Below are positions 1-64,000 of a DNA stretch of 64,000 nt, one piece after another. The DNA is from a virus, in IMG/VR virus record IMGVR_UViG_3300025168_015970, positions 1-64,000 of that record; one strand, written 5' to 3'. Below the pieces are notes generated by a model. That model worked only from the letters and a program-made list of their open reading frames with translations, did no database searches and was not told the DNA's origin. Made by a program: the position numbers and the translations under genes. Within the stretch, counting starts at the first letter, position 1, and every line of letters begins with the position of its first letter.

Positions 1-1167
1 CCATTCCCAGACATTAATCATAGGACACAATATAAACTTCATTGTTTTAATAAAATCAATATTATCTGACATTGCTTTACGCTTTGGATTATTACAACAG
101 TTAACCTGTATATCGGTGCGACTACCTCTATCGTTATATAAACTTTGAGGTACAGGAAAATTTTGATTAATACGAGCTACTAAATCAAAAGAATCAATAT
201 TATCTCCTTGATCTTTTACATGAGGAGAAGAACATACGTAAGAAATAGTCTTACCTTCTATTAATTTCGCTAATTGCTCATTACGTTTATAGTTAGTATA
301 CGTAGTAGTGTTTAACGCTTTCATTCTCGGGTCATGAAAATGAGCTTCTGGAGTAGGAGAACTAGAACTCCATTTGATAGCAGGTACTGAATGTTTTATG
401 TTAATAATATTATCATCTAAACCTTCATACCATATAGACTTATTGTGATGCCATCTACTTAATTGGTATTCAGTATTATCAACCATTAATTCTGACGGTA
501 CTATATCACTAGCAGTTGTATTTTGTACACATATAATAGGGTTAATAACAACACGATTATTTTTAAAACTCTTATCATATATAACATCTATAGGTAATAC
601 TTTTGCAAGTCTATTTTCTTCCATATAATAAGCAGGGTCACTAGGTATTTTGCTAGTAATTTTTGCTATCATATTTTTATTATAACCTATACTCTGAGTA
701 GCCCAGACTTCTCCTGAAGGTTTGTCTAAGTGAGCTGTTAATTGAATTAACTTAGTATTAAAAGTAGCGCCTAAATAAAATAAATCCCAATCTGTAGTTT
801 GTATTTCGTTATATAGTTCCTCAAAATTAATATTATCAATATGATTTTTTACAAACGTAATATCATCTTCTAGTACTAATATTCTATTATAATTATTATC
901 TATTGCATCTTGACAACATTTAACATGACTTAAAATACAACCTAAATGACCTAGGCTTGAAGTTCTAGTTCTATTATTAATTACATCTGTATATTTATCT
1001 TTTAAATAAACACCAGATATACGTTTATAGTTGATGTTATAATGAGATAGAATCTCATTGACCTGTTCCATTCGGTCAGGTCTAATATCTAAATTTATAA
1101 CATATACTTGATCGAAATATCTCGTTATAAATTTAGTAAACGAAGAAACCCCATTACGTTTAGCCAT
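1..1167 (-). CDS. Two-domain glycosyltransferase (GT25-like plus GT29/sialyltransferase-like), partial
   Basis: I translated this frame by hand from the ATG at 1167; it stays open for 389 codons to the window edge, so the C-terminus is missing. Residues about 18-85 look like family GT25 (LPS-type) glycosyltransferases: VYVINLDIRPDRMEQ near the start, then LGHLGCILSHVKCCQDAI and an EDD acidic motif in ILVLEDDITFV. The last 85 or so residues look like the sialylmotif region of family GT29: NIDSFDLVARIN, then a DRGSRTDI stretch. It begins 3 bp after the stop of the SIS isomerase gene, so the two are probably co-transcribed. Inference: it adds sugars to a phage or host-surface glycan. The acceptor is unknown, and the GT29 assignment rests on motif resemblance only. 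Confidence 0.65.
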   Translation of the reverse strand, partial: MAKRNGVSSFTKFITRYFDQVYVINLDIRPDRMEQVNEILSHYNINYKRISGVYLKDKYTDVINNRTRTSSLGHLGCILSHVKCCQDAIDNNYNRILVLEDDITFVKNHIDNINFEELYNEIQTTDWDLFYLGATFNTKLIQLTAHLDKPSGEVWATQSIGYNKNMIAKITSKIPSDPAYYMEENRLAKVLPIDVIYDKSFKNNRVVINPIICVQNTTASDIVPSELMVDNTEYQLSRWHHNKSIWYEGLDDNIINIKHSVPAIKWSSSSPTPEAHFHDPRMKALNTTTYTNYKRNEQLAKLIEGKTISYVCSSPHVKDQGDNIDSFDLVARINQNFPVPQSLYNDRGSRTDIQVNCCNNPKRKAMSDNIDFIKTMKFILCPMINVWEW

Positions 1168-1170
1168 ATT

Positions 1171-1812
1171 TTATTCTCCATTATAGTCCTCAACATACGG
1201 ACTTAAATTATCAAAATTACAGCTTAGCTTTGCTCGGCGATCCTTTTCATCATTAATTAATGGGCAACATTCTCCTGCTCCTTCTACTAACTGATAAAAC
1301 AGTATTAAACTTAAAATTTCCGCAGTATGAAAATGTTCAGTTTCAAGTATACATTCAATGACTGCATCATCAAACGGGAGTCTATCTGTATGTCTTAAAT
1401 TAACTGAAGGCTTACCTGTAATAATACAACACGGAACATCATTGTTAACAGACCAATTCAATGCTCCACATATATTTTTTGAAGTACCTGTAGAAGATAA
1501 ACCAATAATAAAAGCATTATCTTTATTAAAAGTATTTTTTATATGTAAATTATCTAACCACTTAACAAACAATTCTTCATAACCATTATCATTAGCTATT
1601 GAAGTAAGATAAGTCGGGCTATCTAAACTAATTACATTTTTAGTTGTTAATCTTGAACAGTCTGCTGCGCCATGTTGAGCAACTGCATAATTACCACCGT
1701 TACCTAAAACAATAATATTTTGTCGTTCATTAAAGAGAGTTTGTATCTGTTTAAAGGAGTCACTTTCACATATATCTTTAAATTTATTTTCTATACCCTC
1801 AAGATTTAACAT
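1171..1812 (-). CDS. SIS-domain phosphosugar isomerase, GmhA-like
   Basis: The 213-residue protein is one SIS (sugar isomerase) domain. Residues 37-51 (GNGGNYAVAQHGAAD) match the GmhA signature GNGGSAADAQHFAAE, and IIGLSSTGTSKNI corresponds to the second phosphate-binding loop (StSGnS). GmhA converts sedoheptulose-7-phosphate to D-glycero-D-manno-heptose-7-phosphate, the first step of LPS heptose synthesis. Length is close to bacterial GmhA (about 190-200 aa). It sits between two glycosyltransferase genes on the same strand, which supports a glycan role. The family is fairly sure; the exact substrate is inferred. The start is preceded by TATTAT and six bases, the same layout as other gene starts here. 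Confidence 0.7.
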   Translation of the reverse strand: MLNLEGIENKFKDICESDSFKQIQTLFNERQNIIVLGNGGNYAVAQHGAADCSRLTTKNVISLDSPTYLTSIANDNGYEELFVKWLDNLHIKNTFNKDNAFIIGLSSTGTSKNICGALNWSVNNDVPCCIITGKPSVNLRHTDRLPFDDAVIECILETEHFHTAEILSLILFYQLVEGAGECCPLINDEKDRRAKLSCNFDNLSPYVEDYNGE

Positions 1813-1836
1813 TTAAATATAATAAGATATAAAAAT

Positions 1837-2673
1837 TTAAAAGCCACTAATTATTTCCGCGGCTACATTATTTTTATTAAATTTTTCTAACTCATTATCA
1901 ATGTGCCAATAAACCTTTTTTATATTACCTTTAGTATCAACATCAAACTGTAATATTTTTTTATTAGATAGTAAGCCTTCAATTGAAGTACGGCCTAGAA
2001 ATATACCAGAAACAATATCACATTGTCTATAGTATTTTTCAACTCGCCATGTAGGTTCGTGGGTGATAAAATTCGGGTGTACAGTACTATAGTCGTTTCT
2101 ACCGACGTGCATAACTTTAAAGTTTTGTTTCTCTGATAGATCTAGCAAATATTTTAAAGGTTTATAACGTAAGTAATCTAAACTACCAGGGAACAAAACA
2201 ACTTTATCTTTAATACTCTTTTTCTTTTTGCAGTTATTAAAGTTAAACCTACCAAAATCAAAAGGGTTATATATAAGTTTAATTTTACTATTAGGTATTT
2301 TTCTCTTAATATAATCAACAATAGACGGTCTTATACCTATGTAACCAGTTATATTAGGATGTATTATCGGCTCTTCTAAATCTAAAACTTCTGAATGAAC
2401 TATATTAATATTTTTTTTGCTTTTTACATTTTTTAGATACTCCCATATTACTTTACCATGAGAAAATAAAACTAAATCATATTCATTAGAACTTATAAGT
2501 TCTTTAGATGGAAAATTTATATTGCTTGATTTATCTACAAGCGGTGAACCAACAAACGGAGAATATATAGAAACAATATGACCTGCATCTCTTAAAGCTG
2601 TAGATAATTCATAAAAATATATTTCTGATCCAGTAAATTCTTTATAACTAAGACAACCTATAAGTATATTCAC
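1837..2673 (-). CDS. Glycosyltransferase, GT4/GT-B-like
   Basis: A 278-residue protein opening with MNILIGCLSYKEFTGSEIYF, the N-terminal loop typical of GT4-type glycosyltransferases (GG/TGSE motif for the nucleotide-sugar fold). A central VVLFPGSLDYLRYKPL segment resembles the start of the second Rossmann half, and GIFLGRTSIEGLLSNKKIL resembles the C-terminal nucleotide-sugar-binding E-x7-E region. It is shorter than usual (350-400 aa). The start codon is GTG. It is the upstream gene of a three-gene minus-strand glycan cluster with the SIS isomerase and the two-domain glycosyltransferase. Donor and acceptor are unknown. Confidence 0.6.
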   Translation of the reverse strand: MNILIGCLSYKEFTGSEIYFYELSTALRDAGHIVSIYSPFVGSPLVDKSSNINFPSKELISSNEYDLVLFSHGKVIWEYLKNVKSKKNINIVHSEVLDLEEPIIHPNITGYIGIRPSIVDYIKRKIPNSKIKLIYNPFDFGRFNFNNCKKKKSIKDKVVLFPGSLDYLRYKPLKYLLDLSEKQNFKVMHVGRNDYSTVHPNFITHEPTWRVEKYYRQCDIVSGIFLGRTSIEGLLSNKKILQFDVDTKGNIKKVYWHIDNELEKFNKNNVAAEIISGF

Positions 2674-2707
2674 TGTAAGTATTTTAATTGTAAACTACGA
2701 AAAAGCA

Positions 2708-2715
2708 AATAAATA
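2708..2715 (+). promoter_or_regulatory. Late-promoter box (AATAAATA) before phoH
   Basis: AATAAATA differs by one base from the T4 late-promoter box TATAAATA. It ends 9 nt before the PhoH ATG. A variant AAAATA box lies 6 nt from the divergent GTG at 2673 on the other strand. Confidence 0.5.
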
Positions 2716-2724
2716 CTTAAAGAT

Positions 2725-3519
2725 ATGGCTAAACGTATACGCGTTTCCGCGAGTTCTAACTCAACTAAAAAAACCGCTGCTAGTGGTCGTAGAGTTAGCA
2801 AAAAAACAAAAATTAGTAAAACTGAAATTACTAATAGTATAGAAAAAAATACATTTCTTGATTATAATATACAACAAAAATACAATCTAACACCAGTACA
2901 TGAAAATTTCTTAGATGTATGTTTTAAGGATACCTGTAATTTGTCCTTAATAGATGGTCCTGCAGGGTCAGCTAAAACTTACCTATCTGTATATATAGCT
3001 CTTCAGCTGCTCCGGACCCATAAAATAGAAGAAATTATATATATTCGAAGTGTTGTTGAGTCTGCATCTAAAAGTATGGGTTCATTACCTGGAGAAGTTG
3101 AAGATAAATTCTTACCATGGAGTTTACCTTTATTAGAGAAATTAAATGAGCTCCTAGATAAACCTACGATTAATAACTTAATGTCAGAAAGTTTTATAAA
3201 GTGCGTACCCGTTAATTATACAAGAGGATTAACGTTTAAAAATGCATGTGTATTAATTGATGAATCTCAAAATTTAACTAAAGAGGAACTTACTACAATT
3301 TTAACTAGATTTGGTCATAATTCAAAATATATTGTTATTGGAGATTCTCAACAAAGTGATATCGGTAATAAATCTGGATTTGATTTAATATTTAAAGCGT
3401 TTAATACAGAGGAATCTTTAGAACATGGTATGAATGTATTTAAATTTACGGAACTTGAAATTGTTAGATCAGAAATATTAAAATATATCGTAAGAATACT
3501 ACAAAAGATAAAAAGTTAA
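2725..3519 (+). CDS. phoH: PhoH-like P-loop ATPase
   Basis: The 264-residue protein has a Walker A at about 78-85 (GPAGSAKT) followed by YLSVYIALQLL, and a Walker B ACVLIDESQNLT at about 170-181. Both are characteristic of the PhoH family and of the ATPase domain of RhlB/PhoH-like proteins. PhoH is very common in marine T4-like phages; its role is unsettled, with suggestions including phosphate stress and RNA metabolism. The first 40 residues are a basic Ser/Lys-rich extension outside the ATPase core. It is a single plus-strand gene whose 3' end overlaps the minus-strand gene ending at 3516 by four bases. Confidence 0.85.
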   Translation: MAKRIRVSASSNSTKKTAASGRRVSKKTKISKTEITNSIEKNTFLDYNIQQKYNLTPVHENFLDVCFKDTCNLSLIDGPAGSAKTYLSVYIALQLLRTHKIEEIIYIRSVVESASKSMGSLPGEVEDKFLPWSLPLLEKLNELLDKPTINNLMSESFIKCVPVNYTRGLTFKNACVLIDESQNLTKEELTTILTRFGHNSKYIVIGDSQQSDIGNKSGFDLIFKAFNTEESLEHGMNVFKFTELEIVRSEILKYIVRILQKIKS

Positions 3520-3707
3520 AGATGAAACGTCAATGCTTTACGCATTCTTTCGAATAAAGTTCGTTTATTTTGACCACTCTCAACTAAACGAGAATATTCT
3601 AATTTAAATGCTTCTATAAATTCTGGAGATAAATCAAATTTGCGCGGATAAAAAGACCTAATCCGTCTAATCATATATTTTTCACATAATTTGTCATACT
3701 CTTGCAT
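3516..3707 (-). CDS. Small basic protein, unknown function
   Basis: A 63-residue, Arg/Lys-rich protein with no motif I recognise. It is supported as a gene by tight packing: its ATG lies one base after the stop of the next minus-strand gene's frame, its end overlaps the convergent phoH by four bases, and an ATTAAATA box lies exactly 5 nt upstream of its ATG. The predicted structure is mostly helical. A DNA- or RNA-binding role is possible from charge alone but is a guess. Confidence 0.55.
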   Translation of the reverse strand: MQEYDKLCEKYMIRRIRSFYPRKFDLSPEFIEAFKLEYSRLVESGQNKRTLFERMRKALTFHL

Positions 3708-4469
3708 TTAAGTATTTAATCTATTATTCTTTTTATCTTCAGCAACTTTTCTTTCCATTTCCTTTTTTATGTGAGAGTTTTCTTCAGGATCTACATCTTT
3801 CCATACTTCTTCTAGTTTTTTAATCTCTTCAAGAGTTTCTTCATCTAAAATATTACCAGGAGAGGTAGCTGAACCATCTTCATCTATATATAATTTTAAT
3901 AATTCTATACGTTCTTCCCTACTACCAAACACCTCGATAATAGGTGGCTTATCATCAACAACAAAAAATGTTGTCTTCGGATTCTGTTCATGTTCTCGGT
4001 GTACAGCTTTGAAGATATTATCTATAGATTCTACAATTTCAGAATCTGTATCTCTTAAGTCATCCTCCTCCATTGGTACAGGGGCTACTTTAGTTATAGG
4101 AGTAAAAAATATAACATCTAAATTTCGAAAACTCTCTCTTACTAATGGTATACACTTACCAATAAATGCTTCATCTATGTCATTATCTGGCTGCTCAACA
4201 GCCCACATACTATATACTAAATTATCTAAAGGGCATCTATCAAAAACTACATTATCTCCTGATCTATATTTTTGAGTTTCTTCAATTTGAAAATTAAGAA
4301 TTTCCCATTGAGTTTTTTTATTTGTTTTTGATGAGTGGTCGAGATTATTATCTTTGATAATATCTCTATATGTTTTTTTAGGTGTAACATAATTAGGCCA
4401 CTGTCCTAAAAAATCTTTTATTAAAGTAGTTTTTCCTTGACAAGCTGTTCCACTAATTGCAATCCTCAT
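3708..4469 (-). CDS. P-loop nucleoside/nucleotide kinase-like ATPase
   Basis: A 253-residue protein. Residues 5-15 (ISGTACQGKTT) form a Walker A loop, and VVFDRCPLDNLVYSMW at about 74-89 resembles the DR(S/C)xxD catalytic segment of nucleoside or NadR-type kinases (AAA_28-like). The last 50 residues are highly charged and probably helical. It lies in the minus-strand cluster with the preQ0 genes, 18 bp after queE. Candidate roles are a nucleotide or ribosylnicotinamide kinase; the substrate cannot be read from the sequence. The HIGH-motif nucleotidyltransferase at 6542-7612 could be a partner if both belong to NAD salvage. Confidence 0.55.
   Translation of the reverse strand: MRIAISGTACQGKTTLIKDFLGQWPNYVTPKKTYRDIIKDNNLDHSSKTNKKTQWEILNFQIEETQKYRSGDNVVFDRCPLDNLVYSMWAVEQPDNDIDEAFIGKCIPLVRESFRNLDVIFFTPITKVAPVPMEEDDLRDTDSEIVESIDNIFKAVHREHEQNPKTTFFVVDDKPPIIEVFGSREERIELLKLYIDEDGSATSPGNILDEETLEEIKKLEEVWKDVDPEENSHIKKEMERKVAEDKKNNRLNT
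3713..3720 (-). promoter_or_regulatory. Late-promoter box (ATTAAATA), 5 nt from ATG at 3707
   Basis: On the minus strand ATTAAATA is followed by five bases and then the ATG. With the T4 late box at -13 to -6, transcription would start on the A of the start codon. Confidence 0.5.
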
Positions 4470-4476
4470 ATTTTTT

Positions 4477-4484
4477 TATTTATT
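4477..4484 (-). promoter_or_regulatory. Late-promoter box (AATAAATA), 7 nt from ATG at 4469
   Basis: AATAAATA on the minus strand, seven bases (mostly A) before the ATG of the P-loop kinase gene. It falls in the short gap between queE and this gene. Confidence 0.4.
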
Positions 4485-4487
4485 AAA

Positions 4488-5249
4488 TTATACTTTTAAG
4501 GCCATGTCCCATACTAATAGGTGTAATCTAGGGCTAAATTTAAAATGATAAGATTTAGCAAACTCAGCTATTTCTTCTGCTCTTTCAATATGCTCTTTTC
4601 TACTACCAGCACAAGGCATTAACCAGACTCTATCATTTGGTATATTAAATTTATGTACATACTTTGTTAATACTTCTTGTAAGTCTTCTTCCTTACTAAT
4701 AACAAATTTAAAACCAGAATTATTTGTTACATGCCATTTTAATACCTCTGGTTTATATCTTCGCTCCTCAGGATCACCATTATTACTAAGCTTAGGGGAT
4801 GTCGTAAACGTTGCACCAACTCTTAACCAGTCGCTATGAGGCATAATCGTTGCATTAGTTTCAAAATCAATCCTAGGTACTGTACCCCACTCTACTTCTA
4901 TATGCTCTAAAAATTTAAGTAATTTAGGTTGCTGTACTAATGGTTCACCTCCAGTAATTTTCCAAATTGCTCCATTCTCAAGAGCTTTTCTGTAACCACC
5001 ATCTTCTAGATATGTAGTTAACTCTGCAAAGGTCATCTTATTCTTTACACTCCAAGAAATAAAACTATCACAACCATGAGGAGAATCAGCTGAAGCGAAG
5101 CCTTGACATGTTAAATTACACATTGATAACCTCATGAATACTGAAGGCCAGCCTACGTATTCTCCTTCGCCCTCAATAGTATAAAATACTTTATCGTCAG
5201 ATAATAATAATGTTTTATCCTTAAGGTCTTCCTTATAATCGTTCGTCAT
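4488..5249 (-). CDS. queE: 7-carboxy-7-deazaguanine synthase (radical SAM)
   Basis: The 253-residue protein has the QueE N-terminal signature FYTIEGEGEYVGWPSVFMRL and the radical-SAM GGEP motif (KITGGEPLVQQ). ETNATI and WLMPCAGS match later conserved QueE blocks. QueE rearranges 6-carboxytetrahydropterin to 7-carboxy-7-deazaguanine using SAM and a [4Fe-4S] cluster. The cluster cysteines are C44, C48 and C60 (CX3CX11C) rather than the usual CX3CX2C; expanded spacing is known in some bacterial and phage QueE proteins. It lies in an overlapping run with a 49-residue gene and queD, divergent from folE. Together these provide three of the four preQ0 steps. Confidence 0.85.
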   Translation of the reverse strand: MTNDYKEDLKDKTLLLSDDKVFYTIEGEGEYVGWPSVFMRLSMCNLTCQGFASADSPHGCDSFISWSVKNKMTFAELTTYLEDGGYRKALENGAIWKITGGEPLVQQPKLLKFLEHIEVEWGTVPRIDFETNATIMPHSDWLRVGATFTTSPKLSNNGDPEERRYKPEVLKWHVTNNSGFKFVISKEEDLQEVLTKYVHKFNIPNDRVWLMPCAGSRKEHIERAEEIAEFAKSYHFKFSPRLHLLVWDMALKV

Positions 5250-5382
5250 TTAAATATAAATCTTTAACATCTCTAGGCTCTGGCTTAACCTCTTCCTTTT
5301 TTGGTTTGCCCCAATCAATATCATTCCAGTTATCACCGATTTTTGATATATCTTCTTTACGTCTTTTACTACCTTTACTCAT
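5233..5382 (-). CDS. Small charged protein between queD and queE
   Basis: A 49-residue frame read by hand, beginning MSKGSKRRKEDISKIGDNW and ending KDLYLNDERL. Its ATG overlaps the queD stop (ATGAGTAA arrangement), and its stop lies 17 bases inside the queE start. This coupling is typical of real phage operon genes. It is rich in Lys, Asp and Glu and has no recognised domain. It may simply link translation of queD and queE; no function can be assigned. Confidence 0.5.
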   Translation of the reverse strand: MSKGSKRRKEDISKIGDNWNDIDWGKPKKEEVKPEPRDVKDLYLNDERL

Positions 5383-5842
5383 TTGATAATCTAATCTCCG
5401 TTTCTATACCTTCATAAATAGCAGAATTATTTTCATGTTCAAATATTTCTACTTTCTTACACCAACATCTACCCTTAGTAATTTCTTTTATGTATTCATC
5501 TGCTGTCTTGTAACAAAACTCAGCAAATTTCTCAATACCAACTCCACCTTCCATAATACGTAAATCTACAATATCATGCTCATTTAAAGATTTAAAGTTT
5601 GCTATTGCTGGGTCAGTAGACGAAATAACTGTAGTATGATCAAATTGAAGTTGGAATATTTTCTTAAGGTTTTTTAAACTACCAAAATCTACAACCCAAT
5701 TATTCTCATCTAACTCTTTCGCACCGAACCAGAATTTACCGACTAAACGATATCCATGAATAAATCGACAATGAGACTTTGCTTCAGGCTGCCTAAAGGC
5801 ACAACTACCTAATTCAATAATCTTAGTACTGCTAAAAGACAT
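5375..5842 (-). CDS. queD: 6-carboxytetrahydropterin synthase, divergent phage type
   Basis: The 155-residue protein aligns by eye with QueD/PTPS: a catalytic-Cys/HG block (SHCRFIHGYRL, residues 23-33), then NWVVDFGSLKNL, an FDH motif and the C-terminal glutamate region (EIFEHENNSAIYEG). QueD converts dihydroneopterin triphosphate to 6-carboxytetrahydropterin. Two of the three classical zinc histidines look changed: AAHR is CAFR here, and HGH is HGY. From memory, CAFR/HGY variants form a recognisable phage and proteobacterial QueD subgroup. Position between queE and divergent folE supports the role. A sigma70-like promoter precedes it at 5850-5877. Confidence 0.8.
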   Translation of the reverse strand: MSFSSTKIIELGSCAFRQPEAKSHCRFIHGYRLVGKFWFGAKELDENNWVVDFGSLKNLKKIFQLQFDHTTVISSTDPAIANFKSLNEHDIVDLRIMEGGVGIEKFAEFCYKTADEYIKEITKGRCWCKKVEIFEHENNSAIYEGIETEIRLSNE

Positions 5843-5849
5843 AAAAGCT

Positions 5850-5877
5850 ATTATAACTGAAGCCTAAAAAAATTCAA
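5850..5877 (-). promoter_or_regulatory. Sigma70-like promoter of queD
   Basis: Minus strand: TTGAAT (5872-5877), 16-nt spacer, TATAAT (5850-5855), then 7 nt to the queD ATG. It is back to back with the folE promoter, leaving 3 bp between the two -35 boxes. Confidence 0.65.
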
Positions 5878-5880
5878 CTG

Positions 5881-5908
5881 TTGATTACTTAGCGGCTTCC
5901 TATATAAT
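5881..5908 (+). promoter_or_regulatory. Sigma70-like promoter of folE
   Basis: TTGATT (5881-5886), 16-nt spacer, TATAAT (5903-5908), then exactly 6 nt to the folE ATG at 5915. The expected transcription start falls on the start codon, and there is no room for a Shine-Dalgarno sequence. Confidence 0.7.
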
Positions 5909-5914
5909 AACTGC

Positions 5915-6550
5915 ATGAGTGAATTATTGCAGTATGCAAACGGTAACTTACCACGGTCTGAAGAAGAGAAAGAAATAATTATTGAGAAAGCAGCATCCGC
6001 TTATGAGAAATATATGGACGCTCTAGGTTTTGATTGGAGAAATGATCCTAATAGTTCAGATACCCCGAGACGAGTAGCAAAGGCTTTTGTTAATGACTTA
6101 GCTGAAGGTTGTTATAATTTACCACCAAGGATTACAGCATTCGATAATGTGGATAAATATGATGGATTAGTATTTCAAGGTAATATTAAGGTAAATTCTT
6201 TTTGTTCTCATCATCATTTACCGTTTATTGGTCAAGCTCATGTATCTTACATACCTGGTAAAGACGGAAAAGTAATTGGACTAAGTAAAATTAATCGAAT
6301 TGTTGAATGGTTTGCGAGACGACCACAAGTACAAGAAAATTTAACGATGCAAATTCATAATTATATGAATGAAGTATGTAAAGATAATAAAGGTATTGCG
6401 GTCTTAGTTTCAGCTAATCATACTTGTGCTGGACTTCGCGGAGTTAAGCATGATAGTATTATGAAAACTGCGAGAATGTCAGGAGCATTTTTAGATAAAA
6501 CAGATTTGACAAGACAAGAGTTTTACGATTTTATAAGAGACTTAAAGTGA
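5915..6550 (+). CDS. folE: GTP cyclohydrolase I
   Basis: A 211-residue FolE. The zinc site is C97 and the histidines in CSHHHLPF (97-104), with C171 in NHTCAGLRGVKH as the third ligand. VIGLSKINRIVEWFARRPQVQ is the most conserved block of the family. FolE converts GTP to dihydroneopterin triphosphate, the entry to both folate and preQ0. With queD and queE divergently adjacent and queC at 19837, the preQ0 role is clear. It has its own promoter and a terminator-like hairpin just beyond its stop, so it is probably monocistronic. Its end overlaps the convergent gene by 9 bp. Confidence 0.92.
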   Translation: MSELLQYANGNLPRSEEEKEIIIEKAASAYEKYMDALGFDWRNDPNSSDTPRRVAKAFVNDLAEGCYNLPPRITAFDNVDKYDGLVFQGNIKVNSFCSHHHLPFIGQAHVSYIPGKDGKVIGLSKINRIVEWFARRPQVQENLTMQIHNYMNEVCKDNKGIAVLVSANHTCAGLRGVKHDSIMKTARMSGAFLDKTDLTRQEFYDFIRDLK

Positions 6551-7612
6551 GTCTAAAATTTGTTTGATTTGATCAAGGTCGACATGCTCCGGTATGTCGG
6601 CTTTTATTTTGTCAAAATCATCAAAATTATCTCTTATATTACTCGCGCTATATGGTCTACCATCAGGGCTAGAGGATACCTCGACTGCAGATTGTTCTGG
6701 GTCAATAATATTAATATCTAACCCTTCTTTTTCAGCCCATGGACTAGCATAAGACCAACGTTTCCAATCATTGTCTTTTTTACTTGCACCTAATACAGCT
6801 GTTGTACCAGGGTCTAAAGTTTTAAGAGATTCATAAGCAGAAGTTACAGGAGAAGGATGTTCAGATATACTTATAGTAACGTTATTCAAAGGTTGGGTAT
6901 ATATTTCAAATATTTGTTTTGCTGCAGCGGGAGTAATTAATTTACCGTCTTTAGTTCTTCTTTCACTTTTAGCAGAAGGTGCTGAAATTAAAACATGTAT
7001 TTGTCCCTGAGGGTACATATTACTATATTGTTCCACCATTTCGTAATGGCCTCTATGAGGGGGTTTAAAACTACCGGGTATAAGTACAACTACTCTATCA
7101 GTATCAGCTTCCGCTAAACTGTTTTTTTTTAAATCATCTATAAGAGTATCTATTTTAGAATCAAAATTTTCACTCAAACCATAATCAACAACAATCTTGC
7201 GTAATATCTTTGCTATTTCTTTCGCATTTTCTGGTTGTACATCTTGAGTTATAGCTTCTCTTTCAACATCAGATAAACTAACATTATCTAAATCAACAAA
7301 TAAAGATTTACGCGCTAAATTAACATAAAATGTTTCTCCTTCTGTAGTTAACGGAGCTGGTGCTTCTGGTGCTGGTGCTGGGGCTTCTGGCTGTTCTCCT
7401 TGATTTAATTCATCCCCTTCAGCTTCATCTAAAGATTTCAATAACTCCTGTCTTTTCTTTTTTGCTTTTTGAGCGATTTGTTTTTTGACTGGGTCTTTAG
7501 TAGTACCATCTTCAACCTCTTTTTCAATACGGTCAATTTCCGATTGATCGGTTTTTGCTGGTTTTTTACCACCATGCATCATTTCATGTATCTTAGAGAG
7601 AAACTTACTCAT
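6542..7612 (-). CDS. HIGH-motif nucleotidyltransferase with long N-terminal extension
   Basis: The 356-residue protein has a C-terminal cytidylyltransferase/NMNAT-like domain starting at about 172: VVVLIPGSFKPPHRGHYEMV (HxGH at 186-189) and a late SASNIR motif matching the family's (S/T)xxxR. This fold joins NMP moieties to phosphorylated substrates (for example NMN to NAD). Residues 1-75 are charged and helical, followed by a Pro/Ala-rich linker (75-90) and a helical segment (90-165). The amphipathic opening MSKFLSKIHEMM resembles other short N-terminal segments in the window. A full TATAAATA box lies 6 nt upstream. The substrate is unknown; NAD salvage is one option, a virion-associated enzyme another. 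Confidence 0.6.
   Translation of the reverse strand: MSKFLSKIHEMMHGGKKPAKTDQSEIDRIEKEVEDGTTKDPVKKQIAQKAKKKRQELLKSLDEAEGDELNQGEQPEAPAPAPEAPAPLTTEGETFYVNLARKSLFVDLDNVSLSDVEREAITQDVQPENAKEIAKILRKIVVDYGLSENFDSKIDTLIDDLKKNSLAEADTDRVVVLIPGSFKPPHRGHYEMVEQYSNMYPQGQIHVLISAPSAKSERRTKDGKLITPAAAKQIFEIYTQPLNNVTISISEHPSPVTSAYESLKTLDPGTTAVLGASKKDNDWKRWSYASPWAEKEGLDINIIDPEQSAVEVSSSPDGRPYSASNIRDNFDDFDKIKADIPEHVDLDQIKQILDSL
6575..6611 (+). terminator. Rho-independent terminator of folE, inside the opposing gene
   Basis: Stem CGACATGC (6580-6587), UNCG-type loop TCCG, then GTATGTCG (6592-6599) with one G-T wobble. The stem extends by further pairs on each side and is followed by the T-rich GCTTTTATTTT. It lies within the 3' coding end of the minus-strand gene at 6542-7612. 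Confidence 0.6.
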
Positions 7613-7618
7613 CTTAAT

Positions 7619-7626
7619 TATTTATA
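7619..7626 (-). promoter_or_regulatory. Late promoter, perfect TATAAATA, 6 nt from ATG at 7612
   Basis: Exact TATAAATA on the minus strand, overlapping the stop codon of the upstream gene, followed by ATTAAG and the ATG. The strict T4 late consensus supports control by gp55. Confidence 0.7.
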
Positions 7627-8170
7627 GCAACGAAAGCTTATTTCTCATGTCATTGAAGTATGTTTTGTCTAAAAACGTAAGATCATACTTTTTACAGAAA
7701 TATTGAAGTTTATTAAAATAAAATGGTTTTAATTGTATTTTTTGAAGTTTGCGAGTAAGAATTAAAATAGCTTCTTCTCTTCTACCGTTACACTTAAGAT
7801 TTTTTTTAAATTTATTGAAGGAAAAGTCTTCTTTTAATATAACAACTGGAAATTTTTTGATAAACATATCTAAGAAGGGCAGATACTTGTTATTAAGATC
7901 ATTTGATACATCAAAAAATATAACTGGTTTATATTTCTTATTATAATTTTTTAAGATTTCGCAGGTATAATATATAAAATAATGAAATATATATTTTTTG
8001 TGTTGAGTATTGTTTAATTTAATCTCTGAATCAAATTCAGATACTTTAGTAATTGAAAGATTATGTATACATTCAATTACAGGAGAAAAATTAACTACAT
8101 TAAAAAACGAATTCGGTAATTTATAATTTAAGGTCTGGCTTTGTATTAAGTTCTCGAATTGTGCTTGCAT
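7622..8170 (-). CDS. Unknown protein, aromatic- and lysine-rich
   Basis: A 182-residue protein with no recognised domain. It is unusually rich in Phe, Tyr and Lys. A segment KPVIFFDVSNDLNNKYLPFLDMFIKKFPVVIL suggests alternating strands and helices. Its start lies 50 bp inside the upstream Hjc-like endonuclease gene, so translation is probably coupled. No SD or promoter box is evident at the start. It could be a partner of the nuclease, judged only from this overlap. Confidence 0.45.
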   Translation of the reverse strand: MQAQFENLIQSQTLNYKLPNSFFNVVNFSPVIECIHNLSITKVSEFDSEIKLNNTQHKKYIFHYFIYYTCEILKNYNKKYKPVIFFDVSNDLNNKYLPFLDMFIKKFPVVILKEDFSFNKFKKNLKCNGRREEAILILTRKLQKIQLKPFYFNKLQYFCKKYDLTFLDKTYFNDMRNKLSLL

Positions 8171-8624
8171 TTTTTTTCCAAAAGTCTGTATAACTAATTA
8201 TAACATATTTGTTAGTATAGCGCAAGAAATTATCAAATCGGAAATAGTGAGATAATTCAACTGGAAATAAAATATAACTACCTTTGCGAGTTACTTTAAT
8301 TACGAGAAACCAATATGTTCCACTCTCTGCTTGTTCAATCCATTTATTAAGAGTTTTATTATCTGTAAATAGTTGATGATATTCGAATGTTTTGTAACTC
8401 TTACACTCAATTTTGAATTTAGACATGCATGGAGGTACCATTATATCTCCATCCATCATGCGCTTTTGATCTTCTGTTAGTCGATCAAGTCTGTGAAAAT
8501 TAGCGCCTCCAGTATAGGCTCCGGAATTTGGAACTCTAATAAAATTTTCATTAAACGTTTCACTTAAATCTTTAGCAACTTCTCTTTCCCAAGCGTTACC
8601 TTTTTGTTTCGCCGCACTAGGCAT
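8121..8624 (-). CDS. PD-(D/E)XK endonuclease, Hjc/RecB-like
   Basis: The 167-residue protein begins with KGNAWEREVAKDL (E14), the opening helix typical of archaeal Hjc-type Holliday-junction resolvases and related PD-(D/E)XK nucleases. D60 in MDGDIMVP and E73/K75 in FKIECKSYK complete the metal-binding D...ExK core. In T4 the resolvase is the unrelated gp49, so this may be a functional substitute for processing branched DNA before packaging; that is inference. The gene overlaps the next minus-strand gene by 50 bp. Confidence 0.65.
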   Translation of the reverse strand: MPSAAKQKGNAWEREVAKDLSETFNENFIRVPNSGAYTGGANFHRLDRLTEDQKRMMDGDIMVPPCMSKFKIECKSYKTFEYHQLFTDNKTLNKWIEQAESGTYWFLVIKVTRKGSYILFPVELSHYFRFDNFLRYTNKYVIISYTDFWKKNASTIRELNTKPDLKL

Positions 8625-8637
8625 ATATAAGTATATA

Positions 8638-9237
8638 TCACTTAGCTAGATCTTGCAAGTTAATAGCTTGTTTAACTGCATCAATTGGTATTTGGGCTGT
8701 CCAGTAATTACCTTCATCTGCAGGCTGTAATTCTGGTAATTTATTTCTATCTAATATGAGTAGATATGCTCTCGATTTTTGTTTATATTCATGAAAAGCA
8801 AATCTACCAGCTAATTGAATATCATCTGATACATATGAACCGGTAATACCTTTGCGTGTATTACCAACTCCACGAGAAACAACAAAACCATGTTTATTTA
8901 AATTTTTATATTCTGCGGAAGATATTCCTCTATATACTTCATCAGAATTATTTTGTAATTTAGCAATGTTAGCAACGATAGCTTCGTGCTCTTCTCCTTC
9001 TGGTGGAAATAATAAGTAGTCATATATACTTTTAGCTTCGTTTAACTTTTTCTTTTTTTTCTTTTTTTTTCGCTTTATTAACTTACCTAATACTTTAGGA
9101 ATTCTAGCATCCCCGGGAGCATATGTATCACTATCTTCATAATCCCCGCCACCTTGTCCACCAGATGCACCCATATTAGCTGTAGCTGTAGTATTATCAG
9201 TTAAATATTGATTTACTATTTCATCGAAGCGATTCAT
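8638..9237 (-). CDS. Poly-lysine protein with possible ADP-ribosyltransferase-like C-terminus
   Basis: A 199-residue protein in three parts. Residues 1-14 (MNRFDEIVNQYLTD) resemble N-termini at 9302 and 52864. A Gly/Asp-rich stretch (24-42) and a basic tract with eight consecutive lysines (57-64) follow. Residues about 99-195 contain VYRGISS, GSYVSDDIQLAGRFA and QIPIDAV, reminiscent of the R-S-E layout of arginine-type ADP-ribosyltransferases, although the catalytic glutamate is not evident. The start has a GATAAATA box 6 nt upstream, which makes it a late gene and possibly a virion component. The enzymatic reading is weak. Confidence 0.4.
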   Translation of the reverse strand: MNRFDEIVNQYLTDNTTATANMGASGGQGGGDYEDSDTYAPGDARIPKVLGKLIKRKKKKKKKKLNEAKSIYDYLLFPPEGEEHEAIVANIAKLQNNSDEVYRGISSAEYKNLNKHGFVVSRGVGNTRKGITGSYVSDDIQLAGRFAFHEYKQKSRAYLLILDRNKLPELQPADEGNYWTAQIPIDAVKQAINLQDLAK

Positions 9238-9243
9238 TTTAAT

Positions 9244-9251
9244 TATTTATC
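9244..9251 (-). promoter_or_regulatory. Late-promoter box (GATAAATA), 6 nt from ATG at 9237
   Basis: Seven of eight bases match TATAAATA; six bases (AATTAA-type) separate it from the ATG. It is divergent from the uvsY sigma70-like promoter in the same 64-bp gap. Confidence 0.55.
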
Positions 9252-9268
9252 TCTATAATAGTAATTAG

Positions 9269-9295
9269 TTGCATTAAGAGAGATTTAACTATAAT
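9269..9295 (+). promoter_or_regulatory. Sigma70-like promoter of the uvsY-uvsW-gp55-gp47-gp46 operon
   Basis: TTGCAT (9269-9274), 15-nt spacer, TATAAT (9290-9295), and 6 nt to the ATG at 9302. It heads a run of five overlapping or nearly overlapping genes. Confidence 0.55.
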
Positions 9296-9301
9296 AAGTA
9301 C

Positions 9302-9706
9302 ATGGACGTTGGTGATATTATCAATCAGTACCTCGAAGAAGCTAGCTTAGATACAGATCTAGATAGATTAGAGGTAGTATCTACTCAAGAAAAACTAGTA
9401 AATAATAAACATAAATGGTCTGCAAGGTTAATTAACCATAAAATTAAATTAAACAATTATAAAATCAAAAGATCTTCTATTCTTGAGGATAAAATAACTG
9501 AGTTTCAAAACACAGAACCTGTAAAAGTTAATAGATCAATTGCTGAGAGAGCTGTTCAAAACAAAAAGGAAATTAAAAATTTAGATTATAAAGTAAAAAA
9601 TGAACAACTCATAATTGATTATCTAGAAAATATATATAAAAATATAAGCTTCGCAACTAATGATATTAAAAACTTAGTAGAATTAATGAAGCTAGAAACT
9701 CAATGA
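9302..9706 (+). CDS. uvsY: UvsY-like recombination mediator
   Basis: The 134-residue protein is close to T4 UvsY in length (137 aa) and largely helical. I recognise the family pattern in a central run of regularly spaced Leu/Lys residues and in the C-terminal block (IIDYLENIYKNISFATNDIKNLVELMK), which parallels the LExI-x-IxxRTWxIKNxIEW ending of marine phage UvsY. UvsY loads the UvsX recombinase onto gp32-coated ssDNA. It is the first gene of an operon followed at once by uvsW, as expected for T4-like phages; uvsX and gp32 are also in the window. Overall identity is probably low. Confidence 0.6.
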   Translation: MDVGDIINQYLEEASLDTDLDRLEVVSTQEKLVNNKHKWSARLINHKIKLNNYKIKRSSILEDKITEFQNTEPVKVNRSIAERAVQNKKEIKNLDYKVKNEQLIIDYLENIYKNISFATNDIKNLVELMKLETQ

Positions 9707-11142
9707 TAAAAATAGAGTTTAATTCAATTTCTCATGCTATTATAGATGGTCCTGAACTTAATGTTATAAGGGAGCATTTTAGTGTAAAAAATGAAGCAGT
9801 ACACTTTCAGCGACGATTCGGTAGGTTCGTACCACCTCGTACGTATGTGATTAGTAATCAAGGTAAAGTAGAACTAGGTTTAATAGAAGAAGTAATAAAA
9901 TTTTGTACACAAAAACAAATAGAGTTTGAATTACAAAAAGAAATAAAAGAAATACTTTATCCTTCTCTATCTAAAACTCACACTACACCATATGATTTAA
10001 ATTTAAAACTAAGAGATTATCAACAAGATATAGTAGAGAAATGTATAACCAATGGAAGAGGTACTATAGTATTAGCAACTGCAGGAGGTAAAACTCTTAC
10101 TATGGCTAGTCTTTTAGAGTTTTATTATAAAAATTATAGTAAGAATTTTAGATGTTTAATAATTGTACCGGATCTAGGATTAACAAACCAGACTAAAAAC
10201 GATTTTGAAGAATATAAAACATCCTTTTCTACTTCGAAATGGACCGGGAAAGATAAATTAAATTTATCTACTAATGTTATTGTATCTAATCTAGGTATAC
10301 TACAAAGCTCTAAGCAAGATATATCTTGGATTGAACATATAGATTTATTAATAATAGACGAGGTACACAAACTAAGAAGAGGTAATAAAGTAAACAAAAT
10401 ATTAAAAAAGGTTAAAACCTCTAATCGGTTCGGCTTCACAGGAACCTTACCACCAGATAATTTAGATAAGTGGAATATTTTTGGAAAGATTGGACCACAA
10501 TTATATGAAAAAATGGCTCATGAATTACGGAAAGATAATTATGTAGCTCCTGCTAAAGTTCATGTTTTAGAACTAAACTATAATACTCCTTCGAATGAAA
10601 TATACCACGGTAATAATAGTAATGCATACTACATACAAGAAAATGAATTTATAAGGCATAGCGAGTATAGAAATAACTTAATAGCTAAATTATGTAACAA
10701 ACTCGACAACAATGGTTTAATATTAGTCGATTATATAGAACATGGGGAGCTTTTATTAGAAGCATTACAAGCAACGTGTAAACATAAAGATGTATATTTT
10801 ATACAAGGTAGTGTAGATACGGAGCAACGGAAAGATATTCAAGATTATATGGAGTCTCAAAAAAATGTAGTAGTAATTGCGATTTCGAAAATATTTTCTA
10901 CAGGAATTAATATTAAAAACCTACATTATATTATATTCGGAGGAGGTGGAAAAGCTAAAATAAAAATTGTGCAAAGTATCGGCAGGGGTCTACGCTTGCA
11001 TATTGATAAACAAGAGCTTATAATCTTTGATATTGCTGATAATCTTCGGTATGGTCAACGTCATATAGAGCAAAGGCTCACATTATATGATAATGAAAAA
11101 ATAGAATATACATTTACTAAATTCAATGAAACCAAAAAGTAA
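9703..11142 (+). CDS. uvsW: UvsW-like SF2 DNA helicase
   Basis: The 479-residue protein shows SF2 motifs in order: LRDYQQDIVEKC (Q-type region), LATAGGKTLTMA (motif I), LLIIDEVHKL (motif II, DEVH), GFTGTLP (motif III, SAT-like), and IQGSVDTEQRKDI through AISKIFSTGINI and QSIGRGLR (motifs IV-VI). UvsW unwinds branched DNA and R-loops and helps switch from origin- to recombination-dependent replication. The N-terminal 110 residues match the small UvsW N-terminal domain in position. The start overlaps the uvsY stop by four bases and the end overlaps gp55 by 17. Length is slightly below T4 UvsW (503 aa). Confidence 0.88.
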   Translation: MIKIEFNSISHAIIDGPELNVIREHFSVKNEAVHFQRRFGRFVPPRTYVISNQGKVELGLIEEVIKFCTQKQIEFELQKEIKEILYPSLSKTHTTPYDLNLKLRDYQQDIVEKCITNGRGTIVLATAGGKTLTMASLLEFYYKNYSKNFRCLIIVPDLGLTNQTKNDFEEYKTSFSTSKWTGKDKLNLSTNVIVSNLGILQSSKQDISWIEHIDLLIIDEVHKLRRGNKVNKILKKVKTSNRFGFTGTLPPDNLDKWNIFGKIGPQLYEKMAHELRKDNYVAPAKVHVLELNYNTPSNEIYHGNNSNAYYIQENEFIRHSEYRNNLIAKLCNKLDNNGLILVDYIEHGELLLEALQATCKHKDVYFIQGSVDTEQRKDIQDYMESQKNVVVIAISKIFSTGINIKNLHYIIFGGGGKAKIKIVQSIGRGLRLHIDKQELIIFDIADNLRYGQRHIEQRLTLYDNEKIEYTFTKFNETKK

Positions 11143-11572
11143 AAAGAAAAAGAAAAATAAAAAAACTTATTATGTTAGTCCTAAGGAGTTTTTACAACTT
11201 TTAAGAGACTACTATGAATCAGATAATTTAGTAGACGAACTAGCTGAATCAACCTATAAGATAGCAGTCGGTTTAAGTTACTCTCCAAACTTTATAAACT
11301 ATAGCTATAAAGATGAAATGATTGGAGACGCAATAGTTAAAATGATTGCAGCAGTAAAAAACAAAAAATTTAATTTAGAATCCACCTCTAACCCTTTCTC
11401 ATATTTTACAACTATTGCTTATCATGCATTTATTAATAGAATTAAAAAAGAAAAGAAATACAGAGAGACTATTACTGCATATCAAGAACAACTATATAGT
11501 GATTTAGATATAAATGAACCAACACAAAATACTGCCCCTGCTAAAGATTACGATAAAGAATTATATACGTAA
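11126..11572 (+). CDS. 55: Late-transcription sigma factor gp55
   Basis: The 148-residue protein carries the gp55 core: YKDEMIGDAIVKMIAAVKN and NPFSYFTTIAYHAFINRIKK, which correspond to sigma region 2-like promoter recognition of TATAAATA. gp55 redirects host RNA polymerase to late promoters, and many such boxes occur in this window. An unusual lysine-rich N-terminus precedes the core (11 Lys in the first 13-14 residues). The acidic C-terminal end (YDKELYT) is where T4 gp55 carries its sliding-clamp-binding tail; a clear match is not visible. It overlaps uvsW by 17 bp, and its stop overlaps the gp47 start. Confidence 0.85.
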   Translation: MKPKSKKKKKNKKTYYVSPKEFLQLLRDYYESDNLVDELAESTYKIAVGLSYSPNFINYSYKDEMIGDAIVKMIAAVKNKKFNLESTSNPFSYFTTIAYHAFINRIKKEKKYRETITAYQEQLYSDLDINEPTQNTAPAKDYDKELYT

Positions 11573-12621
11573 TGTCAAAAGAATCTGACAATAAGGTTGG
11601 TTTTTTCACCGATCTACATATAGGGATGCATCAAAACAGTGAGAAGTGGCATGATGTTACCTATAAATGGGCACAATGGTTTACTAAAGAGCTCAAAAGT
11701 AAAGATATTAAAAAAATAATATTTGGAGGAGATTTATTTCACTATAGAGATGAGATAAATGTTAAAACATTATATTTTACAAACTCTTTATTAGATCTAT
11801 TTAATGATTTTGAAATATTAATGATACCAGGTAATCATGACGCTTACTATAAAGATAATTCAACTGTACATTCTTTATCTATTTTAAATAATAGACATAA
11901 TATAACTATTTTCGATAAGCCTCATGTAGAAGAGATATGTGGCAGGCAGGTTGGTTTCTGTCCATGGGGCACTTCATTAGAGGATATTCCTGAAAATTGT
12001 GATTTGATAGTTGGTCATTTTGAATTACAAAATTTTAATTTTAATTCTTTTAAAGTATGTGAGTGGGGAATATCTTCAACTGATATTCTTACTAAATGTA
12101 AACTTATATTTTCTGGTCATTTTCATAAAAAACAGCGAAGACTATATGATAACGGAGAAATAGTATATGCGGGTAATCCGTTTGAGATGGATTTTAATGA
12201 CATTAATGACAAAAAAGGATATTATATATTAGATTTTGCAAAAGATAAAATAGAATATGATTTTATTGAAAATCCTATTTCTCCTATACATGTTAAAGTA
12301 TGTTTGACAAATCTAGAAGACCTTAAAGGGATTGCAAAGAAATTAGGGTGGTCCAAGCTAGCAGTAAAGATTGTTATTGATAAGGATATAAAATCTAATT
12401 TATTAGATAAAATTATTGCATCAATAAATTTTGAAGCTCCATTTTCTTTAACTACAGATTACTTACACAAATTTAGTATAGGAGATAATATAAACATACC
12501 TAACGAATTTGGAGACTTGAATATAAAACAATGTATTATAGAATATATTGATTCTCTTGATATAGAGGATAAACCAACAATTATTAACAAAACCTTACAA
12601 CTATATAATAATTTTTCATGA
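11572..12621 (+). CDS. 47: Recombination nuclease gp47 (SbcD/Mre11-like)
   Basis: The 349-residue protein has all Mre11-type phosphoesterase motifs in order: FFTDLHIGMH, IFGGDLFHYRDE, MIPGNHDAYY, LIVGHFELQ and LIFSGHFHKKQ. gp47 pairs with gp46 to resect DNA ends for recombination-dependent replication and host DNA breakdown. Its ATG overlaps the gp55 stop (TAATG), and its stop overlaps the gp46 ATG by four bases, consistent with translational coupling of the two subunits. Length is as expected (T4 gp47 339 aa). Confidence 0.93.
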   Translation: MSKESDNKVGFFTDLHIGMHQNSEKWHDVTYKWAQWFTKELKSKDIKKIIFGGDLFHYRDEINVKTLYFTNSLLDLFNDFEILMIPGNHDAYYKDNSTVHSLSILNNRHNITIFDKPHVEEICGRQVGFCPWGTSLEDIPENCDLIVGHFELQNFNFNSFKVCEWGISSTDILTKCKLIFSGHFHKKQRRLYDNGEIVYAGNPFEMDFNDINDKKGYYILDFAKDKIEYDFIENPISPIHVKVCLTNLEDLKGIAKKLGWSKLAVKIVIDKDIKSNLLDKIIASINFEAPFSLTTDYLHKFSIGDNINIPNEFGDLNIKQCIIEYIDSLDIEDKPTIINKTLQLYNNFS

Positions 12622-14444
12622 AGTATGTAGAGTTTAGCTCAGTAAAGATACGTAATTTTCTCTCTATAGGTACAGAGCCAGTAGAGATTAATTTCCGCGA
12701 AGGTTTAAACATAATTACCGGAGTTAATAAAGATAAAGAAGATAGGAGAAATGGAGTAGGTAAATCAACAATTGCTGACGCAATACATTTTGCAATTTTT
12801 GGAGAAACTATTCGAGAATTATCTAAAGATTTTATAGTTAATTCTATTAATAAAAAAAATACATATGTAGAATTAACCTTTTGTGTTAATGAAAATAATA
12901 AAGTAGATCGTTACAGAATAGTTCGTAAGTTAAAACCTACAAAGTGTTATCTTTATGTAGATGATGTTGACCTTACTGAAAGTACTATACCTAATACAAA
13001 TAAGAAAATAAAAAAAATACTCAATAGTTCTCCTGAGGTATTTCAGAACTGCGTTATTATGTCTCTTAATACAACTTTACCTTTTATGGCTCAGCGTAAA
13101 GTTGAAAAGAGAAAATTTATTGAAGGAATTTTAAATTTAGAAATATTTTCTGATATGTTACTATCTGCTCGATCAGAGTTTAATGAAGTACAGAAAAAAT
13201 ATGAACATATTACAAAAGATTATGATCATGCAAATAATATATGTAAGTTGTTAAATGAACAAAAAGATAATATTATTAGTAATGTTAAAGAGCAAAAAAA
13301 TAAAATTTTAACTAGGGTTGAAGTTATTAAGATAGATGTAGAAGAAAATAAATCTAAAATCAAAAATATTAATAAAATATTATTTGAGAAAAGTAAAGAA
13401 AAATTTAAAGAAATAAATGAAAAGATTACTAATATTTCTACACAAATGTCTAGTGTAAAAACTAAAATTACAAGACATGAGACTGAAATAGACTTTCATA
13501 CAAAAAAATTAAACAACATTGGTACAGGAGAAGATGTATGCCCTACATGCTTACATCAAATCACTAGTAATGATAGAGATCATATTGAGAATGAAAAGAA
13601 AGACATAAACAAAGATATAGAAAACTGTAAAGATGATATTGAAAGTTTAAATAAACAAATTGTTACTATAAAAGAACTAAAACAAAATAATTTAAATGCT
13701 CAAAATCAAATTAAAGAATATATTTCTAACATTAAGACTGTAAACAATAATAATAAACTTACAAAATCATATATTCAAAATTTAAATACAGATCTAGATA
13801 AAAACAATAAAGATCTCGAAGATTTAGAGAAGCGAGAGACTAGTGTAGAGATACAAGAATTAAATAATAAAATAAAACTCAATCTTGCAGAGGTAACTGA
13901 TTTAGAGAATACCTCGAACTCTATTCACAAGGATTTATCTATACTAGAAGTAGTAAAGTATATTTTATCAGAAGAAGGAGTTAAGTCTTTTATAGTAAAG
14001 AAGGTACTAGATGTTTTAAATAAAAGACTATTATTTTATTTACAGAAAATGGACGCAAATTGTATTTGTAGATTTAATGAATATTTTGAAGAAGAGATAG
14101 TTAATGAAAAAGGAGAAGAGTGTTCTTATTTTAATTTCTCAGGAGCAGAAAGAAAAAATATTGATTTAGCGATATTATTTACATTTATGGACATGAGAAG
14201 ACTACAAGGAGACATAGCGTACAATTTAGTTATGTTTGATGAGCTTCTCGATAGTTCGTTAGATGAAAAGGGAGTTGAATTAGTACTTAATATAATAAAA
14301 GAACGAGTAGATACTTATAATGAAAGTATCTATATTATTTCTCATAGAAAGGAATCTGTCAAAGCAGCAACTGGAGATGTAGTTGTTTTAGAAAAGAGAA
14401 ATGGTATAACAACAAGAGTGGACTTACTCGACAAAACAGAATAA
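12618..14444 (+). CDS. 46: Recombination ATPase gp46 (SbcC/Rad50-like)
   Basis: A 608-residue Rad50-type protein: Walker A NGVGKSTIADAIHFAIFG at about 44-61, a long coiled coil (about 190-440) interrupted by the zinc hook CPTC at about 306-309, an ABC signature-like FSGAERKNIDLAI, and Walker B NLVMFDELLDSSLDEKG near 545. It forms the complex with gp47 that processes DNA ends. T4 gp46 is 560 aa, so the length fits. It is the last gene of the uvsY-headed operon. Confidence 0.93.
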   Translation: MKYVEFSSVKIRNFLSIGTEPVEINFREGLNIITGVNKDKEDRRNGVGKSTIADAIHFAIFGETIRELSKDFIVNSINKKNTYVELTFCVNENNKVDRYRIVRKLKPTKCYLYVDDVDLTESTIPNTNKKIKKILNSSPEVFQNCVIMSLNTTLPFMAQRKVEKRKFIEGILNLEIFSDMLLSARSEFNEVQKKYEHITKDYDHANNICKLLNEQKDNIISNVKEQKNKILTRVEVIKIDVEENKSKIKNINKILFEKSKEKFKEINEKITNISTQMSSVKTKITRHETEIDFHTKKLNNIGTGEDVCPTCLHQITSNDRDHIENEKKDINKDIENCKDDIESLNKQIVTIKELKQNNLNAQNQIKEYISNIKTVNNNNKLTKSYIQNLNTDLDKNNKDLEDLEKRETSVEIQELNNKIKLNLAEVTDLENTSNSIHKDLSILEVVKYILSEEGVKSFIVKKVLDVLNKRLLFYLQKMDANCICRFNEYFEEEIVNEKGEECSYFNFSGAERKNIDLAILFTFMDMRRLQGDIAYNLVMFDELLDSSLDEKGVELVLNIIKERVDTYNESIYIISHRKESVKAATGDVVVLEKRNGITTRVDLLDKTE

Positions 14445-14453
14445 ATCTATATA

Positions 14454-15686
14454 GTGCTCACACCATTTCAACCCCCAGGTAGTCAGTTACCATTTAGCCA
14501 ACAAAACCCTCTTATGAGCGGTTTAAAAACAGTGATTACAGGTCCACCTAAAGTAACTTCTAAAATGGCTACTCATTCTGCTCCTGATTTAGCACGAGGT
14601 ATTAATTTTTATGCCGATTATTCTGGGTGTGGTCATTGGAGAATGATATGGCCGGAAAACTTACTCAATTGTTACGGTAAAGCTAATGTACAAGGCGGTA
14701 CAGTAATGATTGGGGATAAAAATTTCTATAAAGGTATTAAGACTATACGTATACAAAGACAAGCTACAGACAGTCAATTATCATATATTAAATGGTTAAA
14801 ACAAGTACAACCTGAGTGTGGCTTTAAGATAGTATATGAAATAGATGATTTAATTTTTAATGAAGATATACCTCATTATAATAAATTTAGATTTGCTTTT
14901 GAAGATCCAAGTATAAGAAAGACTAGTATGAATATTATGCAAATTTGTGACGAAATTACTGTTACAAATAAATTCATGAAAGAATACTATATGGAAAAAA
15001 CTGGTAATAAAAATATTACAGTTATTCCAAATTTTATACCAAAATTCTGGATGGATAGATATTATAACTTAGAGAAAATAAGAGATAATTATCAAAAATT
15101 TAAAGGTAAACCTCGGGTAGTATATTGTGGTAGTGGAGCTCATTTTGATGTAGAAAATAAAATCGGACAAAAAGATGATTTTTTTCATGTAAATGATATT
15201 ATAAGACAAACTGTAGATGAATTTCAATGGGTATTTGTAGGTGGTTTTCCGCTTACTTTAAGAGATTTGATACACCAAAAGAAGGTTGAATACCATGAAT
15301 GGTCTAACTTAGTAGAATATCCAGAATACATAAGCAAGTTGAAAGCAACTGTATTTTATGCGCCGCTAGAGGATAGTAATTTTAATAAAGCAAAGAGTGA
15401 TTTAAAATTTATTGAAGCGTGTGCATTTGGTATACCTTCTGTTTGTCAAGACTTATGTACCTATGAAACAGCTTTCCATAAGTTTAAAACTGGTGATGAT
15501 TTAGTTAATAAAATTAGACTTATAACTGGAGATTCTAAAAAATATCTAAAAGAAGTAAAAAGAGCTAGAGCTTATATTGAAAAGCGATGGATGGAGACAA
15601 ATATCGATTATTATACAGAGTTATATTCTTTACCGTATGGTCATAAGAACCGCAAACTACTCAATCTCGAAAACGGAATCACTTGA
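14454..15686 (+). CDS. Glycosyltransferase, GT4-like
   Basis: The 410-residue protein reads as a GT-B enzyme. SGCGHWRMIWPENLL near residue 60 matches the N-terminal G-x-x-R loop, KIVYEIDDLIF at about 125 the acidic strand, VTNKFMKEYY and TVIPNFIP the interdomain region, RVVYCGSG at about 222 the second domain start, and SDLKFIEACAFGIPSVCQD at about 322 the nucleotide-sugar-binding E-x7-E type motif. Its position between gp46 and gp43 is an insertion in the replication block. The start is GTG at 14454, 9 bp after gp46, with no clear SD; an internal ATG at 14514 is an alternative. Substrate unknown. Confidence 0.65.
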   Translation: MLTPFQPPGSQLPFSQQNPLMSGLKTVITGPPKVTSKMATHSAPDLARGINFYADYSGCGHWRMIWPENLLNCYGKANVQGGTVMIGDKNFYKGIKTIRIQRQATDSQLSYIKWLKQVQPECGFKIVYEIDDLIFNEDIPHYNKFRFAFEDPSIRKTSMNIMQICDEITVTNKFMKEYYMEKTGNKNITVIPNFIPKFWMDRYYNLEKIRDNYQKFKGKPRVVYCGSGAHFDVENKIGQKDDFFHVNDIIRQTVDEFQWVFVGGFPLTLRDLIHQKKVEYHEWSNLVEYPEYISKLKATVFYAPLEDSNFNKAKSDLKFIEACAFGIPSVCQDLCTYETAFHKFKTGDDLVNKIRLITGDSKKYLKEVKRARAYIEKRWMETNIDYYTELYSLPYGHKNRKLLNLENGIT

Positions 15687-15711
15687 TTTATTTTGAATAA
15701 TCCTGTATACT
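15683..15711 (+). promoter_or_regulatory. Sigma70-like promoter of gp43
   Basis: TTGATT (15683-15688), 17-nt spacer, TATACT (15706-15711), then 7 nt to the GTG start of the DNA polymerase. It overlaps the end of the upstream glycosyltransferase gene. Confidence 0.6.
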
Positions 15712-15718
15712 CGTTGGA

Positions 15719-18376
15719 GTGTATAGAAACTTAGCATACATACCCAATCAGCGAGTCATGAGACTCTACACATGGGATGAAAATGGGGAGAGAATAGAAA
15801 CAGATTGCCCATATCAACCTTATTTTTATTATGAAACAAATTCAAATAGATATGATGGGGTGTCTTTATACGGTACTAAATTAAGAAAAGTCTTTGCTAA
15901 TAGTAATCTTGACCGCCGTAAAAAAATTGAAGATTTAAATGATCATAAAATTTATGAGAACATTACACCCTATCAACAGTTTTTAGTAGATAGGTTCTGG
16001 GAAGTAAATGAATCTAATGATTTTAGTAAATTTCCATTAAAGATATGGTTCTTTGATATTGAGACATATTCCCCCGACGAATTTCCAAAACCAGAGGAAG
16101 CTAGTCATATGATAAATGTAATCACTATATATGATACAGTAAAGGAAACGTATTATACATGGGGAATTAATCCATATACCCCTAAAACAGATGATGTTGT
16201 TTACGTACATTGTAAGAGTGAAGTTGAGCTGTTACAGAAATTTTTAGACTTTTATTGCAATGATCGCCCTGATATACTATCTGGGTGGAATAGTGAGATA
16301 TTTGATGTCCCGTATGTAATAAACCGGGTCAGAAATCTCTTAGGAGAAGATGCTACAAGACTGTTTTCTCCAGTCCATGACGAAATTATGAAGCCAATAT
16401 ACCAACGAGTGTATCGTGGTAATTTTGGTATGACAACTACGAAATATGTAGTAGAAGGGGTGTCTATGCTTGATTATCTCGATGTGTATAAAACCTTCAG
16501 CATGGGCATGAGAGACAGCTATAAGTTAGATAACATAGCTCATATAGAACTAGGAGAGAACAAGGTAGATATAGGAGAAACTAACCTTGCTACACTGTCT
16601 ATAGAGGATTGGGACAAGTTTGTTGATTACAATATACATGATGTTAGATTGCTAGTACGACTGGAAGCTAAGCTTATGTACATGGATCTTGCTCGTATGT
16701 TGTCTTATATTGGACTAACCCCGTTTAATGCGGCTTTAGGTACAATCAGCACTGTAAACGGTCGAGCAATCGTTGAAGCGCGAAAGCTAGATACCCCTAG
16801 AGTTATACCAACTTTTGTGAAAGGAGATGACCGCACCGGGAAATTTGAAGGGGCTTATGTTGGTGAACCGAAACGAGGGTTTCAGGAAAATGTTATATCT
16901 TTTGACGCTAACTCCCTGTACCCTAGTGTAATGGTAACTCTTAACTTGAGCCCAGAAACTAAAGTAGGTAGCATTGTCGGTACTGATAATGGTAAGGTGT
17001 TTGTAAAGACAGTCAATAACAAGGATATTGAAATGTCTTATGAAGACTTCAACAAATGGTGTGCAAAAAATGAGATTGCAGTCACTAGAGCAAAAAAACT
17101 TTTCTCTCAAAAAACCAAAGGTATCTTCCCTAGAATTACAGATCACTTCTATGATATACGAAAAGTAAAAAAACAAGAATGGAACGAAGCTAGGGAGGCT
17201 TTACATCAATTATCATTGAAATTAGAAAAAGAAACTGACAGTAAAGAGCGTATCAAAATAGAGCAAGATATGAAAGATATGCAATTCAAAATTGATCAGC
17301 TTTGGATTTGGCAGTTTACTTTAAAGATTCTTATTAACAGAATTTACGGCTATTTTGGCAATAAAATATCTCAAATGGGGGATGGAGACATCGCAAGATC
17401 AATTACGTTAACTGGTAGAGACGTAATTAAACAAAGTAATATAATTCTAAGAAACTATATTAAAAAGATTACCGGGATGTCTGATAAAGAATTGGATGGT
17501 AATGATCCAATCATATATAATGACACAGATAGCTCTTATTGTACTATAACCCCTATACTAAAACATCTAGGTATACCCTTACATGATAACAATAAAATAG
17601 ATGACCGAGTATATAAATTAGTACAAGATATTGAAGACGATTTAAACGTTCATATTGATAAATGGGCAAGAGATACCCTATTAACTAAGGATCCTAGGTT
17701 TGTTTTTAAGAGGGAGTCAATTTGTGACAAAGGTATATTTCTACAAAAGAAACGTTACGTGTTACATAAACTTGACGATGAAGGAGTAGTTTGCAATAAA
17801 TTTAAATACACCGGGGTAGAGGTAGTTAGAACCACTATGCCTAATGCAATCAAGCCATATGTTAAGAAAATTATTGAACATATGATTATGACTGAAAATC
17901 AAAATACTACTAACGAACTGTTTGAAGAGACGTATGAAATTTTTAAGTCCTTACCAATTAAAGATATTGCATTTGTGATGGGAGTTAAAGAATATGAGAA
18001 ATATAGCATATATACTAAAGATTGGCAGGTCAAAAAAGGAACACCGATTCACGTTAAGTCCTCTATATATTACAATAAACTTTTAGAGCATTATGGTATT
18101 GACAAGAAATATGAAAGTATTAGTTCAGGTGATAAAATCCGGTATTTTTATACTGTGACCCCTAATAAGTTTGGTTTAAATAGCTTAGGTTTTAAGTATG
18201 ACTTACCTCAAGAATTCGAACAAGACTTTAAAATAGACTACGAAAAAATGTTCGACAAGATTGTTTATAGCGTTATTGATAGGTTCTATGATAACGTGAA
18301 TTGGAAGTCCTTTAAACCTGGTCAAGCAGTAAATGTAGATTTATTTGATTTCTTTAAAGTAGATGTTGCAAATTAA
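15719..18376 (+). CDS. 43: Family B DNA polymerase gp43
   Basis: The 885-residue protein (T4 gp43 898 aa) has the 3'-5' exonuclease motif IWFFDIETYSPDE at about 108, polymerase motif A VISFDANSLYPSVM at about 391, motif B KILINRIYGYFGNK at about 536 and motif C IIYNDTDSSYC at about 600, with the active-site D-T-D present. It replicates the phage genome with clamp gp45 and loader gp44. The start is GTG: no in-frame ATG lies upstream, and MYRNLAYIPNQRVM matches the usual marine-phage N-terminus. The coding region is intact, with no intein or split. Confidence 0.96.
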   Translation: MYRNLAYIPNQRVMRLYTWDENGERIETDCPYQPYFYYETNSNRYDGVSLYGTKLRKVFANSNLDRRKKIEDLNDHKIYENITPYQQFLVDRFWEVNESNDFSKFPLKIWFFDIETYSPDEFPKPEEASHMINVITIYDTVKETYYTWGINPYTPKTDDVVYVHCKSEVELLQKFLDFYCNDRPDILSGWNSEIFDVPYVINRVRNLLGEDATRLFSPVHDEIMKPIYQRVYRGNFGMTTTKYVVEGVSMLDYLDVYKTFSMGMRDSYKLDNIAHIELGENKVDIGETNLATLSIEDWDKFVDYNIHDVRLLVRLEAKLMYMDLARMLSYIGLTPFNAALGTISTVNGRAIVEARKLDTPRVIPTFVKGDDRTGKFEGAYVGEPKRGFQENVISFDANSLYPSVMVTLNLSPETKVGSIVGTDNGKVFVKTVNNKDIEMSYEDFNKWCAKNEIAVTRAKKLFSQKTKGIFPRITDHFYDIRKVKKQEWNEAREALHQLSLKLEKETDSKERIKIEQDMKDMQFKIDQLWIWQFTLKILINRIYGYFGNKISQMGDGDIARSITLTGRDVIKQSNIILRNYIKKITGMSDKELDGNDPIIYNDTDSSYCTITPILKHLGIPLHDNNKIDDRVYKLVQDIEDDLNVHIDKWARDTLLTKDPRFVFKRESICDKGIFLQKKRYVLHKLDDEGVVCNKFKYTGVEVVRTTMPNAIKPYVKKIIEHMIMTENQNTTNELFEETYEIFKSLPIKDIAFVMGVKEYEKYSIYTKDWQVKKGTPIHVKSSIYYNKLLEHYGIDKKYESISSGDKIRYFYTVTPNKFGLNSLGFKYDLPQEFEQDFKIDYEKMFDKIVYSVIDRFYDNVNWKSFKPGQAVNVDLFDFFKVDVAN

Positions 18377-18393
18377 TTTCAATCATCTATAAT
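18366..18393 (+). promoter_or_regulatory. Sigma70-like promoter before the gp43-uvsX spacer gene
   Basis: TTGCAA (18366-18371), 16-nt spacer, TATAAT (18388-18393), 6 nt to the ATG at 18400. It overlaps the last codons of gp43 and probably drives the 18400 gene, uvsX and queC. Confidence 0.65.
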
Positions 18394-18399
18394 ACTTGC

Positions 18400-18756
18400 A
18401 TGGACATTATCACATACATTGATAGTATAGGTAGGACATGTTTCGGAGAACTAGAGTCTCGTACGAAGAACTCTATTAAAGTTAAATCACCCGCTATGAT
18501 TATGGTGACTCCTAACGACGCTGCGAACATGAAGGTAGACGTTATGCCTCTATTTTTTACAGAATTCTCTAACGGAAAACCACCGGTTTTTATTTATAAA
18601 GACCCTCAATTCGTAGAGGTAGAAATTGAGATTTCTGAGAAAATCTTACAGCATTATTATGCAAAGATAAACACTACAGAGGAACCAAACCCTGCAGGGG
18701 TAACTGAAGCCCTTGAGGAAGAAGTACCTGAAGTAACATTATTCGAAGAGAAATAA
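18400..18756 (+). CDS. Conserved marine-phage protein between gp43 and uvsX
   Basis: The 118-residue protein begins MDIITYIDSIGRTCFGELE. A small protein of this type (IGR motif, strand-rich, acidic tail) commonly sits between gp43 and uvsX in marine T4-like phages, from memory. The last 35 residues are acidic (EEPNPAGVTEALEEEVPEVTLFEEK). The function is unknown. Its stop is 2 bp before uvsX, so it is co-transcribed with the recombinase. The IGR opening and strand-rich middle suggest a small beta-barrel, which is a guess. Confidence 0.6.
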   Translation: MDIITYIDSIGRTCFGELESRTKNSIKVKSPAMIMVTPNDAANMKVDVMPLFFTEFSNGKPPVFIYKDPQFVEVEIEISEKILQHYYAKINTTEEPNPAGVTEALEEEVPEVTLFEEK

Positions 18757-18758
18757 TT

Positions 18759-19847
18759 ATGTCATCTCTCGCTGATAAAGCTTTTGCTAAATTACAAAAG
18801 TTAAATTCAAACGCTACTACTCTCGAAAATAATACACTTAGTAACGTAACTGAGTGGATTGATACAGGTTGTTTAGTATTAAACTCTATAGTATCAGGTT
18901 CTATATATGGAGGGGTACCTAAAGGTAGAATTACCATTTTTGCTGGAGATTCCGGTTGTGGTAAAACGTTTATTTTAAATAAAATTTTAGCAAACGCTCA
19001 GCGAATGGGTATGATACCTATTATTTTTGACACTGAAATAGCTGTTGAAAATGAAGGAGCAGAAAACGTCGGCTTAGATACATCTAACGTAAAATATGTA
19101 CCGGTCGATACTGTAGAAAATTGTCGTAATCAGATTATGACATTTTTAGATGAAGTAGAAAAAGAACCAGAACTACATGGTAAATTTATTATTTCAATAG
19201 ACTCTTTAGGCAATTTAGCATCAGAAAAAGAAATAAATGATGCTCATGCTAATAAGGGCGCCATGGATATGGGTTTAAGAGCTAAGCAGCTGAAGTCCAT
19301 GATGCGTATCATTACTTTTAAAGCAGCCGTGACTGGTACAACAGTTATATGCAGTAATCATACTTATGCGAATCCCGCAGCATTACATCCTACCTTAGTT
19401 AAGTCTCAAGCTGGTGGCTCGGGGCCTATATACATGGCGTCTATATTAGTTCAAATGGCAGCTAAGAAAGAAAAAACTGATGCATCTAACGATGAGGATG
19501 AAGCTTTAACTGAAAGCAGAAATTACTCAGGAGTTACTCTCCGTATGCTTACAGTAAAAAATAGATTCATTCCAGCATTCTTACAAGGGGAAGCTTATTT
19601 AAATTTTAAAACTGGTCTAGATAAATATTCTGGTTTAAAAGATATTGCAGTTGCTCATGGGATTGTTCAACAAAATGGTTCTACCTATAGCATGGGAGAT
19701 AAAAAATTAGGTTATTATAAGAATTGGCGCAATGACGAAGAGACGTGGAAAAATATCTTACCTAAGTTAGAATCTTCTATAAGTGAAAAGTACCGATACG
19801 GTAAGTCCTTAGATAAATCTGCTATATTAGAACAAGATGAAGAGTAA
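18759..19847 (+). CDS. uvsX: UvsX RecA-like recombinase
   Basis: The 362-residue protein has the RecA core: Walker A GDSGCGKTFIL at about 67-77, the Walker B-like FIISIDSLGNLAS at about 148, and NHTYANPAALHPT followed by the glycine-rich QAGGSG (loop L2 region). UvsX catalyses strand exchange on gp32/UvsY-prepared ssDNA. Length is close to T4 UvsX (391 aa). Its last 11 bases overlap queC, an unusual linkage of recombination to preQ0 synthesis that suggests co-expression early in infection. Confidence 0.93.
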   Translation: MSSLADKAFAKLQKLNSNATTLENNTLSNVTEWIDTGCLVLNSIVSGSIYGGVPKGRITIFAGDSGCGKTFILNKILANAQRMGMIPIIFDTEIAVENEGAENVGLDTSNVKYVPVDTVENCRNQIMTFLDEVEKEPELHGKFIISIDSLGNLASEKEINDAHANKGAMDMGLRAKQLKSMMRIITFKAAVTGTTVICSNHTYANPAALHPTLVKSQAGGSGPIYMASILVQMAAKKEKTDASNDEDEALTESRNYSGVTLRMLTVKNRFIPAFLQGEAYLNFKTGLDKYSGLKDIAVAHGIVQQNGSTYSMGDKKLGYYKNWRNDEETWKNILPKLESSISEKYRYGKSLDKSAILEQDEE

Positions 19848-20526
19848 AGCTGTAGTACCTATTTCAGGTGGTTTAGATAGTTCCGTAATATTAAGTTTTG
19901 CTGCTGAAAAGCATGATGATATATATGCAATAACTTATGACTACGGTCAAAAGCACAATAAAGAATTATTATATGCAGGTCTTCAAATTGATTATTATGA
20001 TAATATTGAAGAGCATAACATAATTGATTTACCGTTTTTTAAAAATCTAGCTCCAACCTCTTCTCTTACAAATAATAATATACCTGTTGCTCATGCGCGA
20101 GATGTATTAGGAGACGCTCAGACTGTAAACTATGTTCCCTTTCGTAATATGATGATGTTATCTATTGCGTGTTCATATGCAGAGGCGGTAGGAGCGGAGA
20201 CTGTATATCATGGATCTGCTTTGGTAGATAGTCAGGCTGGTTATTGGGATGGTAGTAGTGAGTTCTTACAAAAGATAAATGAGACAACTTCTTTAAATAG
20301 AAAGCATTTAGTAAAAGTTGAAGCCCCTTTAATTAATTTATCAAAAGCAGCAATTGTTGAGCTTGGTATAGATAATAAAGTTAACTTTGAAGATACGTGG
20401 ACTTGTTATGAAGGAAAAGATAAGGCGTGTGGTTATTGTACAGCTTGTAGTTCTCGTATACAAGGCTTTTTAGAAAATAATCTTAAAGACCCGGTAGAAT
20501 ATTCAAGAACGGATATTCCATGGTAA
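19837..20526 (+). CDS. queC: 7-cyano-7-deazaguanine (preQ0) synthase
   Basis: A 229-residue QueC: PP-loop SGGLDSS at 10-16, YDYGQKHNKEL, VPFRNMMMLS, HGSALVDSQAGYWDGS, and zinc cysteines C190, C198, C201, C204 (CX7CX2CX2C). QueC uses ATP and ammonia to convert 7-carboxy-7-deazaguanine to preQ0, completing the route begun by FolE, QueD and QueE. It starts inside the uvsX 3' end, and the class II amidotransferase gene follows 15 bp after its stop. In phage 9g and in archaea a class II Gat domain is fused to QueC, and this adjacency looks like the unfused form. Confidence 0.92.
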   Translation: MKSKAVVPISGGLDSSVILSFAAEKHDDIYAITYDYGQKHNKELLYAGLQIDYYDNIEEHNIIDLPFFKNLAPTSSLTNNNIPVAHARDVLGDAQTVNYVPFRNMMMLSIACSYAEAVGAETVYHGSALVDSQAGYWDGSSEFLQKINETTSLNRKHLVKVEAPLINLSKAAIVELGIDNKVNFEDTWTCYEGKDKACGYCTACSSRIQGFLENNLKDPVEYSRTDIPW

Positions 20527-20529
20527 AAA

Positions 20530-20535
20530 TATAAT
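20530..20535 (+). promoter_or_regulatory. -10 box (TATAAT) before the Gat-like gene
   Basis: TATAAT followed by exactly 6 nt and the ATG at 20542, the same layout as folE and uvsY. No good -35 box is visible at the right distance, so this is a weaker call. Confidence 0.35.
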
Positions 20536-20541
20536 ATTAAT

Positions 20542-21177
20542 ATGTGCGGTATATTTGGATCAAATAATATAAAAACATTCAGGGAGTTATATAATAAAAA
20601 CTCAGAGAGAGGTAATTTTGTACGTAGCATTACTAAGTTATTTCTACCAAACACTAAACATAATGGTGTAAATGTAACAACAGAATACTCCCAAGACTTT
20701 AATAAGAGTATAGAAGAAGATGATTTATGTGTTTATTATCTTGGCCATGTTCAATCTCCAACAACAGAAGTAAGAGAGTTTAATACAGATACCTCTCACC
20801 CGTTTCAATTTAAAGATACATACATTGCTCATAATGGGGTATTAGAAAATTCTAACGAATTAAAAGAGAAATATGAGTTACCAGCAAATGATGTAGATAG
20901 TAGTATTATACCTTCTCTCATATATAGACTAGGTTATAAGGAAGCTCTATCTGCATTAAAAGGAACATTTGGTTGTTGGGCATATGATCAACAATTGGGA
21001 CAACTCCGTATATTTAGATCTGGTTCTACATTATGCCTGAGAGGTTCCTCTTTTAGTTCTGCTTATAAGCCTGATTATGAGAGAGTAGAACAAGGAGTTA
21101 TATACGAGTGTAATTTTAGTACTAATACGTTCTTTAAAGTAGATAGTTTTAGTAGTAACTCACCGTTCTTTTTATGA
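20542..21177 (+). CDS. Class II glutamine amidotransferase, Gat-like partner of QueC
   Basis: The 211-residue protein starts MCGIFGS, so removal of Met exposes the Cys nucleophile of Ntn-type glutamine amidotransferases. GHVQSPTTE, FQFKDTYIAHNGVLEN and NDVDSSIIPSLIYRLG match the glutamine-binding and core regions of GlmS/PurF N-domains, and there is no attached synthetase domain. Class II Gat domains are fused to QueC in Crenarchaeota and in phage 9g, where preQ0 is taken on to archaeosine-type 7-formamidino-7-deazaguanine. Placement directly after queC supports a free-standing version. An alternative is an amidotransferase for sugar amination, since glycan genes are also present. Confidence 0.75.
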   Translation: MCGIFGSNNIKTFRELYNKNSERGNFVRSITKLFLPNTKHNGVNVTTEYSQDFNKSIEEDDLCVYYLGHVQSPTTEVREFNTDTSHPFQFKDTYIAHNGVLENSNELKEKYELPANDVDSSIIPSLIYRLGYKEALSALKGTFGCWAYDQQLGQLRIFRSGSTLCLRGSSFSSAYKPDYERVEQGVIYECNFSTNTFFKVDSFSSNSPFFL

Positions 21178-21875
21178 AGACTTTAATCGCAACAGCTACC
21201 AAAGCGGGGGCGACAGAGTTCTCTAATACAAGGTTAGCAAAAAGTTTACAATATCATAAAGATAATACTATAACTAAGTTCGATTTAAAGGTTACATATA
21301 ATAATACTGCCGGTCTATGTTCTGTTTACAACAAATACTTGACCCCTAAATTTTTAGATAAGTATGATTGTATTTTGTTTGTACATGATGATATATCTAT
21401 AGATAGCTTATTCTTCCAAAAATGTATTCGTAATTTATTCAAAAAGGGTTTTGATGTTGTCGGATTAGCAGGCGGTAGTAATATACAAGTTAAAAAACCT
21501 GCTCTATGGCACTTGTTATGTAAACAAGAGTCTTTATCTGGAGTAGTATCTCATTATACTAATAAAGAGGACTACGGTCAGACAATATTCGGACAAGTAC
21601 CTAAAGAGGTAATTTTGCTTGATGGATTATTTTTAGCAGTAAGAACAAAATCTATAAAACAAACAAAAATAAAGTTTGATAGAAATATAACAGGCTTCCA
21701 TCATTATGACTTAAAATTCTGTTTAGATTGTCATTTAGCTGGTTTGCGTTTAACTACTGCCCCTATTCATGTAATACATGACTCCCCTGGCCTAACCCAA
21801 GTCACTGAAGACTATAGCAAATCAGAGGACTACTTCTATAATACTCTTGTCGAACATGCTAACAAGCGAAAATAA
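21174..21875 (+). CDS. Glycosyltransferase, GT2-like (StrF-type)
   Basis: The 233-residue protein has GT-A features: YDCILFVHDDI (DxD-like HDD) at about 62-72, GLAGGSNI, VILLDGLFLAVRTKSI and NITGFHHYDLKFCLDCHLAGLRL, which resemble the Glyco_tranf_2_5/StrF-like family seen in phages. It probably uses a nucleotide sugar to glycosylate an unknown acceptor. It overlaps the Gat-like gene by four bases, and the gp41 start lies inside its 3' end. DNA, a virion protein or a cell-surface glycan are all possible acceptors. Confidence 0.6.
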   Translation: MKTLIATATKAGATEFSNTRLAKSLQYHKDNTITKFDLKVTYNNTAGLCSVYNKYLTPKFLDKYDCILFVHDDISIDSLFFQKCIRNLFKKGFDVVGLAGGSNIQVKKPALWHLLCKQESLSGVVSHYTNKEDYGQTIFGQVPKEVILLDGLFLAVRTKSIKQTKIKFDRNITGFHHYDLKFCLDCHLAGLRLTTAPIHVIHDSPGLTQVTEDYSKSEDYFYNTLVEHANKRK

Positions 21876-23202
21876 TTACTTAGATATAGATCTTGATTAT
21901 TTAGAAAAGATAGTCTTTAAGAATTGTCTCGAAGATGATATTTACTTAAATTCTATTATTGATAATCTTAATTATAAGTTCTTTAAAAATAAGGACTTTC
22001 AACAGATTATTAAATTAATACAAGCTTTATATAAAAAGAATAGTAAGAGACCTACTCGTACTGAATTAGAATTATATTTAAATACTGATCAGTTAAAAGA
22101 TCATTATAGTAAAAGTAAAACTTTAATTAATGATATAGAGTCAGATTTAACTTCTGATGATTTATATTCGTATACTGAAAAATACTTACAAGAGCAAGCT
22201 GTATTTAATACCTTTTTAGATATTGTTGATAGTAAGGAAAGAGATGTAAAGAGTATTCACGAAAAGTTTAATAAGGCATGCAATATATCAATTACTACAA
22301 ATGTTGGGCATGATTATTTTAACGATCTAGAACAACATATAATAAACCTAACTACTAGAGAACATAAAATTAAAACCGGATGGGATTGGTTAGATGAAAG
22401 ATTAGGTGGAGGTTTCCTTGAAGATGGTCGTAGTATGTATGTATTTGCTGGTCCTACTAACGTAGGTAAGTCTATATTTTTAAGTAATATAGCTACTACT
22501 GCTGCAGCTGAAGGTAAAAATGTTTTAGTAGTCTCTCTTGAAATGTCTGAGATGATATACAGTAAACGAATTACTTCAAGACTTACTGGTTTACCTATAA
22601 ATCATTTAGACGAACATATTGAAAGCTTAAGAGAGAGTGTAGGTAAGTTTAAAATGCTTCACCCGCGCGCTAATATGATAATTAAAGAGTTTGCTCCTAA
22701 CTCTATTACTCCACCTCAATTAGAAGGGTTCATTAAAAAGCTTATTAATAAGGATTTTAAACCTGATATTATTGTATTAGATTATTTAAATTTAATGGCT
22801 AGTACTCATGGTAATAATTCATATGAAAGAATTAAAAGTATATCAGAGCAAGTACGAGCTATGTCTTATACATTCGAATGCCCTGTAATATCAGCTACTC
22901 AGGTTAATAGAACTGGGTATGGTAATAATGCAGGTGGACCTGGGCTAGAGTCTATTGGAGAGAGTTATGGTTTAGGAGCTACTGCAGACGCTATAATTAG
23001 TATATGGAGGACGGAAGAAGATGAAGAAGACAACGCTCTGCATATAGGTATTATTAAAAATCGCTTTGGTTCTAATACCGGTAGTACTCGTCTTGGTATA
23101 GATTATAATACTTTAACGCTAACCGAAAATAATGAATTAAATGTTAATGACGATATAAATGCAGCAGAGGATGATGCTGTACAATTCGGAAGAGTAGTGT
23201 AA
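21856..23202 (+). CDS. 41: Replicative DNA helicase gp41 (DnaB-like)
   Basis: A DnaB/RecA-fold helicase: Walker A GPTNVGKSIFLS, VLVVSLEMSEM, IIVLDYLNLMAS (Walker B) and SATQVNRTGYG (motif H3) follow the expected order, with an N-terminal helical domain of about 170 residues. It unwinds ahead of the replisome and pairs with primase gp61. I chose the ATG at 21856 (MLTSENNYL); a TTG nine bases upstream is an alternative. Length about 448 aa compares with 475 for T4. The start lies within the preceding glycosyltransferase gene. Confidence 0.92.
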   Translation: MLTSENNYLDIDLDYLEKIVFKNCLEDDIYLNSIIDNLNYKFFKNKDFQQIIKLIQALYKKNSKRPTRTELELYLNTDQLKDHYSKSKTLINDIESDLTSDDLYSYTEKYLQEQAVFNTFLDIVDSKERDVKSIHEKFNKACNISITTNVGHDYFNDLEQHIINLTTREHKIKTGWDWLDERLGGGFLEDGRSMYVFAGPTNVGKSIFLSNIATTAAAEGKNVLVVSLEMSEMIYSKRITSRLTGLPINHLDEHIESLRESVGKFKMLHPRANMIIKEFAPNSITPPQLEGFIKKLINKDFKPDIIVLDYLNLMASTHGNNSYERIKSISEQVRAMSYTFECPVISATQVNRTGYGNNAGGPGLESIGESYGLGATADAIISIWRTEEDEEDNALHIGIIKNRFGSNTGSTRLGIDYNTLTLTENNELNVNDDINAAEDDAVQFGRVV

Positions 23203-23205
23203 ATA
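23198..23205 (+). promoter_or_regulatory. Late-promoter-like box (TGTAAATA), 6 nt from ATG at 23212
   Basis: TGTAAATA overlaps the gp41 stop codon and is followed by six bases and the ATG of the DHH gene. Only a TAAATA core is conserved. Confidence 0.35.
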
Positions 23206-23211
23206 TATACA

Positions 23212-24096
23212 ATGGCTAAGGAGGAACTAATATTTACAGACTTAGACTTAGATGGGTGTTGTAGCTATCTTGTATATGCTTGGCATACTCAAACTAAACC
23301 TAAAGTCATAACATTAAAAGTTTCTTCTTTGCGAGAAAAGTTTTTAGCGTGGTTAAAAAAGAATAAAATTAGTGATTATAAACGTATATACTTTTTTGAC
23401 TTAGATACAACTGAAATAAAAGATCTTATAGATAAAAAGAATGTAACAATTTTTGATCATCATAAATCTCATGAAGAAGAATATAAAAATGCTACAGCTA
23501 TAATAGACAAAGAGTGTTCATCTTGTAGCAAGTTATTATATGCTCACTTTAAAGTAAACGCTAACTTAACAACTGAACAGAAAAAACTAGTTGCTCTTGT
23601 TAATGATTATGATTGTTATGAACTAAAATTTCCAGAAAGCAATAAATTAAATTTTTTGTTTTGGTATAAGAACGGAAATAAATTACAAAATTTCGTTCAA
23701 TATTTTGAGTCTGGTTTTCACGGATTTACAACTGAGCAAAATAAAATAATTAGCTTTCATTTTTATAAATTTAAAAAACTCAGAGAAGAAGTTGCGTTGT
23801 ATAAGTCTACCCTCACTATAGCTAAAAAAGAATATAAATTTATTAGTACATTTGCTAATGAATATGTAAATGATTTATGTCAGTACATTATTGATAATAA
23901 TGATTGTGATGTATGTTTAATGATAAATTTAAAAAACAATAGAGTATATTTGCGCAAAAACAGAAAGTGTGATCTTAACTTAGGAAAGTTTGCTAATAGA
24001 GTATGTGATGGTGGAGGACATGAGTATGCTGCTGGTGGAGAATTAAATGATAATGTTCTAGCTTTAAGTAAACAATTTACCCCGATAAATGGATAG
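23212..24096 (+). CDS. DHH-family phosphoesterase
   Basis: The 294-residue protein has DHH motifs: DLDLDGCCSYLV (motif I), IYFFDLDTT (motif II), VTIFDHHKSHE (DHH motif III) and a C-terminal DHHA1-type GGGHEYAAGG. Relatives include RecJ, NrnA-type nanoRNases/pApA phosphatases and GdpP domains. At this size, with DHH plus DHHA1, it fits a short-oligonucleotide or dinucleotide phosphodiesterase better than full RecJ. It lies between gp41 and the gp33/gp59/gp32 cluster. Roles could be primer recycling or removal of host signalling nucleotides; neither is shown. Confidence 0.75.
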   Translation: MAKEELIFTDLDLDGCCSYLVYAWHTQTKPKVITLKVSSLREKFLAWLKKNKISDYKRIYFFDLDTTEIKDLIDKKNVTIFDHHKSHEEEYKNATAIIDKECSSCSKLLYAHFKVNANLTTEQKKLVALVNDYDCYELKFPESNKLNFLFWYKNGNKLQNFVQYFESGFHGFTTEQNKIISFHFYKFKKLREEVALYKSTLTIAKKEYKFISTFANEYVNDLCQYIIDNNDCDVCLMINLKNNRVYLRKNRKCDLNLGKFANRVCDGGGHEYAAGGELNDNVLALSKQFTPING

Positions 24097-24364
24097 TCCG
24101 TATACAATTTTAGAGAAAAAAGATATAGTACATAAGTTTTTATCCTTATGTAGTTTTGTATCTATTTGCGAGAATAAGAAATTAAATCTCGCAAATGTTT
24201 TTTTATTAGTTTTAAAGGAAAAAAATTATAGAGATTTATTTAAGGAATCTCTTATAATAGATAGTAACTTTAATTTAGTGAAGCTATTTTTACAACATGA
24301 TCCTTACCTTTATAAAAGTAAGTATATTACAAAATTTTTAAAAAAACATACCCTTGATTTATGA
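24089..24364 (+). CDS. Small helical protein, candidate gp33 late co-activator
   Basis: The 91-residue protein has no motif identifiable with certainty. Synteny is suggestive: in T4 gene 33 lies directly upstream of 59 and 32, and this gene directly precedes gp59-like and gp32 with four-base overlaps. Its last residues (KKHTLDL) resemble the TNTLDFLL end of T4 gp33 that contacts the sliding clamp. gp33 bridges RNA polymerase and gp45 in late transcription; gp55 and gp45 are both present here. The assignment is tentative, resting on order and a short tail. Confidence 0.4.
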   Translation: MDSPYTILEKKDIVHKFLSLCSFVSICENKKLNLANVFLLVLKEKNYRDLFKESLIIDSNFNLVKLFLQHDPYLYKSKYITKFLKKHTLDL

Positions 24365-25008
24365 GTACAGTTGGTGAGCTGAGTTTATACGAACAAAACA
24401 TATATAATACATTTCTTAAAACAGCTCGACAGCAAAAGGGGTTTACTCCGAGAAGAAACTTTAAGAATATAGATAATGAGCAATATGTTTTAATCAAAAA
24501 AGTATCAAAGACATTAAAAAATAAAAAAATTAACCCCGACTTATTTTTCAATGCCCCATATCAGCTTTATGCCGAAAAATATGTACCTTTACAGTTCTAT
24601 AGTACATTTAACGCTATCTCTACTTACAGAAAGTATGTCGAAGAAATTGAATTAACAGAACCAGATCACCCGTTTAATGTTACTCAGCTAAGAAATAGCA
24701 TGAAATATATTTATCAACAATGTGCAGATAATAATATTAAATTCTGTAAAGATTATCTATTATTACAAAAAGGAATATACCCAAACTATATTTTAGACTT
24801 AAAAGAAGGTAATGTGAGTTTTTATAGTTTAATAGCTCTCGACTTGTGTGAAACTAAAATTAATCTAGAAAAAAATATAGTTGAATTTGCTTGCAAGAGG
24901 TTTTATAATACTTTGAGCAGTTTGAGAACGAGATTCACTTTCTCGAAGAAAATCAAACCGTTGAGTATAAAACTTATAAAAACTATAAATAAAATAATAA
25001 AATTATGA
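24361..25008 (+). CDS. 59: Helicase loader gp59-like
   Basis: The 215-residue, mostly helical basic protein matches T4 gp59 in length (217 aa) and in its position immediately upstream of gp32. YPNYILDLKEGNVSFYSLIALDLC parallels the C-terminal gp59 block (SYIFKLLQSNIISFETFILLDSF), and a preceding CADNNIKFCKDYLLLQ region fits the interdomain part. gp59 loads gp41 onto gp32-coated forks. It overlaps the gene before it by four bases and gp32 by four bases. The call combines synteny with moderate sequence resemblance. Confidence 0.65.
   Translation: MSTVGELSLYEQNIYNTFLKTARQQKGFTPRRNFKNIDNEQYVLIKKVSKTLKNKKINPDLFFNAPYQLYAEKYVPLQFYSTFNAISTYRKYVEEIELTEPDHPFNVTQLRNSMKYIYQQCADNNIKFCKDYLLLQKGIYPNYILDLKEGNVSFYSLIALDLCETKINLEKNIVEFACKRFYNTLSSLRTRFTFSKKIKPLSIKLIKTINKIIKL
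24984..24991 (+). promoter_or_regulatory. TATAAATA box upstream of gp32
   Basis: Exact T4 late consensus inside the 3' end of the gp59-like gene, 13 nt before the gp32 ATG, predicting a leader of about 8 nt. Confidence 0.5.
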
Positions 25009-25868
25009 CGACGAGTATGTTTGCATCAATCAAGGACGCGTTGGCCAAGCCTTCGCAAGGAAGTAACACAACTAGCAATATTATGCGGTTGAAGACAGGT
25101 AATACATATGTATTGCGACTAGTGCCTTTCGTGAAAGACCCTAGTAAGACATTCTTTCACTATTATTCTCATGGATGGGTAAGTGAAGCAACTGGACAAT
25201 TCCAAAGTGCTATTAGTCCTCAGACTTGGGGTGAAAGAGATCCAATTGCTGAGGCTCGCTATAAACTTTCTCGTACTGGTACTGAGGAAGAGAAAGAGAA
25301 AGCAAGGGCGTTAAACCGTAGAGAGAATTGGTTAATTAACGTTTATGTTGTAAAAGATGGAGATAATCCAGAAAATGAAGGTAAGGTTAAAATTCTTCGA
25401 TTCGGTAAGCAATTACATAAGATTGTGATGGATGCTATTGAAGGAGAAGACGCTGATGAATTTGGTGAGCGTATTTTTGATCTAACTGATAATGGTTGTA
25501 GCTTAAAGGTCAAAGTTGAAGAACAAGGTGGTTATCCTACTTATGTAAGTTCAAGATTTGCAGCTCCCGCCGCAATCCCTGGTGTTACTGCAGATAGCGT
25601 AAAGGATGTATATGATAAGGTCTTTGATCTTGAAAATGTATTCCCAGTGAAGAGTTATGAAGAACTGCAAACAATGTTAAATGAGCATTATCATGGTATT
25701 GAAGGAGGGTCAGCTCCAGCAGAAGCTCCAACCTCAAGCACAGCGTCCACTAAAGTAGATGATGACGATGATGAAATTAGCTTTGACGATATTGAGTCAA
25801 CTTCAAAAACCCCAGGTACTCCAGTAGACGATAGTAAGGTGAAAGAGTTACTTGATAGCTTGGATTAA
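25005..25868 (+). CDS. 32: Single-stranded DNA-binding protein gp32
   Basis: The 287-residue protein has the gp32 OB-fold core: LKTGNTYVLRLVPFVKDPSKTFFHYYSHGW, LINVYVVKDGDNPENEGKVKILRFGKQLHKIV, then YVSSRFA. The acidic tail (DDDDEISFDDIE and onward) is the usual protein-interaction domain. It coats ssDNA during replication and recombination. The T4 zinc module (His plus three Cys) appears lost: there are no cysteines where the CxxC cluster would lie (about 45-75). It is followed by a strong terminator 10 bp after its stop, consistent with high expression. Confidence 0.9.
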   Translation: MTTSMFASIKDALAKPSQGSNTTSNIMRLKTGNTYVLRLVPFVKDPSKTFFHYYSHGWVSEATGQFQSAISPQTWGERDPIAEARYKLSRTGTEEEKEKARALNRRENWLINVYVVKDGDNPENEGKVKILRFGKQLHKIVMDAIEGEDADEFGERIFDLTDNGCSLKVKVEEQGGYPTYVSSRFAAPAAIPGVTADSVKDVYDKVFDLENVFPVKSYEELQTMLNEHYHGIEGGSAPAEAPTSSTASTKVDDDDDEISFDDIESTSKTPGTPVDDSKVKELLDSLD

Positions 25869-25877
25869 ACAACTATG

Positions 25878-25900
25878 GGGGAGGGCAACCTCCCCTTTTT
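25878..25900 (+). terminator. Strong rho-independent terminator after gp32
   Basis: Seven-bp GC stem GGGGAGG (25878-25884), GNRA loop GCAA, CCTCCCC (25889-25895), then five T. This is the clearest terminator in the window, in otherwise AT-rich sequence. Confidence 0.9.
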
Positions 25901-25908
25901 ATAATAAA

Positions 25909-26316
25909 ATGACACCACAAGAAAGGGAAGAAGCTATAATTGAAAAAATGATGCTACATCAGGTAAATGCTGATGTAAAATCCGTCAACCGAAATATTGT
26001 ACAAGAGGCTTCTGCTTTAAAGCAAATACCTATTAATAATCAAATTTACCAAAAAGGACCTATCGGTGCGCCAGCACCAGCTCCTCAGCCTCCTCAGCCA
26101 GTCGCACCTCAACAACAACCCCCTCCACCAATACCACAAATACAACAAATTGTACAACAAGACCTAACTCCATTAATTGACAGGGTTACAAGTCTTGAAT
26201 CCCAAATTACAAAATTTGTTAATCTCATTGAACGTAACGTTGCAAAGAACGCTAAAGAGATTAATATAAGAATCAAATTAAAAGACCAATATTACGCCGA
26301 CGAAGGCGATGAGTAA
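25909..26316 (+). CDS. Proline/glutamine-rich protein, unknown
   Basis: About 135 residues from the ATG at 25909 (MTPQEREEAIIEKMM). I reject an upstream start at 25852 because that segment would be translated from inside gp32 and across the terminator hairpin. Residues about 53-85 are Pro/Gln/Ala-rich, a flexible linker, followed by a heptad-patterned helix (LTPLIDRVTSLESQITKFVNLIERNV) likely to be a coiled coil. The stop overlaps the gp45 start. No function is assigned; it is unusual as the first gene after the gp32 terminator. Confidence 0.55.
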   Translation: MTPQEREEAIIEKMMLHQVNADVKSVNRNIVQEASALKQIPINNQIYQKGPIGAPAPAPQPPQPVAPQQQPPPPIPQIQQIVQQDLTPLIDRVTSLESQITKFVNLIERNVAKNAKEINIRIKLKDQYYADEGDE

Positions 26317-27047
26317 TGATTCTACCAATAAAGAGTAAAGATAATTTTATCAAAAGCTTTCTCAACCCTGTGTCGAGATTAGCACCATCTTCAACATTAG
26401 ATATTAATGATAAAATAACTACAGTCGTACATAACAACTCAAACATTTTCTTACGGGCAGAGTATGAAGTAAAGTGGCCTGATCGCTCAGAAGAAGCTGT
26501 ATTGTGTTTGCCAGATACAATAAAATTAATTAAGATATTATCTTGTTTAGATGAAGATTCTATAGATCTAAAAGTAGGTGGGAATTGTATTACTTACAGT
26601 AACAATAATAATAGATTTAAATATCACTTATTTGATGATAGTTTAAAATCTAAAAGTGCCTTTGATTTTGATAAAATTGATAGTATAAAGTTTGGTACTA
26701 ACTTCGAATTGACTCAGCAAAAGAATAGCGCCCTTTTGAAAGCGTTACCATTTGTTACAGAGACGAGCAAGGTTTATTTAAAGACGGAAGGTAAAAGTGT
26801 TTATGCAGAGCTTTCTGATAAGAAAATACAAAATGTAGATAGTTATACCGCTTTAATTGCAGATGAATTTCAAGGAGATGATTTAGATTATGAGCTCATT
26901 CTCGATGTAGAATTATTCAGATTAATATCAACATTGAGCTTTGAGAGTGCAACAGTGTATATTAATAATGAATATAAAATGCTAATGATACGGCTTGAAA
27001 TAAATGAGAGTCGTCTTACATTCGTTAGTACGAGTTATAAGAATTAA
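26316..27047 (+). CDS. 45: Sliding clamp gp45-like
   Basis: The 243-residue protein fits the T4 clamp in length (228 aa) and in an alternating-strand pattern with two similar halves. LPDTIKLIKILSCLDEDSIDLKVGGNCITYS, FELTQQKNSALLKALPFV and VELFRLISTLSFESATVYINNEYKMLMIRL match clamp-type segments. The clamp tethers gp43 and activates late transcription through gp55/gp33. It overlaps genes on both sides by one or a few bases. Unlike T4, the loader gp44 is not adjacent; it lies about 24 kb away at 51470. Confidence 0.65.
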   Translation: MILPIKSKDNFIKSFLNPVSRLAPSSTLDINDKITTVVHNNSNIFLRAEYEVKWPDRSEEAVLCLPDTIKLIKILSCLDEDSIDLKVGGNCITYSNNNNRFKYHLFDDSLKSKSAFDFDKIDSIKFGTNFELTQQKNSALLKALPFVTETSKVYLKTEGKSVYAELSDKKIQNVDSYTALIADEFQGDDLDYELILDVELFRLISTLSFESATVYINNEYKMLMIRLEINESRLTFVSTSYKN

Positions 27048-27349
27048 TGAAAAATAAGGTAACAACCTGTGGTTATTTTATTAAACGGTTGAGAGACAAC
27101 GGTTATACTGTTAACAGAATCTTCAATGAATACTCGAGGGATGATTGTCGCAAATGGACTGTAATGATTGACCCTAGAGTATCTTCTCTATATATCACAT
27201 GCTATGTAAATAGAGATTGGCACGGAGATTTAATGTTCGAATTAAATGACGGAAATAAATTTAAAAACTTACAACTAAAAACTGATAGTATGGAGGTTAT
27301 TTTAACCAAACTAATAGACAAAAATATAATACCAAGTGAAAAAAAATAA
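27047..27349 (+). CDS. Conserved small phage protein, unknown
   Basis: The 100-residue protein contains FIKRLRDNGYTVNRIFNEYSRDDCRKWTVMIDP and SLYITCYVNRDW, an alpha-beta pattern I recall from small proteins near the clamp in marine T4-like phages. No catalytic motif is visible. It is packed between gp45 and a GTG-initiated gene with overlaps, so it is a real operon member. Function unknown. Confidence 0.5.
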   Translation: MKNKVTTCGYFIKRLRDNGYTVNRIFNEYSRDDCRKWTVMIDPRVSSLYITCYVNRDWHGDLMFELNDGNKFKNLQLKTDSMEVILTKLIDKNIIPSEKK

Positions 27350-27626
27350 ACCAAAGAATTTTGATAACTTATTAAAAACAAGTATTAACGCTGCTGATGA
27401 TATGATCAACGGCAATGAAGAAGATTTATCTATGATAAATGATTATTTATCCGAGTATTTAAAATCTTTCTGTCTATTAGGTTATGATACTAAAGGTGAG
27501 AGTGTAGTTATACTCGCAGGTAAAACTGCTCAAGATTACGACGCTATAGAGACATTATTACGCAGAATAAGTAATGTAGATTTTTTTAACAACATACAAG
27601 AAGAAAAAAGTAAATCAAATGAATAA
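27336..27626 (+). CDS. Small protein, unknown
   Basis: A 96-residue protein with a GTG start overlapping the upstream gene by 14 bp. Mostly helical and acidic, with SVVILAGKTAQDYDAIETLLRRISNVDFF in the C-terminal half. No recognised domain. It precedes the deoxysugar reductase by an eight-base overlap. Confidence 0.45.
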   Translation: MKKNKPKNFDNLLKTSINAADDMINGNEEDLSMINDYLSEYLKSFCLLGYDTKGESVVILAGKTAQDYDAIETLLRRISNVDFFNNIQEEKSKSNE

Positions 27627-28530
27627 AATAATTGTTTTAGGCAACGGTTATATAGGTAAGCAGGTGTACAAACACCTTGTAGGTACAATTATAGATAGGG
27701 ATGTAAAACTACTCAATAGTTATGAGTATAACAACCCGGGTTCTCTAAGAGGAACTCTCTTTAATAGTTTAGAGACAGAGTTTAAAACGAGTTCCCCAGA
27801 TCATGTTAGTCAAAAATGGCTAATAAATTGTGTTGGTTATACTGGTAAACCGAACGTTGATGCCTGTGAAGAAGATAAACAAAATTGCTGGGATTTAAAC
27901 GTAACTTTCCCTACGCTATTAGCAAATGAGTGCGCAAAATATAATGTAAAAATTATTAATATTAGCTCCGGTTGCATATATGATGATATAGATAAATCTA
28001 GTGTTCCGTTTACAGAGGAGGATGAACCTAACTTTGGTGTAGAAAACGGTAACAGTAGTTGGTATAGTAAGACAAAACACGCAGCAGAACTATGTCTTGC
28101 TGCTTATCTTAATGTATATACCTTAAGGATACGTATGCCTGTATGTAGTGACTTTAACTCGAGTAAAAACTATCTCACAAAGCTTTTGAAGTATAACAAT
28201 TTACTACAAGAAGTTAATTCAAAAACAATTATTGAAGACCTAACGACTGTAGTAGGTAATATAATTTATAGACAGGATATACCTACTGGAATTTATAATT
28301 GTGTTAATCCAGATCCACTAGATACAAAAGAGGTAACTAAGATATTAGATAAATATGGTATGTGGAACCCAAATTGGAAATTTATCGATTATGAAGGGCT
28401 TAAAGAACATATTAAGACCAATAGGTCTAATTGTATTCTGTCTACTGAAAAATCCAAAGAAGTAGGTATAGAGTTCCCTACAGAAAGAGAGTCCTTACAT
28501 CGCATTCTTTCTCCAGAAAATGAAGAATAA
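27619..28530 (+). CDS. NDP-4-keto-6-deoxysugar epimerase/reductase (RmlD/UER1-like)
   Basis: A 303-residue Rossmann short-chain dehydrogenase: VLGNGYIGKQVYKHL (dinucleotide site), NCVGYTGKPNVDACEEDKQ, NISSGCIYDD and SWYSKTKHAAELCL (YxxxK). The blocks NCVGxTGxPNVDxCE, EEDEPNF, YSKTK and TLRIRMPVCSDF resemble plant UER1/RHM C-terminal domains and the mimivirus homologue more than bacterial RmlD. Those enzymes perform both 3,5-epimerisation and 4-reduction to give an NDP-rhamnose. rmlB overlaps directly downstream. The bifunctional reading is inference, but it would explain why no RmlC is visible in the window. Confidence 0.7.
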   Translation: MNKIIVLGNGYIGKQVYKHLVGTIIDRDVKLLNSYEYNNPGSLRGTLFNSLETEFKTSSPDHVSQKWLINCVGYTGKPNVDACEEDKQNCWDLNVTFPTLLANECAKYNVKIINISSGCIYDDIDKSSVPFTEEDEPNFGVENGNSSWYSKTKHAAELCLAAYLNVYTLRIRMPVCSDFNSSKNYLTKLLKYNNLLQEVNSKTIIEDLTTVVGNIIYRQDIPTGIYNCVNPDPLDTKEVTKILDKYGMWNPNWKFIDYEGLKEHIKTNRSNCILSTEKSKEVGIEFPTERESLHRILSPENEE

Positions 28531-29524
28531 AAATATATTAGTCACCGGCGGTTTAGGTTTTATAGGTAGTCATTTTGTAGAATTACTCTACAAAGAATGT
28601 TCTAATTGTAAAATCACAATTTTAGATAATTTCTGTTATTGTGTAGCAAAAAGTACTGACGATTACCTGTTTAACATGTTTCAGAATTCAACCAATAAAT
28701 TTAATATCATATATGAAGATATTAATAATTTTACTAATGTTAAGGGTTATGATTATGTTATTAATTTCGCCGCAGAATCTCATGTAGATAATAGTATTAA
28801 AGATGGTACTCCGTTTATCACCTCTAATTATACCGGGGTTTATAATCTATTAACTCAATTAAATGATAACCAGCGTTTTATACAGGTAGGTACAGATGAG
28901 GTTTACGGTAGCTTACAATTTAATAGTTCACCAAGTGAAGAATATGACCGCTTAGAACCATCGTCAGTTTATTCTGCAACAAAAGCTGCCGCAGATTTGT
29001 TAGCATTATCTTTTAATAAAACCTACAATAAAGATATAATAGTAACTAGATGTACTAATAATTTTGGACCCAGACAATACCCTGAAAAATTAATTCCGGT
29101 TGTTATTAATAAGGCTCTTAACAATGAAGAAATACCAGTTTACGGTAAAGGAGAAAATATACGTCAATGGATCTATGTTACAGACCATTGCAGAAAGCTT
29201 TTCGATATATTAAAATACGGTACATCTGGAAAAATTTATAATATTGCTCCGGACTATGATTCTGAAGTTACTAATAATTCTATTATTGATCAGATTTTAG
29301 AAGTTTTAAAGAAACCAAAAAAATTAATTACATATGTAGAAGATAGAAAAGGCCATGATTTAAGGTATTCTTTAAGAGCGAGTCAATATCGAGGTATGAT
29401 GTTTGCTAACGATCAACAATTAGACCTACCTGGAACTGAAAAAACATTTGCCGATGATTTGAGATACACTATAATGTGGTATAGTGAAAACAAAAACTGG
29501 TGGAAAAAGAAATCTAATAATTGA
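28520..29524 (+). CDS. rmlB: dTDP-glucose 4,6-dehydratase (RmlB-like)
   Basis: A 334-residue extended SDR: TGGLGFIGSHFVEL at the N-terminus, NFAAESHVDNSI, VGTDEVYGSL with the TDE catalytic triplet at about 125, SVYSATKAAADLLAL (YxxxK), and NNFGPRQYPEKLIPVVINKAL. It matches RmlB in length and motifs. It converts dTDP-glucose to dTDP-4-keto-6-deoxyglucose. It overlaps the reductase gene upstream (11 bp) and the 5' nuclease downstream (41 bp). RmlA, which makes dTDP-glucose, is at 38617 on the other strand. Confidence 0.85.
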   Translation: MKNKNILVTGGLGFIGSHFVELLYKECSNCKITILDNFCYCVAKSTDDYLFNMFQNSTNKFNIIYEDINNFTNVKGYDYVINFAAESHVDNSIKDGTPFITSNYTGVYNLLTQLNDNQRFIQVGTDEVYGSLQFNSSPSEEYDRLEPSSVYSATKAAADLLALSFNKTYNKDIIVTRCTNNFGPRQYPEKLIPVVINKALNNEEIPVYGKGENIRQWIYVTDHCRKLFDILKYGTSGKIYNIAPDYDSEVTNNSIIDQILEVLKKPKKLITYVEDRKGHDLRYSLRASQYRGMMFANDQQLDLPGTEKTFADDLRYTIMWYSENKNWWKKKSNN

Positions 29525-30449
29525 CGGTAATAATTTACTTTACCGTATATTTTGGACTAGTAATTATAAACTTGAAGAATCTTCTTCCCCGGGAGAAGTT
29601 TTTCTGTTTTTACGTTCGTTAAAATCTTACGTTGATAAATTCCAACCAAAAAACGTTTACTGTACTTGGGATAAAAAACTCGAATGGCCTTCTACTAATT
29701 TCCGTAAAGAAGCAACCACTGTAGAATATAAAGCAGGTAGAGATGATGATAAGTTTAAAAATGTATTTAAATACGCAGAGAAGATACAAGAGCTTATTTC
29801 TTGCTTAGGGGTTCATAATATATACCCTCTTCGTATGGAAGCAGACGATCTAATGGCTTATTTAACTCATAAACTACCTGGTTTAAATATTGTTATTACA
29901 ACAGATAAAGACTTACTACAAACTGTTTCCAAGAATACTATTGTATATAATCCAATAAAAAAGAAAGAAGTAACTTTAAATAATTTTGAGGATTATACAG
30001 GAGTAAAAAAAGAATATTATATTTCGTTTAGAGCAATTACTGGGGATAAATCTGATAACATACCAGGTATACCTAGATATGGTATAAAGCGTTTTCTTAA
30101 ATTAGAGCATAAGCTAGTAGACCTTGAAGGAGAAGAGACAGCTCTAGTAAAAGGAGATGCTATAACAGAAGAGCAATTTGAAATATATAAGCGCAACTGG
30201 AAACTAATGGATCTTAAACAAGGCTATACTCATTATGAGGACGAGGTACCTGCCTACGAAGAACAATTAAAAGAAATAAAAGAAAATGATACAACTAACT
30301 TTACTACTTTTCTCAAACAAGCGAAAGAGTTAAATTTATGGTCTATAGTGAGAAACTATACCTCATGGAGAAATTCGTTCGATAACAACGAACATTTATT
30401 AAATACTATTAATAAGGCTATACAAAATGCATGTACCAACACAACCTAG
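29484..30449 (+). CDS. rnh: 5'-3' exonuclease/RNase H (T4 Rnh-like, FEN family)
   Basis: The 321-residue protein has FEN/5'-nuclease motifs: LIIDGNNLLYRIFW at the N-terminus, VYCTWDKK, RMEADDLMAYL, IVITTDKDLLQTV and ITGDKSDNIPGIPRYGIKRFL (helix-hairpin-helix with DKSDN). T4 RNase H (305 aa) removes RNA primers from lagging-strand fragments. Its start is GTG inside the 3' end of rmlB. A 58-residue gene overlaps its end, and primase follows, so three lagging-strand functions (gp41, Rnh, gp61) fall within about 10 kb. Confidence 0.88.
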   Translation: MKTKTGGKRNLIIDGNNLLYRIFWTSNYKLEESSSPGEVFLFLRSLKSYVDKFQPKNVYCTWDKKLEWPSTNFRKEATTVEYKAGRDDDKFKNVFKYAEKIQELISCLGVHNIYPLRMEADDLMAYLTHKLPGLNIVITTDKDLLQTVSKNTIVYNPIKKKEVTLNNFEDYTGVKKEYYISFRAITGDKSDNIPGIPRYGIKRFLKLEHKLVDLEGEETALVKGDAITEEQFEIYKRNWKLMDLKQGYTHYEDEVPAYEEQLKEIKENDTTNFTTFLKQAKELNLWSIVRNYTSWRNSFDNNEHLLNTINKAIQNACTNTT

Positions 30450-30603
30450 AGCTATTGTAGCTCCATCAGGAGAAACTGCTAGACCTGTCATTAAAAATGT
30501 CAGAGTCGGAGACGAGATACGAGTGGAAGCTCATTATACTGACCCTAAAACTGGCCAGTTTATAACTAAGATTCCTGTATCTGTTACAAAAGTAGATGAT
30601 TAG
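30427..30603 (+). CDS. Small beta-rich protein between rnh and gp61
   Basis: A 58-residue frame found by hand: it starts MHVPTQPRAIVAPSGETARP at 30427 (23 bp inside rnh) and ends PVSVTKVDD at the TAG 30601-30603, overlapping the primase ATG at 30596. The VRVGDEIRVEAHYTDPKTGQF pattern suggests a small strand-rich fold. It fills an otherwise empty gap and shows overlaps at both ends, so it is likely a real gene. Function unknown. Confidence 0.55.
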   Translation: MHVPTQPRAIVAPSGETARPVIKNVRVGDEIRVEAHYTDPKTGQFITKIPVSVTKVDD

Positions 30604-31627
30604 CGAATTAGTACCTCAAGAGTACGTAGTAGAAAAGTTTTTTCAGTATGCAGGTTATCCTAAGTACAAGAAAATTACTAACGTATATGAAGGTGGGTGC
30701 CCTACGTGTAGAGAGGGCAAATCTTGGGGTAAGAAGCGCCGTTTATATTTTGTAGTAAAAGAGGATTATATTTTCTGTCATAATTGTGGTTGGTCTGGTT
30801 CACCAGTAAAATGGGTACAAGAAGTAACTGGGAAGAATTATGTAGAGATTGTTCAAGAATCTAAATCATTTAATTCCTTCACTGTTCCTCATTTTGAGAA
30901 AGAAAATGATTTAACTATAGCTGAGCCTCCTCCTTCTTTACCTGGAGATTGTATTAATTTATATGATAAAACTCAATGTAGTTTTTACGGTCATGAGACA
31001 ATGGTAAAGCATGCAATTAGTACATGTAAGACAAGACGACTATTTACTGCAATAAACAAACCTAAATCTCTATGGTTTTGTAGAAATGATTTTGTACATA
31101 AGAATAGAATAATAATACCATTCTATGAGGATAAAGATATTTTATTTTATCAGTCTCGTAAATTAGAAGAGAATAAAAAAGATACTAAGCCCAAATATCT
31201 ATCTAAGATTGGAGCAGATAAAACTGTTTTTAATTTTGATAATATACAAAATAAAGTAGAAAATATATTTATATTTGAAGGACCTATTGATAGTTTTTTT
31301 GTAGAGAATGGAGTAGCGGTAGGAGGTATAAGTAGAGGTAGGGCTCTTTTTACTAAAAGACAAGAAAAGCAAATATCTCAAAAACCGTTTCATAAAAGAA
31401 TATGGGTATTAGATAATCAATGGTGCGATACTACCGCTAAAGAAAAAACAAAGTCTTTATTAAGCCAAGGTGAGAAGTGTTTTATATGGCCTGAAGAATT
31501 TAAAACGTTTAAAGACTTTAATGATATATGTCAAAAAATAAACCGAGACTCAATTGAATCTCAGTTTATTGTAAAAAACAGTTATGATGAATTAAAAGGT
31601 AAACTCCTTCTGACTAAGATCACCTAA
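30596..31627 (+). CDS. 61: DNA primase gp61
   Basis: The 343-residue protein has an N-terminal zinc ribbon: C35, C38 (GGCPTCREG) and C61, C64 (CHNCGWSG). It also has a TOPRIM domain with IFIFEGPIDSFFVENGVAV and RIWVLDNQWCD. This is the T4 gp61/DnaG primase architecture (T4 gp61 342 aa). It makes RNA primers for gp43 with helicase gp41. The end overlaps the convergent minus-strand gene by 8 bp, closing the plus-strand replication block. Confidence 0.88.
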   Translation: MISELVPQEYVVEKFFQYAGYPKYKKITNVYEGGCPTCREGKSWGKKRRLYFVVKEDYIFCHNCGWSGSPVKWVQEVTGKNYVEIVQESKSFNSFTVPHFEKENDLTIAEPPPSLPGDCINLYDKTQCSFYGHETMVKHAISTCKTRRLFTAINKPKSLWFCRNDFVHKNRIIIPFYEDKDILFYQSRKLEENKKDTKPKYLSKIGADKTVFNFDNIQNKVENIFIFEGPIDSFFVENGVAVGGISRGRALFTKRQEKQISQKPFHKRIWVLDNQWCDTTAKEKTKSLLSQGEKCFIWPEEFKTFKDFNDICQKINRDSIESQFIVKNSYDELKGKLLLTKIT

Positions 31628-31910
31628 ATACAATTAATTTCTTCGCATCAGCTGCAGTTGCGCATTTTACAGAAGCAAGCCGTATGTTATACGTACCAGC
31701 GGCAGTACTGGCTGGGAACTCTAAACCAGTTGTAAATGGAATCGTATGACCATATTCGTCTACTTCATCTTCCGTTGCCATGTAGGCGGTAACAACACCA
31801 GTCAGACTAGACGTAATAATGAGCCCATCATATATACCTAGATCAATTTTATCAGTAGAATTACCAGCGCTAGCTCTTTTTGCTTCTGTATGTGTGTTAC
31901 GTGTTAACAT
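31620..31910 (-). CDS. Small beta-rich protein, possible virion component
   Basis: A 96-residue protein rich in Thr, Ala, Ser and Gly (YDGLIITSSLTGVVTAYMATEDEVDEYG, FPASTAAGTYNIRLASVKCATAADAKKLIVF). It has an alternating strand pattern typical of small capsid or decoration proteins, but I do not recognise the family. It is the last of three small minus-strand genes and convergent with primase. A structural role is inferred from composition and neighbours only. Confidence 0.4.
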   Translation of the reverse strand: MLTRNTHTEAKRASAGNSTDKIDLGIYDGLIITSSLTGVVTAYMATEDEVDEYGHTIPFTTGLEFPASTAAGTYNIRLASVKCATAADAKKLIVFR

Positions 31911-31922
31911 GATATATTAGTA

Positions 31923-32213
31923 TTAATTATTAATTTTAAAATCACCCGGAATTGGTTTAGATCGATTAAATCCAAAACGAATACAATGTCTGTCCCAAGC
32001 TGCTTGTAAAGCTTCCTGATCTACTGAAGTACTTTTATTTGTATTTACCGGAGTACCAGCTTCAGCAGCAACTCGCTTCGCGAGAGCTTCTTTAGCAGCT
32101 TTCAATTCTTTTTCTTCCTCAAGAGCTTTTTGTTCTGCTTTAGCAGCTTCTGCAGATTCTTTCTCCACAATCGCTTCTAATTCCTTTGTTGTTTTTTTAG
32201 TTGAATCAGCCAT
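31923..32213 (-). CDS. Helical Lys/Glu/Ala-rich protein, unknown
   Basis: A 96-residue protein with a long charged helix at about 5-50 (many KE and EA pairs, likely coiled coil) and a short C-terminal segment (AWDRHCIRFGFNRSKPIPGDF). A CATAAATA box lies 9 nt upstream, suggesting late expression. Such helical proteins can be scaffolding or internal head proteins, but nothing decisive is visible. Confidence 0.45.
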   Translation of the reverse strand: MADSTKKTTKELEAIVEKESAEAAKAEQKALEEEKELKAAKEALAKRVAAEAGTPVNTNKSTSVDQEALQAAWDRHCIRFGFNRSKPIPGDFKINN

Positions 32214-32221
32214 AGTTATAA

Positions 32222-32614
32222 TTATTTATGTTTTTCTATATAAAGGTTCTTGAATATTTGATTAAGACTAGCAAGTCTTTCACAGACATCTAAAATTTCA
32301 CTTTTAGTAGCATCAGATACATCATCAAAGATTGTACCTGTTTTATTATCTGTTCGCAAATAACCTAAAACACTATCAGTACCACCATTCAAATACTCAA
32401 TGACTTCGTCAATGTTACCGACCCATTCTTGTAACTGCTCAAGTTCATGAGCCGTGTTAGGTTGATTGTCTTGTACATCTTCGAAGTCCTCAGCATTTTC
32501 TGGTTTATCTAAGCTTCCTGCGAAAGACTGGGCATCATCCTCAGGTCCCGCATCAATTGCTGGTACTTCATCTTCTTTTAATAAAGATAAAAATTTGTTT
32601 TTAAACTTTCCCAT
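32222..32614 (-). CDS. Acidic protein, possible internal head/scaffold-associated
   Basis: A 130-residue protein. The N-terminal amphipathic, basic segment MGKFKNKFLSLLKEDEVPA precedes an acidic, disordered stretch (about 22-52) and a helical C-terminal half. LLKE followed by D resembles the (L/I)-x-E cleavage sites of T4-type prohead proteases that trim capsid-targeting peptides. The AATAAATA box exactly 5 nt before its ATG is shared with a divergent gene. The virion role is inferred. Confidence 0.45.
   Translation of the reverse strand: MGKFKNKFLSLLKEDEVPAIDAGPEDDAQSFAGSLDKPENAEDFEDVQDNQPNTAHELEQLQEWVGNIDEVIEYLNGGTDSVLGYLRTDNKTGTIFDDVSDATKSEILDVCERLASLNQIFKNLYIEKHK
32223..32230 (-). promoter_or_regulatory. 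Late-promoter box (CATAAATA), 9 nt from ATG at 32213
   Basis: Seven of eight match to TATAAATA on the minus strand, overlapping the stop of the upstream gene. Confidence 0.5.
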
Positions 32615-32616
32615 GT

Positions 32617-32635
32617 AAGTATTTATTAAATACTT
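32617..32635. promoter_or_regulatory. Bidirectional late promoter as an inverted repeat
   Basis: AAGTATTT-ATT-AAATACTT: two perfect 8-nt arms around 3 nt fill almost the whole gap between divergent genes. Minus-strand AATAAATA ends 5 nt from the ATG at 32614; plus-strand ATTAAATA ends 3 nt from the ATG at 32636 and 6 nt from the ATG at 32639. Confidence 0.55.
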
Positions 32636-33004
32636 ATGATGAAAGGCATACTTTTCGAAGATTTATATATGTACACAAACAAGTACTGGAAGGACGTGAA
32701 GTCTAGACACGTTCGACCAACTACAAAAACTCTTGCTGACATCGCGAAAGCCAGTCCAGAAACCTACAATAAAGTAAAGGCTACCCTAGTACCGTTTCCA
32801 GGAGATCACGCGGTAGAACAATTAGGATCAGCGTTTAAGAGTATATCTGACGCTACCAATCTTTTAAATCAATTATTCGAAAACCCTACAGTTACTTCGG
32901 ATGAAAAAACTCAGGTATCTGTAAATAATAAGTTGCAAAAAATTCAGGATCTTATAAAATCGGTAGCTGACGATTTAGATCATGATGGCACAAATAATTC
33001 GTAG
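32636..33004 (+). CDS. Small helical protein, unknown
   Basis: A 122-residue protein opening MMKGILFEDLYMYTNKYWKD. The second ATG (32639) is the better start if the late box spacing of 6 nt holds. The body is helical with HAVEQLGSAFKSISDATNLLNQLF and an Asp-rich end. No known domain. It starts a plus-strand trio of small genes; its end overlaps the membrane protein gene by 23 bp. Confidence 0.45.
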   Translation: MMKGILFEDLYMYTNKYWKDVKSRHVRPTTKTLADIAKASPETYNKVKATLVPFPGDHAVEQLGSAFKSISDATNLLNQLFENPTVTSDEKTQVSVNNKLQKIQDLIKSVADDLDHDGTNNS

Positions 33005-33368
33005 TTTAATTTTCCTTATAGTAATTTCAAGTAGTATAGGAGGTATATATTATTTCTTTTACCCTACTATACCTTCTTTCATAAAAGCTACTATTTTAAC
33101 AGCAGCTTTACAAATAATATTTTTTATATTGTATAATAATATTCTTAGATATATAGCTCGCTTACAATTAGAAAAAGAAGCATTATTAGCTGCGCAATTA
33201 GCAGCTAAAAATACAGTACTTATAGAGTGTCAAGGTTGTAAAAAAGTGAATAATGTTGATATAGATCTATCAATAGAAAATGATTTTACGTGTACGTGTG
33301 GAGCAGAGAATAATGTACTAATTGATATAACTTCAATATTACCAACAAATATAATATATGACAAATAA
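32982..33368 (+). CDS. Membrane protein with C-terminal zinc-ribbon motif
   Basis: The 128-residue protein has two membrane segments (about 6-30 and 36-60: IIRSLIFLIVISSSIGGIYYFF; ATILTAALQIIFFILY), a short charged helix, then a four-cysteine pattern CQGCKK...CTCG (about residues 79-108) that fits a small zinc ribbon. The topology would place the ribbon on one side of the host inner membrane. No family assigned. It overlaps the neighbours at both ends. It could act at the host membrane (lysis timing, takeover), but there is no direct evidence. Confidence 0.5.
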   Translation: MMAQIIRSLIFLIVISSSIGGIYYFFYPTIPSFIKATILTAALQIIFFILYNNILRYIARLQLEKEALLAAQLAAKNTVLIECQGCKKVNNVDIDLSIENDFTCTCGAENNVLIDITSILPTNIIYDK

Positions 33369-33597
33369 CACAACGACGGACTACTCACCACTCGCGAGGT
33401 GGTTATGCTTATATGAAGCAGTAAATATTATTTCTGAAAAAGCAGAAAAAATGGGACATAATAAGGATTGTTTAAAACCTATTCCTATAAACAAATATAT
33501 AAGTGAGAGGTTTCATTCAGTATTGAAGGATATAGAATACGAATATAAACAAGAACCAGAAACTATTAATAGTAGTCCCCGTATACATCATCGTTAG
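33358..33597 (+). CDS. Small protein, unknown
   Basis: A 79-residue protein with helical segments (LARWLCLYEAVNIISEKAEKMG; ISERFHSVLKDIEYEY). It overlaps the preceding membrane-protein gene by 11 bp, and its 3' end overlaps the convergent neck-like gene by 32 bp. No function can be assigned. Confidence 0.4.
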   Translation: MTNNTTTDYSPLARWLCLYEAVNIISEKAEKMGHNKDCLKPIPINKYISERFHSVLKDIEYEYKQEPETINSSPRIHHR

Positions 33598-34300
33598 AAC
33601 CATAATCAAAATATGATTCCTGTTCGGTATCTAAGTCATTTATATAATCAGTTTCAATAGCAGTTAAAGGACCAACACCTGAAGTATCTGAAACCATAGT
33701 AGACTTAGCTTCAGCGTCCATACCTGGTAAGAAGGTATGGTCGTTTCTTCTGGCTTTTAATTTAAATACATAGTGCCCTTGTAATGGATTTATTTCATTA
33801 ATCATCTCATCCATCCGTTCGGTGACTTCGAATATTTTACCGTTTTTACCGCCGGGTCGATCTATAGAACCATATTCAATTAATTGAAATGCATCTCCTG
33901 ATTTAGGCATGGCTGCAGATACAGAACCAAACGTTGATGATAAATTTTCTTGAAAAGTACTAATATCAATTACAGCATCTATTTCATCGTCTGACACGAG
34001 ACCATATTGAGAGTAAGTAAGAGAACCATCAGTCAAATTCATTAACATAACAAATGTAGCTTTTGGATGGTATCCTTGATGAGTATTTTCTCCGTATACT
34101 TTATCGGTTGCACTTAACTCAAAATTCCGGGAATAATAATCTATCTCAGTACCATATAAGCGGATTTGTTCTTTCCACCAAACTTTATATGTCTGATCTC
34201 TCTCATTAGTACCGTTTAATTTATAATTAAAACGAGTAGTATTTTCTGCATCCTCATAATACTTTATAGCACTAATAGTTGTTGTGAGAAAAGCTCCCAT
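33566..34300 (-). CDS. Neck protein, gp14-like (tentative)
   Basis: The 244-residue protein is close to T4 gp14 (256 aa). The layout matches marine gp14-type neck proteins: an N-terminal segment with YGTEIDYYSRNFE, then GENTHQGYHPKATFVMLMN, STFQENLSS, MPKSGDAFQLIEYG with GKIFEVTER, and GHYVFKLKARRNDHTF. gp14 forms the head-tail connector with gp13. It sits 1.4 kb from the terminase, which is plausible for a neck gene, though on the opposite strand. Moderate confidence; gp13 and portal are not in the window. Confidence 0.45.
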   Translation of the reverse strand: MGAFLTTTISAIKYYEDAENTTRFNYKLNGTNERDQTYKVWWKEQIRLYGTEIDYYSRNFELSATDKVYGENTHQGYHPKATFVMLMNLTDGSLTYSQYGLVSDDEIDAVIDISTFQENLSSTFGSVSAAMPKSGDAFQLIEYGSIDRPGGKNGKIFEVTERMDEMINEINPLQGHYVFKLKARRNDHTFLPGMDAEAKSTMVSDTSGVGPLTAIETDYINDLDTEQESYFDYGSNDDVYGDYY

Positions 34301-34638
34301 TATTTTTTAATATAATATTTGTTATCAGCAATATAAAATGTTATACCAGTGTTACCTAAATTACGAGAACCTCTTTTTTCAAGGTCTGTAATTTTAAATA
34401 GTTCTTTTATTATTTGTACTTCTTTATCACTTAACAAAAACATCCCAGACTCCATTTTTTTAAGTTGTTTTAATTTATGTGGATAATTAGCTTCTGCTCT
34501 ATGAACATCTGGTAATAGGTTCATCTTACCCCCTTTTCGCCCTTGTAAACCAGTAGATCCTTTGAAACGTCTACTATTTAACACATTTTTTGTCTTATGA
34601 GGCTGTCTAAGAAGTTCTAGAAATATCTTTTTAAACAT
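34300..34638 (-). CDS. Basic protein upstream of the neck-like gene
   Basis: A 112-residue basic protein. LNSRRFKGSTGLQGRKGGKMNLL and a C-terminal FYIADNKYYIKK are notable, but no family is recognised. It shares a base with the start of the gp14-like gene, so translation is coupled. An ATTAAATA box lies exactly 6 nt before its ATG. Confidence 0.45.
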   Translation of the reverse strand: MFKKIFLELLRQPHKTKNVLNSRRFKGSTGLQGRKGGKMNLLPDVHRAEANYPHKLKQLKKMESGMFLLSDKEVQIIKELFKITDLEKRGSRNLGNTGITFYIADNKYYIKK

Positions 34639-34644
34639 TTTAAT

Positions 34645-34652
34645 TATTTAAT
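34645..34652 (-). promoter_or_regulatory. Late-promoter box (ATTAAATA), 6 nt from ATG at 34638
   Basis: Minus-strand box directly abutting the T-run of the terminator of the upstream gene (34653-34680). The previous transcript ends where the next would begin. Confidence 0.5.
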
Positions 34653-34680
34653 AAAAAAAGCCCCCTGCAAGCAAGGGGCC
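34653..34680 (-). terminator. Rho-independent terminator of the acidic gene at 34708-35670
   Basis: Minus strand: GCCCCTTGC-TT-GCAGGGGGC hairpin (one U-G wobble; the innermost pair may open) followed by seven T. GC-rich against an AT-rich background, 28 bp beyond the stop at 34708. Confidence 0.85.
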
Positions 34681-34707
34681 CTTTAAAGGTATTGTTATAT
34701 TTATCGG

Positions 34708-35670
34708 TTACACTGCTTGCTTACCAGGCTTACCTGCGTTCTTAGCATGACCTGGCTTCTTACCTTCACCAGTATCTTTACCACCGTCGATTTCATCGGT
34801 AACAGGTTGCGAGCCATCACCAGAAGATTTTCCACCTAGACCATCTTCATGAGCTTTAGCAGTTATACCGCCACCATCAGATGGATCAACTCCAGGTTTA
34901 CTACCGTCTTTAGTGTGGGTTGTGTCTTCTTGAAAATTTTCATCTTCAGTATCAGCTAGTGGGTCTTCGTCTCCAACATCACCAGCTTCTTCTTCATCGT
35001 CACCTCCACCGAGTTGATCGATAATTGCTCTCAAGCAATCTGCTTGATCTGCTGTTAATGTAACTGTAACGTCTCCGCCTTCTTCTGAACCAGCGTCGTC
35101 GCCCATATCAAGACCGTCATCATCACCTGGGATACCAAGTTCAAAATCGTCGTCTTCTCCCATTACGCTCTCATAGAGCTTGTCAAATATTGATTTATCT
35201 TCCGACATAATATTACCTTTGTTAGAATTATTTATACTCTCCTTAGCCAATTTCTCCTCTTTCTTAGTCTTTTTTTCCTCTCCAGCATCTCCTGCTTCAA
35301 CAGGTTCCTGTAATTCTCCTTTAACATCTCCAACATCCTTACTAACATCATCAGCTTTTACTTCGTCTTTTGGGCGCTGGTCTGTAGCTTTTTCTTGAAT
35401 AACTCCTGTACCATTACACTTCGTACAGTCTTCTTCTCCATGCTTACCTGTACCATTACAGTGATCACATTTTACTTCTTCTGAAGTTTCTTTAGTATCT
35501 TTCTTTTTTAAAGCTTTTTTCGCCAAACTAACTGCAGCAGCTCTACCTACTGCTTTAGCTGCTCCAACACCAAGCGCTACTAATGGCGCTGCTTCATTTA
35601 CAGGCTCTTTAACGGCCTTTTGGGTAGCCGCATAGGCCTCATTAATAGAGAGTAAATCTTTATCGGTCAT
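34708..35670 (-). CDS. Acidic protein with DnaJ-type zinc motif and internal late start
   Basis: A 320-residue frame in two parts. Residues 1-154 have an Ala-rich helix (about 25-53) and two CxxCxGxG repeats (CDHCNGTG, CTKCNGTG at about 68-90), half of a DnaJ zinc finger. Residues 155-320 begin MSEDKSIFDKLYESVMGEDD and are highly acidic and Gly-rich, with one helix (VTVTLTADQADCLRAIIDQLGGG) and a Lys/Gly tail. A TATAAATA box and an AAAGG SD inside the frame point to a separate internal start at 35208 that gives 166 residues. The composition suggests a scaffold or internal head protein. A short box 5 nt upstream of the first ATG also marks it as late. Confidence 0.55.
   Translation of the reverse strand: MTDKDLLSINEAYAATQKAVKEPVNEAAPLVALGVGAAKAVGRAAAVSLAKKALKKKDTKETSEEVKCDHCNGTGKHGEEDCTKCNGTGVIQEKATDQRPKDEVKADDVSKDVGDVKGELQEPVEAGDAGEEKKTKKEEKLAKESINNSNKGNIMSEDKSIFDKLYESVMGEDDDFELGIPGDDDGLDMGDDAGSEEGGDVTVTLTADQADCLRAIIDQLGGGDDEEEAGDVGDEDPLADTEDENFQEDTTHTKDGSKPGVDPSDGGGITAKAHEDGLGGKSSGDGSQPVTDEIDGGKDTGEGKKPGHAKNAGKPGKQAV
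35229..35236 (-). promoter_or_regulatory. Internal late promoter (TATAAATA) with SD for a nested start at 35208
   Basis: Perfect TATAAATA inside the acidic gene, followed at 35215-35220 by AAAGGT and, after a suitable gap, an in-frame ATG at 35208. The box-to-ATG gap is 20 nt, leaving room for a leader. Confidence 0.6.
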
Positions 35671-35683
35671 GTAAATATTTATA
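35670..35683. promoter_or_regulatory. Bidirectional late promoter between the acidic gene and terminase
   Basis: The 13-bp gap GTAAATATTTATA is near-palindromic. Minus-strand TATAAATA (35676-35683) ends 5 nt from the ATG at 35670; plus-strand TGTAAATA (35670-35677) ends 6 nt from the GTG at 35684. Confidence 0.5.
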
Positions 35684-37390
35684 GTGCCGAGGCAAAAAAA
35701 AGAAGATAAATTTTATTTAGGTAATAAAAACTTACCTAACGCTAATATGGAGTTCGAATGGACTCCTGAGATGGTAAAAGATCTCAAAAAAGCAAAACAA
35801 AATATTTTACACTTCGCTGAGAACTTTTTTTATATTGTAAATTTAGATCAAGGTAAAATAAAAATAGACTTATACCCTTGTCAGAAAAGAGTTTTACGTA
35901 GTTTAAGAGATAATAGATTTGTAGCTTGTCTTGCTTCAAGACAGACCGGTAAAACTACAATGATGACAATCTACGCTCTTTGGATCGCATGCTTTCAACA
36001 AGATCAACGTATATTAATTGTAGCTAACAAAGAACAAACTGCTATTAATATATTTTCAAGAATAAGAACTGCTTACGAAAAATTACCTAACTTCTTAAAA
36101 CCAGGAGTATTAGAATACGGCAAAACTTCTATGAAGTTAGCAAACGGTAGTAGTATTGGAATCAGTACTACGAGTTCGGACGCTGGTCGTGGTGAATCTG
36201 TTAATGTTTTAATTCTAGATGAGCTTGCGTTCATCCCTAATAATCTAGTTGATAGTTTTTGGAAATCTGTTTACCCTATTATTTCAAGTTCAAAAAAATC
36301 TAAAATATTCGTTGCTTCAACCCCTAATGGGAGTAATAATTTATTTTTTCATTTGTACACTGATGCTATTAACGGGAAGAGCAATTGGAGAGGTGAGAAA
36401 ATATTATGGGATGAAATTCCTGGGAGAGATGAAGAATGGAAACGAGATACTATACAGTCGATAGGTAGTACAGAAGCCTTTGCGCAAGAGTTTGAATGCA
36501 AGTTTCTTGATACTGGCGACTCTTTTATTGATGAATCGTTTTACGCCAAGCTAACAAGTGAGACAAAGGTACCAACTCATTTGTTTGATGATGGTTGTTA
36601 TAGTGTTTGGGATGAACCAAATAAAGAACATTTATATACTATAGGTGTTGATGTTGCAGAAGGAGTTCAACAAAATTATAGCGCTATACAAGTATTAGAT
36701 ATTACTGACTTACAAAACATAACTCAAGTAGCAGAGTATGCTAGCAATGAAATTAACCCATTTGAGTTTACTACTAAAGTAAGAGATATTTGTTATCATT
36801 GGGGAACCCCTCCTGTATGTATAGAAAGAAACAATTGTGGTGGTCAGGTTGTAGATAATTTATATCACCAATACAATTACAAAAATATTGTTAATTATTC
36901 CCCTAAAGTTGGTCAAGTTAAATATGACAGGCTTGGTATTTATGCTCATACTAATACAAAATATAAAGGTATTACTAATATGAGATACTGGGTAAATGAA
37001 CTTAAATGTGTTCATTTAAAATCTACAGCTGCAGTAGAAGAACTTAAGAATTTCGTAAGATATCCTAATGGTTCTTGGGCGGCCCAACCTGGGTTTGATT
37101 TTGATGACAGGGTTATGTCTTTAGTATGGGCCTTATTAATATTAGAAAATAGTGTAGTACAAAGATATTATAATGTATTAGAAATAGATGATAATCAACG
37201 ACCTGCAAAGTTAGAGTTAGGAGCATATATAGATCAAAAGTTTAGTAATTTTCTACAAGACTATAAAATGCAGAATATAGATGATTCATGGAATCCCGCG
37301 CCAGTTTACTTTGAAGACATAAATATTTTTGGCGACGGTGACCTAACTGATATGGATTTATTAGAACAAGAAGGGTATGTTAAATTATGA
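35684..37390 (+). CDS. 17: Large terminase subunit gp17
   Basis: The 568-residue protein has the packaging ATPase motifs CLASRQTGKTTMMTIYAL (Walker A at about 84-91), VLILDELAFIP (Walker B at about 168) and VASTPNGSNN (coupling motif). The nuclease domain acidic residues lie in IGVDVAEG at about 314 and FDFDDRVMSLVWAL at about 475. It pumps DNA into the prohead and cuts concatemers. T4 gp17 is 610 aa. The start is GTG, only 13 bp from a divergent gene; no upstream ATG is in frame. The end overlaps the next gene by four bases. Confidence 0.95.
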   Translation: MPRQKKEDKFYLGNKNLPNANMEFEWTPEMVKDLKKAKQNILHFAENFFYIVNLDQGKIKIDLYPCQKRVLRSLRDNRFVACLASRQTGKTTMMTIYALWIACFQQDQRILIVANKEQTAINIFSRIRTAYEKLPNFLKPGVLEYGKTSMKLANGSSIGISTTSSDAGRGESVNVLILDELAFIPNNLVDSFWKSVYPIISSSKKSKIFVASTPNGSNNLFFHLYTDAINGKSNWRGEKILWDEIPGRDEEWKRDTIQSIGSTEAFAQEFECKFLDTGDSFIDESFYAKLTSETKVPTHLFDDGCYSVWDEPNKEHLYTIGVDVAEGVQQNYSAIQVLDITDLQNITQVAEYASNEINPFEFTTKVRDICYHWGTPPVCIERNNCGGQVVDNLYHQYNYKNIVNYSPKVGQVKYDRLGIYAHTNTKYKGITNMRYWVNELKCVHLKSTAAVEELKNFVRYPNGSWAAQPGFDFDDRVMSLVWALLILENSVVQRYYNVLEIDDNQRPAKLELGAYIDQKFSNFLQDYKMQNIDDSWNPAPVYFEDINIFGDGDLTDMDLLEQEGYVKL

Positions 37391-37956
37391 ATCAAGCACC
37401 ACAGAATAAAAATAGACAAGATAAATTTATTTTAGTTTTAAATGTACCAGAAGGTATAAAAGAAATTACAGATAATGTAGATAGAAATACTAACCGTATA
37501 CATGCTAATAGTTTGGAAATTAGTATTGCAGGTACTGTGACTCCATCTATTAGTGTACCAGAACAAACCTTACCATATGGTGCGCAAAGTATTAAAATAA
37601 GTTCACATGCTCGCCCGGCTTATGGGTCATTAAATTTACAATTTAGAATTGATAACGAATATAAAAACTACTGGGCTATATTTAAATGGTTAGATGTAAT
37701 TAATGATGTAAAGACTGGTACTGTTAATGCAGATGAAATTATTGCCTACCAAAAACCAGGAACTGTGTTACCAATATATTCTTCCAATTTAACAGTTTAT
37801 GGTTTAGATGAATATGATAATAGAAAAATTCAATGGGATTATATTGGAGCATTTCCAACCCAATTGTCTGAAATACAATGGGACTATAATAGTGAATCTG
37901 AAATTGCAGCAACCGCTACGTTTGAATTTACAAGACTAGAATCTAAATTAATTTAA
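37387..37956 (+). CDS. Tail-tube-like structural protein
   Basis: The 189-residue protein is similar in size and pattern to gp19-type tube proteins (the gp19 gene here encodes 196). LEISIAGTVTPSISVPEQTLPYGAQSIKISSHARPAYGSLNLQFRIDNEYKNYWAIFKWL and a final FPTQLSEIQWDYNSESEIAATATFEFTRLE resemble the beta-barrel and C-terminal strands of myovirus tube proteins. It follows gp17 directly. A second tube-like protein could be an initiator, terminator or baseplate tube element. The exact role is not readable. Confidence 0.5.
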   Translation: MNQAPQNKNRQDKFILVLNVPEGIKEITDNVDRNTNRIHANSLEISIAGTVTPSISVPEQTLPYGAQSIKISSHARPAYGSLNLQFRIDNEYKNYWAIFKWLDVINDVKTGTVNADEIIAYQKPGTVLPIYSSNLTVYGLDEYDNRKIQWDYIGAFPTQLSEIQWDYNSESEIAATATFEFTRLESKLI

Positions 37957-38186
37957 TCTCCGTCCTTACCGATTGCTTCAACAGGACAATTTTCCATAGC
38001 TGTCACACAATCAGCATGTTGTTCATCATTTTCTGGTTGTTTGAAGACATATGAATATCCTTCTTCTTTTTGACGAGTAAAATTATTAGGAGCTTCTTCT
38101 CTACATAGATCGCAGTCTATACAGTCTTCATCTACGTAATATTGACCAGAAACATTTTCAGGGTGTTTAGCGTCTTTATCAGCCAT
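37953..38186 (-). CDS. Bacterial-type [4Fe-4S] ferredoxin
   Basis: The 77-residue protein has the cluster pattern C22-x2-C25-x2-C28 (DCIDCDLCREEAP) and C67-P (ENCPVEAIG), the single-cluster Fer4 signature; C60 is an extra cysteine. The acidic surface residues fit a small electron carrier. It is convergent with the tube-like gene (four-base overlap) and followed by membrane-peptide genes. The phage's radical-SAM QueE needs reducing equivalents, so a link is possible. It may equally feed host redox enzymes. The family call is strong; the partner is unknown. Confidence 0.85.
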   Translation of the reverse strand: MADKDAKHPENVSGQYYVDEDCIDCDLCREEAPNNFTRQKEEGYSYVFKQPENDEQHADCVTAMENCPVEAIGKDGD

Positions 38187-38194
38187 AAGTGTAA

Positions 38195-38425
38195 TTACTT
38201 ATCTATTAAAAATTTATCCACAGTAAATTTGAAGGAGAAAAAACCACAGGCAAACAAACTCATAAAAATAAGAATATTAAACCAAGCTTGAGATTGTAAG
38301 CTATCAGGGTTTATATTAGTATTACCTGTAGCAGCCATAAAGATACCTATAACAAAACCAGTACCAAATAAACTGGCTATAACTAACACGATAAATAATG
38401 CATATGCTTTAATATATTCTTTCAT
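38195..38425 (-). CDS. Small membrane protein with two transmembrane segments
   Basis: A 76-residue protein with hydrophobic spans at about 8-31 (ALFIVLVIASLFGTGFVIGIFM) and 48-67 (FNILIFMSLFACGFFSFKF), separated by a polar loop (GNTNINPDSLQSQ). It is the upstream neighbour of the ferredoxin gene on the same strand. It could be a holin-like or membrane-modifying protein, but no lysis enzyme is adjacent, so no function is assigned. Confidence 0.5.
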   Translation of the reverse strand: MKEYIKAYALFIVLVIASLFGTGFVIGIFMAATGNTNINPDSLQSQAWFNILIFMSLFACGFFSFKFTVDKFLIDK

Positions 38426-38436
38426 AATTTTTTAGG

Positions 38437-38526
38437 TTACACTAAGTACTTGGCTGCAAGCAAACAATTTAATATTACAACTCCTAATATAACGATACCC
38501 CATATAATTTTCTGTTTTTTACTCAT
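38437..38526 (-). CDS. Tiny single-span membrane peptide (29 aa)
   Basis: Hand-read frame MSKKQKIIWGIVILGVVILN onward to AAKYLV and a TAA. A basic N-terminus followed by about 17 hydrophobic residues is the layout of a real single-span peptide. The next gene upstream (38528) ends 2 bp before this start. Confidence 0.4.
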   Translation of the reverse strand: MSKKQKIIWGIVILGVVILNCLLAAKYLV

Positions 38527-38527
38527 A

Positions 38528-38608
38528 TTAATCTAGATACGCTATTAGTATCATAAAAACAACAATCGCTACTGCTTCTTTATACGTCAAGCAGATATGA
38601 TCGTTCAT
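38528..38608 (-). CDS. Tiny single-span membrane peptide (26 aa)
   Basis: Hand-read frame MNDHICLTYKEAVAIVVFMI and on to LIAYLD before TAA. One hydrophobic span. It sits 8 bp after the rmlA stop and 1-2 bp before the next peptide gene, forming a tandem of two otherwise unexplained frames in a 190-bp gap. Confidence 0.35.
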   Translation of the reverse strand: MNDHICLTYKEAVAIVVFMILIAYLD

Positions 38609-38616
38609 ATTATTAC

Positions 38617-39477
38617 TTAACCCCAAAAGTAACTCATTGCAACGTTTGTCTTATAAGAACAGTCAGGCATTTTTTTAACAATTTTTTTAAATTCTTCTTC
38701 TGTAATATTTCCTTGCCTCCAAGATTCTCCTTCAATACAACCTATCATTGAGTTAGTTCTCTCCTGAATAGACTTTACATACATAGAAGCAGCAAACATC
38801 TCATCTGGATTACCAGTATCAAACCATGCGTAATTGCTATCTAATCGAGTATGAGTTAATTCTCCGTCATTTAAGTAACTCTTATTTAAATCTGTTATTT
38901 CTAATTCCCCTCTAGCTGATGGTTTTAATGCTCTTGCTCTCTCTCCTGCAGTATCATCATAGAAGTAAATACCAGTAACTGCGTCATTACTGAGTGGAGA
39001 ATCTGGCTTTTCTTCAATAGAAATTACTTTATCTGAATCATCTACTTTAATTACACCATAATCTGATGGATTAGATACTCTGTAACTTACTACTCCAGCT
39101 CCATATTTTATATTAGGTTTCTTAATACCAGTGAAAATATTATCCCCTAAAATTAAACAAACATCATCTGAACCTTGCCATTTTTCTGCTATAATAAGAG
39201 CCTCAGCAATACCCTTTGGAGTTACTTGAACCTTGAAAGTAAAATTAATACCAAGATAAGCCTTAATAGTACTAGTTTGATTAAAGAGACTACACAAGCT
39301 CGAATACGCCAAGCCGTTTGTTACAATCATTATATCAGTTATACCTAATTTTATTAAAGTAGTAAGCGGATAATAAATTGTAGGTTTATCATAAACCGGT
39401 AGTAGTTGTTTGGAAGTAGTTTTAGTACTCGGATATACTCGAGAGCCTGTACCCCCAGCTAAGATAATTCCCTTCAT
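38617..39477 (-). CDS. rmlA: Glucose-1-phosphate thymidylyltransferase (RmlA-like)
   Basis: The 286-residue protein opens MKGIILAGGTGSRVYPSTKTTSKQLLPVYDKP, the nucleotidyltransferase signature GGxGxRLxPxTxxxxKxLxPV. CLILGDNIFTG (metal/product region), ISIEEKPDSP and ITDLNKSYLNDG are also RmlA-type, and the length matches (about 290). It makes dTDP-glucose from dTTP and glucose-1-phosphate. With RmlB and the epimerase/reductase at 27619-29524 it forms a dTDP-deoxysugar pathway, though it lies about 9 kb away on the other strand. A sigma70-like promoter lies just upstream. Confidence 0.88.
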   Translation of the reverse strand: MKGIILAGGTGSRVYPSTKTTSKQLLPVYDKPTIYYPLTTLIKLGITDIMIVTNGLAYSSLCSLFNQTSTIKAYLGINFTFKVQVTPKGIAEALIIAEKWQGSDDVCLILGDNIFTGIKKPNIKYGAGVVSYRVSNPSDYGVIKVDDSDKVISIEEKPDSPLSNDAVTGIYFYDDTAGERARALKPSARGELEITDLNKSYLNDGELTHTRLDSNYAWFDTGNPDEMFAASMYVKSIQERTNSMIGCIEGESWRQGNITEEEFKKIVKKMPDCSYKTNVAMSYFWG

Positions 39478-39485
39478 GTATTTAT

Positions 39486-39512
39486 ATTATAACGCCTATT
39501 TTAACAATTCAA
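39486..39512 (-). promoter_or_regulatory. Sigma70-like promoter of rmlA
   Basis: Minus strand: TTGAAT (39507-39512), 15-nt spacer, TATAAT (39486-39491), then 8 nt to the ATG at 39477. It is back to back with the sheath late promoter. Confidence 0.45.
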
Positions 39513-39534
39513 CTAATTTATTAAGCTGGAAATC

Positions 39535-39542
39535 AATAAATA
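39535..39542 (+). promoter_or_regulatory. Late promoter (AATAAATA) and SD of the tail sheath gene
   Basis: AATAAATA followed 18 nt later by the ATG, with AAAGG at 39548-39552 spaced 8 nt from the start. It is one of only two late starts here with both a leader and a clear SD, as expected for a very abundant protein. Confidence 0.65.
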
Positions 39543-39560
39543 ATTGTAAAGGTATACAAT

Positions 39561-42164
39561 ATGAGTAGACGAACAATTCAATCACCAGGAGTAGAAATTA
39601 GGGAAATTGACTTATCCCAGCGTCCCGCAGCCGCACTAGGGACGAGCGTATTCATTGCAGGATTCTCAAACCAAGGGCCTACAGATGAAATTTTCAACGT
39701 TGGTACCTTTGCAGAATTCGAAGAAATTTATGGAAGCCCTACAACCGCAGCTGAGAGATATTTTTATCACTCCGCTAAGCAAGTTTTCGAGAGTGATGCA
39801 AATGTTTATGCTTCTCGGTTACCGTATGGTTCAACAGCAGGTGATTACACTTATTCTGCTCTAACTTATCCAGTTGTCGGAGCAAAAACCTCAACTGTTT
39901 CTGCCTTATCAACAAACGTGGACGCTGGTGGTCTTGTCCTAAAAACTAACAGAACTGAAACAGCTGTAGTTACATCAACTAATGTCGGTATTGAGATAAT
40001 TTTAAAAGACAGTAATGATGAGTTTATTTATATTAACTACAGTGGTGGTAGTTTCACTCCGACCATTGGCTTTCAAGGAGTTAGTGCAACGGCAGCTGTC
40101 CTAGCAGCAAACACAGAATTATGGCCATTAACTGCAACAGGTAATACATTAGTGTCTGGTCAATTTTATGCCTCTCTCACCGGTTTGAGCGGTCTTAATA
40201 CCGGTACTACTGATTTAAGTTCTAGTAATTATTATGTTATTGGTCAGCCTACTTTAGTAGATTTAAATAAGGATGAATATAATGCTATTAACGAAGGTCA
40301 AATTACATGGAATAAATCCGGGAATGGTGGTGCTGATGCAGGATTTACAGGTGGTTCCACAGATCTAGCGAAAGCTGGTATAGTTATTTTAAATAAATCA
40401 AGTGTAACAACTAACGAAGGGTTTGAAGGGTATTATGTCGGTATTTCTGATAACTCTCATAGTAATCCTGCGACACCATTTGACGCCGTTAAACATGTCT
40501 ATACTACAACATCAGCTGACGACAAACAGCCCGCTGATTTTACAACAATTCCAAATTCGAGATTAGAATTTACCCTATCAGCCGCGGCTACACAAGATAT
40601 AGATAGTACTAGTAGATCTCTTGAAGATTTATCATCATTTGAACTCGGTCCAGAATTTATTGATTCTATTAACTTAGGGATATTTAAAGTACGAAACACT
40701 CCGTTTAATAAATCATCCGTTGAGCTAACTACTTTCTTAGCAGAAAAACATACAGGATCTTTAAACTCGGCCCGGAAGATACAAAATCAAAACGGTGGTT
40801 CAAAGTTACCATTTTTCATAGGTAGTGTTGAAGATAATTCTGCTAATATTAAAATTCTAGTCAATGAGCATATTAGTGTTAGCAATACCGATACAGAGTG
40901 GACTGCTGCAGGAGGCGCTCCTAAAAAGTTTGTAAGAACGATTCACGATAATAATACTAATGCAGGTATTTTAAAGGCTCTTCGTACAGATATGACTGCT
41001 ACTGGTCAAACAACTGCGCATAAAAATTATACTGGAACTCAAGGATTATTTCCATTAGGTAATTATGGTACCTCTTTGAATACAACATCTAAGAATATTG
41101 GTCAAGTTGGTACAAAATTAGATAGAATATTTAATATAGCTTCAAATATTGATTTATTTACAATTGACGTTACAGTAGAAGCTGGGTTAGGTACAATTCA
41201 TGCTTTTGGTAAAGATAGTAATTATGATGATACCTCTTTCGTTAATATTGGTGATAGTACCAATTCAACTGGTTTCTATACAACTGATGCTACTATGAAA
41301 GATCCCACTGGGGTATTCGCGGGGTACAGAGATGATTATAGAACTATTTTCAATGCATTTGAGACATTTGCACGTCAAACTAGAAAAGATCATATCTTTA
41401 TCGCAGATGCTCTGAGACCATTAGTTGTTCAAGGAGCTAATCAGAAGGTACTTGATGATAAAGCTAAAACATTTAGCCAACACGTCTATTGGCCGTTAAG
41501 GCATCAGTTCGGTACTGCTAATAGTAATTATGCTGCAACGTATGGTAACTGGGCAAAAGTCAATGATGGAGCTAGCGGTAAGCAAGTATGGATTCCGTTC
41601 TCTGGTGTCGTGGCTAAGATATATGCTAACAATGACGCAAACTTTGCTCCTTGGTTCGCTCCTGCTGGTTTTAATCGTGGGATTGTATCAGGAGTAAATG
41701 ATATCGCAATAAGTCCAACTCAACGTCAAAGGGATCAATTATACAGGATCGCAATTAACCCTGTTACACAATTCCCTGCAGAAGGTATTGTTGTATTTGG
41801 TCAGAAGACCTTACAAAGAAAACCAACGGCATTTGATCGAGTTAATGTTCGTCGATTGTTCCTCGATTTAGAAAAAAGAACGCGGCAGACATTGAAATTC
41901 TTTGTCTTTGAACCTAATACGTTCTTAACAAGAAATAAGGTTGTTAATACATTAACACCTATATTTGAAAACTGTAAGCAAACAGAAGGTGTTTATGATT
42001 ACCTTATTGTTTGTGATGACAGGAATAATCCTGCTAGTGTTATTGACCAGAACGAGTTAAGAGTAGACATCTACTTAAAACCAGTTCGCGCTGCAGAGTT
42101 TATCTTAGTTAACTTCTACGCTGTTAACACAGATGTTAATTTCGAGGAGATAGTAGGTCAATAA
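39561..42164 (+). CDS. 18: Tail sheath protein gp18
   Basis: The 867-residue protein opens RTIQSPGVEIREIDLSQRPA and GTSVFIAGFSNQGPTDEIFNVGTFAEFEEIYG, the contractile-sheath N-terminus of T4-like phages. The C-terminal block (GIVSGVNDIAISPTQRQRDQLYRIAINPVTQFPAEGIVVFGQKT followed by VNVRRLFLDLEKRTR) is the conserved sheath core. Contraction drives the tube into the host. It is longer than T4 gp18 (659 aa), the extra length lying in the variable middle (about 90-560), which faces outward in sheath structures. It heads the tail-gene block. Confidence 0.93.
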   Translation: MSRRTIQSPGVEIREIDLSQRPAAALGTSVFIAGFSNQGPTDEIFNVGTFAEFEEIYGSPTTAAERYFYHSAKQVFESDANVYASRLPYGSTAGDYTYSALTYPVVGAKTSTVSALSTNVDAGGLVLKTNRTETAVVTSTNVGIEIILKDSNDEFIYINYSGGSFTPTIGFQGVSATAAVLAANTELWPLTATGNTLVSGQFYASLTGLSGLNTGTTDLSSSNYYVIGQPTLVDLNKDEYNAINEGQITWNKSGNGGADAGFTGGSTDLAKAGIVILNKSSVTTNEGFEGYYVGISDNSHSNPATPFDAVKHVYTTTSADDKQPADFTTIPNSRLEFTLSAAATQDIDSTSRSLEDLSSFELGPEFIDSINLGIFKVRNTPFNKSSVELTTFLAEKHTGSLNSARKIQNQNGGSKLPFFIGSVEDNSANIKILVNEHISVSNTDTEWTAAGGAPKKFVRTIHDNNTNAGILKALRTDMTATGQTTAHKNYTGTQGLFPLGNYGTSLNTTSKNIGQVGTKLDRIFNIASNIDLFTIDVTVEAGLGTIHAFGKDSNYDDTSFVNIGDSTNSTGFYTTDATMKDPTGVFAGYRDDYRTIFNAFETFARQTRKDHIFIADALRPLVVQGANQKVLDDKAKTFSQHVYWPLRHQFGTANSNYAATYGNWAKVNDGASGKQVWIPFSGVVAKIYANNDANFAPWFAPAGFNRGIVSGVNDIAISPTQRQRDQLYRIAINPVTQFPAEGIVVFGQKTLQRKPTAFDRVNVRRLFLDLEKRTRQTLKFFVFEPNTFLTRNKVVNTLTPIFENCKQTEGVYDYLIVCDDRNNPASVIDQNELRVDIYLKPVRAAEFILVNFYAVNTDVNFEEIVGQ

Positions 42165-42176
42165 TAATAAGTAAAC

Positions 42177-42184
42177 ACTAAATA
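42177..42184 (+). promoter_or_regulatory. Late-promoter box (ACTAAATA), 11 nt from the gp19 ATG
   Basis: A TAAATA core followed by ATT, the extended form seen at many starts here. Expected leader about 6 nt. Confidence 0.45.
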
Positions 42185-42195
42185 ATTATAACATC

Positions 42196-42786
42196 ATGGC
42201 TGATATTAAACAAACAATTCAAGACTTTTATAAGGTAGCTCAAACGAGAGACTTTGCACGTGACTTTCAGTTTCGTGTATTAGACGTCTCTAACAAAGGT
42301 GTACCTGTTTTTACGGAAGACGACCTAGTGTACGCAACAACAGCAACACTTCCTGGAAAGCAAATCTCACCTAAAGAGGTTCCATATAACGGTTTTACCT
42401 TCCGTATCCCTGGTACGGTATCTTATAATAACAGTGCTGGGTTTACTATTGACTTCTATTGCGACGCTACAACTAATACTAGAGTTGCCATGGAGAACTG
42501 GATCACAGAAACATTTAATGATGAAACAACTACTGGTGATGGTGTTATTCACAACAATAGCACCATTACTTTAGTACAACTTGATACTAAGTTTGAGCCA
42601 TTACGTACATATAAATTGTTTGGTGTATTTCCAGTTAACAGCGGTGATATTAGTTATTCTATGTCAGGTAGTGGAGAAGTTGCAACAACAACCATTACTA
42701 TGGCTTATCAGTTCTTTAGAAGAGATAACGAATTAAACACAGCAGTCAATGCAATTGGTAAATTAGCTGGTGCAGTATTAGGTTAA
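42196..42786 (+). CDS. 19: Tail tube protein gp19
   Basis: The 196-residue protein has the gp19 opening (IKQTIQDFYKVAQTRDFARDFQFRVLDVS), then YATTATLPGKQISPKEVPYNGFTFRIPGTVSY and a C-terminal VNSGDISYSMSGSGEVATTTITMAYQFF, all typical of myovirus tube proteins. It polymerises inside the sheath to form the DNA conduit. Size (T4 163 aa) and position right after gp18 agree. Confidence 0.92.
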   Translation: MADIKQTIQDFYKVAQTRDFARDFQFRVLDVSNKGVPVFTEDDLVYATTATLPGKQISPKEVPYNGFTFRIPGTVSYNNSAGFTIDFYCDATTNTRVAMENWITETFNDETTTGDGVIHNNSTITLVQLDTKFEPLRTYKLFGVFPVNSGDISYSMSGSGEVATTTITMAYQFFRRDNELNTAVNAIGKLAGAVLG

Positions 42787-42790
42787 TTAC

Positions 42791-42798
42791 CCTAAATA
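42791..42798 (+). promoter_or_regulatory. Late-promoter box (CCTAAATA), 6 nt from ATG at 42805
   Basis: TAAATACT, matching the extended T4 late box TATAAATACT in its last eight bases; six nt to the ATG. Confidence 0.5.
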
Positions 42799-42804
42799 CT
42801 TTAA

Positions 42805-43569
42805 ATGAGTTTATTTGATCTATTTTTAGGCTCCTCCGGGCGCCCAAATGTTACTCTTCCTTCTCTTGAAAAAAGGAATTTAAGAGAATCTTTCTTCGAA
42901 CTATTACAAGAATTCTCTACCTTTCCTGCTTCCCAAAATTTATTCTTAGTAAAGATAGATAATCTACCGCCTGCTCTTACTGATCAGAACCAAAGAGATT
43001 TAGGTATAACTCAAGGTAGTAAGCCTTTAGGTATTGATAAGTCTAAATCAGTATATGAAAGATATATATCAGGTAGGGAGTTTATGTATCTGGCAACCGA
43101 GGTTGTGTTAACTACAGAGCAATTAGCTGTAACTAATAAAGGAAAATTAATTAACGGTTTATTACCTGTAGGTCCTTTTGTTGATAATAGAGATTACCCT
43201 GACACAGGTTTAAATATTGCATTTTCTGAAACTAACGTTAGTTTTGTAGATACAATAATAAGACCATGGATTCAATTATATAGCGTACATGGTAACTTTG
43301 ATGATATTGATTTGACTACAACTGTAACAATATATTTTATAGCTAAAGAAGAATTAACTAATCGAGCTACTTTTAAGTCAATATTATTTGGTTCCTCTGG
43401 TGGCTCTCCTGTTGTTCGTAAAATATATCAATACAAAGACTGTATACCATATAATATTGTTAGTGCAGATTCTGCGCAATATGCTTCTGATACTAAAATT
43501 GGTTCTATAGGTACACGATGGAGATTTTCTACGTATGACGTAATTACTCCTATAAATGGTAAGCTATAA
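42805..43569 (+). CDS. Tail-tube/baseplate junction-like protein
   Basis: The 254-residue protein opens MSLFDLFLGSSGRPNVTLP, with LFLVKIDNLPP and a C-terminal RKIYQYKDCIPYNIVSADSAQYASD block followed by GTRWRFSTYDV, which recalls tube-like or gp54-type baseplate-tube junction proteins. The position directly after gp19 supports a tail role. The gp54 label is uncertain. The next gene's ATG lies inside its 3' end. Confidence 0.4.
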   Translation: MSLFDLFLGSSGRPNVTLPSLEKRNLRESFFELLQEFSTFPASQNLFLVKIDNLPPALTDQNQRDLGITQGSKPLGIDKSKSVYERYISGREFMYLATEVVLTTEQLAVTNKGKLINGLLPVGPFVDNRDYPDTGLNIAFSETNVSFVDTIIRPWIQLYSVHGNFDDIDLTTTVTIYFIAKEELTNRATFKSILFGSSGGSPVVRKIYQYKDCIPYNIVSADSAQYASDTKIGSIGTRWRFSTYDVITPINGKL

Positions 43570-44248
43570 TCATGTTGCAGATCTAACTTATTTATCTGAA
43601 AATAACAGAAATAAGGAATTCCTAGATCTATTTATATCTATATGCAAATCTAATAACATATTAGATATATTAGCTTTTATTAAGGAAGAACGGTTTGTAG
43701 AAGAAAATAGTAATATAAAAATATTATATGACAACAAAGAGCTACTCATCTTCAAAGAAAATTTTATTTTAAACCTACCAGAACCAAACCCTACAACATG
43801 TACAGTAGGGGATTTTGAATTTGCATTAGATTATCCAAATATAATAGATTATACATGTAAACCAATGCATTGTATTAAGAGTATACAATATCAAAATGAC
43901 ATTCATTATATAAAAACTAATGATGATTTTAATTTAATACCTAAAACTTTATATGATCAATTACAACCTTATATAAATCCATATATACAAGAGTTAAATA
44001 AAACTTTAATATATGAAGTAGGCCCTGTGACTAGTGGATTTATACTAGATATTGAGTTAATAATTAAAATAATATATTTAGCTTTTGTTACTTCGTTCAA
44101 AAATATAATTGATGAGCGGTTGTTTTTAATGAAAGAATATAATTTTACGTATGAAGCTTTTGATAAAATTTCTTTCCTACAAGCTAAACAATATTTAACA
44201 AAAGGTATTAAACTAATTAATGAACGCAATAATCCAGAAACTCAGTGA
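43556..44248 (+). CDS. Probable baseplate hub assembly protein (gp26/gp51 position)
   Basis: The 230-residue protein is not recognisable by motif. By order (tube, two small genes, tape-measure-like, gp48-like) it occupies the place of T4 gp26/gp51/gp28 hub-assembly genes. It is helical with a strand-rich middle (FKENFILNLPEPNPTTCTVGDFEFALDYPN). Overlaps of 14 bp upstream and 29 bp downstream fit an assembly operon. The call is from context only. Confidence 0.35.
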   Translation: MVSYNHVADLTYLSENNRNKEFLDLFISICKSNNILDILAFIKEERFVEENSNIKILYDNKELLIFKENFILNLPEPNPTTCTVGDFEFALDYPNIIDYTCKPMHCIKSIQYQNDIHYIKTNDDFNLIPKTLYDQLQPYINPYIQELNKTLIYEVGPVTSGFILDIELIIKIIYLAFVTSFKNIIDERLFLMKEYNFTYEAFDKISFLQAKQYLTKGIKLINERNNPETQ

Positions 44249-44864
44249 GTTAAGTAAATTAAATTTTACTTTACCTATTAGTAATCAGTCTGTTGAAATC
44301 AGTAAGATTAACTTAGAACTACAATCTAAGTTTGAAGATTTTGCGAGGAGCGTAGATAATCAACTAACAGCTAGTACGAAATATCTACAGTTTATTAATA
44401 ACCATATACGGAGAGAAGCAAAAGGAAATATCGGGTATTTAGATAAACTATATATATTACAACAATGGTTTAATGACGTAAAGCCTGATGAACAAGTAGA
44501 GTGCGAAATTACTGACATTCAAATACCAGATTACACTCTTACTATAGAAGGAGCTGACTTTATATTTAAATTTGAACTACCAGAGATAGCGAAAGAATTA
44601 GCATATTTAAAATATATTATTGAAACAAAAAAAGACGAAATGAAGTCTGTTGATGCCTTATTTTATTTTATTTTTAGATTTGTACATACAATTGAAGTAG
44701 ATACCGATGAGTTGAAAGCAGAAGATATTGAAACTGCTGAGACTTTATACAGGTATTTGAGTATGAATAAGATAACATCTATCACTAATCACATAGATAA
44801 AGCTCTAGAACCAATACAACCTGTAAGAAACTTCGAAGTAGATCCACGTGTATTCTTTGCCTAA
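44220..44864 (+). CDS. Probable hub or tape-measure assembly protein
   Basis: The 214-residue protein begins MNAIIQKLSELSKLNFTLPISNQSVEISKIN; the 'F-T-L-P-I-S' opening resembles the T4 baseplate/gp26-like family (T4_baseplate). The rest is acidic and helical (SMNKITSITNHIDKALEPIQPV). It lies immediately before the tape-measure-like gene, where tail chaperones usually sit, and overlaps the previous gene in a different frame. Tentative. Confidence 0.35.
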   Translation: MNAIIQKLSELSKLNFTLPISNQSVEISKINLELQSKFEDFARSVDNQLTASTKYLQFINNHIRREAKGNIGYLDKLYILQQWFNDVKPDEQVECEITDIQIPDYTLTIEGADFIFKFELPEIAKELAYLKYIIETKKDEMKSVDALFYFIFRFVHTIEVDTDELKAEDIETAETLYRYLSMNKITSITNHIDKALEPIQPVRNFEVDPRVFFA

Positions 44865-44866
44865 TA

Positions 44867-44874
44867 ATTAAATA
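44867..44874 (+). promoter_or_regulatory. Late-promoter box (ATTAAATA), exactly 5 nt from ATG at 44880
   Basis: ATTAAATA followed by ATTAT and the ATG. With standard T4 late spacing the first transcribed base is the A of the start codon. Confidence 0.5.
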
Positions 44875-44879
44875 ATTAT

Positions 44880-46451
44880 ATGGCAGAGTTAACTGCAGAA
44901 CAACTCAAGGCTTTAATGGGTAACCAAGCGAGCCTTGAGGCTAATAGATCTCAGATGGAAGAATTCCGTCAACAAGATATACCCGCGATTATTCACAGGT
45001 TAGGGGATATCAGCACGAATATTCGGGAGCTTCTAAAAACAAATCTGTCCATCGCGGTAATCGGGTCAAAAGAAAAAGGAAAAACAACTGATGGTACAGC
45101 GCAAGCCCAAATTGGTGAGAACCCATTAGACAGTATATCATCTCATTTAAAAGATATAAAAGATTTCCTTGTGGAAACGTTTAAGAAGGGCCCTGAGAGT
45201 AATTTTAAAGATAAAATATCAACACCTCCAGGTACAAAGGATTCAGTAACAGAAAAGCTAGGAGAATCAATGGACTCTGGTTCAAAAACAGCGATGGGTT
45301 GGTTAGGTGGATTGTTTGCAGTAGGTGCTCTTGGTGAGCTTAGTAAAGTATTAGGTATAGGAGCCGCTGGTGGTACTGCTGGTTTACTAGCTAAAGTTGC
45401 CGGTAAGATATTTAAGTTTACTGGCCCAGTACTGAGGAGGATACCAATTCTTGGTTCTCTATTTTCATTTTACGAAGCATACAAAAAGATTAAGGCTGGT
45501 GGTATTGATAATACTATATTTGGTTTGATGGATTTAGCTGCTGGTTTTGCTTATGCGGTACCTGGTCTTGGAACTGGTATTGGTATTGGTATAGACGTAT
45601 TACAATACTTCCTCAAAAACAAAGCTGATGAATTTAAAAAAGAAAGTGGAGATACAAGTTTCTTTGGAAGTATGTATGAGAAATTGATCGATTATTTATC
45701 TGAAACTCCTATGATTAAATGGATGGCAGAGCTAGGAACTAAATTCTCTGCTATTTGGGATAACCCAAGTTTGGAAACACTTGGAGCTTTTGCAGGTCAC
45801 TTAGCATATGGACCTCTTATGCCGCTTATAACTGCATTGTCTATGCTGAACGATGCAAGTTCAGTTTTAGGTCTTACAGATAAAAGTGGTAACCCTCAAA
45901 AACTTTTTGGATGGTTATATAATAAAGTAGAGGATTATATAATTACCCCTGTTAAAGATATGTTTACTTCAGTATTTGATTTTATAAAAAATACAATTAA
46001 CACTGTACAAGATAACATAGCAGATATGATATTATCAATAGTAGACAATTTACCAGAAACTTTTGGTATAAGGGAAAAGATAAAATCCTCTCTTGGGTTA
46101 ACAACTGATCCAGACCCTGGTGGAGAAAAGAATAAATTAAGAAACGATATTAAAAAGAAATTATCAGATGTCTATAAGGGAGATAGAGAAGCAATGCTAA
46201 GAGCAGAGCAAAAAGCTGACACGGGTGATTTACCTGCATTAAAACAGCAGCTTAAAGAAATGGACAATCAGTTATTAAAAGATGCTACTCCTATAAATCA
46301 GCCAGAAAAATTACCAACGTTAGAACAGATAGATAAAGAAATAATAAACAAGGCATTTGGTCTCGCACCAAATCAAAGCACTGTAAACCAAACTCAAGTA
46401 AATACATACGTTGCACCATCCGCACCTTCTCGTAGATACAGGAGACGTTAA
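44880..46451 (+). CDS. Tape-measure/hub protein, gp29-like
   Basis: A 523-residue protein. A helical N-terminus (LEANRSQMEEFRQQDIPAIIHRLGDISTNIREL) is followed by hydrophobic, Gly/Ala-rich segments at about 138-175 and 205-240 (AGGTAGLLAKVAGKIFKFTGPV, LGTGIGIGIDVLQYF), then long helices and a short basic tail. This fits T4 gp29 (590 aa), which sets tail length and is located just before gp48, as here. A tape measure of this size would imply a fairly short tail. Identification is by architecture and position. Confidence 0.5.
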   Translation: MAELTAEQLKALMGNQASLEANRSQMEEFRQQDIPAIIHRLGDISTNIRELLKTNLSIAVIGSKEKGKTTDGTAQAQIGENPLDSISSHLKDIKDFLVETFKKGPESNFKDKISTPPGTKDSVTEKLGESMDSGSKTAMGWLGGLFAVGALGELSKVLGIGAAGGTAGLLAKVAGKIFKFTGPVLRRIPILGSLFSFYEAYKKIKAGGIDNTIFGLMDLAAGFAYAVPGLGTGIGIGIDVLQYFLKNKADEFKKESGDTSFFGSMYEKLIDYLSETPMIKWMAELGTKFSAIWDNPSLETLGAFAGHLAYGPLMPLITALSMLNDASSVLGLTDKSGNPQKLFGWLYNKVEDYIITPVKDMFTSVFDFIKNTINTVQDNIADMILSIVDNLPETFGIREKIKSSLGLTTDPDPGGEKNKLRNDIKKKLSDVYKGDREAMLRAEQKADTGDLPALKQQLKEMDNQLLKDATPINQPEKLPTLEQIDKEIINKAFGLAPNQSTVNQTQVNTYVAPSAPSRRYRRR

Positions 46452-46468
46452 CATTAAGATATTAATAA

Positions 46469-47578
46469 ATGAATAAATTATTTAAATTTGTAAGAGATGA
46501 ACAATCTCAAATAGGGATAGGAGGAGACGATGTTGACCGAACATTCGGAGTTGCAGCAGCCGCAGCGTCAGCAACTGTTGAGGGTAAAAGTGATCGACTA
46601 GTACCAGATGGTGGTAAAGTAATAGATGTAGTAAAGAATTTTAAGTGGACAAAAACTAAAAGAAATAGTGTTGGTAGAGAAAATACCCCTACTTTAGAAT
46701 TACAAGAGTTTCAAGTTGCTCTACCAGCTTTTTATAGTAATTTAAATGTAGCAAAACAAATAGCTGATTCTGCAGGTAAAGGAATAGGTGGATTGTTAGA
46801 TCAAATAACTAAAATAGCAGGTGAAGGAGAGAGTGTAACAACTGTAGTTAAAGATGCAGGGAGTAAGGTTAGTTCTACAGCTCAAGGTACCATAGATAAG
46901 GCTCGAGCACAATTTGGTGTTGAAACGATGAAAATGCCACAGTATCTTAAATCTTATGAAGAACTATACGGTGTAAAAAGAACTAATTTTATTTACAAAT
47001 TACCATATTTAGAAGACAAATATAAAAGTATATCAAACAACTGGCAAATGGGTGGTGGTACTCTTTCTACAGCAATAACAGATGGTGTTTCTTCATTAAC
47101 AAATTTACTTGGTAGTTTAGCAGCTCCTGGAGTAGGTATTGATTTTTCTAAATCGTTTAATTACGATAATTCTGGACCTGAGCATACCATGTCATTTTTT
47201 CTAGATAATACAAGAGACTCTGAATATGGTAATAATATGTACGAGATGAACTATCGTTTAATTTTCTTATTGTTATATCAAAATATGCCTAATAAATTAA
47301 ATCGAGTTGCTTTAACTCCACCTGTAATTTATAGAGCTAAATTACCAGGGGTGTTTAGTTATAGATATAGTTTTTTGAGTAGTTTAGCAGTAAACATGAT
47401 AGGTACTCGTAAAAATAAAACAATCTCCGGTTTTATTAATACAGAGAACAATAAGAGTGTTCAAGCAGTTATACCCGAAGGTTATGAAGTAACCCTTACT
47501 TTAAAGAGCTTAGTACCAGAAACCCAAAACTTATATTTTGATGCAGTAAATAACCCTGTATTTTCAACCCAAGTATAA
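46469..47578 (+). CDS. 48: Baseplate tail-tube cap, gp48-like
   Basis: The 369-residue protein (T4 gp48 364 aa) follows the tape-measure-like gene as in T4. The C-terminal block PPVIYRAKLPGVFSYRYSFLSSLAVNMIGTRK, then VIPEGYEVTLTLKSLVPETQNLYF, is the tube-like ending typical of gp48/gp54-type proteins that start tube assembly on the baseplate. The N-terminal half is Ala/Gly-rich and helical. The gp48 versus gp54 choice is not certain. Confidence 0.5.
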   Translation: MNKLFKFVRDEQSQIGIGGDDVDRTFGVAAAAASATVEGKSDRLVPDGGKVIDVVKNFKWTKTKRNSVGRENTPTLELQEFQVALPAFYSNLNVAKQIADSAGKGIGGLLDQITKIAGEGESVTTVVKDAGSKVSSTAQGTIDKARAQFGVETMKMPQYLKSYEELYGVKRTNFIYKLPYLEDKYKSISNNWQMGGGTLSTAITDGVSSLTNLLGSLAAPGVGIDFSKSFNYDNSGPEHTMSFFLDNTRDSEYGNNMYEMNYRLIFLLLYQNMPNKLNRVALTPPVIYRAKLPGVFSYRYSFLSSLAVNMIGTRKNKTISGFINTENNKSVQAVIPEGYEVTLTLKSLVPETQNLYFDAVNNPVFSTQV

Positions 47579-47580
47579 TT

Positions 47581-47952
47581 ATGATTACAGACTTAGAACA
47601 ATATCAAAATCAAATAAAAGATTTACCTAATTTAGAAGATGTAAGATATGAAAATATTTTTAAAGTTGCGAAGTCAGACAAATTCTTCTTCTATAATATT
47701 ACAAAAAAGATATCTATACCAGATGATTTACAGTCAGATGTTTATTATGAATTAAGAATTAACAGCAAAAAACCATGGACAACTTTATCGAATGATGTAT
47801 ATGGTACTCAAGATTTATGGTGGTTGATTTGTTTAGTAAATAATGTCTTTAACCCTATAGGTAACCCTGAATTAGGAGCTGTATATAAAATAATAAGACC
47901 CGATTTTGTTAACCCTATTTTAGCAGAAATAAAAAGACTTACTAATGGCTAA
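47581..47952 (+). CDS. 53: Baseplate wedge protein gp53-like
   Basis: The 123-residue protein contains the gp53 family core: KPWTTLSNDVYGTQDLWWLICLVNNVFNPI, ending GAVYKIIRPDFVNPILAEI. This W-T-x-L-S-x-x-x-Y-G-T-x-x-x-W-W-L pattern is found in T4 gp53 (196 aa) and other myovirus baseplate proteins with a LysM-like half. It helps join wedges to the hub. It is shorter than T4's, possibly the core domain only. It starts 3 bp after the gp48-like stop. Confidence 0.7.
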   Translation: MITDLEQYQNQIKDLPNLEDVRYENIFKVAKSDKFFFYNITKKISIPDDLQSDVYYELRINSKKPWTTLSNDVYGTQDLWWLICLVNNVFNPIGNPELGAVYKIIRPDFVNPILAEIKRLTNG

Positions 47953-49381
47953 TATACCTCAAGCAAAAATGAAAGCAGCAACTGACTTTCCTTTTGTATC
48001 TATTAATGCAAATGGTACAGAATATGAAGTTACAGTTTTTCTGTTTAATAGTAGAGGAGAAGCTAGGTATATAGACTCTACTTCTTTATTTCAAATAGTA
48101 CTAGAAACAAACCACGATACTCCTTTCCTATTAGGGAGCGTGTCAATAAACGATGAGCAAAATTCAACCACTATTAACAAAGTAGATTTTGGCCCTAACG
48201 CCGCAGCTTTGTCTGAGATAAACAGCTACGGAGATGGAGAAGAATTTATAAAAATATTAATTAAATCTAATAATCAAAAAATATTAGAAAAAATATTTAT
48301 TATAACTAACAGTGAAAAAACAGTACAAGATAATAATAAACTTACTGTGTATTTTTTTATAGATGTAGTTTATTCTCATTTTGCCAATAAGAGAAAAATA
48401 TGGACTACAGATTTATTAAATGAAAAATTACAACAAAAAGTTATAATTAATACAGGGCGAGATAAAGTAAACTCTGGTAGAGCTCTTAAAGATGTTCTTA
48501 CATACTTTTCTGATGACCCTAATATTATAGATGAGAAAAATTGGGATGATGGTATAGGTACTGTTTATTATTCTTTACCAGCTGGTGAACCAGCTCTTAC
48601 TGCTATAGAAGAAATAATGAAAACATATGTTTCATCAGACGAAAGCGGAGGAGTACTTACATATTATAACGGACAATTTCAACTACAATCTATAAGAAGT
48701 AAAACAAATAAAATTTTTAAAAGTACTAATAAACATCCAGGTATACCTCAAACAATACTAGGTGATAACTTTGCAGGAGGTTTTAAGGTGTCTTCAGGAG
48801 ATAATAGAGTAAGTTATACAAATAAAGAAGCAAGCTCTATATTAGGTAATTATTACTCTTATATACCTATAGATATTAATGAGATACTATTTACAGATGT
48901 TAACTTCAACGCTACATTAGAAGAGCTAGACAAAAAAGAAATAATACAATTTGACGCTGAAGCAAAACAAATTACAATTCATAGCGACCAAGGCACAATA
49001 CCTGCTGTACAAGCCAGAAGTGGTGTTGAGTCTTTACCAGATGGAGAAAATATTCAATTAAATATTGATGAAAATAAAAAATTCAATAATACTAAAACTA
49101 AAATTTTCACAATGGCGGATGAAAGTACAACAAGGTATCATGGGACTATCCAATTACAAAAACAATTACTAAATAGTTTAACTAAAGCTAATTTTAGTTG
49201 TTTTGGAGATATTAATATAGCGGCAAACAAGTTTATTTATATGACATTAGATTTAAATACTAGAAATAAATTTGCTAATAAAATACCAGGGTTTTGGTAT
49301 GTAACTAAAAACCTTACAACTATAAGTGCAAGTCAATTTTCAAGTGCAATAGAATGTGTGAAATTAGATAAACCGAAATGA
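47945..49381 (+). CDS. Baseplate hub protein, gp27-like
   Basis: The 478-residue protein has the domain pattern of hub proteins (gp27/P2 gpD type): strand-rich halves with LLNEKLQQKVIINTGRDKVNSGRALKDVL in the middle and a C-terminal GFWYVTKNLTTISASQFSSAIECVKLD, which resembles the 'W-x-V-x-x-x-x-H/T-x-I' end of hubs. T4 gp27 is 391 aa. It overlaps gp53-like by 8 bp and the next gene by four. Identification by position and general resemblance. Confidence 0.5.
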   Translation: MANIPQAKMKAATDFPFVSINANGTEYEVTVFLFNSRGEARYIDSTSLFQIVLETNHDTPFLLGSVSINDEQNSTTINKVDFGPNAAALSEINSYGDGEEFIKILIKSNNQKILEKIFIITNSEKTVQDNNKLTVYFFIDVVYSHFANKRKIWTTDLLNEKLQQKVIINTGRDKVNSGRALKDVLTYFSDDPNIIDEKNWDDGIGTVYYSLPAGEPALTAIEEIMKTYVSSDESGGVLTYYNGQFQLQSIRSKTNKIFKSTNKHPGIPQTILGDNFAGGFKVSSGDNRVSYTNKEASSILGNYYSYIPIDINEILFTDVNFNATLEELDKKEIIQFDAEAKQITIHSDQGTIPAVQARSGVESLPDGENIQLNIDENKKFNNTKTKIFTMADESTTRYHGTIQLQKQLLNSLTKANFSCFGDINIAANKFIYMTLDLNTRNKFANKIPGFWYVTKNLTTISASQFSSAIECVKLDKPK

Positions 49382-50454
49382 GCGCAATACCATCTAAAAC
49401 AGGAGTACCAGATATTGTTAATAGTAAATTAACAAATACAGTAGATTTTCATATTGCCTCAACAAACTTTAACTCTATATTAAGATCATATATTAACTTT
49501 CTAGCTCTTAGTAAGTACTATGACAGTTTAAAATATGAAGCTGACCCGATTACAGCTGAAGCAACGTTCTGGGAACAATTAGCAAACTCTAATATAAATT
49601 TACAAACCTTCGCTAAGAACCCTAAAGCTACAAAATATCTATCTCGGCTACAGTTAGAATTAAACGATGGAGAGTTTTTAAAGTTAACTGAAAATGGTGA
49701 CCCGTTAGTTTATATAAGTGCAGCTGGTAACTTAATAGCAGAAACAACTGAAGGTAGAGAGATACCTCTTACTAAAGATGATACTGATAAAGTAAATGAA
49801 CAGTTATCTGAGATAAAGACTTCTTTTGATATCGCTAGCGAAGATCAAAATGGAGAATTTATAGCATGGTGGTTAGATAAGTATCGTAAGTCTCATAATA
49901 AAGTTAAAGAAGTATTACAAACAAAACTTAATATTGAAGATACAATTCTACAAGAAATATCTGAAAGCATAGGTTTTATCTCTTATCAATATCTCACCCC
50001 TCAAGGAAGATATATGCATTATGCAGATGAAGATTCAGACCCAACTCCTTACCCATTTAATAGTATTATAGATGACAAATTGGAATTAGATACTCGAAAA
50101 AATATCTTAGGTTTAAGTCGGAGAACTGAATCAATTTTCAAAAGAAATATACAACAAGTAATTAATACTACAGATCTTGGAGATTCGGCTCATAAAGAAA
50201 ACTTAGTAACTGATCATTTTTACTACAAACGATTAAAAGAAAATCAGTCTGAAATAAGCGAAGTTATAAGCGTTACGTTAGGCGGGGCATTTAACTTACT
50301 AGGTTGGCTAACTACAAATAAAGTAAGTAACAAACAAAAGACTGTACCTGGAGTATTTGAGTTAGTTGTAGAAAATTCAAAAGAAGAAGTAGACTTACTT
50401 TTAAATAAGATTCAAACTCTTAAACGTCCGTTTAGTATGGATATACTTAGTTAA
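49378..50454 (+). CDS. Tail/baseplate-associated protein, unknown
   Basis: The 358-residue protein has no recognised domain. It is acidic, mostly helical, with aromatic-rich NSILRSYINFLALSKYYDSLKYEADP and YQYLTPQGRYMHYADEDSDPTPYPF segments. It overlaps the hub gene by four bases, so it belongs to the same assembly operon, and its end overlaps the convergent small-terminase-like gene by 8 bp. A structural role is inferred from position only. Confidence 0.4.
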   Translation: MSAIPSKTGVPDIVNSKLTNTVDFHIASTNFNSILRSYINFLALSKYYDSLKYEADPITAEATFWEQLANSNINLQTFAKNPKATKYLSRLQLELNDGEFLKLTENGDPLVYISAAGNLIAETTEGREIPLTKDDTDKVNEQLSEIKTSFDIASEDQNGEFIAWWLDKYRKSHNKVKEVLQTKLNIEDTILQEISESIGFISYQYLTPQGRYMHYADEDSDPTPYPFNSIIDDKLELDTRKNILGLSRRTESIFKRNIQQVINTTDLGDSAHKENLVTDHFYYKRLKENQSEISEVISVTLGGAFNLLGWLTTNKVSNKQKTVPGVFELVVENSKEEVDLLLNKIQTLKRPFSMDILS

Positions 50455-50920
50455 GTTTTTCTGGATCATTAACTTCTGCATCAACATTTATAACAGATTT
50501 ATCATTTATAAGTTTAGCCATAATTTCTTCCCTACTCATAGTTAACGCATGACTTTGATCTGCAGTTTGAAGTTCTCTCCTAGATTCAATATCCATTTTC
50601 TTTGATGCAATAGTAGTATTAGACTTTTTATCTTGTATAACAATTTTGTTTAATGTTTCTATAGCTCCAGAAGATGCTTTAATTAACTCCGCAAGGGATG
50701 ATATATTTTCTGCTTCTGGCATATGATGAACCACTTCTTTCATATTGTCGATTAACTCTAGACTATCTTGAATTAACTTCGAAGATTTTTTAATAACAAA
50801 CTCCTCTACATCTTCTTTATTCAATTCTGGATGATCTTGAGCAGCTCGTTCTAACATTTTACTATCTGCAGGTATAGACTTAAGTTGCGAAATTAAATCA
50901 TCCGGGTTAATATCATCCAT
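50447..50920 (-). CDS. 16: Small terminase subunit gp16-like
   Basis: A 157-residue helical protein: KLIQDSLELIDNMKEVVHHMPEAENISSLAELIKASSGAIETLNKIVIQDKK matches the central pattern of marine T4-like gp16 (region with regular Leu spacing and a yEv/lik-type block). gp16 recognises DNA and regulates gp17. It is far from gp17 (13 kb) and on the opposite strand. AGTAAATA lies exactly 5 nt from its ATG, consistent with late expression; the divergent dUTPase has an early-type promoter. Confidence 0.5.
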   Translation of the reverse strand: MDDINPDDLISQLKSIPADSKMLERAAQDHPELNKEDVEEFVIKKSSKLIQDSLELIDNMKEVVHHMPEAENISSLAELIKASSGAIETLNKIVIQDKKSNTTIASKKMDIESRRELQTADQSHALTMSREEIMAKLINDKSVINVDAEVNDPEKLN

Positions 50921-50925
50921 AAAAA

Positions 50926-50933
50926 TATTTACT
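50926..50933 (-). promoter_or_regulatory. Late-promoter box (AGTAAATA), 5 nt from ATG at 50920
   Basis: Minus-strand box; its last base overlaps the first base of the dUTPase -35 box on the other strand. Confidence 0.45.
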
Positions 50934-50960
50934 TGAAAAATCTCTATTATATACTATATT
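50933..50960 (+). promoter_or_regulatory. Sigma70-like promoter of the dUTPase gene
   Basis: TTGAAA (50933-50938), 16-nt spacer, TATATT (50955-50960), 6 nt to the ATG at 50967. Confidence 0.6.
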
Positions 50961-50966
50961 TTATGT

Positions 50967-51473
50967 ATGAGTTCAAAAGAACAGCTTAGTATGAAGTTTG
51001 TAAAGACCCACACTGACGCAAAACTCCCGGAACGAGCCCATGATAGTGATTCAGGATATGATCTATATAGTGTATCAGAAGTTATTGTTCCTGGGGATGG
51101 GTCAGTTGTAGTTCCTGTTGGTTTAACTCTTGGTTATTTGACTCCAGGTTGGTGGTTCCGTGTTGAACCTAGAAGTGGTTTAGGGTTCAAACATAACTTA
51201 CAACCTCACTTAGGAATCATTGATAATGGTTATAGAGGAGATCTAGGAGTAAAGTTATATAACTTCAGTAATGTTAATATTACTTTAAATAAAGGTACAA
51301 AAATTGCACAATTGGTTTTATATCCTCATATAACAGCTGAAGTAAGTTTTATTGATGAAGTCGTTGAAGCTGATCGAGGGGATGCTGGTTTCGGTTCTAC
51401 TGATTATAAATCAGATATGGATACTGATAAAATGTCAATTTATGATAATTTTAAAGAATACCCGTCTGCATGA
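50967..51473 (+). CDS. dut: dUTP diphosphatase
   Basis: The 168-residue trimeric dUTPase shows the five motifs: DSGYDLYS (I), RVEPRSGLGFK (II), LGIIDNGYRGDLGVKL (III, catalytic Asp), KGTKIAQLVLYP (IV) and DRGDAGFGSTDY (V). It removes dUTP and supplies dUMP, keeping uracil out of phage DNA and supporting dTTP supply, which RmlA also uses. The start follows an early-type promoter. It overlaps gp44 by four bases, joining nucleotide metabolism to the clamp loader. Confidence 0.93.
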   Translation: MSSKEQLSMKFVKTHTDAKLPERAHDSDSGYDLYSVSEVIVPGDGSVVVPVGLTLGYLTPGWWFRVEPRSGLGFKHNLQPHLGIIDNGYRGDLGVKLYNFSNVNITLNKGTKIAQLVLYPHITAEVSFIDEVVEADRGDAGFGSTDYKSDMDTDKMSIYDNFKEYPSA

Positions 51474-52378
51474 ACGTATCTGATATATGGTGTGAGAAGT
51501 ACAGACCAAGTACTTTAGAAGAAATAGTACTCAATCCAAGTACTCGTAATTACTTTAATAAAGTACGAGAGGATAAGAACATACCTAATGTTATGTTCGT
51601 TGGAAGACCTGGTATTGGTAAAACTTCTTTAGCAAAGATTATAGTATCTGATGTTCTCAATTGCCAGTATCTCTACATCAATGCGTCGGATGAGAACGGA
51701 ATAGATACTATACGTACAAAAGTTCTAAACTTCGCGCAGACAAAGAGTCTCTTTGGGAGCATTAAGGTTATAATACTTGATGAGTGCGATGGTTTGTCTA
51801 TTGATGCTCAAAAAGCTCTCCGTAATTCTATAGAAGAGTATCACGACTTAACTCGATTTGTACTTACAGCTAACTATAAACATAAGATTATTCCAGCTCT
51901 TCAGAGTAGATGTCAACTATTTGATCTCAATCATGATAAAAACGAGTATATTACTAAGTTGATATCAATTGTTAAAGCTGAAGAAGTAAAGATTAATAAA
52001 GAAGATTTCACTAATATTGTTAATAGTTGTTATCCAGATTTTAGAAGAGGTATTAACGCTCTACAAAAGTATGCTTTATCAGGAGGAAAAGAAGGTATAT
52101 TTGGAGATATATCTGAACTTTTCGATGGTTTAATAGATCTTCTACGAAATAAAAAATATACAGCTATAAGAAAGTTTATTATCGAGAATGAAACTGTCTT
52201 TAATAACGATTATGATGTTTTATTTAAAAAGTTATTTGATTATATATTTGAATCTTCTATAGATGTAGACAAAAAGAAAGACTGTCTTTTAACAGTCTCT
52301 AGATATTTTTATCAGAATAGTCAATGTATTGATCAGGAGATCAACTTCTATTCTTGTATCCTTGAATTAAGCGTTTAA
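51470..52378 (+). CDS. 44: Clamp loader AAA+ subunit gp44
   Basis: The 302-residue protein has ADIWCEKYRPSTLEEIV-type opening (actual: SDIWCEKYRPSTLEEIV), Walker A VGRPGIGKTSLAKI at about 43-56, Walker B VIILDECDGLS at about 106 and sensor/arginine-finger PALQSRCQLFDL. T4 gp44 (319 aa) forms the loader with gp62. No gp62 is recognisable in this window. It is separated by about 24 kb from gp45, although T4 has 45-44-62-regA as one block. Its end overlaps the convergent gene by 12 bp. Confidence 0.92.
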   Translation: MNVSDIWCEKYRPSTLEEIVLNPSTRNYFNKVREDKNIPNVMFVGRPGIGKTSLAKIIVSDVLNCQYLYINASDENGIDTIRTKVLNFAQTKSLFGSIKVIILDECDGLSIDAQKALRNSIEEYHDLTRFVLTANYKHKIIPALQSRCQLFDLNHDKNEYITKLISIVKAEEVKINKEDFTNIVNSCYPDFRRGINALQKYALSGGKEGIFGDISELFDGLIDLLRNKKYTAIRKFIIENETVFNNDYDVLFKKLFDYIFESSIDVDKKKDCLLTVSRYFYQNSQCIDQEINFYSCILELSV

Positions 52379-52864
52379 ATACTTCGCAGTAGTTAACTTA
52401 TAATCTCCGTTAGGTACTTTAGTTGGTTGACCAACATCAGTAGCTACGTCTTCTACTTCTTCTGGCTTCAATGTAGTAGGATCTTTTTGATCATTAGTTG
52501 GATCTTTTTGAGTACCACGAGCATCTGCAGAAGATATATCAAACTCTAATAGTTCTAAGGGAATAGTTAAGTTATTTTGATATAAACCAGGAGCATATTC
52601 TACTGCAATATCTGCTAATTGAGCTTGAGAATCTGTTGTACCAGTCTCATATACAGCTTTTTTAATAGTAGATAACATAAGAGGTTTACCTTGCTCTGAT
52701 AAAGTTTTTACCTCTTGTATATAGTTTTGTCTAGCTTCATCAAGAGATTTATACCAATCTGAAGATTCGCAGTTGCCTTTGATCTTAACATAATCACCAG
52801 CGATAGGCCCGGATTTTACAAATCGACCAATTTGTTGTTCAAATATAGTATCGAATTTACTCAT
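52367..52864 (-). CDS. Late protein with conserved N-terminal motif, likely virion-associated
   Basis: The 165-residue protein starts MSKFDTIFEQQIGRFVKSG, matching the poly-lysine protein's MNRFDEIVNQYL at the same positions. It then has a small strand region (GPIAGDYVKIKG), a helical middle and a Thr/Asp/Pro-rich tail. AATAAATA lies 6 nt before its ATG. From memory, marine T4-like phages carry structural proteins with a similar MSKFDxxFE start. No enzymatic motif. Virion role inferred. Confidence 0.45.
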   Translation of the reverse strand: MSKFDTIFEQQIGRFVKSGPIAGDYVKIKGNCESSDWYKSLDEARQNYIQEVKTLSEQGKPLMLSTIKKAVYETGTTDSQAQLADIAVEYAPGLYQNNLTIPLELLEFDISSADARGTQKDPTNDQKDPTTLKPEEVEDVATDVGQPTKVPNGDYKLTTAKYLNA

Positions 52865-52870
52865 TTAAAT

Positions 52871-52878
52871 TATTTATT
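52871..52878 (-). promoter_or_regulatory. Late-promoter box (AATAAATA), 6 nt from ATG at 52864
   Basis: Minus-strand box followed by ATTTAA-type six bases and the ATG; divergent from the gp25 late box. Confidence 0.5.
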
Positions 52879-52895
52879 CTATTAAGCCTTTTAAA

Positions 52896-52903
52896 ATTAA
52901 ATA
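52896..52903 (+). promoter_or_regulatory. Late-promoter box (ATTAAATA), 7 nt from the gp25 ATG
   Basis: ATTAAATA followed by ATTATAC and the ATG at 52911, giving a leader of at most two bases. It heads the gp25-gp6 wedge operon. Confidence 0.5.
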
Positions 52904-52910
52904 ATTATAC

Positions 52911-53393
52911 ATGGCTCTTAAATTAGATATCCTAAAAGATGTAAAGAATAGGGATAGTTACCGTAATTATTCTTATGCAGACTTACATTTAGATATAGAA
53001 CTTAATAGTTTTCTCTCTGATAAAACTGTTGGGGCAGAGAAAAATAAGCAAGATTTGAAATTAAGTTATGATGAATCCGCTATTTACAACTCTATAAGAA
53101 ACACTTTTAATACTAAAAAAGGACAAAAAATACTAAACCCTAATTTTGGATTAGATCTAGAACAGTATTTGTTTGAGAATATATCAAAAGATAATGGAGA
53201 TTTAATAGGTACTACAATTTATGAAGAGTTAGCGTTGTATGAGCCTCGAGTTATAGTGAATAGTGTAGATATAATTGCACGACCTGATCAAAACGAATAT
53301 AAAATTAGTATATCTATCACAATACCATCATTAAATAATAAAAAAGGGACTGCTAACGGATTACTAACAGCAACAGGGTTTACGTACACATAA
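52911..53393 (+). CDS. 25: Baseplate wedge protein gp25 (lysozyme-like fold)
   Basis: A 160-residue protein (T4 gp25 132 aa). YDESAIYNSIRNTFNTKKGQKILNPNFGLDLEQYLFENIS and LYEPRVIVNSVDIIARPDQNEYKISISITIP are the GPW/gp25 core. gp25 connects wedge to sheath and tube. About 30 extra N-terminal residues precede the core. It is followed 2 bp later by gp6, a standard order. Confidence 0.88.
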   Translation: MALKLDILKDVKNRDSYRNYSYADLHLDIELNSFLSDKTVGAEKNKQDLKLSYDESAIYNSIRNTFNTKKGQKILNPNFGLDLEQYLFENISKDNGDLIGTTIYEELALYEPRVIVNSVDIIARPDQNEYKISISITIPSLNNKKGTANGLLTATGFTYT

Positions 53394-53395
53394 AA

Positions 53396-55231
53396 ATGGC
53401 AAAATATACACAATTCGATTTACCGACAGATGCATATGCAAGCTTTGATGCCCAAAGCTTGCGCGATCTAATCATATCTAGAATTAATAAAGACACGAAC
53501 ATTAATTTTACAGATCAAAATTTCGAAGGTAGTAACATCTCTGCTCTTATAGATATTATTTCCTACTCATACCATACTTTATTATTCTACTTAAATCAAA
53601 CTAGTTCAGAGAGTAATTTTAATGATGCAGAGTTGTATGAAAATATAAACCGTATAGTAAAACTTATTGATTATAAACCTGTAGGTAAGCAGTCAAGTGT
53701 GTTACCCGTAAACATAAAAGGTACCTCTGATTTGTCTGCTGGTTATTATACAATACCTAAATTTACATTCGCAAGCTCTGGTGGTAAGACATTTACATTT
53801 ACTAATGATCTCACGTTTGAAAAAATAACATCTGAAACTGAAACTATAACAGCAACTGGTAACCAATTATTATATGAAGGTACAGTAGAAGAATATCCAG
53901 TTATTAATCCTATCGGTGAAAAATTTGAAACAATAAATCTTCTCCCAGGAGGGGATGTAATAATTGATCACTTTAATATATTTGCTTACGTAAAAGAAAC
54001 AAACGAAGATGATAAGTGGTATGAATGGAAAAGAGTTCCAAGTATATTTTTAGCAAATGCAAATGAAAGAGTTTTTGAAATCCGATATAATGAAAATAAA
54101 AACTATGAATTTAAATTTGGTAATAGTGTAAATGGTAAAAAGTTAAATGACGGGGATCAAGTTGCTATCTATTATATTAAATCAACTGGGGAGTCTGGTA
54201 AGGTAACTAAAAACACTTTTGTAGATAGTGGAATTAATATTTTTAATACATCTCAATATGACACCATATGGGCTGATATAAAAGATACATCCTTAAATTA
54301 TCTTGCTATCGAAACTGCTCCGAATGTTAATATTAATAATACTGAAGACAGTACAAACTTTGGAGAAGAAGAAAAGGTATCAGAAATAAAACAAAACGCA
54401 CCTCGATTTTTTAGTTCAGAATACAAACTAACTACGAAAGGAGATTATAAAAGTTTTATACAACGAAACTATAAAAACTTAATTTACGATGTAACTGTAC
54501 AAAATAATAGTGATTATACTAATGATTATTTAAAATATGTTAATGAAGAGTTAGGTCTAACAGATTATACATTAGATACAAACGCCCTTTTTAATCAATT
54601 TTATTTTGCTGATAGCGCAGACGCAAACAACATATATCTAACTATTGTACCGAATTTGCGTAAAAATAAAACAGTAGTCACTCGTTCTAATTATCTTTCT
54701 AATTCTCTAAAAGAAAAAATACGGAGTGAGATTGAAGATTATAAATTACTTAACAGCGAAATTGCTTTCATTGATCCAGTATACTTAAACTTAGATTTAT
54801 CTTTGTCATTCTCTGGTGAGATAAATAAAACATCTTATAAAGATTACACATGCCTAGAAATAAGCAGAAGTTCCCGTTCTCTAATAAACGAAGAAGATTT
54901 AAAAACAAAAGTATTTAATACTATAACAAACTATATTAATTCTATAAAGCTTGGAGGCTTAATAGATGTGAGGTTTTTAAATAACGAACTTGAAAAAATT
55001 AAAGGTATTGAAAAAATAGAAACAATAAGAACTGATGTAGAAAACCTCGGCGTTCCTGGTCTTTCTTTATGCATTTTTAATCCAATATATAATGGGAGGG
55101 ATATTAAAAGTATCGATACTAGATATCAGTTAAAACCATATCAAATACCTTATATTGAAAATTCCACTTTATTTAAAAATAAAATTAAAGTTAAACCCTT
55201 AACTAGTAACAATAGAGTCGTTGAATATTAA
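53396..55231 (+). CDS. 6: Baseplate wedge protein gp6 (gpJ-like)
   Basis: The 611-residue protein (T4 gp6 660 aa) has YASFDAQSLRDLIISRINKDTNINFTDQNFEGSNISALIDIISYSYHTLLFYLNQTSSESNF, the diagnostic N-terminus of T4-like gp6/baseplate J. The TKGDYKSFIQRNYKNLIYDVTVQN block and LNLDLSLSFSG are later conserved parts. It forms the hexagonal dome ring. It follows gp25 and overlaps the next gene by one base. Confidence 0.9.
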   Translation: MAKYTQFDLPTDAYASFDAQSLRDLIISRINKDTNINFTDQNFEGSNISALIDIISYSYHTLLFYLNQTSSESNFNDAELYENINRIVKLIDYKPVGKQSSVLPVNIKGTSDLSAGYYTIPKFTFASSGGKTFTFTNDLTFEKITSETETITATGNQLLYEGTVEEYPVINPIGEKFETINLLPGGDVIIDHFNIFAYVKETNEDDKWYEWKRVPSIFLANANERVFEIRYNENKNYEFKFGNSVNGKKLNDGDQVAIYYIKSTGESGKVTKNTFVDSGINIFNTSQYDTIWADIKDTSLNYLAIETAPNVNINNTEDSTNFGEEEKVSEIKQNAPRFFSSEYKLTTKGDYKSFIQRNYKNLIYDVTVQNNSDYTNDYLKYVNEELGLTDYTLDTNALFNQFYFADSADANNIYLTIVPNLRKNKTVVTRSNYLSNSLKEKIRSEIEDYKLLNSEIAFIDPVYLNLDLSLSFSGEINKTSYKDYTCLEISRSSRSLINEEDLKTKVFNTITNYINSIKLGGLIDVRFLNNELEKIKGIEKIETIRTDVENLGVPGLSLCIFNPIYNGRDIKSIDTRYQLKPYQIPYIENSTLFKNKIKVKPLTSNNRVVEY

Positions 55232-58116
55232 TGTCTGAACCAATAACTAACACTCCAGATAGTATACCAGTACCAGTAACAGTTACTGTTGATACATCAG
55301 TTTCTGTACCTCCATTGGTTGAGAATGTGCACTTATTATCTGCTTCCCAAGCTGGTTTTACTAATATATCTAATTTTACTTTTACTGCAGATTTAACTGG
55401 TACAGTTTATAGTATTATAGATAATTTTGAACCTAAAATATCTAATACTAAAGCGGTATGGGATTTTGGAGATGGTTATACTCTTAGTGCTGCTAATAGT
55501 ACTACAACTACCCATAGATATAGAGTACCAGGTATATATAAAGTGTCAATGTATTTCTTCAATGAAGAAGGAAACACCCATCTTAATACAGTTACTAAGT
55601 CAGTATCAGTTTATAATTATGTACCAACAAATGTAGCTATTAGTAATAATTTTGTTGCTTCTGTTTCAGCTGCGCAATTCCCAGCCGGAACAAAAAACAA
55701 TTCGTTTAATGCTGGTGTTTCTGCTTCATGGCAAGATATACCAGAGGATGGCAAATTTACTTTGTATCTCACAGCGAGCGGTAGTAAAGCTAAACCATAT
55801 GATACTAAAAGTAAATATGCTCACTTAGTACCGTATAATGCTTTTTACAATCCACAAGATGGTAATCTGATTAATAGTGTGGAAGGTTTAAATTTTAAAT
55901 TAAACAATCAGTATTATGTAGTCAATCCTTCTACTAATAAAATAGAACCAATTTTAGAAGATAAAGTAGAAGAGTTTACTGCAGTTGGAATGACTCCTTA
56001 TTTGTTAGGAGCTACAGTTAGTACGTTCCAAGGTTATGATAATACATCTACAAATTCAGCTGGAGTTACATCAATGCGACCAGGGAAGCCATATTCTGTA
56101 TCCGCCCATGATATACCAGCATTTATATATTATGATGATATACCTAATATCGACCCGGGAGTGAGATTATTGTTTAAGCTTGATACAAGTAAACATAAAG
56201 TAAGAAATTTTTATGTAGATGGTATCGATTCAGATATTAACAGTAGTGGGTTAACTTTTTTAGAAACAAATCAAGTAGGAGCATTTGTAGGTAATACAAC
56301 TACAGAGATTGGTTACCCGATAAAAATATCTAAACCAACTACTACGAGACTCTCTTTCACATCTACAGGTATGAAAGAAATGTCTGGTATACAATATAAA
56401 AGACAAGGAGATAAATTTCAATTGTTTATAGCACTAGCAGATAGGGAGTTAAATATTGCTAAATATTATCCTCAATATTTATGGTCTTCAAGTCAAAATC
56501 CTGCTCAAGATAATCAATTTTACTTAGAATGGACTGATGGTACTACAACAACAACTTCTAACATAAGTAGTATTAGTACAAATAAGTTTCCGTACGATAC
56601 TTCTACAGGTAAAACAAATTTAAGTAGTTTTCTATATACTAATATAAATCCATTAAGTGCCGGAACATGGACATTAAATGTTACTGGAAGAATAGATTCT
56701 TTTACATCAGCAATTGGAGTTTCCGGGTATAACGCCATAATTGATTACGATGGTTCAGGTCCTTTAGGTCCGGTTTCATTAACTGCCTCCGGGGGTAATA
56801 TTATAGAAGGGTCATATACGTTTACAGTCTTACCTTCTACAAATGATGTGGAAATTTATAAAATAAATGAGGATATAGATTATTCTCAAACAATAAAAGG
56901 TTACAGATTCCAATCATTTTTACATGAGTATGATAATTTATTTGACGGTATATTTACTTCGTTTGTTGGTGAAGCGAGCTCAAGTCCTACTGTTTTTGGT
57001 AAAACGGTTTTTGAAAAGATAGCAAACTTTGTTGCAAATAATAACGATGTAGATTATTGTAATCTAGATAACTTACAATCCTTCTATGATTTCTTCAATG
57101 AAGATATAGATATTGTATTACCGACCCCACCACCAGAGCTGAAGCGATTGTATGATTTGTTTAGTATAAAAATAACAAAATTATTAGGAGGATATGAACA
57201 AAATAATGAGCGATTAACTACAGACTTTTATACTAATTCTGCTAATGGACGGAACGTAGACTTTAATAATAAAATAGATACTTCCACTTATACGGTTACT
57301 GCCTATACTAATATTGTAGCAAGACAAAAATTTAACAATGAGTTTGTTTTAATTAAACCTCAAAAAATTGCTAGCTTATCTTTCCAAACAGCAAATGAGC
57401 TTTGGGACTTAACTACAACGAATTTAAATTTCGCGACTACAACTGGCTGGCAAGCTACTGTATCAGATCAAATAAACGAAACTGGTAGCTCTCCAATAAG
57501 TGGTTGGGTACTTACTGGTTCTGTTGCAGGACATAACCCATATACTGGTACCCCAGCCACAAATAATTTATTTCAAGCTATAAACGCTAAATCAAATTCT
57601 AGCTATAAGGTTACTGTAACTGTCGCAAGCTGTACAGCCGGTACATTAAGAGTAATAATAGGGCAACATAGTAACGGGGTTGCATTACCTCAAACAGGAG
57701 GGGTTACTAATAATGGAACTCATTCTGTAACGATAACAAACACAGGAATTTATGATACCCTTTCATTGGAAGTAAGTCAAGACTTCAACGGTAATATAGA
57801 TAACATTATTATACAAGAATTAATTTCAAATCAATATCCTCTTTCAGCTTATAATAAATATAGTAACTGGGGTTGGTCGTTAGATACTTCTGTATCAGGT
57901 GCTAGTGGTTTAGATAGTTTTTATGACTTTTATCCTTATACGACATATGACACTACATCGGCAGATGAAAATATAAAAAACAGTATTGTAGATTTTAATA
58001 ATACATATACGTCTATAACTCGTGGAAATTCTTCCCTGAGCGCTAATTGGGATAATACAGGTGGCATTGTATATAAAAATGTGGATTATCAAATCCGGAA
58101 AGGACTTAATATATGA
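55231..58116 (+). CDS. Giant wedge/adhesin protein with PKD domain (gp7 position)
   Basis: A 961-residue protein in the gp7 position after gp6. It has a PKD-type domain at about 34-125 with the hallmark WDFGDG at 77-82 and HRYRVPGIYKVSMYFF. A Ser/Thr/Asn-rich beta body follows, and near 770-870 a jelly-roll-like, carbohydrate-binding-type region (SSYKVTVTVASCTAGTLRVIIGQHSNG). T4 gp7 (1032 aa) has no PKD. Inference: wedge scaffold with surface-exposed binding domains. It overlaps the next gene by four bases. Confidence 0.55.
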   Translation: MSEPITNTPDSIPVPVTVTVDTSVSVPPLVENVHLLSASQAGFTNISNFTFTADLTGTVYSIIDNFEPKISNTKAVWDFGDGYTLSAANSTTTTHRYRVPGIYKVSMYFFNEEGNTHLNTVTKSVSVYNYVPTNVAISNNFVASVSAAQFPAGTKNNSFNAGVSASWQDIPEDGKFTLYLTASGSKAKPYDTKSKYAHLVPYNAFYNPQDGNLINSVEGLNFKLNNQYYVVNPSTNKIEPILEDKVEEFTAVGMTPYLLGATVSTFQGYDNTSTNSAGVTSMRPGKPYSVSAHDIPAFIYYDDIPNIDPGVRLLFKLDTSKHKVRNFYVDGIDSDINSSGLTFLETNQVGAFVGNTTTEIGYPIKISKPTTTRLSFTSTGMKEMSGIQYKRQGDKFQLFIALADRELNIAKYYPQYLWSSSQNPAQDNQFYLEWTDGTTTTTSNISSISTNKFPYDTSTGKTNLSSFLYTNINPLSAGTWTLNVTGRIDSFTSAIGVSGYNAIIDYDGSGPLGPVSLTASGGNIIEGSYTFTVLPSTNDVEIYKINEDIDYSQTIKGYRFQSFLHEYDNLFDGIFTSFVGEASSSPTVFGKTVFEKIANFVANNNDVDYCNLDNLQSFYDFFNEDIDIVLPTPPPELKRLYDLFSIKITKLLGGYEQNNERLTTDFYTNSANGRNVDFNNKIDTSTYTVTAYTNIVARQKFNNEFVLIKPQKIASLSFQTANELWDLTTTNLNFATTTGWQATVSDQINETGSSPISGWVLTGSVAGHNPYTGTPATNNLFQAINAKSNSSYKVTVTVASCTAGTLRVIIGQHSNGVALPQTGGVTNNGTHSVTITNTGIYDTLSLEVSQDFNGNIDNIIIQELISNQYPLSAYNKYSNWGWSLDTSVSGASGLDSFYDFYPYTTYDTTSADENIKNSIVDFNNTYTSITRGNSSLSANWDNTGGIVYKNVDYQIRKGLNI

Positions 58117-60416
58117 CGATAGATTTAAATACAACTAACCCATTATCTTTTATTGAATGGAAAGCTTATTATGAAGATGTTTCTAGCGCTACTGAGCTAC
58201 CTGTAATTTACAATAACTATCTTATTGAGTGGAAAAACCAAAAAGAGACAAATACTAATTATAATAACGATTATACTAAAAACATTTACATACAATTTTT
58301 AAAGAATTTAAATTTATCAACTTTAGATACTAATGTACAGCGGTTTCTCGAGAGAATAGATACCGATGATGTATATGAACTAGAATTATCAGTTCACTAT
58401 TTTATTGAAATAATACAAAACCAATTAACTAATGTTCGAGATTTAAGAGAAGAGGTTAAGTTTTCTACATCAAAAAATAAACTTAAAACTTCAAAAGCAG
58501 GTATACAAAAATATTTAAAAAATTATATAGCTAGATTACTTAGTAGTAAGGAATTTGTAAAAGAAAATACTAACACCGCTATAGAAGATATTAACATACA
58601 AAAAATAGCGAACAATATAGAAATAAATTTAAAGAGTTATGTTTCTGATGAGTTTTTGTATAACATCCACACAATAGACAAAGATTTAATTTTAAGTGTT
58701 ACCCGCAAGGTACTTAACGAAGTACCTAATGTTTTACAGGCAATATCAATAAACAAAGATGGTAAGAAACTAAAAATAGAAACCAACAATATATCAACTC
58801 CAGAAAGTATATTGAGCATTAATCAACCGTTTACAAATTTTGAAAGGTTACCTGGTAGGTACTTTAGAGGAGAAGAAAAAACATTAAAAAATTTAAAATT
58901 TACGTACGAAAAGGGATTAATAGAAAAATATTTAGCAAATGATTTATATCATGTATCTGGTAATAAACAATCTGCAAAAGTAGAACAGCTGTTTAATAAT
59001 ACTAACCCTACAAATAGTTTAAATCAAAGATATAATCCGAATTTATACAACAAACCTGTTAACATAAAAAGTACAGAAATTTACCCGTATCAATTATCCT
59101 TTAAAAATACTGGAACAACTAATTTTTATTCTTATGGGTTAACATTTAATATAGATTTATCTGCGTTCAATGGAACAGATTATGTAGTTCCCAACCCTAA
59201 TAAATATGAACCTGGTATTAAATGTGTTGGTTATATTAAAAATAGCAATACTGGAGAGATTCTTCGTAATATAAAAATAAAACAAAGAACTCCGCTTATT
59301 TTTAAAGCAAAAACAAACGAATACAAAAACAATGATCAAAGTGCTTCTATAGGTTTTTACAATAATAAAATATTACGAAATTATGGATATCAAAGTCAAG
59401 AAAATAGCTTAGAGTACTCTTCTACAGGTATTAACAAAAGAGAAGATAATATTAGTTTCTGGGAAGATGAAATTGGTCATATAGATTGGAAGAATACTGA
59501 CACATACCCAATAAGCGTTTTAAACATATATCCTGAATCTCAAAGACTTACGGATTTGTTGATAACTAACAAGACTGGCATCAAATTACGGAGTGACATA
59601 TATGGTAATGAGTTTTATTTTATAAAGCCGGTATACCCAAAGAGATACGCAGGAACCACATATATAAGCAGTACATCAGATTCAAGTACCTCAACTAGTT
59701 GTATAACAGCTGCAGAATATTATGATGGTTTGTTTTTTGAACCTTTACTGTCTGCAATATCTGCAGCTGAGTATATAGCTACAGGAACTTTGTATTCTAG
59801 TGTTACTGGTATGTATGATGAGTTTATAGTTAATGATTCTACATTATGTGATGTCGCAGGTACAGCAGAATCAGCAACATTCTTAGCTCCTCTAACAGAC
59901 TTTTCGTGTTCTGATTTGCATAGTCAAGCTTTGTCTTGTGGTTCAGTTTCTGCAGTGTCTGCTGTTGATGGTGGGCCATTTGCTGGACACCCTGGAGTGG
60001 GTAGTGAACTAGTAACTCATTATTTTACGGAAACTACAATACCATATTTAACAATTGATACTTCCGCTATATATACAAACTCTACTACTACATATGAAGC
60101 GTCAGCAACTAACGATCCAACAACAACCACTGTAAAATTGTTTGATCAACAGTTTATCAGCGCCGGTGAAGTATTTGTTAGAAATATACATACTCAAACG
60201 GTAGATCCACTTTCAACAGCCTTTGCAACAGTGTTTAATAAACACACAACAGGTCTTACTAAAGCTAATATACTTACAACAAGTAATATATTAGATTTTG
60301 ATATTATCGAAAATACAATTTATGTGCAAACGTCAGCAGAGACAGTAACAGAATTATATGATTTTGTAGATGGTACATTTAAAAATAAAGCTAGTTCGAA
60401 ATCCATAATAACGTAG
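58113..60416 (+). CDS. Large baseplate/adhesin-like protein, part A of a split pair
   Basis: A 767-residue protein. The N-terminal 230 residues are helical (IEWKAYYEDVSSATELPVIYNNYLIEWKNQK, NYIARLLSSKEFVKE), similar to gp7/gp8-type wedge arms. The rest is beta-rich, Ser/Thr/Ala-rich near the C-terminus. Its TAG is followed immediately by a second in-frame stop and, three codons later, by the in-frame ATG of the next gene. The two sequences read as one continuous protein, so this is probably the N-terminal part of a former larger protein. Function by position only. Confidence 0.5.
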   Translation: MTIDLNTTNPLSFIEWKAYYEDVSSATELPVIYNNYLIEWKNQKETNTNYNNDYTKNIYIQFLKNLNLSTLDTNVQRFLERIDTDDVYELELSVHYFIEIIQNQLTNVRDLREEVKFSTSKNKLKTSKAGIQKYLKNYIARLLSSKEFVKENTNTAIEDINIQKIANNIEINLKSYVSDEFLYNIHTIDKDLILSVTRKVLNEVPNVLQAISINKDGKKLKIETNNISTPESILSINQPFTNFERLPGRYFRGEEKTLKNLKFTYEKGLIEKYLANDLYHVSGNKQSAKVEQLFNNTNPTNSLNQRYNPNLYNKPVNIKSTEIYPYQLSFKNTGTTNFYSYGLTFNIDLSAFNGTDYVVPNPNKYEPGIKCVGYIKNSNTGEILRNIKIKQRTPLIFKAKTNEYKNNDQSASIGFYNNKILRNYGYQSQENSLEYSSTGINKREDNISFWEDEIGHIDWKNTDTYPISVLNIYPESQRLTDLLITNKTGIKLRSDIYGNEFYFIKPVYPKRYAGTTYISSTSDSSTSTSCITAAEYYDGLFFEPLLSAISAAEYIATGTLYSSVTGMYDEFIVNDSTLCDVAGTAESATFLAPLTDFSCSDLHSQALSCGSVSAVSAVDGGPFAGHPGVGSELVTHYFTETTIPYLTIDTSAIYTNSTTTYEASATNDPTTTTVKLFDQQFISAGEVFVRNIHTQTVDPLSTAFATVFNKHTTGLTKANILTTSNILDFDIIENTIYVQTSAETVTELYDFVDGTFKNKASSKSIIT

Positions 60417-60422
60417 TAAATA
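60415..60422 (+). promoter_or_regulatory. Late-promoter box (AGTAAATA), 6 nt from ATG at 60429
   Basis: AGTAAATA overlaps the tandem stops TAG TAA of the upstream frame and is followed by ATTTAT and the ATG. The junction sequence supplies stop, promoter and start together. Confidence 0.5.
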
Positions 60423-60428
60423 ATTTAT

Positions 60429-63155
60429 ATGTTCAGTACTAAACAATCAGACGTATTTTACAACGACGAAACAAAAGAAATGTTTGTTTGTACTGTGAGC
60501 TCTCTCTCTGCTGATAGATGTGATGGTACCTCAGAAATTGTATATGGAGCTGTTCCTTTAATATACAAAATAGATAAAAACACTAATTATAAAAGTAGAG
60601 TATATCCTAAAGACTTGACATCATTTAGTTTGAGTTCTAATTCTGATCTATTTGCAGTAACCCCAACTTGCCCTGAAGGTACAAATTTTGATTCCATAAC
60701 AAAACCTCTTATTAATTATAATAAAACTACATCAAGATATTCAGTAACATTCTTAGGAAGATATACTTCTGACTCAGACGGTCTTGGTCTTAATAATTTT
60801 ATATTTGAAGATGTAAATTCATATTTCCATTTACTTGATTCAAAAATTTATATCCCCAAAGATAAATTTACTGATGATCAATTTACATTTGAATCTGGTC
60901 ATTTAAATTCTGATTTATATATTGTAGGTAATACTGTTCGGAATGGTAAACCATCATGGTTCAACCCTAGTACCGGAGCTGAGATAGAAAGATCTCCTGA
61001 CTACTCAATCGGACCTATGCACGTACAATCTACAAGTAGTTTAGGTTTTAATTTAGTACTTGACCAAACAAACACTACTATAGACGCCATTACAGGAGAT
61101 AAATTTTACCCAATGTTGTACAGTGGAGGATTTATAACATATAATCCAAAATACGTTGCATTTGATCCAGAGTATACAATACGGGTAGATTTTAGAGCAA
61201 GATCGTTTAATGTACCAAGTCCAACTGCATATGGTGGAACTCAATCTGTAGGCGTTAGCGCTACGAGATGGGTACAACAATGGGCCCCTGCAGGAGCAGG
61301 AGAAGGGTTCTGTCTTTCGTTCTTTAGAAACCCAGAAAGAAATTCGTTTGTAATTCCTAATGGTATAGGTTCTACTCTAGGTTATGCTATAGCAGATTTT
61401 AGCCCTAATGAGGTAGCTGGTACAGCGCATTCGACAGTTGGATTGTTCAAGCGAAAGAATTGGAACCCAAATACTGGGTATACGGGTAGCCTTCCCTCCG
61501 GGGCAACTATTGATATGGGGATTGGTAATGTAGGTCAGCAAGGAGAAGGTTCTCCTGCAGATAGTTTCCTAGGGGTTGGTTTTGATATTGGTGGTAACTT
61601 TGCATATACATCAGAAGATAAAACTGGATGGTATGACGGTACTACTGCTACAATTTCTCCATGCTCGGTAGGTATAAGAGGTAGTAAGTTTTACGATACT
61701 CAGATACTCACATCTGTAGACATGAGCGCTACAGCAGGTGCAGCAGTACCAATGCATACTTCTGCAATGTCAGCTCAGTTTGTAGATTATAGAGTTGATT
61801 TGACTAATAGAGGTACGAAAGTAACAATTTACAATAAACTTACTAGTGAAACAGATTATAATACAATATTAGAATTAAGGCTGAATGCCGAAGTTGGAGT
61901 AAGTAATACTACAGGAGAAAAATATAACGCATGGAGAGGTTTTCAAAATAACCAACAAATAAAAAATGAAGAATTACCTCCTCTGAATGTAGGTTTATCT
62001 TTTACTACAAGTGATAAAGCTAGTCAATTTGAACTCCATAAGTTCGAAGTTACAGGAGTTAAAGTACATAACCCATGGGCTAGTGTTCTTCCAAAACTTA
62101 GAGAAGAAACAGTAACTGAAAAAATAGATTATTTACAAGAGTCTTCAAAAAATTTACGCAAGAAATTAATTAATGTTGATATTGGAGATACTAATGAGTA
62201 TAAAGCTGGAACAAGCACAGTAGATATAGAAATGGTGATTCCTGCAAAATCGAGAATAGCGAAAGCGGTCTCTGAAATATCAGACCCTGAAATCACATTA
62301 TGTGATGATAATAATCCAGAAATAATTGAACAGGATGTAGATATAAGGATTACAAAACTAAACCCTAATCAAATTGATAAAACAATTGAAGTCGCTGAAC
62401 TTGGAGGTAACCTTAAAATCCCAGGCTCAGTAACGGCTATTAAAAAGGATGGAAGAAATATTACAGGAGATACAATAACAGTACCGGAACCGATTATTAT
62501 TAATCCACCAGTTAATCTTATTACAGAATTAACTGCTCACTGTCGTTCAAGATTTGATAAGAACATTTTCGATCGTGAAAGTGATATACCAGCTTTTGTG
62601 TGGTTGAGAAGTAATAAAATAACAATTAATAATAAAGATTATTATCTCTTTATAGATAGTCTTGTATATCATGGTACGGGTACAAAATCAAACCAAGGGT
62701 GGAAAAAAGATAAAAGTACATCAACTATTTTATTCAAGCCTGAGAATAGAAAAAAAATAGAGAATAGATTTATACAATTAGTAACTACTCCGGGCGTTGA
62801 GTACAAGAAATACTGGGAAATACAACAAAACATGGGTGGGATAGGAATAACCCGGGGCTGGAAAAACACGGGAGGTAAATACGGTACCGACATAGATTTA
62901 ACAAAATTTTATACTAAAGATGTAGATAATTGGGATTTTGCTCCGTTAGGGGATGAGTTGGATAGGCACGGGGTCGACGAGAAGAGATTAAAGGAGTTGG
63001 GAACCACTTTCTTCGGTACTCCAAAAGGCATAACATGTATTGAGATTGAATATGAAAATGATGAGTATGGTGTCTATGTCTCAGAGGCTGGTACAAATAA
63101 AATTAAATTCTCATACACCGGTATCGCCGAAACTGGTGAGGGAGGAGGCGCGTAA
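60429..63155 (+). CDS. Large baseplate/adhesin-like protein, part B, with lectin-like domain
   Basis: A 908-residue protein. The first 200 residues are beta-rich and continue the style of the preceding gene (repeats of YxxDETKEMFVCTVS type). Residues about 225-560 resemble L-type lectin/ConA-like folds: GEGFCLSFFRNP, GSTLGYAIADF, SFLGVGFDIGGNFAY, and a final VDYRVDLTNRGTKVTIYNK with LNVGLSFTTSDKASQFELHKFEV. The C-terminal 330 residues contain a helix and a long mixed region with a KYWEIQQNMGGIGITRGWKN block. Likely role: glycan binding at the baseplate during adsorption (inference). Confidence 0.5.
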   Translation: MFSTKQSDVFYNDETKEMFVCTVSSLSADRCDGTSEIVYGAVPLIYKIDKNTNYKSRVYPKDLTSFSLSSNSDLFAVTPTCPEGTNFDSITKPLINYNKTTSRYSVTFLGRYTSDSDGLGLNNFIFEDVNSYFHLLDSKIYIPKDKFTDDQFTFESGHLNSDLYIVGNTVRNGKPSWFNPSTGAEIERSPDYSIGPMHVQSTSSLGFNLVLDQTNTTIDAITGDKFYPMLYSGGFITYNPKYVAFDPEYTIRVDFRARSFNVPSPTAYGGTQSVGVSATRWVQQWAPAGAGEGFCLSFFRNPERNSFVIPNGIGSTLGYAIADFSPNEVAGTAHSTVGLFKRKNWNPNTGYTGSLPSGATIDMGIGNVGQQGEGSPADSFLGVGFDIGGNFAYTSEDKTGWYDGTTATISPCSVGIRGSKFYDTQILTSVDMSATAGAAVPMHTSAMSAQFVDYRVDLTNRGTKVTIYNKLTSETDYNTILELRLNAEVGVSNTTGEKYNAWRGFQNNQQIKNEELPPLNVGLSFTTSDKASQFELHKFEVTGVKVHNPWASVLPKLREETVTEKIDYLQESSKNLRKKLINVDIGDTNEYKAGTSTVDIEMVIPAKSRIAKAVSEISDPEITLCDDNNPEIIEQDVDIRITKLNPNQIDKTIEVAELGGNLKIPGSVTAIKKDGRNITGDTITVPEPIIINPPVNLITELTAHCRSRFDKNIFDRESDIPAFVWLRSNKITINNKDYYLFIDSLVYHGTGTKSNQGWKKDKSTSTILFKPENRKKIENRFIQLVTTPGVEYKKYWEIQQNMGGIGITRGWKNTGGKYGTDIDLTKFYTKDVDNWDFAPLGDELDRHGVDEKRLKELGTTFFGTPKGITCIEIEYENDEYGVYVSEAGTNKIKFSYTGIAETGEGGGA

Positions 63156-64000
63156 TGAATACCTTTACGTACACATTAACAGCAACCCCAGCAGCCGAAG
63201 GCGGTACAAAGACTAAATCTCAGTCTTTAACAGGTACCACTGATGTAACATTTTCCTTATCTGGATTAAACACTTTATACGAAGTTAACAATGACTATAA
63301 AATAAATAAGGTTGTTGTTGATTTTGATGACGGTAAGGAATTAGTTTTAACCAGATCTTTATCAGGTACAACTATTGCATCTTTATCTAGTGAAGCCTTT
63401 AATCATGTAATACAAACAGACTTTACCGACCAAGCAAAAAGACATGTATACTTTACCCTTTACAGAGACGATCAAAAAGTAGATGTAATAGATCTGAAGT
63501 TTACAATGTTTAAACCCCCTATTACTACTTACGAAGATGTAAACTTATTAAAAACTGACTACTTTAATAATGATGTAGATAATGAAAAATTACTATTAAC
63601 ATTTATTAATAAAAACCCTGAAGTATTAGGTTTAAGTTTATTAGATATTAATGTACCAGGGAAAGCTGGTTATGATCCATCTCTTACAACTAGTCAAAGT
63701 ACTAGTACCAATTCATTTACTGTAGGGTTTACAACTGATTATATACATACTCACGCATCAGAATCTAATACAGGTAATACAATTCAAGTAAGTCTAGGAG
63801 ATACTATTAACCCTAACACAGGTTTGCCTAAAGATAATGGAAAAATCTCTTTTAAATATAGAACAAGAGCCCCGGAGACTGCAGAATCAGGTAATAGTAA
63901 TGCAGTAGTAAATTTACCTAACAACCCTCATTTATTTTATGTACCATTAACTGCTAATTCCAGCTTTATACACTTAAGCGGTTTCTTGACTTGGAATTGT
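63155..64000 (+). CDS. Large beta-rich tail protein, partial (open at window end)
   Basis: Read by hand from the ATG at 63155 (overlapping the previous stop as TAATG) for 282 codons with no stop, so the C-terminus lies outside the window. It begins MNTFTYTLTATPAAEGG, with a strand-rich opening, KVVVDFDDGKELVLTRSL (PKD-like D-F-D-D-G), and Thr/Asn/Ser-rich beta segments. It belongs to the same operon as the adhesin-like genes. Family not recognised. Confidence 0.55.
   Translation, partial: MNTFTYTLTATPAAEGGTKTKSQSLTGTTDVTFSLSGLNTLYEVNNDYKINKVVVDFDDGKELVLTRSLSGTTIASLSSEAFNHVIQTDFTDQAKRHVYFTLYRDDQKVDVIDLKFTMFKPPITTYEDVNLLKTDYFNNDVDNEKLLLTFINKNPEVLGLSLLDINVPGKAGYDPSLTTSQSTSTNSFTVGFTTDYIHTHASESNTGNTIQVSLGDTINPNTGLPKDNGKISFKYRTRAPETAESGNSNAVVNLPNNPHLFYVPLTANSSFIHLSGFLTWNC

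Follow-up and report, generated by a model that had tools for sequence, protein, structure and literature searches.

What base does a virus put into its DNA when it encodes the enzymes of preQ0 synthesis together with a standalone glutamine amidotransferase (Gat) beside QueC, and what does this Gat do? The question is raised by five genes of a marine virus in IMG/VR record IMGVR_UViG_3300025168_015970, which is 75,055 bases long and stems from a T4-like virus with T4-like replication genes; the window, that is, the stretch of DNA analysed, is 64,000 nucleotides of this record. No near-identical phage was found in the GenBank phage collection, and the terminase is at most 34% identical to those of cyanophages, for example ACG-2014e and S-CAM4. 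Since the record is a fragment, genes missing from it mean little.

An earlier note on this DNA had placed FolE, QueD and QueE at 4488-6550 and QueC at 19837, and Pfam and PHROGs profile matches confirmed their presence. All four enzymes of the preQ0 pathway are thus encoded, with QueD and QueE as sequence variants. FolE (5915..6550, plus strand; PF01227, 2.3e-46; phrog_2197, 4e-58) is the GTP cyclohydrolase I of the first step to preQ0, and is 93% identical in a related virus, G001. The QueD-like 6-carboxytetrahydropterin synthase (5375..5842, minus strand; PF01242, 9e-16; phrog_2389, 1e-34) keeps the catalytic cysteine, but two of the canonical histidines that bind zinc are missing (HGH changed to HGY). 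This HGY variant is common to Flavobacterium phage vB_FspM_immuto_2-6A (immuto below) and the relatives G001, G008, and G011. G001 has a second, canonical QueD, so that such a gene may likewise lie beyond the ends of the fragment in the window virus. The QueE-like radical SAM 7-carboxy-7-deazaguanine synthase (4488..5249, minus strand) matches phrog_2076 (7.6e-44), has no Pfam match, and matches the solved QueE structure 4njg weakly (8e-5). Its cluster motif reads CX3CX11C in place of CX3CX2C, a form kept in four relatives. Adjoining QueE is a gene for a P-loop kinase of the AAA_28 type (3708..4469, minus strand; PF13521, 1.4e-14; phrog_2107, thymidylate-kinase-like), of the same family as a kinase in an operon of the relatives that is described below (G001 11333-11908; phrog_2107, PF13521).

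The fourth enzyme, QueC (19837..20526, plus strand; PF06508, 2e-56; TIGR00364, 166 bits against a cut-off of 150), is encoded by a gene that overlaps the end of a UvsX-like gene by 11 bp. Canonical QueC proteins, which form cluster 1 of PF06508, are characterized by the motifs SGGxDS, YxQxHxxE, and VPxRN, four zinc-binding cysteines, and a YPDC motif whose tyrosine is essential (PMC13329287). The viral protein keeps SGGLDS, YGQKHNKE, VPFRN, and the four cysteines, the latter spaced as CX7CxxCxxC, with one residue fewer than in CX8CxxCxxC. The YPDC substrate motif is replaced by YWDG, with the tyrosine kept and the proline and cysteine lost. Across the QueC proteins surveyed, this YWD motif occurs with G, C, T, A, or S in the fourth position.

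The Gat gene (20542..21177, plus strand; PF13522, 1.4e-10) begins exactly 15 bp after the QueC stop codon and its product starts with MCG, which bears out the earlier reading of a class II amidotransferase with a Cys2 nucleophile at that distance. The protein keeps Cys2, an HNG motif (His97-Asn98-Gly99), and Asp119, and the best Foldseek matches of its AlphaFold2 model (pLDDT 92) are to the glutaminase fold of GFAT/GlmS, AsnS, and PurF. It thus has the N-terminal cysteine, the Asn-Gly oxyanion hole and, as predicted, the fold of class II (Ntn) enzymes. With the glutaminase domain of GlmS (1xff) it shares this fold, the N-terminal cysteine, the HNG motif, and the aspartate for the amino group of the substrate, but it has no sugar-isomerase domain and differs at Arg73 of GlmS, a residue that binds the carboxylate of glutamine. 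This position is Gln71 in the Gat of the window virus and glutamine in 63 of 63 standalone, or split, Gats, whereas the Gat domain of phage 9g keeps the arginine. Glutamine is therefore not assured as the nitrogen donor.

QueC normally uses free ammonia, so that a Gat is not strictly needed; the partnership of the two proteins is instead suggested by their genes. Searches of IMG/VR yielded 57 loci when seeded with QueC and 80 when seeded with Gat. Wherever the contig reaches far enough, Gat lies 3' of QueC on the same strand, either directly or past intervening genes, which include a GMP reductase-family gene in many loci and other genes in some. Every testable distinct YWD-type QueC gene (58 of 58) is linked to a Gat gene on the same strand, and the two are unfused in all of these cases as in the window virus; a standalone Gat accompanies none of the five distinct YPD-type QueC genes. 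The same pair is present in KVP40, nt-1, V1.081.O, V2.275.O, 6E35.1a, F86, and Pseudomonas phage pf16. A KVP40-type Gat was found in 51 GenBank phages, 49 from Vibrio and two from Pseudomonas; that of 6E35.1a follows queC directly (MW824377, 24672-25277) and that of nt-1 is VPFG_00173. In the KVP40-type records examined, the standalone Gats beside phage QueC are annotated as hypothetical or as 'nucleophile aminohydrolase'. Narrow search patterns retrieved only two relatives of Gat from 84,980 bacterial and archaeal genomes, one of them adjoining QueC in a MAG contig of 6.5 kb. Split Gats make up a family that is conserved among phages and, to judge from the linkage of the genes, they appear to work with QueC as their partner.

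The same neighbourhoods bear on another possible role of Gat, namely aminosugar synthesis together with a glycosyltransferase and the many sugar genes of the virus. Gat resembles GlmS, the gene of a glycosyltransferase (21174-21875) overlaps its stop codon, and the virus encodes SIS, epimerase, NTP-transferase, and cytidylyltransferase-like proteins. Yet Gat stays with QueC in KVP40, nt-1, pf16, and V2.275.O, where no glycosyltransferase adjoins it, and it is still found 3' of QueC where other genes intervene. A function in sugar metabolism is thus very unlikely, and a partnership with QueC is the reading retained here.

What such a pair would make is a separate question. The earlier note had deduced from the presence of Gat an amidine, deoxyarchaeosine-like base, made by an unfused version of the Gat-QueC of phage 9g. 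The two systems are alike in that a class II Gat domain works with a QueC domain, and passages of PMC6884629 report that the 9g protein, together with DpdA, puts dG+ into DNA. The 9g system differs from the split pair in that Gat and QueC are fused, QueC is of the YPD type, the glutamine-binding arginine is kept, the product is dG+, and DpdA belongs to another family. In a tree in which 9g, on a long branch, is the only fused sequence, the YWD-type QueC proteins that accompany split Gats form one branch (support 100/98) that excludes the QueC domain of 9g. Compared at the level of sequence, the split Gat is not a remnant of a disrupted 9g-type Gat-QueC.

Published analyses of DNA from phages with the split pair point the same way. 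The preQ0 cluster of Schizotequatrovirus and nt-1 (KVP40, nt-1, and 6E35.1a) encodes FolE, QueD, DpdA2, QueF, QueC, and Gat. Like the window virus, these phages have a YWD-type QueC and, directly after it, a standalone Gat from the same family, and QueF occurs in KVP40 and 6E35.1a as it does in relatives of the window virus. The KVP40/nt-1 cluster differs in having DpdA2 instead of the divergent DpdA described below and a double-length QueD, no formyltransferase was seen in it, and the genes of the window virus are instead dispersed among replication genes. According to passages of PMC6884629, the DNA of nt-1 contains mainly dPreQ0 (0.11% of G), with 0.035% dADG and five-fold less dG+ (0.02%) than dPreQ0; these passages credit an ArcS homologue, and Gat is not considered in them. 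In 6E35.1a, dPreQ1 amounts to 15% of dG (PMC12028318). The bases of these two phages are a better fit to preQ0 made by the QueC-Gat pair than to an amidine. The dG+ of 9g and the trace of it in nt-1 are what an amidine product has in its favour. The excess of dPreQ0 in nt-1, the dPreQ1 of 6E35.1a, and the QueF of the relatives, which leads to preQ1, stand against it, as do the separate QueC branch, the YWD motif, and the arginine-to-glutamine change of Gat. We therefore consider an amidine improbable and favour preQ0 as the product of the pair.

Any such base would have to be inserted into DNA, for which DpdA is the enzyme expected. The remark in the earlier note that no DpdA lies in the window extends to the whole 75,055-base record, in which PF01702, phrog_887, phrog_10773, home-made profiles of DpdA1 and DpdA2, and a search for the divergent DpdA introduced here all gave no DpdA. 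QueF and formyltransferase genes were likewise absent from this record, QueF also with a home-made profile. Colinear relatives nevertheless supply a divergent DpdA outside the block that they share with it. The 200,819-base contig G001 is colinear with the record over 71 genes with a mean identity of 65%, and outside this block it has an operon for a 272-residue DpdA-like protein, a PurN-like formyltransferase, an AAA_28 kinase, and QueF. The DpdA-like gene is carried by 34 IMG/VR loci, and at least 25 contigs have all four genes of the operon. The contigs G002, G005, G006, and G008 each carry QueE together with QueF and the DpdA-like gene, the last at 30-43 kb from QueE. The relatives with the operon are about 65-69% identical to the window virus at the protein level. 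In the window virus the operon would lie about 30-50 kb to the left of QueE in the orientation of the window; its contig stops there after 4.5 kb, so that the absence of the operon is expected, and from its occurrence in the colinear relatives we infer that the window virus has it too.

The 272-residue protein carries the motifs LLDNSIFE, VPDV, AVQG, and HLLGAS and belongs to phrog_19058, a family of unknown function. It was missed by PF01702, phrog_887, phrog_10773, and a profile search of the PDB; sequence profiles gave no link to solved TGTs, and its relationship to them appears in the fold. The top Foldseek matches of its AlphaFold2 model (pLDDT 91) are a TGT (1.6e-9) and the DpdA structure 7ui4 (2.7e-6), with TM-scores, normalised by query length, of 0.55-0.66, and the two catalytic aspartates, D57 and D215, are invariant. 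By its predicted structure, the protein is a divergent DpdA with the TIM-barrel fold of TGT. A weak phrog_887 match in G003 was judged by eye to be a glycosyltransferase-like protein and not DpdA. A DpdA-free nucleotide route through GMP reductase, a phosphoribosyltransferase, and a kinase had been considered because no TGT was found in the relatives at first, and ceased to be the leading idea when the divergent DpdA came to light.

The other enzymes of the operon indicate the kind of base. QueF of G001 (TIGR03138, 3.5e-74; 249.9 bits, below the cut-off of 293.5) keeps the catalytic Cys, Asp, His, and Glu as well as the motifs CRVTSQPDW and FHEE. The formyltransferase of the relatives keeps its N-x-H and Asp residues, and an enzyme of this kind reportedly makes a formylated preQ1 base, in work of Cui et al. 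from 2023. The combination of QueF, DpdA, and formyltransferase in the relatives thus points to a preQ1-type rather than an archaeosine-like base.

The operon also bears on whether the DNA is modified at all. Both preQ0 and preQ1 are precursors of queuosine, and the pathway could instead boost queuosine in host tRNA and leave the phage DNA unmodified. Such a role has been proposed, in passages of PMC6884629, for phages with preQ0 genes and without DpdA. For the virus considered here it is highly improbable: its relatives encode a protein with the predicted fold of DpdA and TGT in one operon with QueF and a formyltransferase, the homologous gene of phage immuto is annotated as DpdA, and related pathways modify DNA. 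The operon of immuto has the gene order seen in the relatives of the window virus (DpdA, formyltransferase, kinase, QueF), but its DpdA is 46% identical to theirs, its QueE only about 21% identical, and no QueC or Gat was found within the 20.7 kb stretch examined.

The divergent DpdA family extends to Campylobacter phages. The product gp056 of phage CP220, annotated as 'hypothetical protein', is a member with 41% identity and its gene adjoins that of an AAA_28 kinase; a protein of the same identity is encoded by CPt10. One could thus suppose that Gat and QueC of the window virus stop at the amide, ADG, which arises as an intermediate of QueC chemistry, and that the divergent DpdA inserts ADG as it might in these two phages, whose DNA contains 100% dADG (PMC8306585). 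The presence of the 41% identical protein in both, and of a kinase gene of the same family beside it in CP220, speaks for such a scheme. CP220 and CPt10 differ from the window virus, however, in this product and in that no split Gat was found in them; QueC of Campylobacter phage WX1 is of the FPDC type, with no standalone Gat found beside it, and QueF of the relatives acts on the nitrile preQ0. An ADG end product for the window virus is accordingly improbable, and a base derived from preQ0 is preferred. Passages of PMC6884629 list Campylobacter phages with preQ0 genes and without DpdA, and propose insertion by way of modified dGTP. Our literature search found nothing on the formyltransferase (DpdN), nor on DpdA in CP220, although a later paper may already name gp056 as DpdA.

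Taken together, the genes, the linkage, and the DpdA of the relatives support that part of the earlier note which predicted DNA modified with 7-deazaguanine and Gat as a partner of QueC; the amidine that it had proposed is not supported. In the scheme that we consider rather probable, FolE, QueD, QueE, and QueC would convert GTP into preQ0, with Gat as a separate amide-hydrolysing subunit that would hand ammonia to QueC, so that the two would act as an amide-nitrogen-dependent preQ0 synthetase. By comparison with the colinear relatives, three further enzymes would be encoded beyond the ends of the sequenced fragment: QueF to reduce preQ0 to preQ1, the divergent DpdA to exchange guanine in phage DNA for preQ1, and the PurN-like formyltransferase, which would probably formylate the aminomethyl group. 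The resulting preQ1-type, perhaps formylated, 7-deazaguanine would guard the phage DNA from restriction. Weighing against this scheme are the zinc histidines missing from QueD, the glutamine at the Arg73 position of Gat, and the minor amounts of dG+ and dADG in nt-1.

More tentatively, and with somewhat less than even confidence, we propose that YWD-type QueC and standalone Gat form a distinct two-subunit preQ0 synthetase, apparently nearly restricted to phages, and that phrog_19058 is a divergent DpdA family that accounts for insertion in CP220-type phages as well as in this virus group, where the base would be a formylated one of the preQ1 type. The link between Gat and QueC gives phage Gats annotated as hypothetical a testable function and distinguishes them from enzymes that make archaeosine. 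For the Campylobacter phages that replace all of their dG by dADG, the divergent DpdA family provides a candidate insertion enzyme, and the operon, with its QueF and formyltransferase, makes a definite prediction of the base, which mass spectrometry could check.

Phage CP220 of Campylobacter, whose DNA has been reported to contain 100% dADG (PMC8306585), encodes a homologue of the divergent DpdA, the predicted TGT-fold protein of the relatives. This gene, gp056 (L197:7995-8771), is annotated as hypothetical and adjoins an AAA_28 kinase gene. PMC6884629 lists DpdA as missing from the phage group of CP220.

Among the preQ0 enzymes, QueD and QueE are sequence variants. The window QueD (5375-5842) carries HGY in place of HGH and lacks the first zinc histidine, a variant common to the window, Flavobacterium phage immuto, and the relatives G001, G008, and G011, while a second QueD in G001 (41993-42547) is canonical. 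The iron-sulfur motif of the window QueE (4488-5249) is CX3CX11C and is kept in four relatives, whereas that of immuto is CX3CX7C. The window FolE has no match at the syntenic place in G008 (37379-38483), where both QueE and QueD are found. Both G001 (19011-19490) and immuto (L196:7840-8235) have a gene for a phosphoribosyltransferase close to their modification genes. G001 also encodes two prepilin-like proteins within the phage contig (63416-65385; GFTLIELLVVIAIIA), and either these are host-derived genes or the contig is a chimeric assembly.

QueC also adjoins Gat on a 6.5-kb MAG contig binned as Mariprofundus (JALUWF010000174; L202:3278-4576). Its QueC is about 50% identical to that of KVP40, and the contig is possibly of phage origin.

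Sugar genes are numerous (window 1171-2673, 14454-15686, 21174-21875, 27619-29524, and 38617-39477; L001:10746-12566), including those for a SIS protein, glycosyltransferases, epimerases, an NTP transferase, and a cytidylyltransferase-like protein, which suggests that the virus makes nucleotide-sugars.

In many relatives, QueC and Gat flank a GMP reductase/IMPDH-family gene (PF00478; L043:1284-2240, also L024, L102, L116, and L082), whose top NCBIfam match is the GMP reductase PRK05458, with a score under the cut-off. The family was found in 9 of the 12 relative contigs searched and not in the window record. Its product could adjust guanine nucleotide pools.
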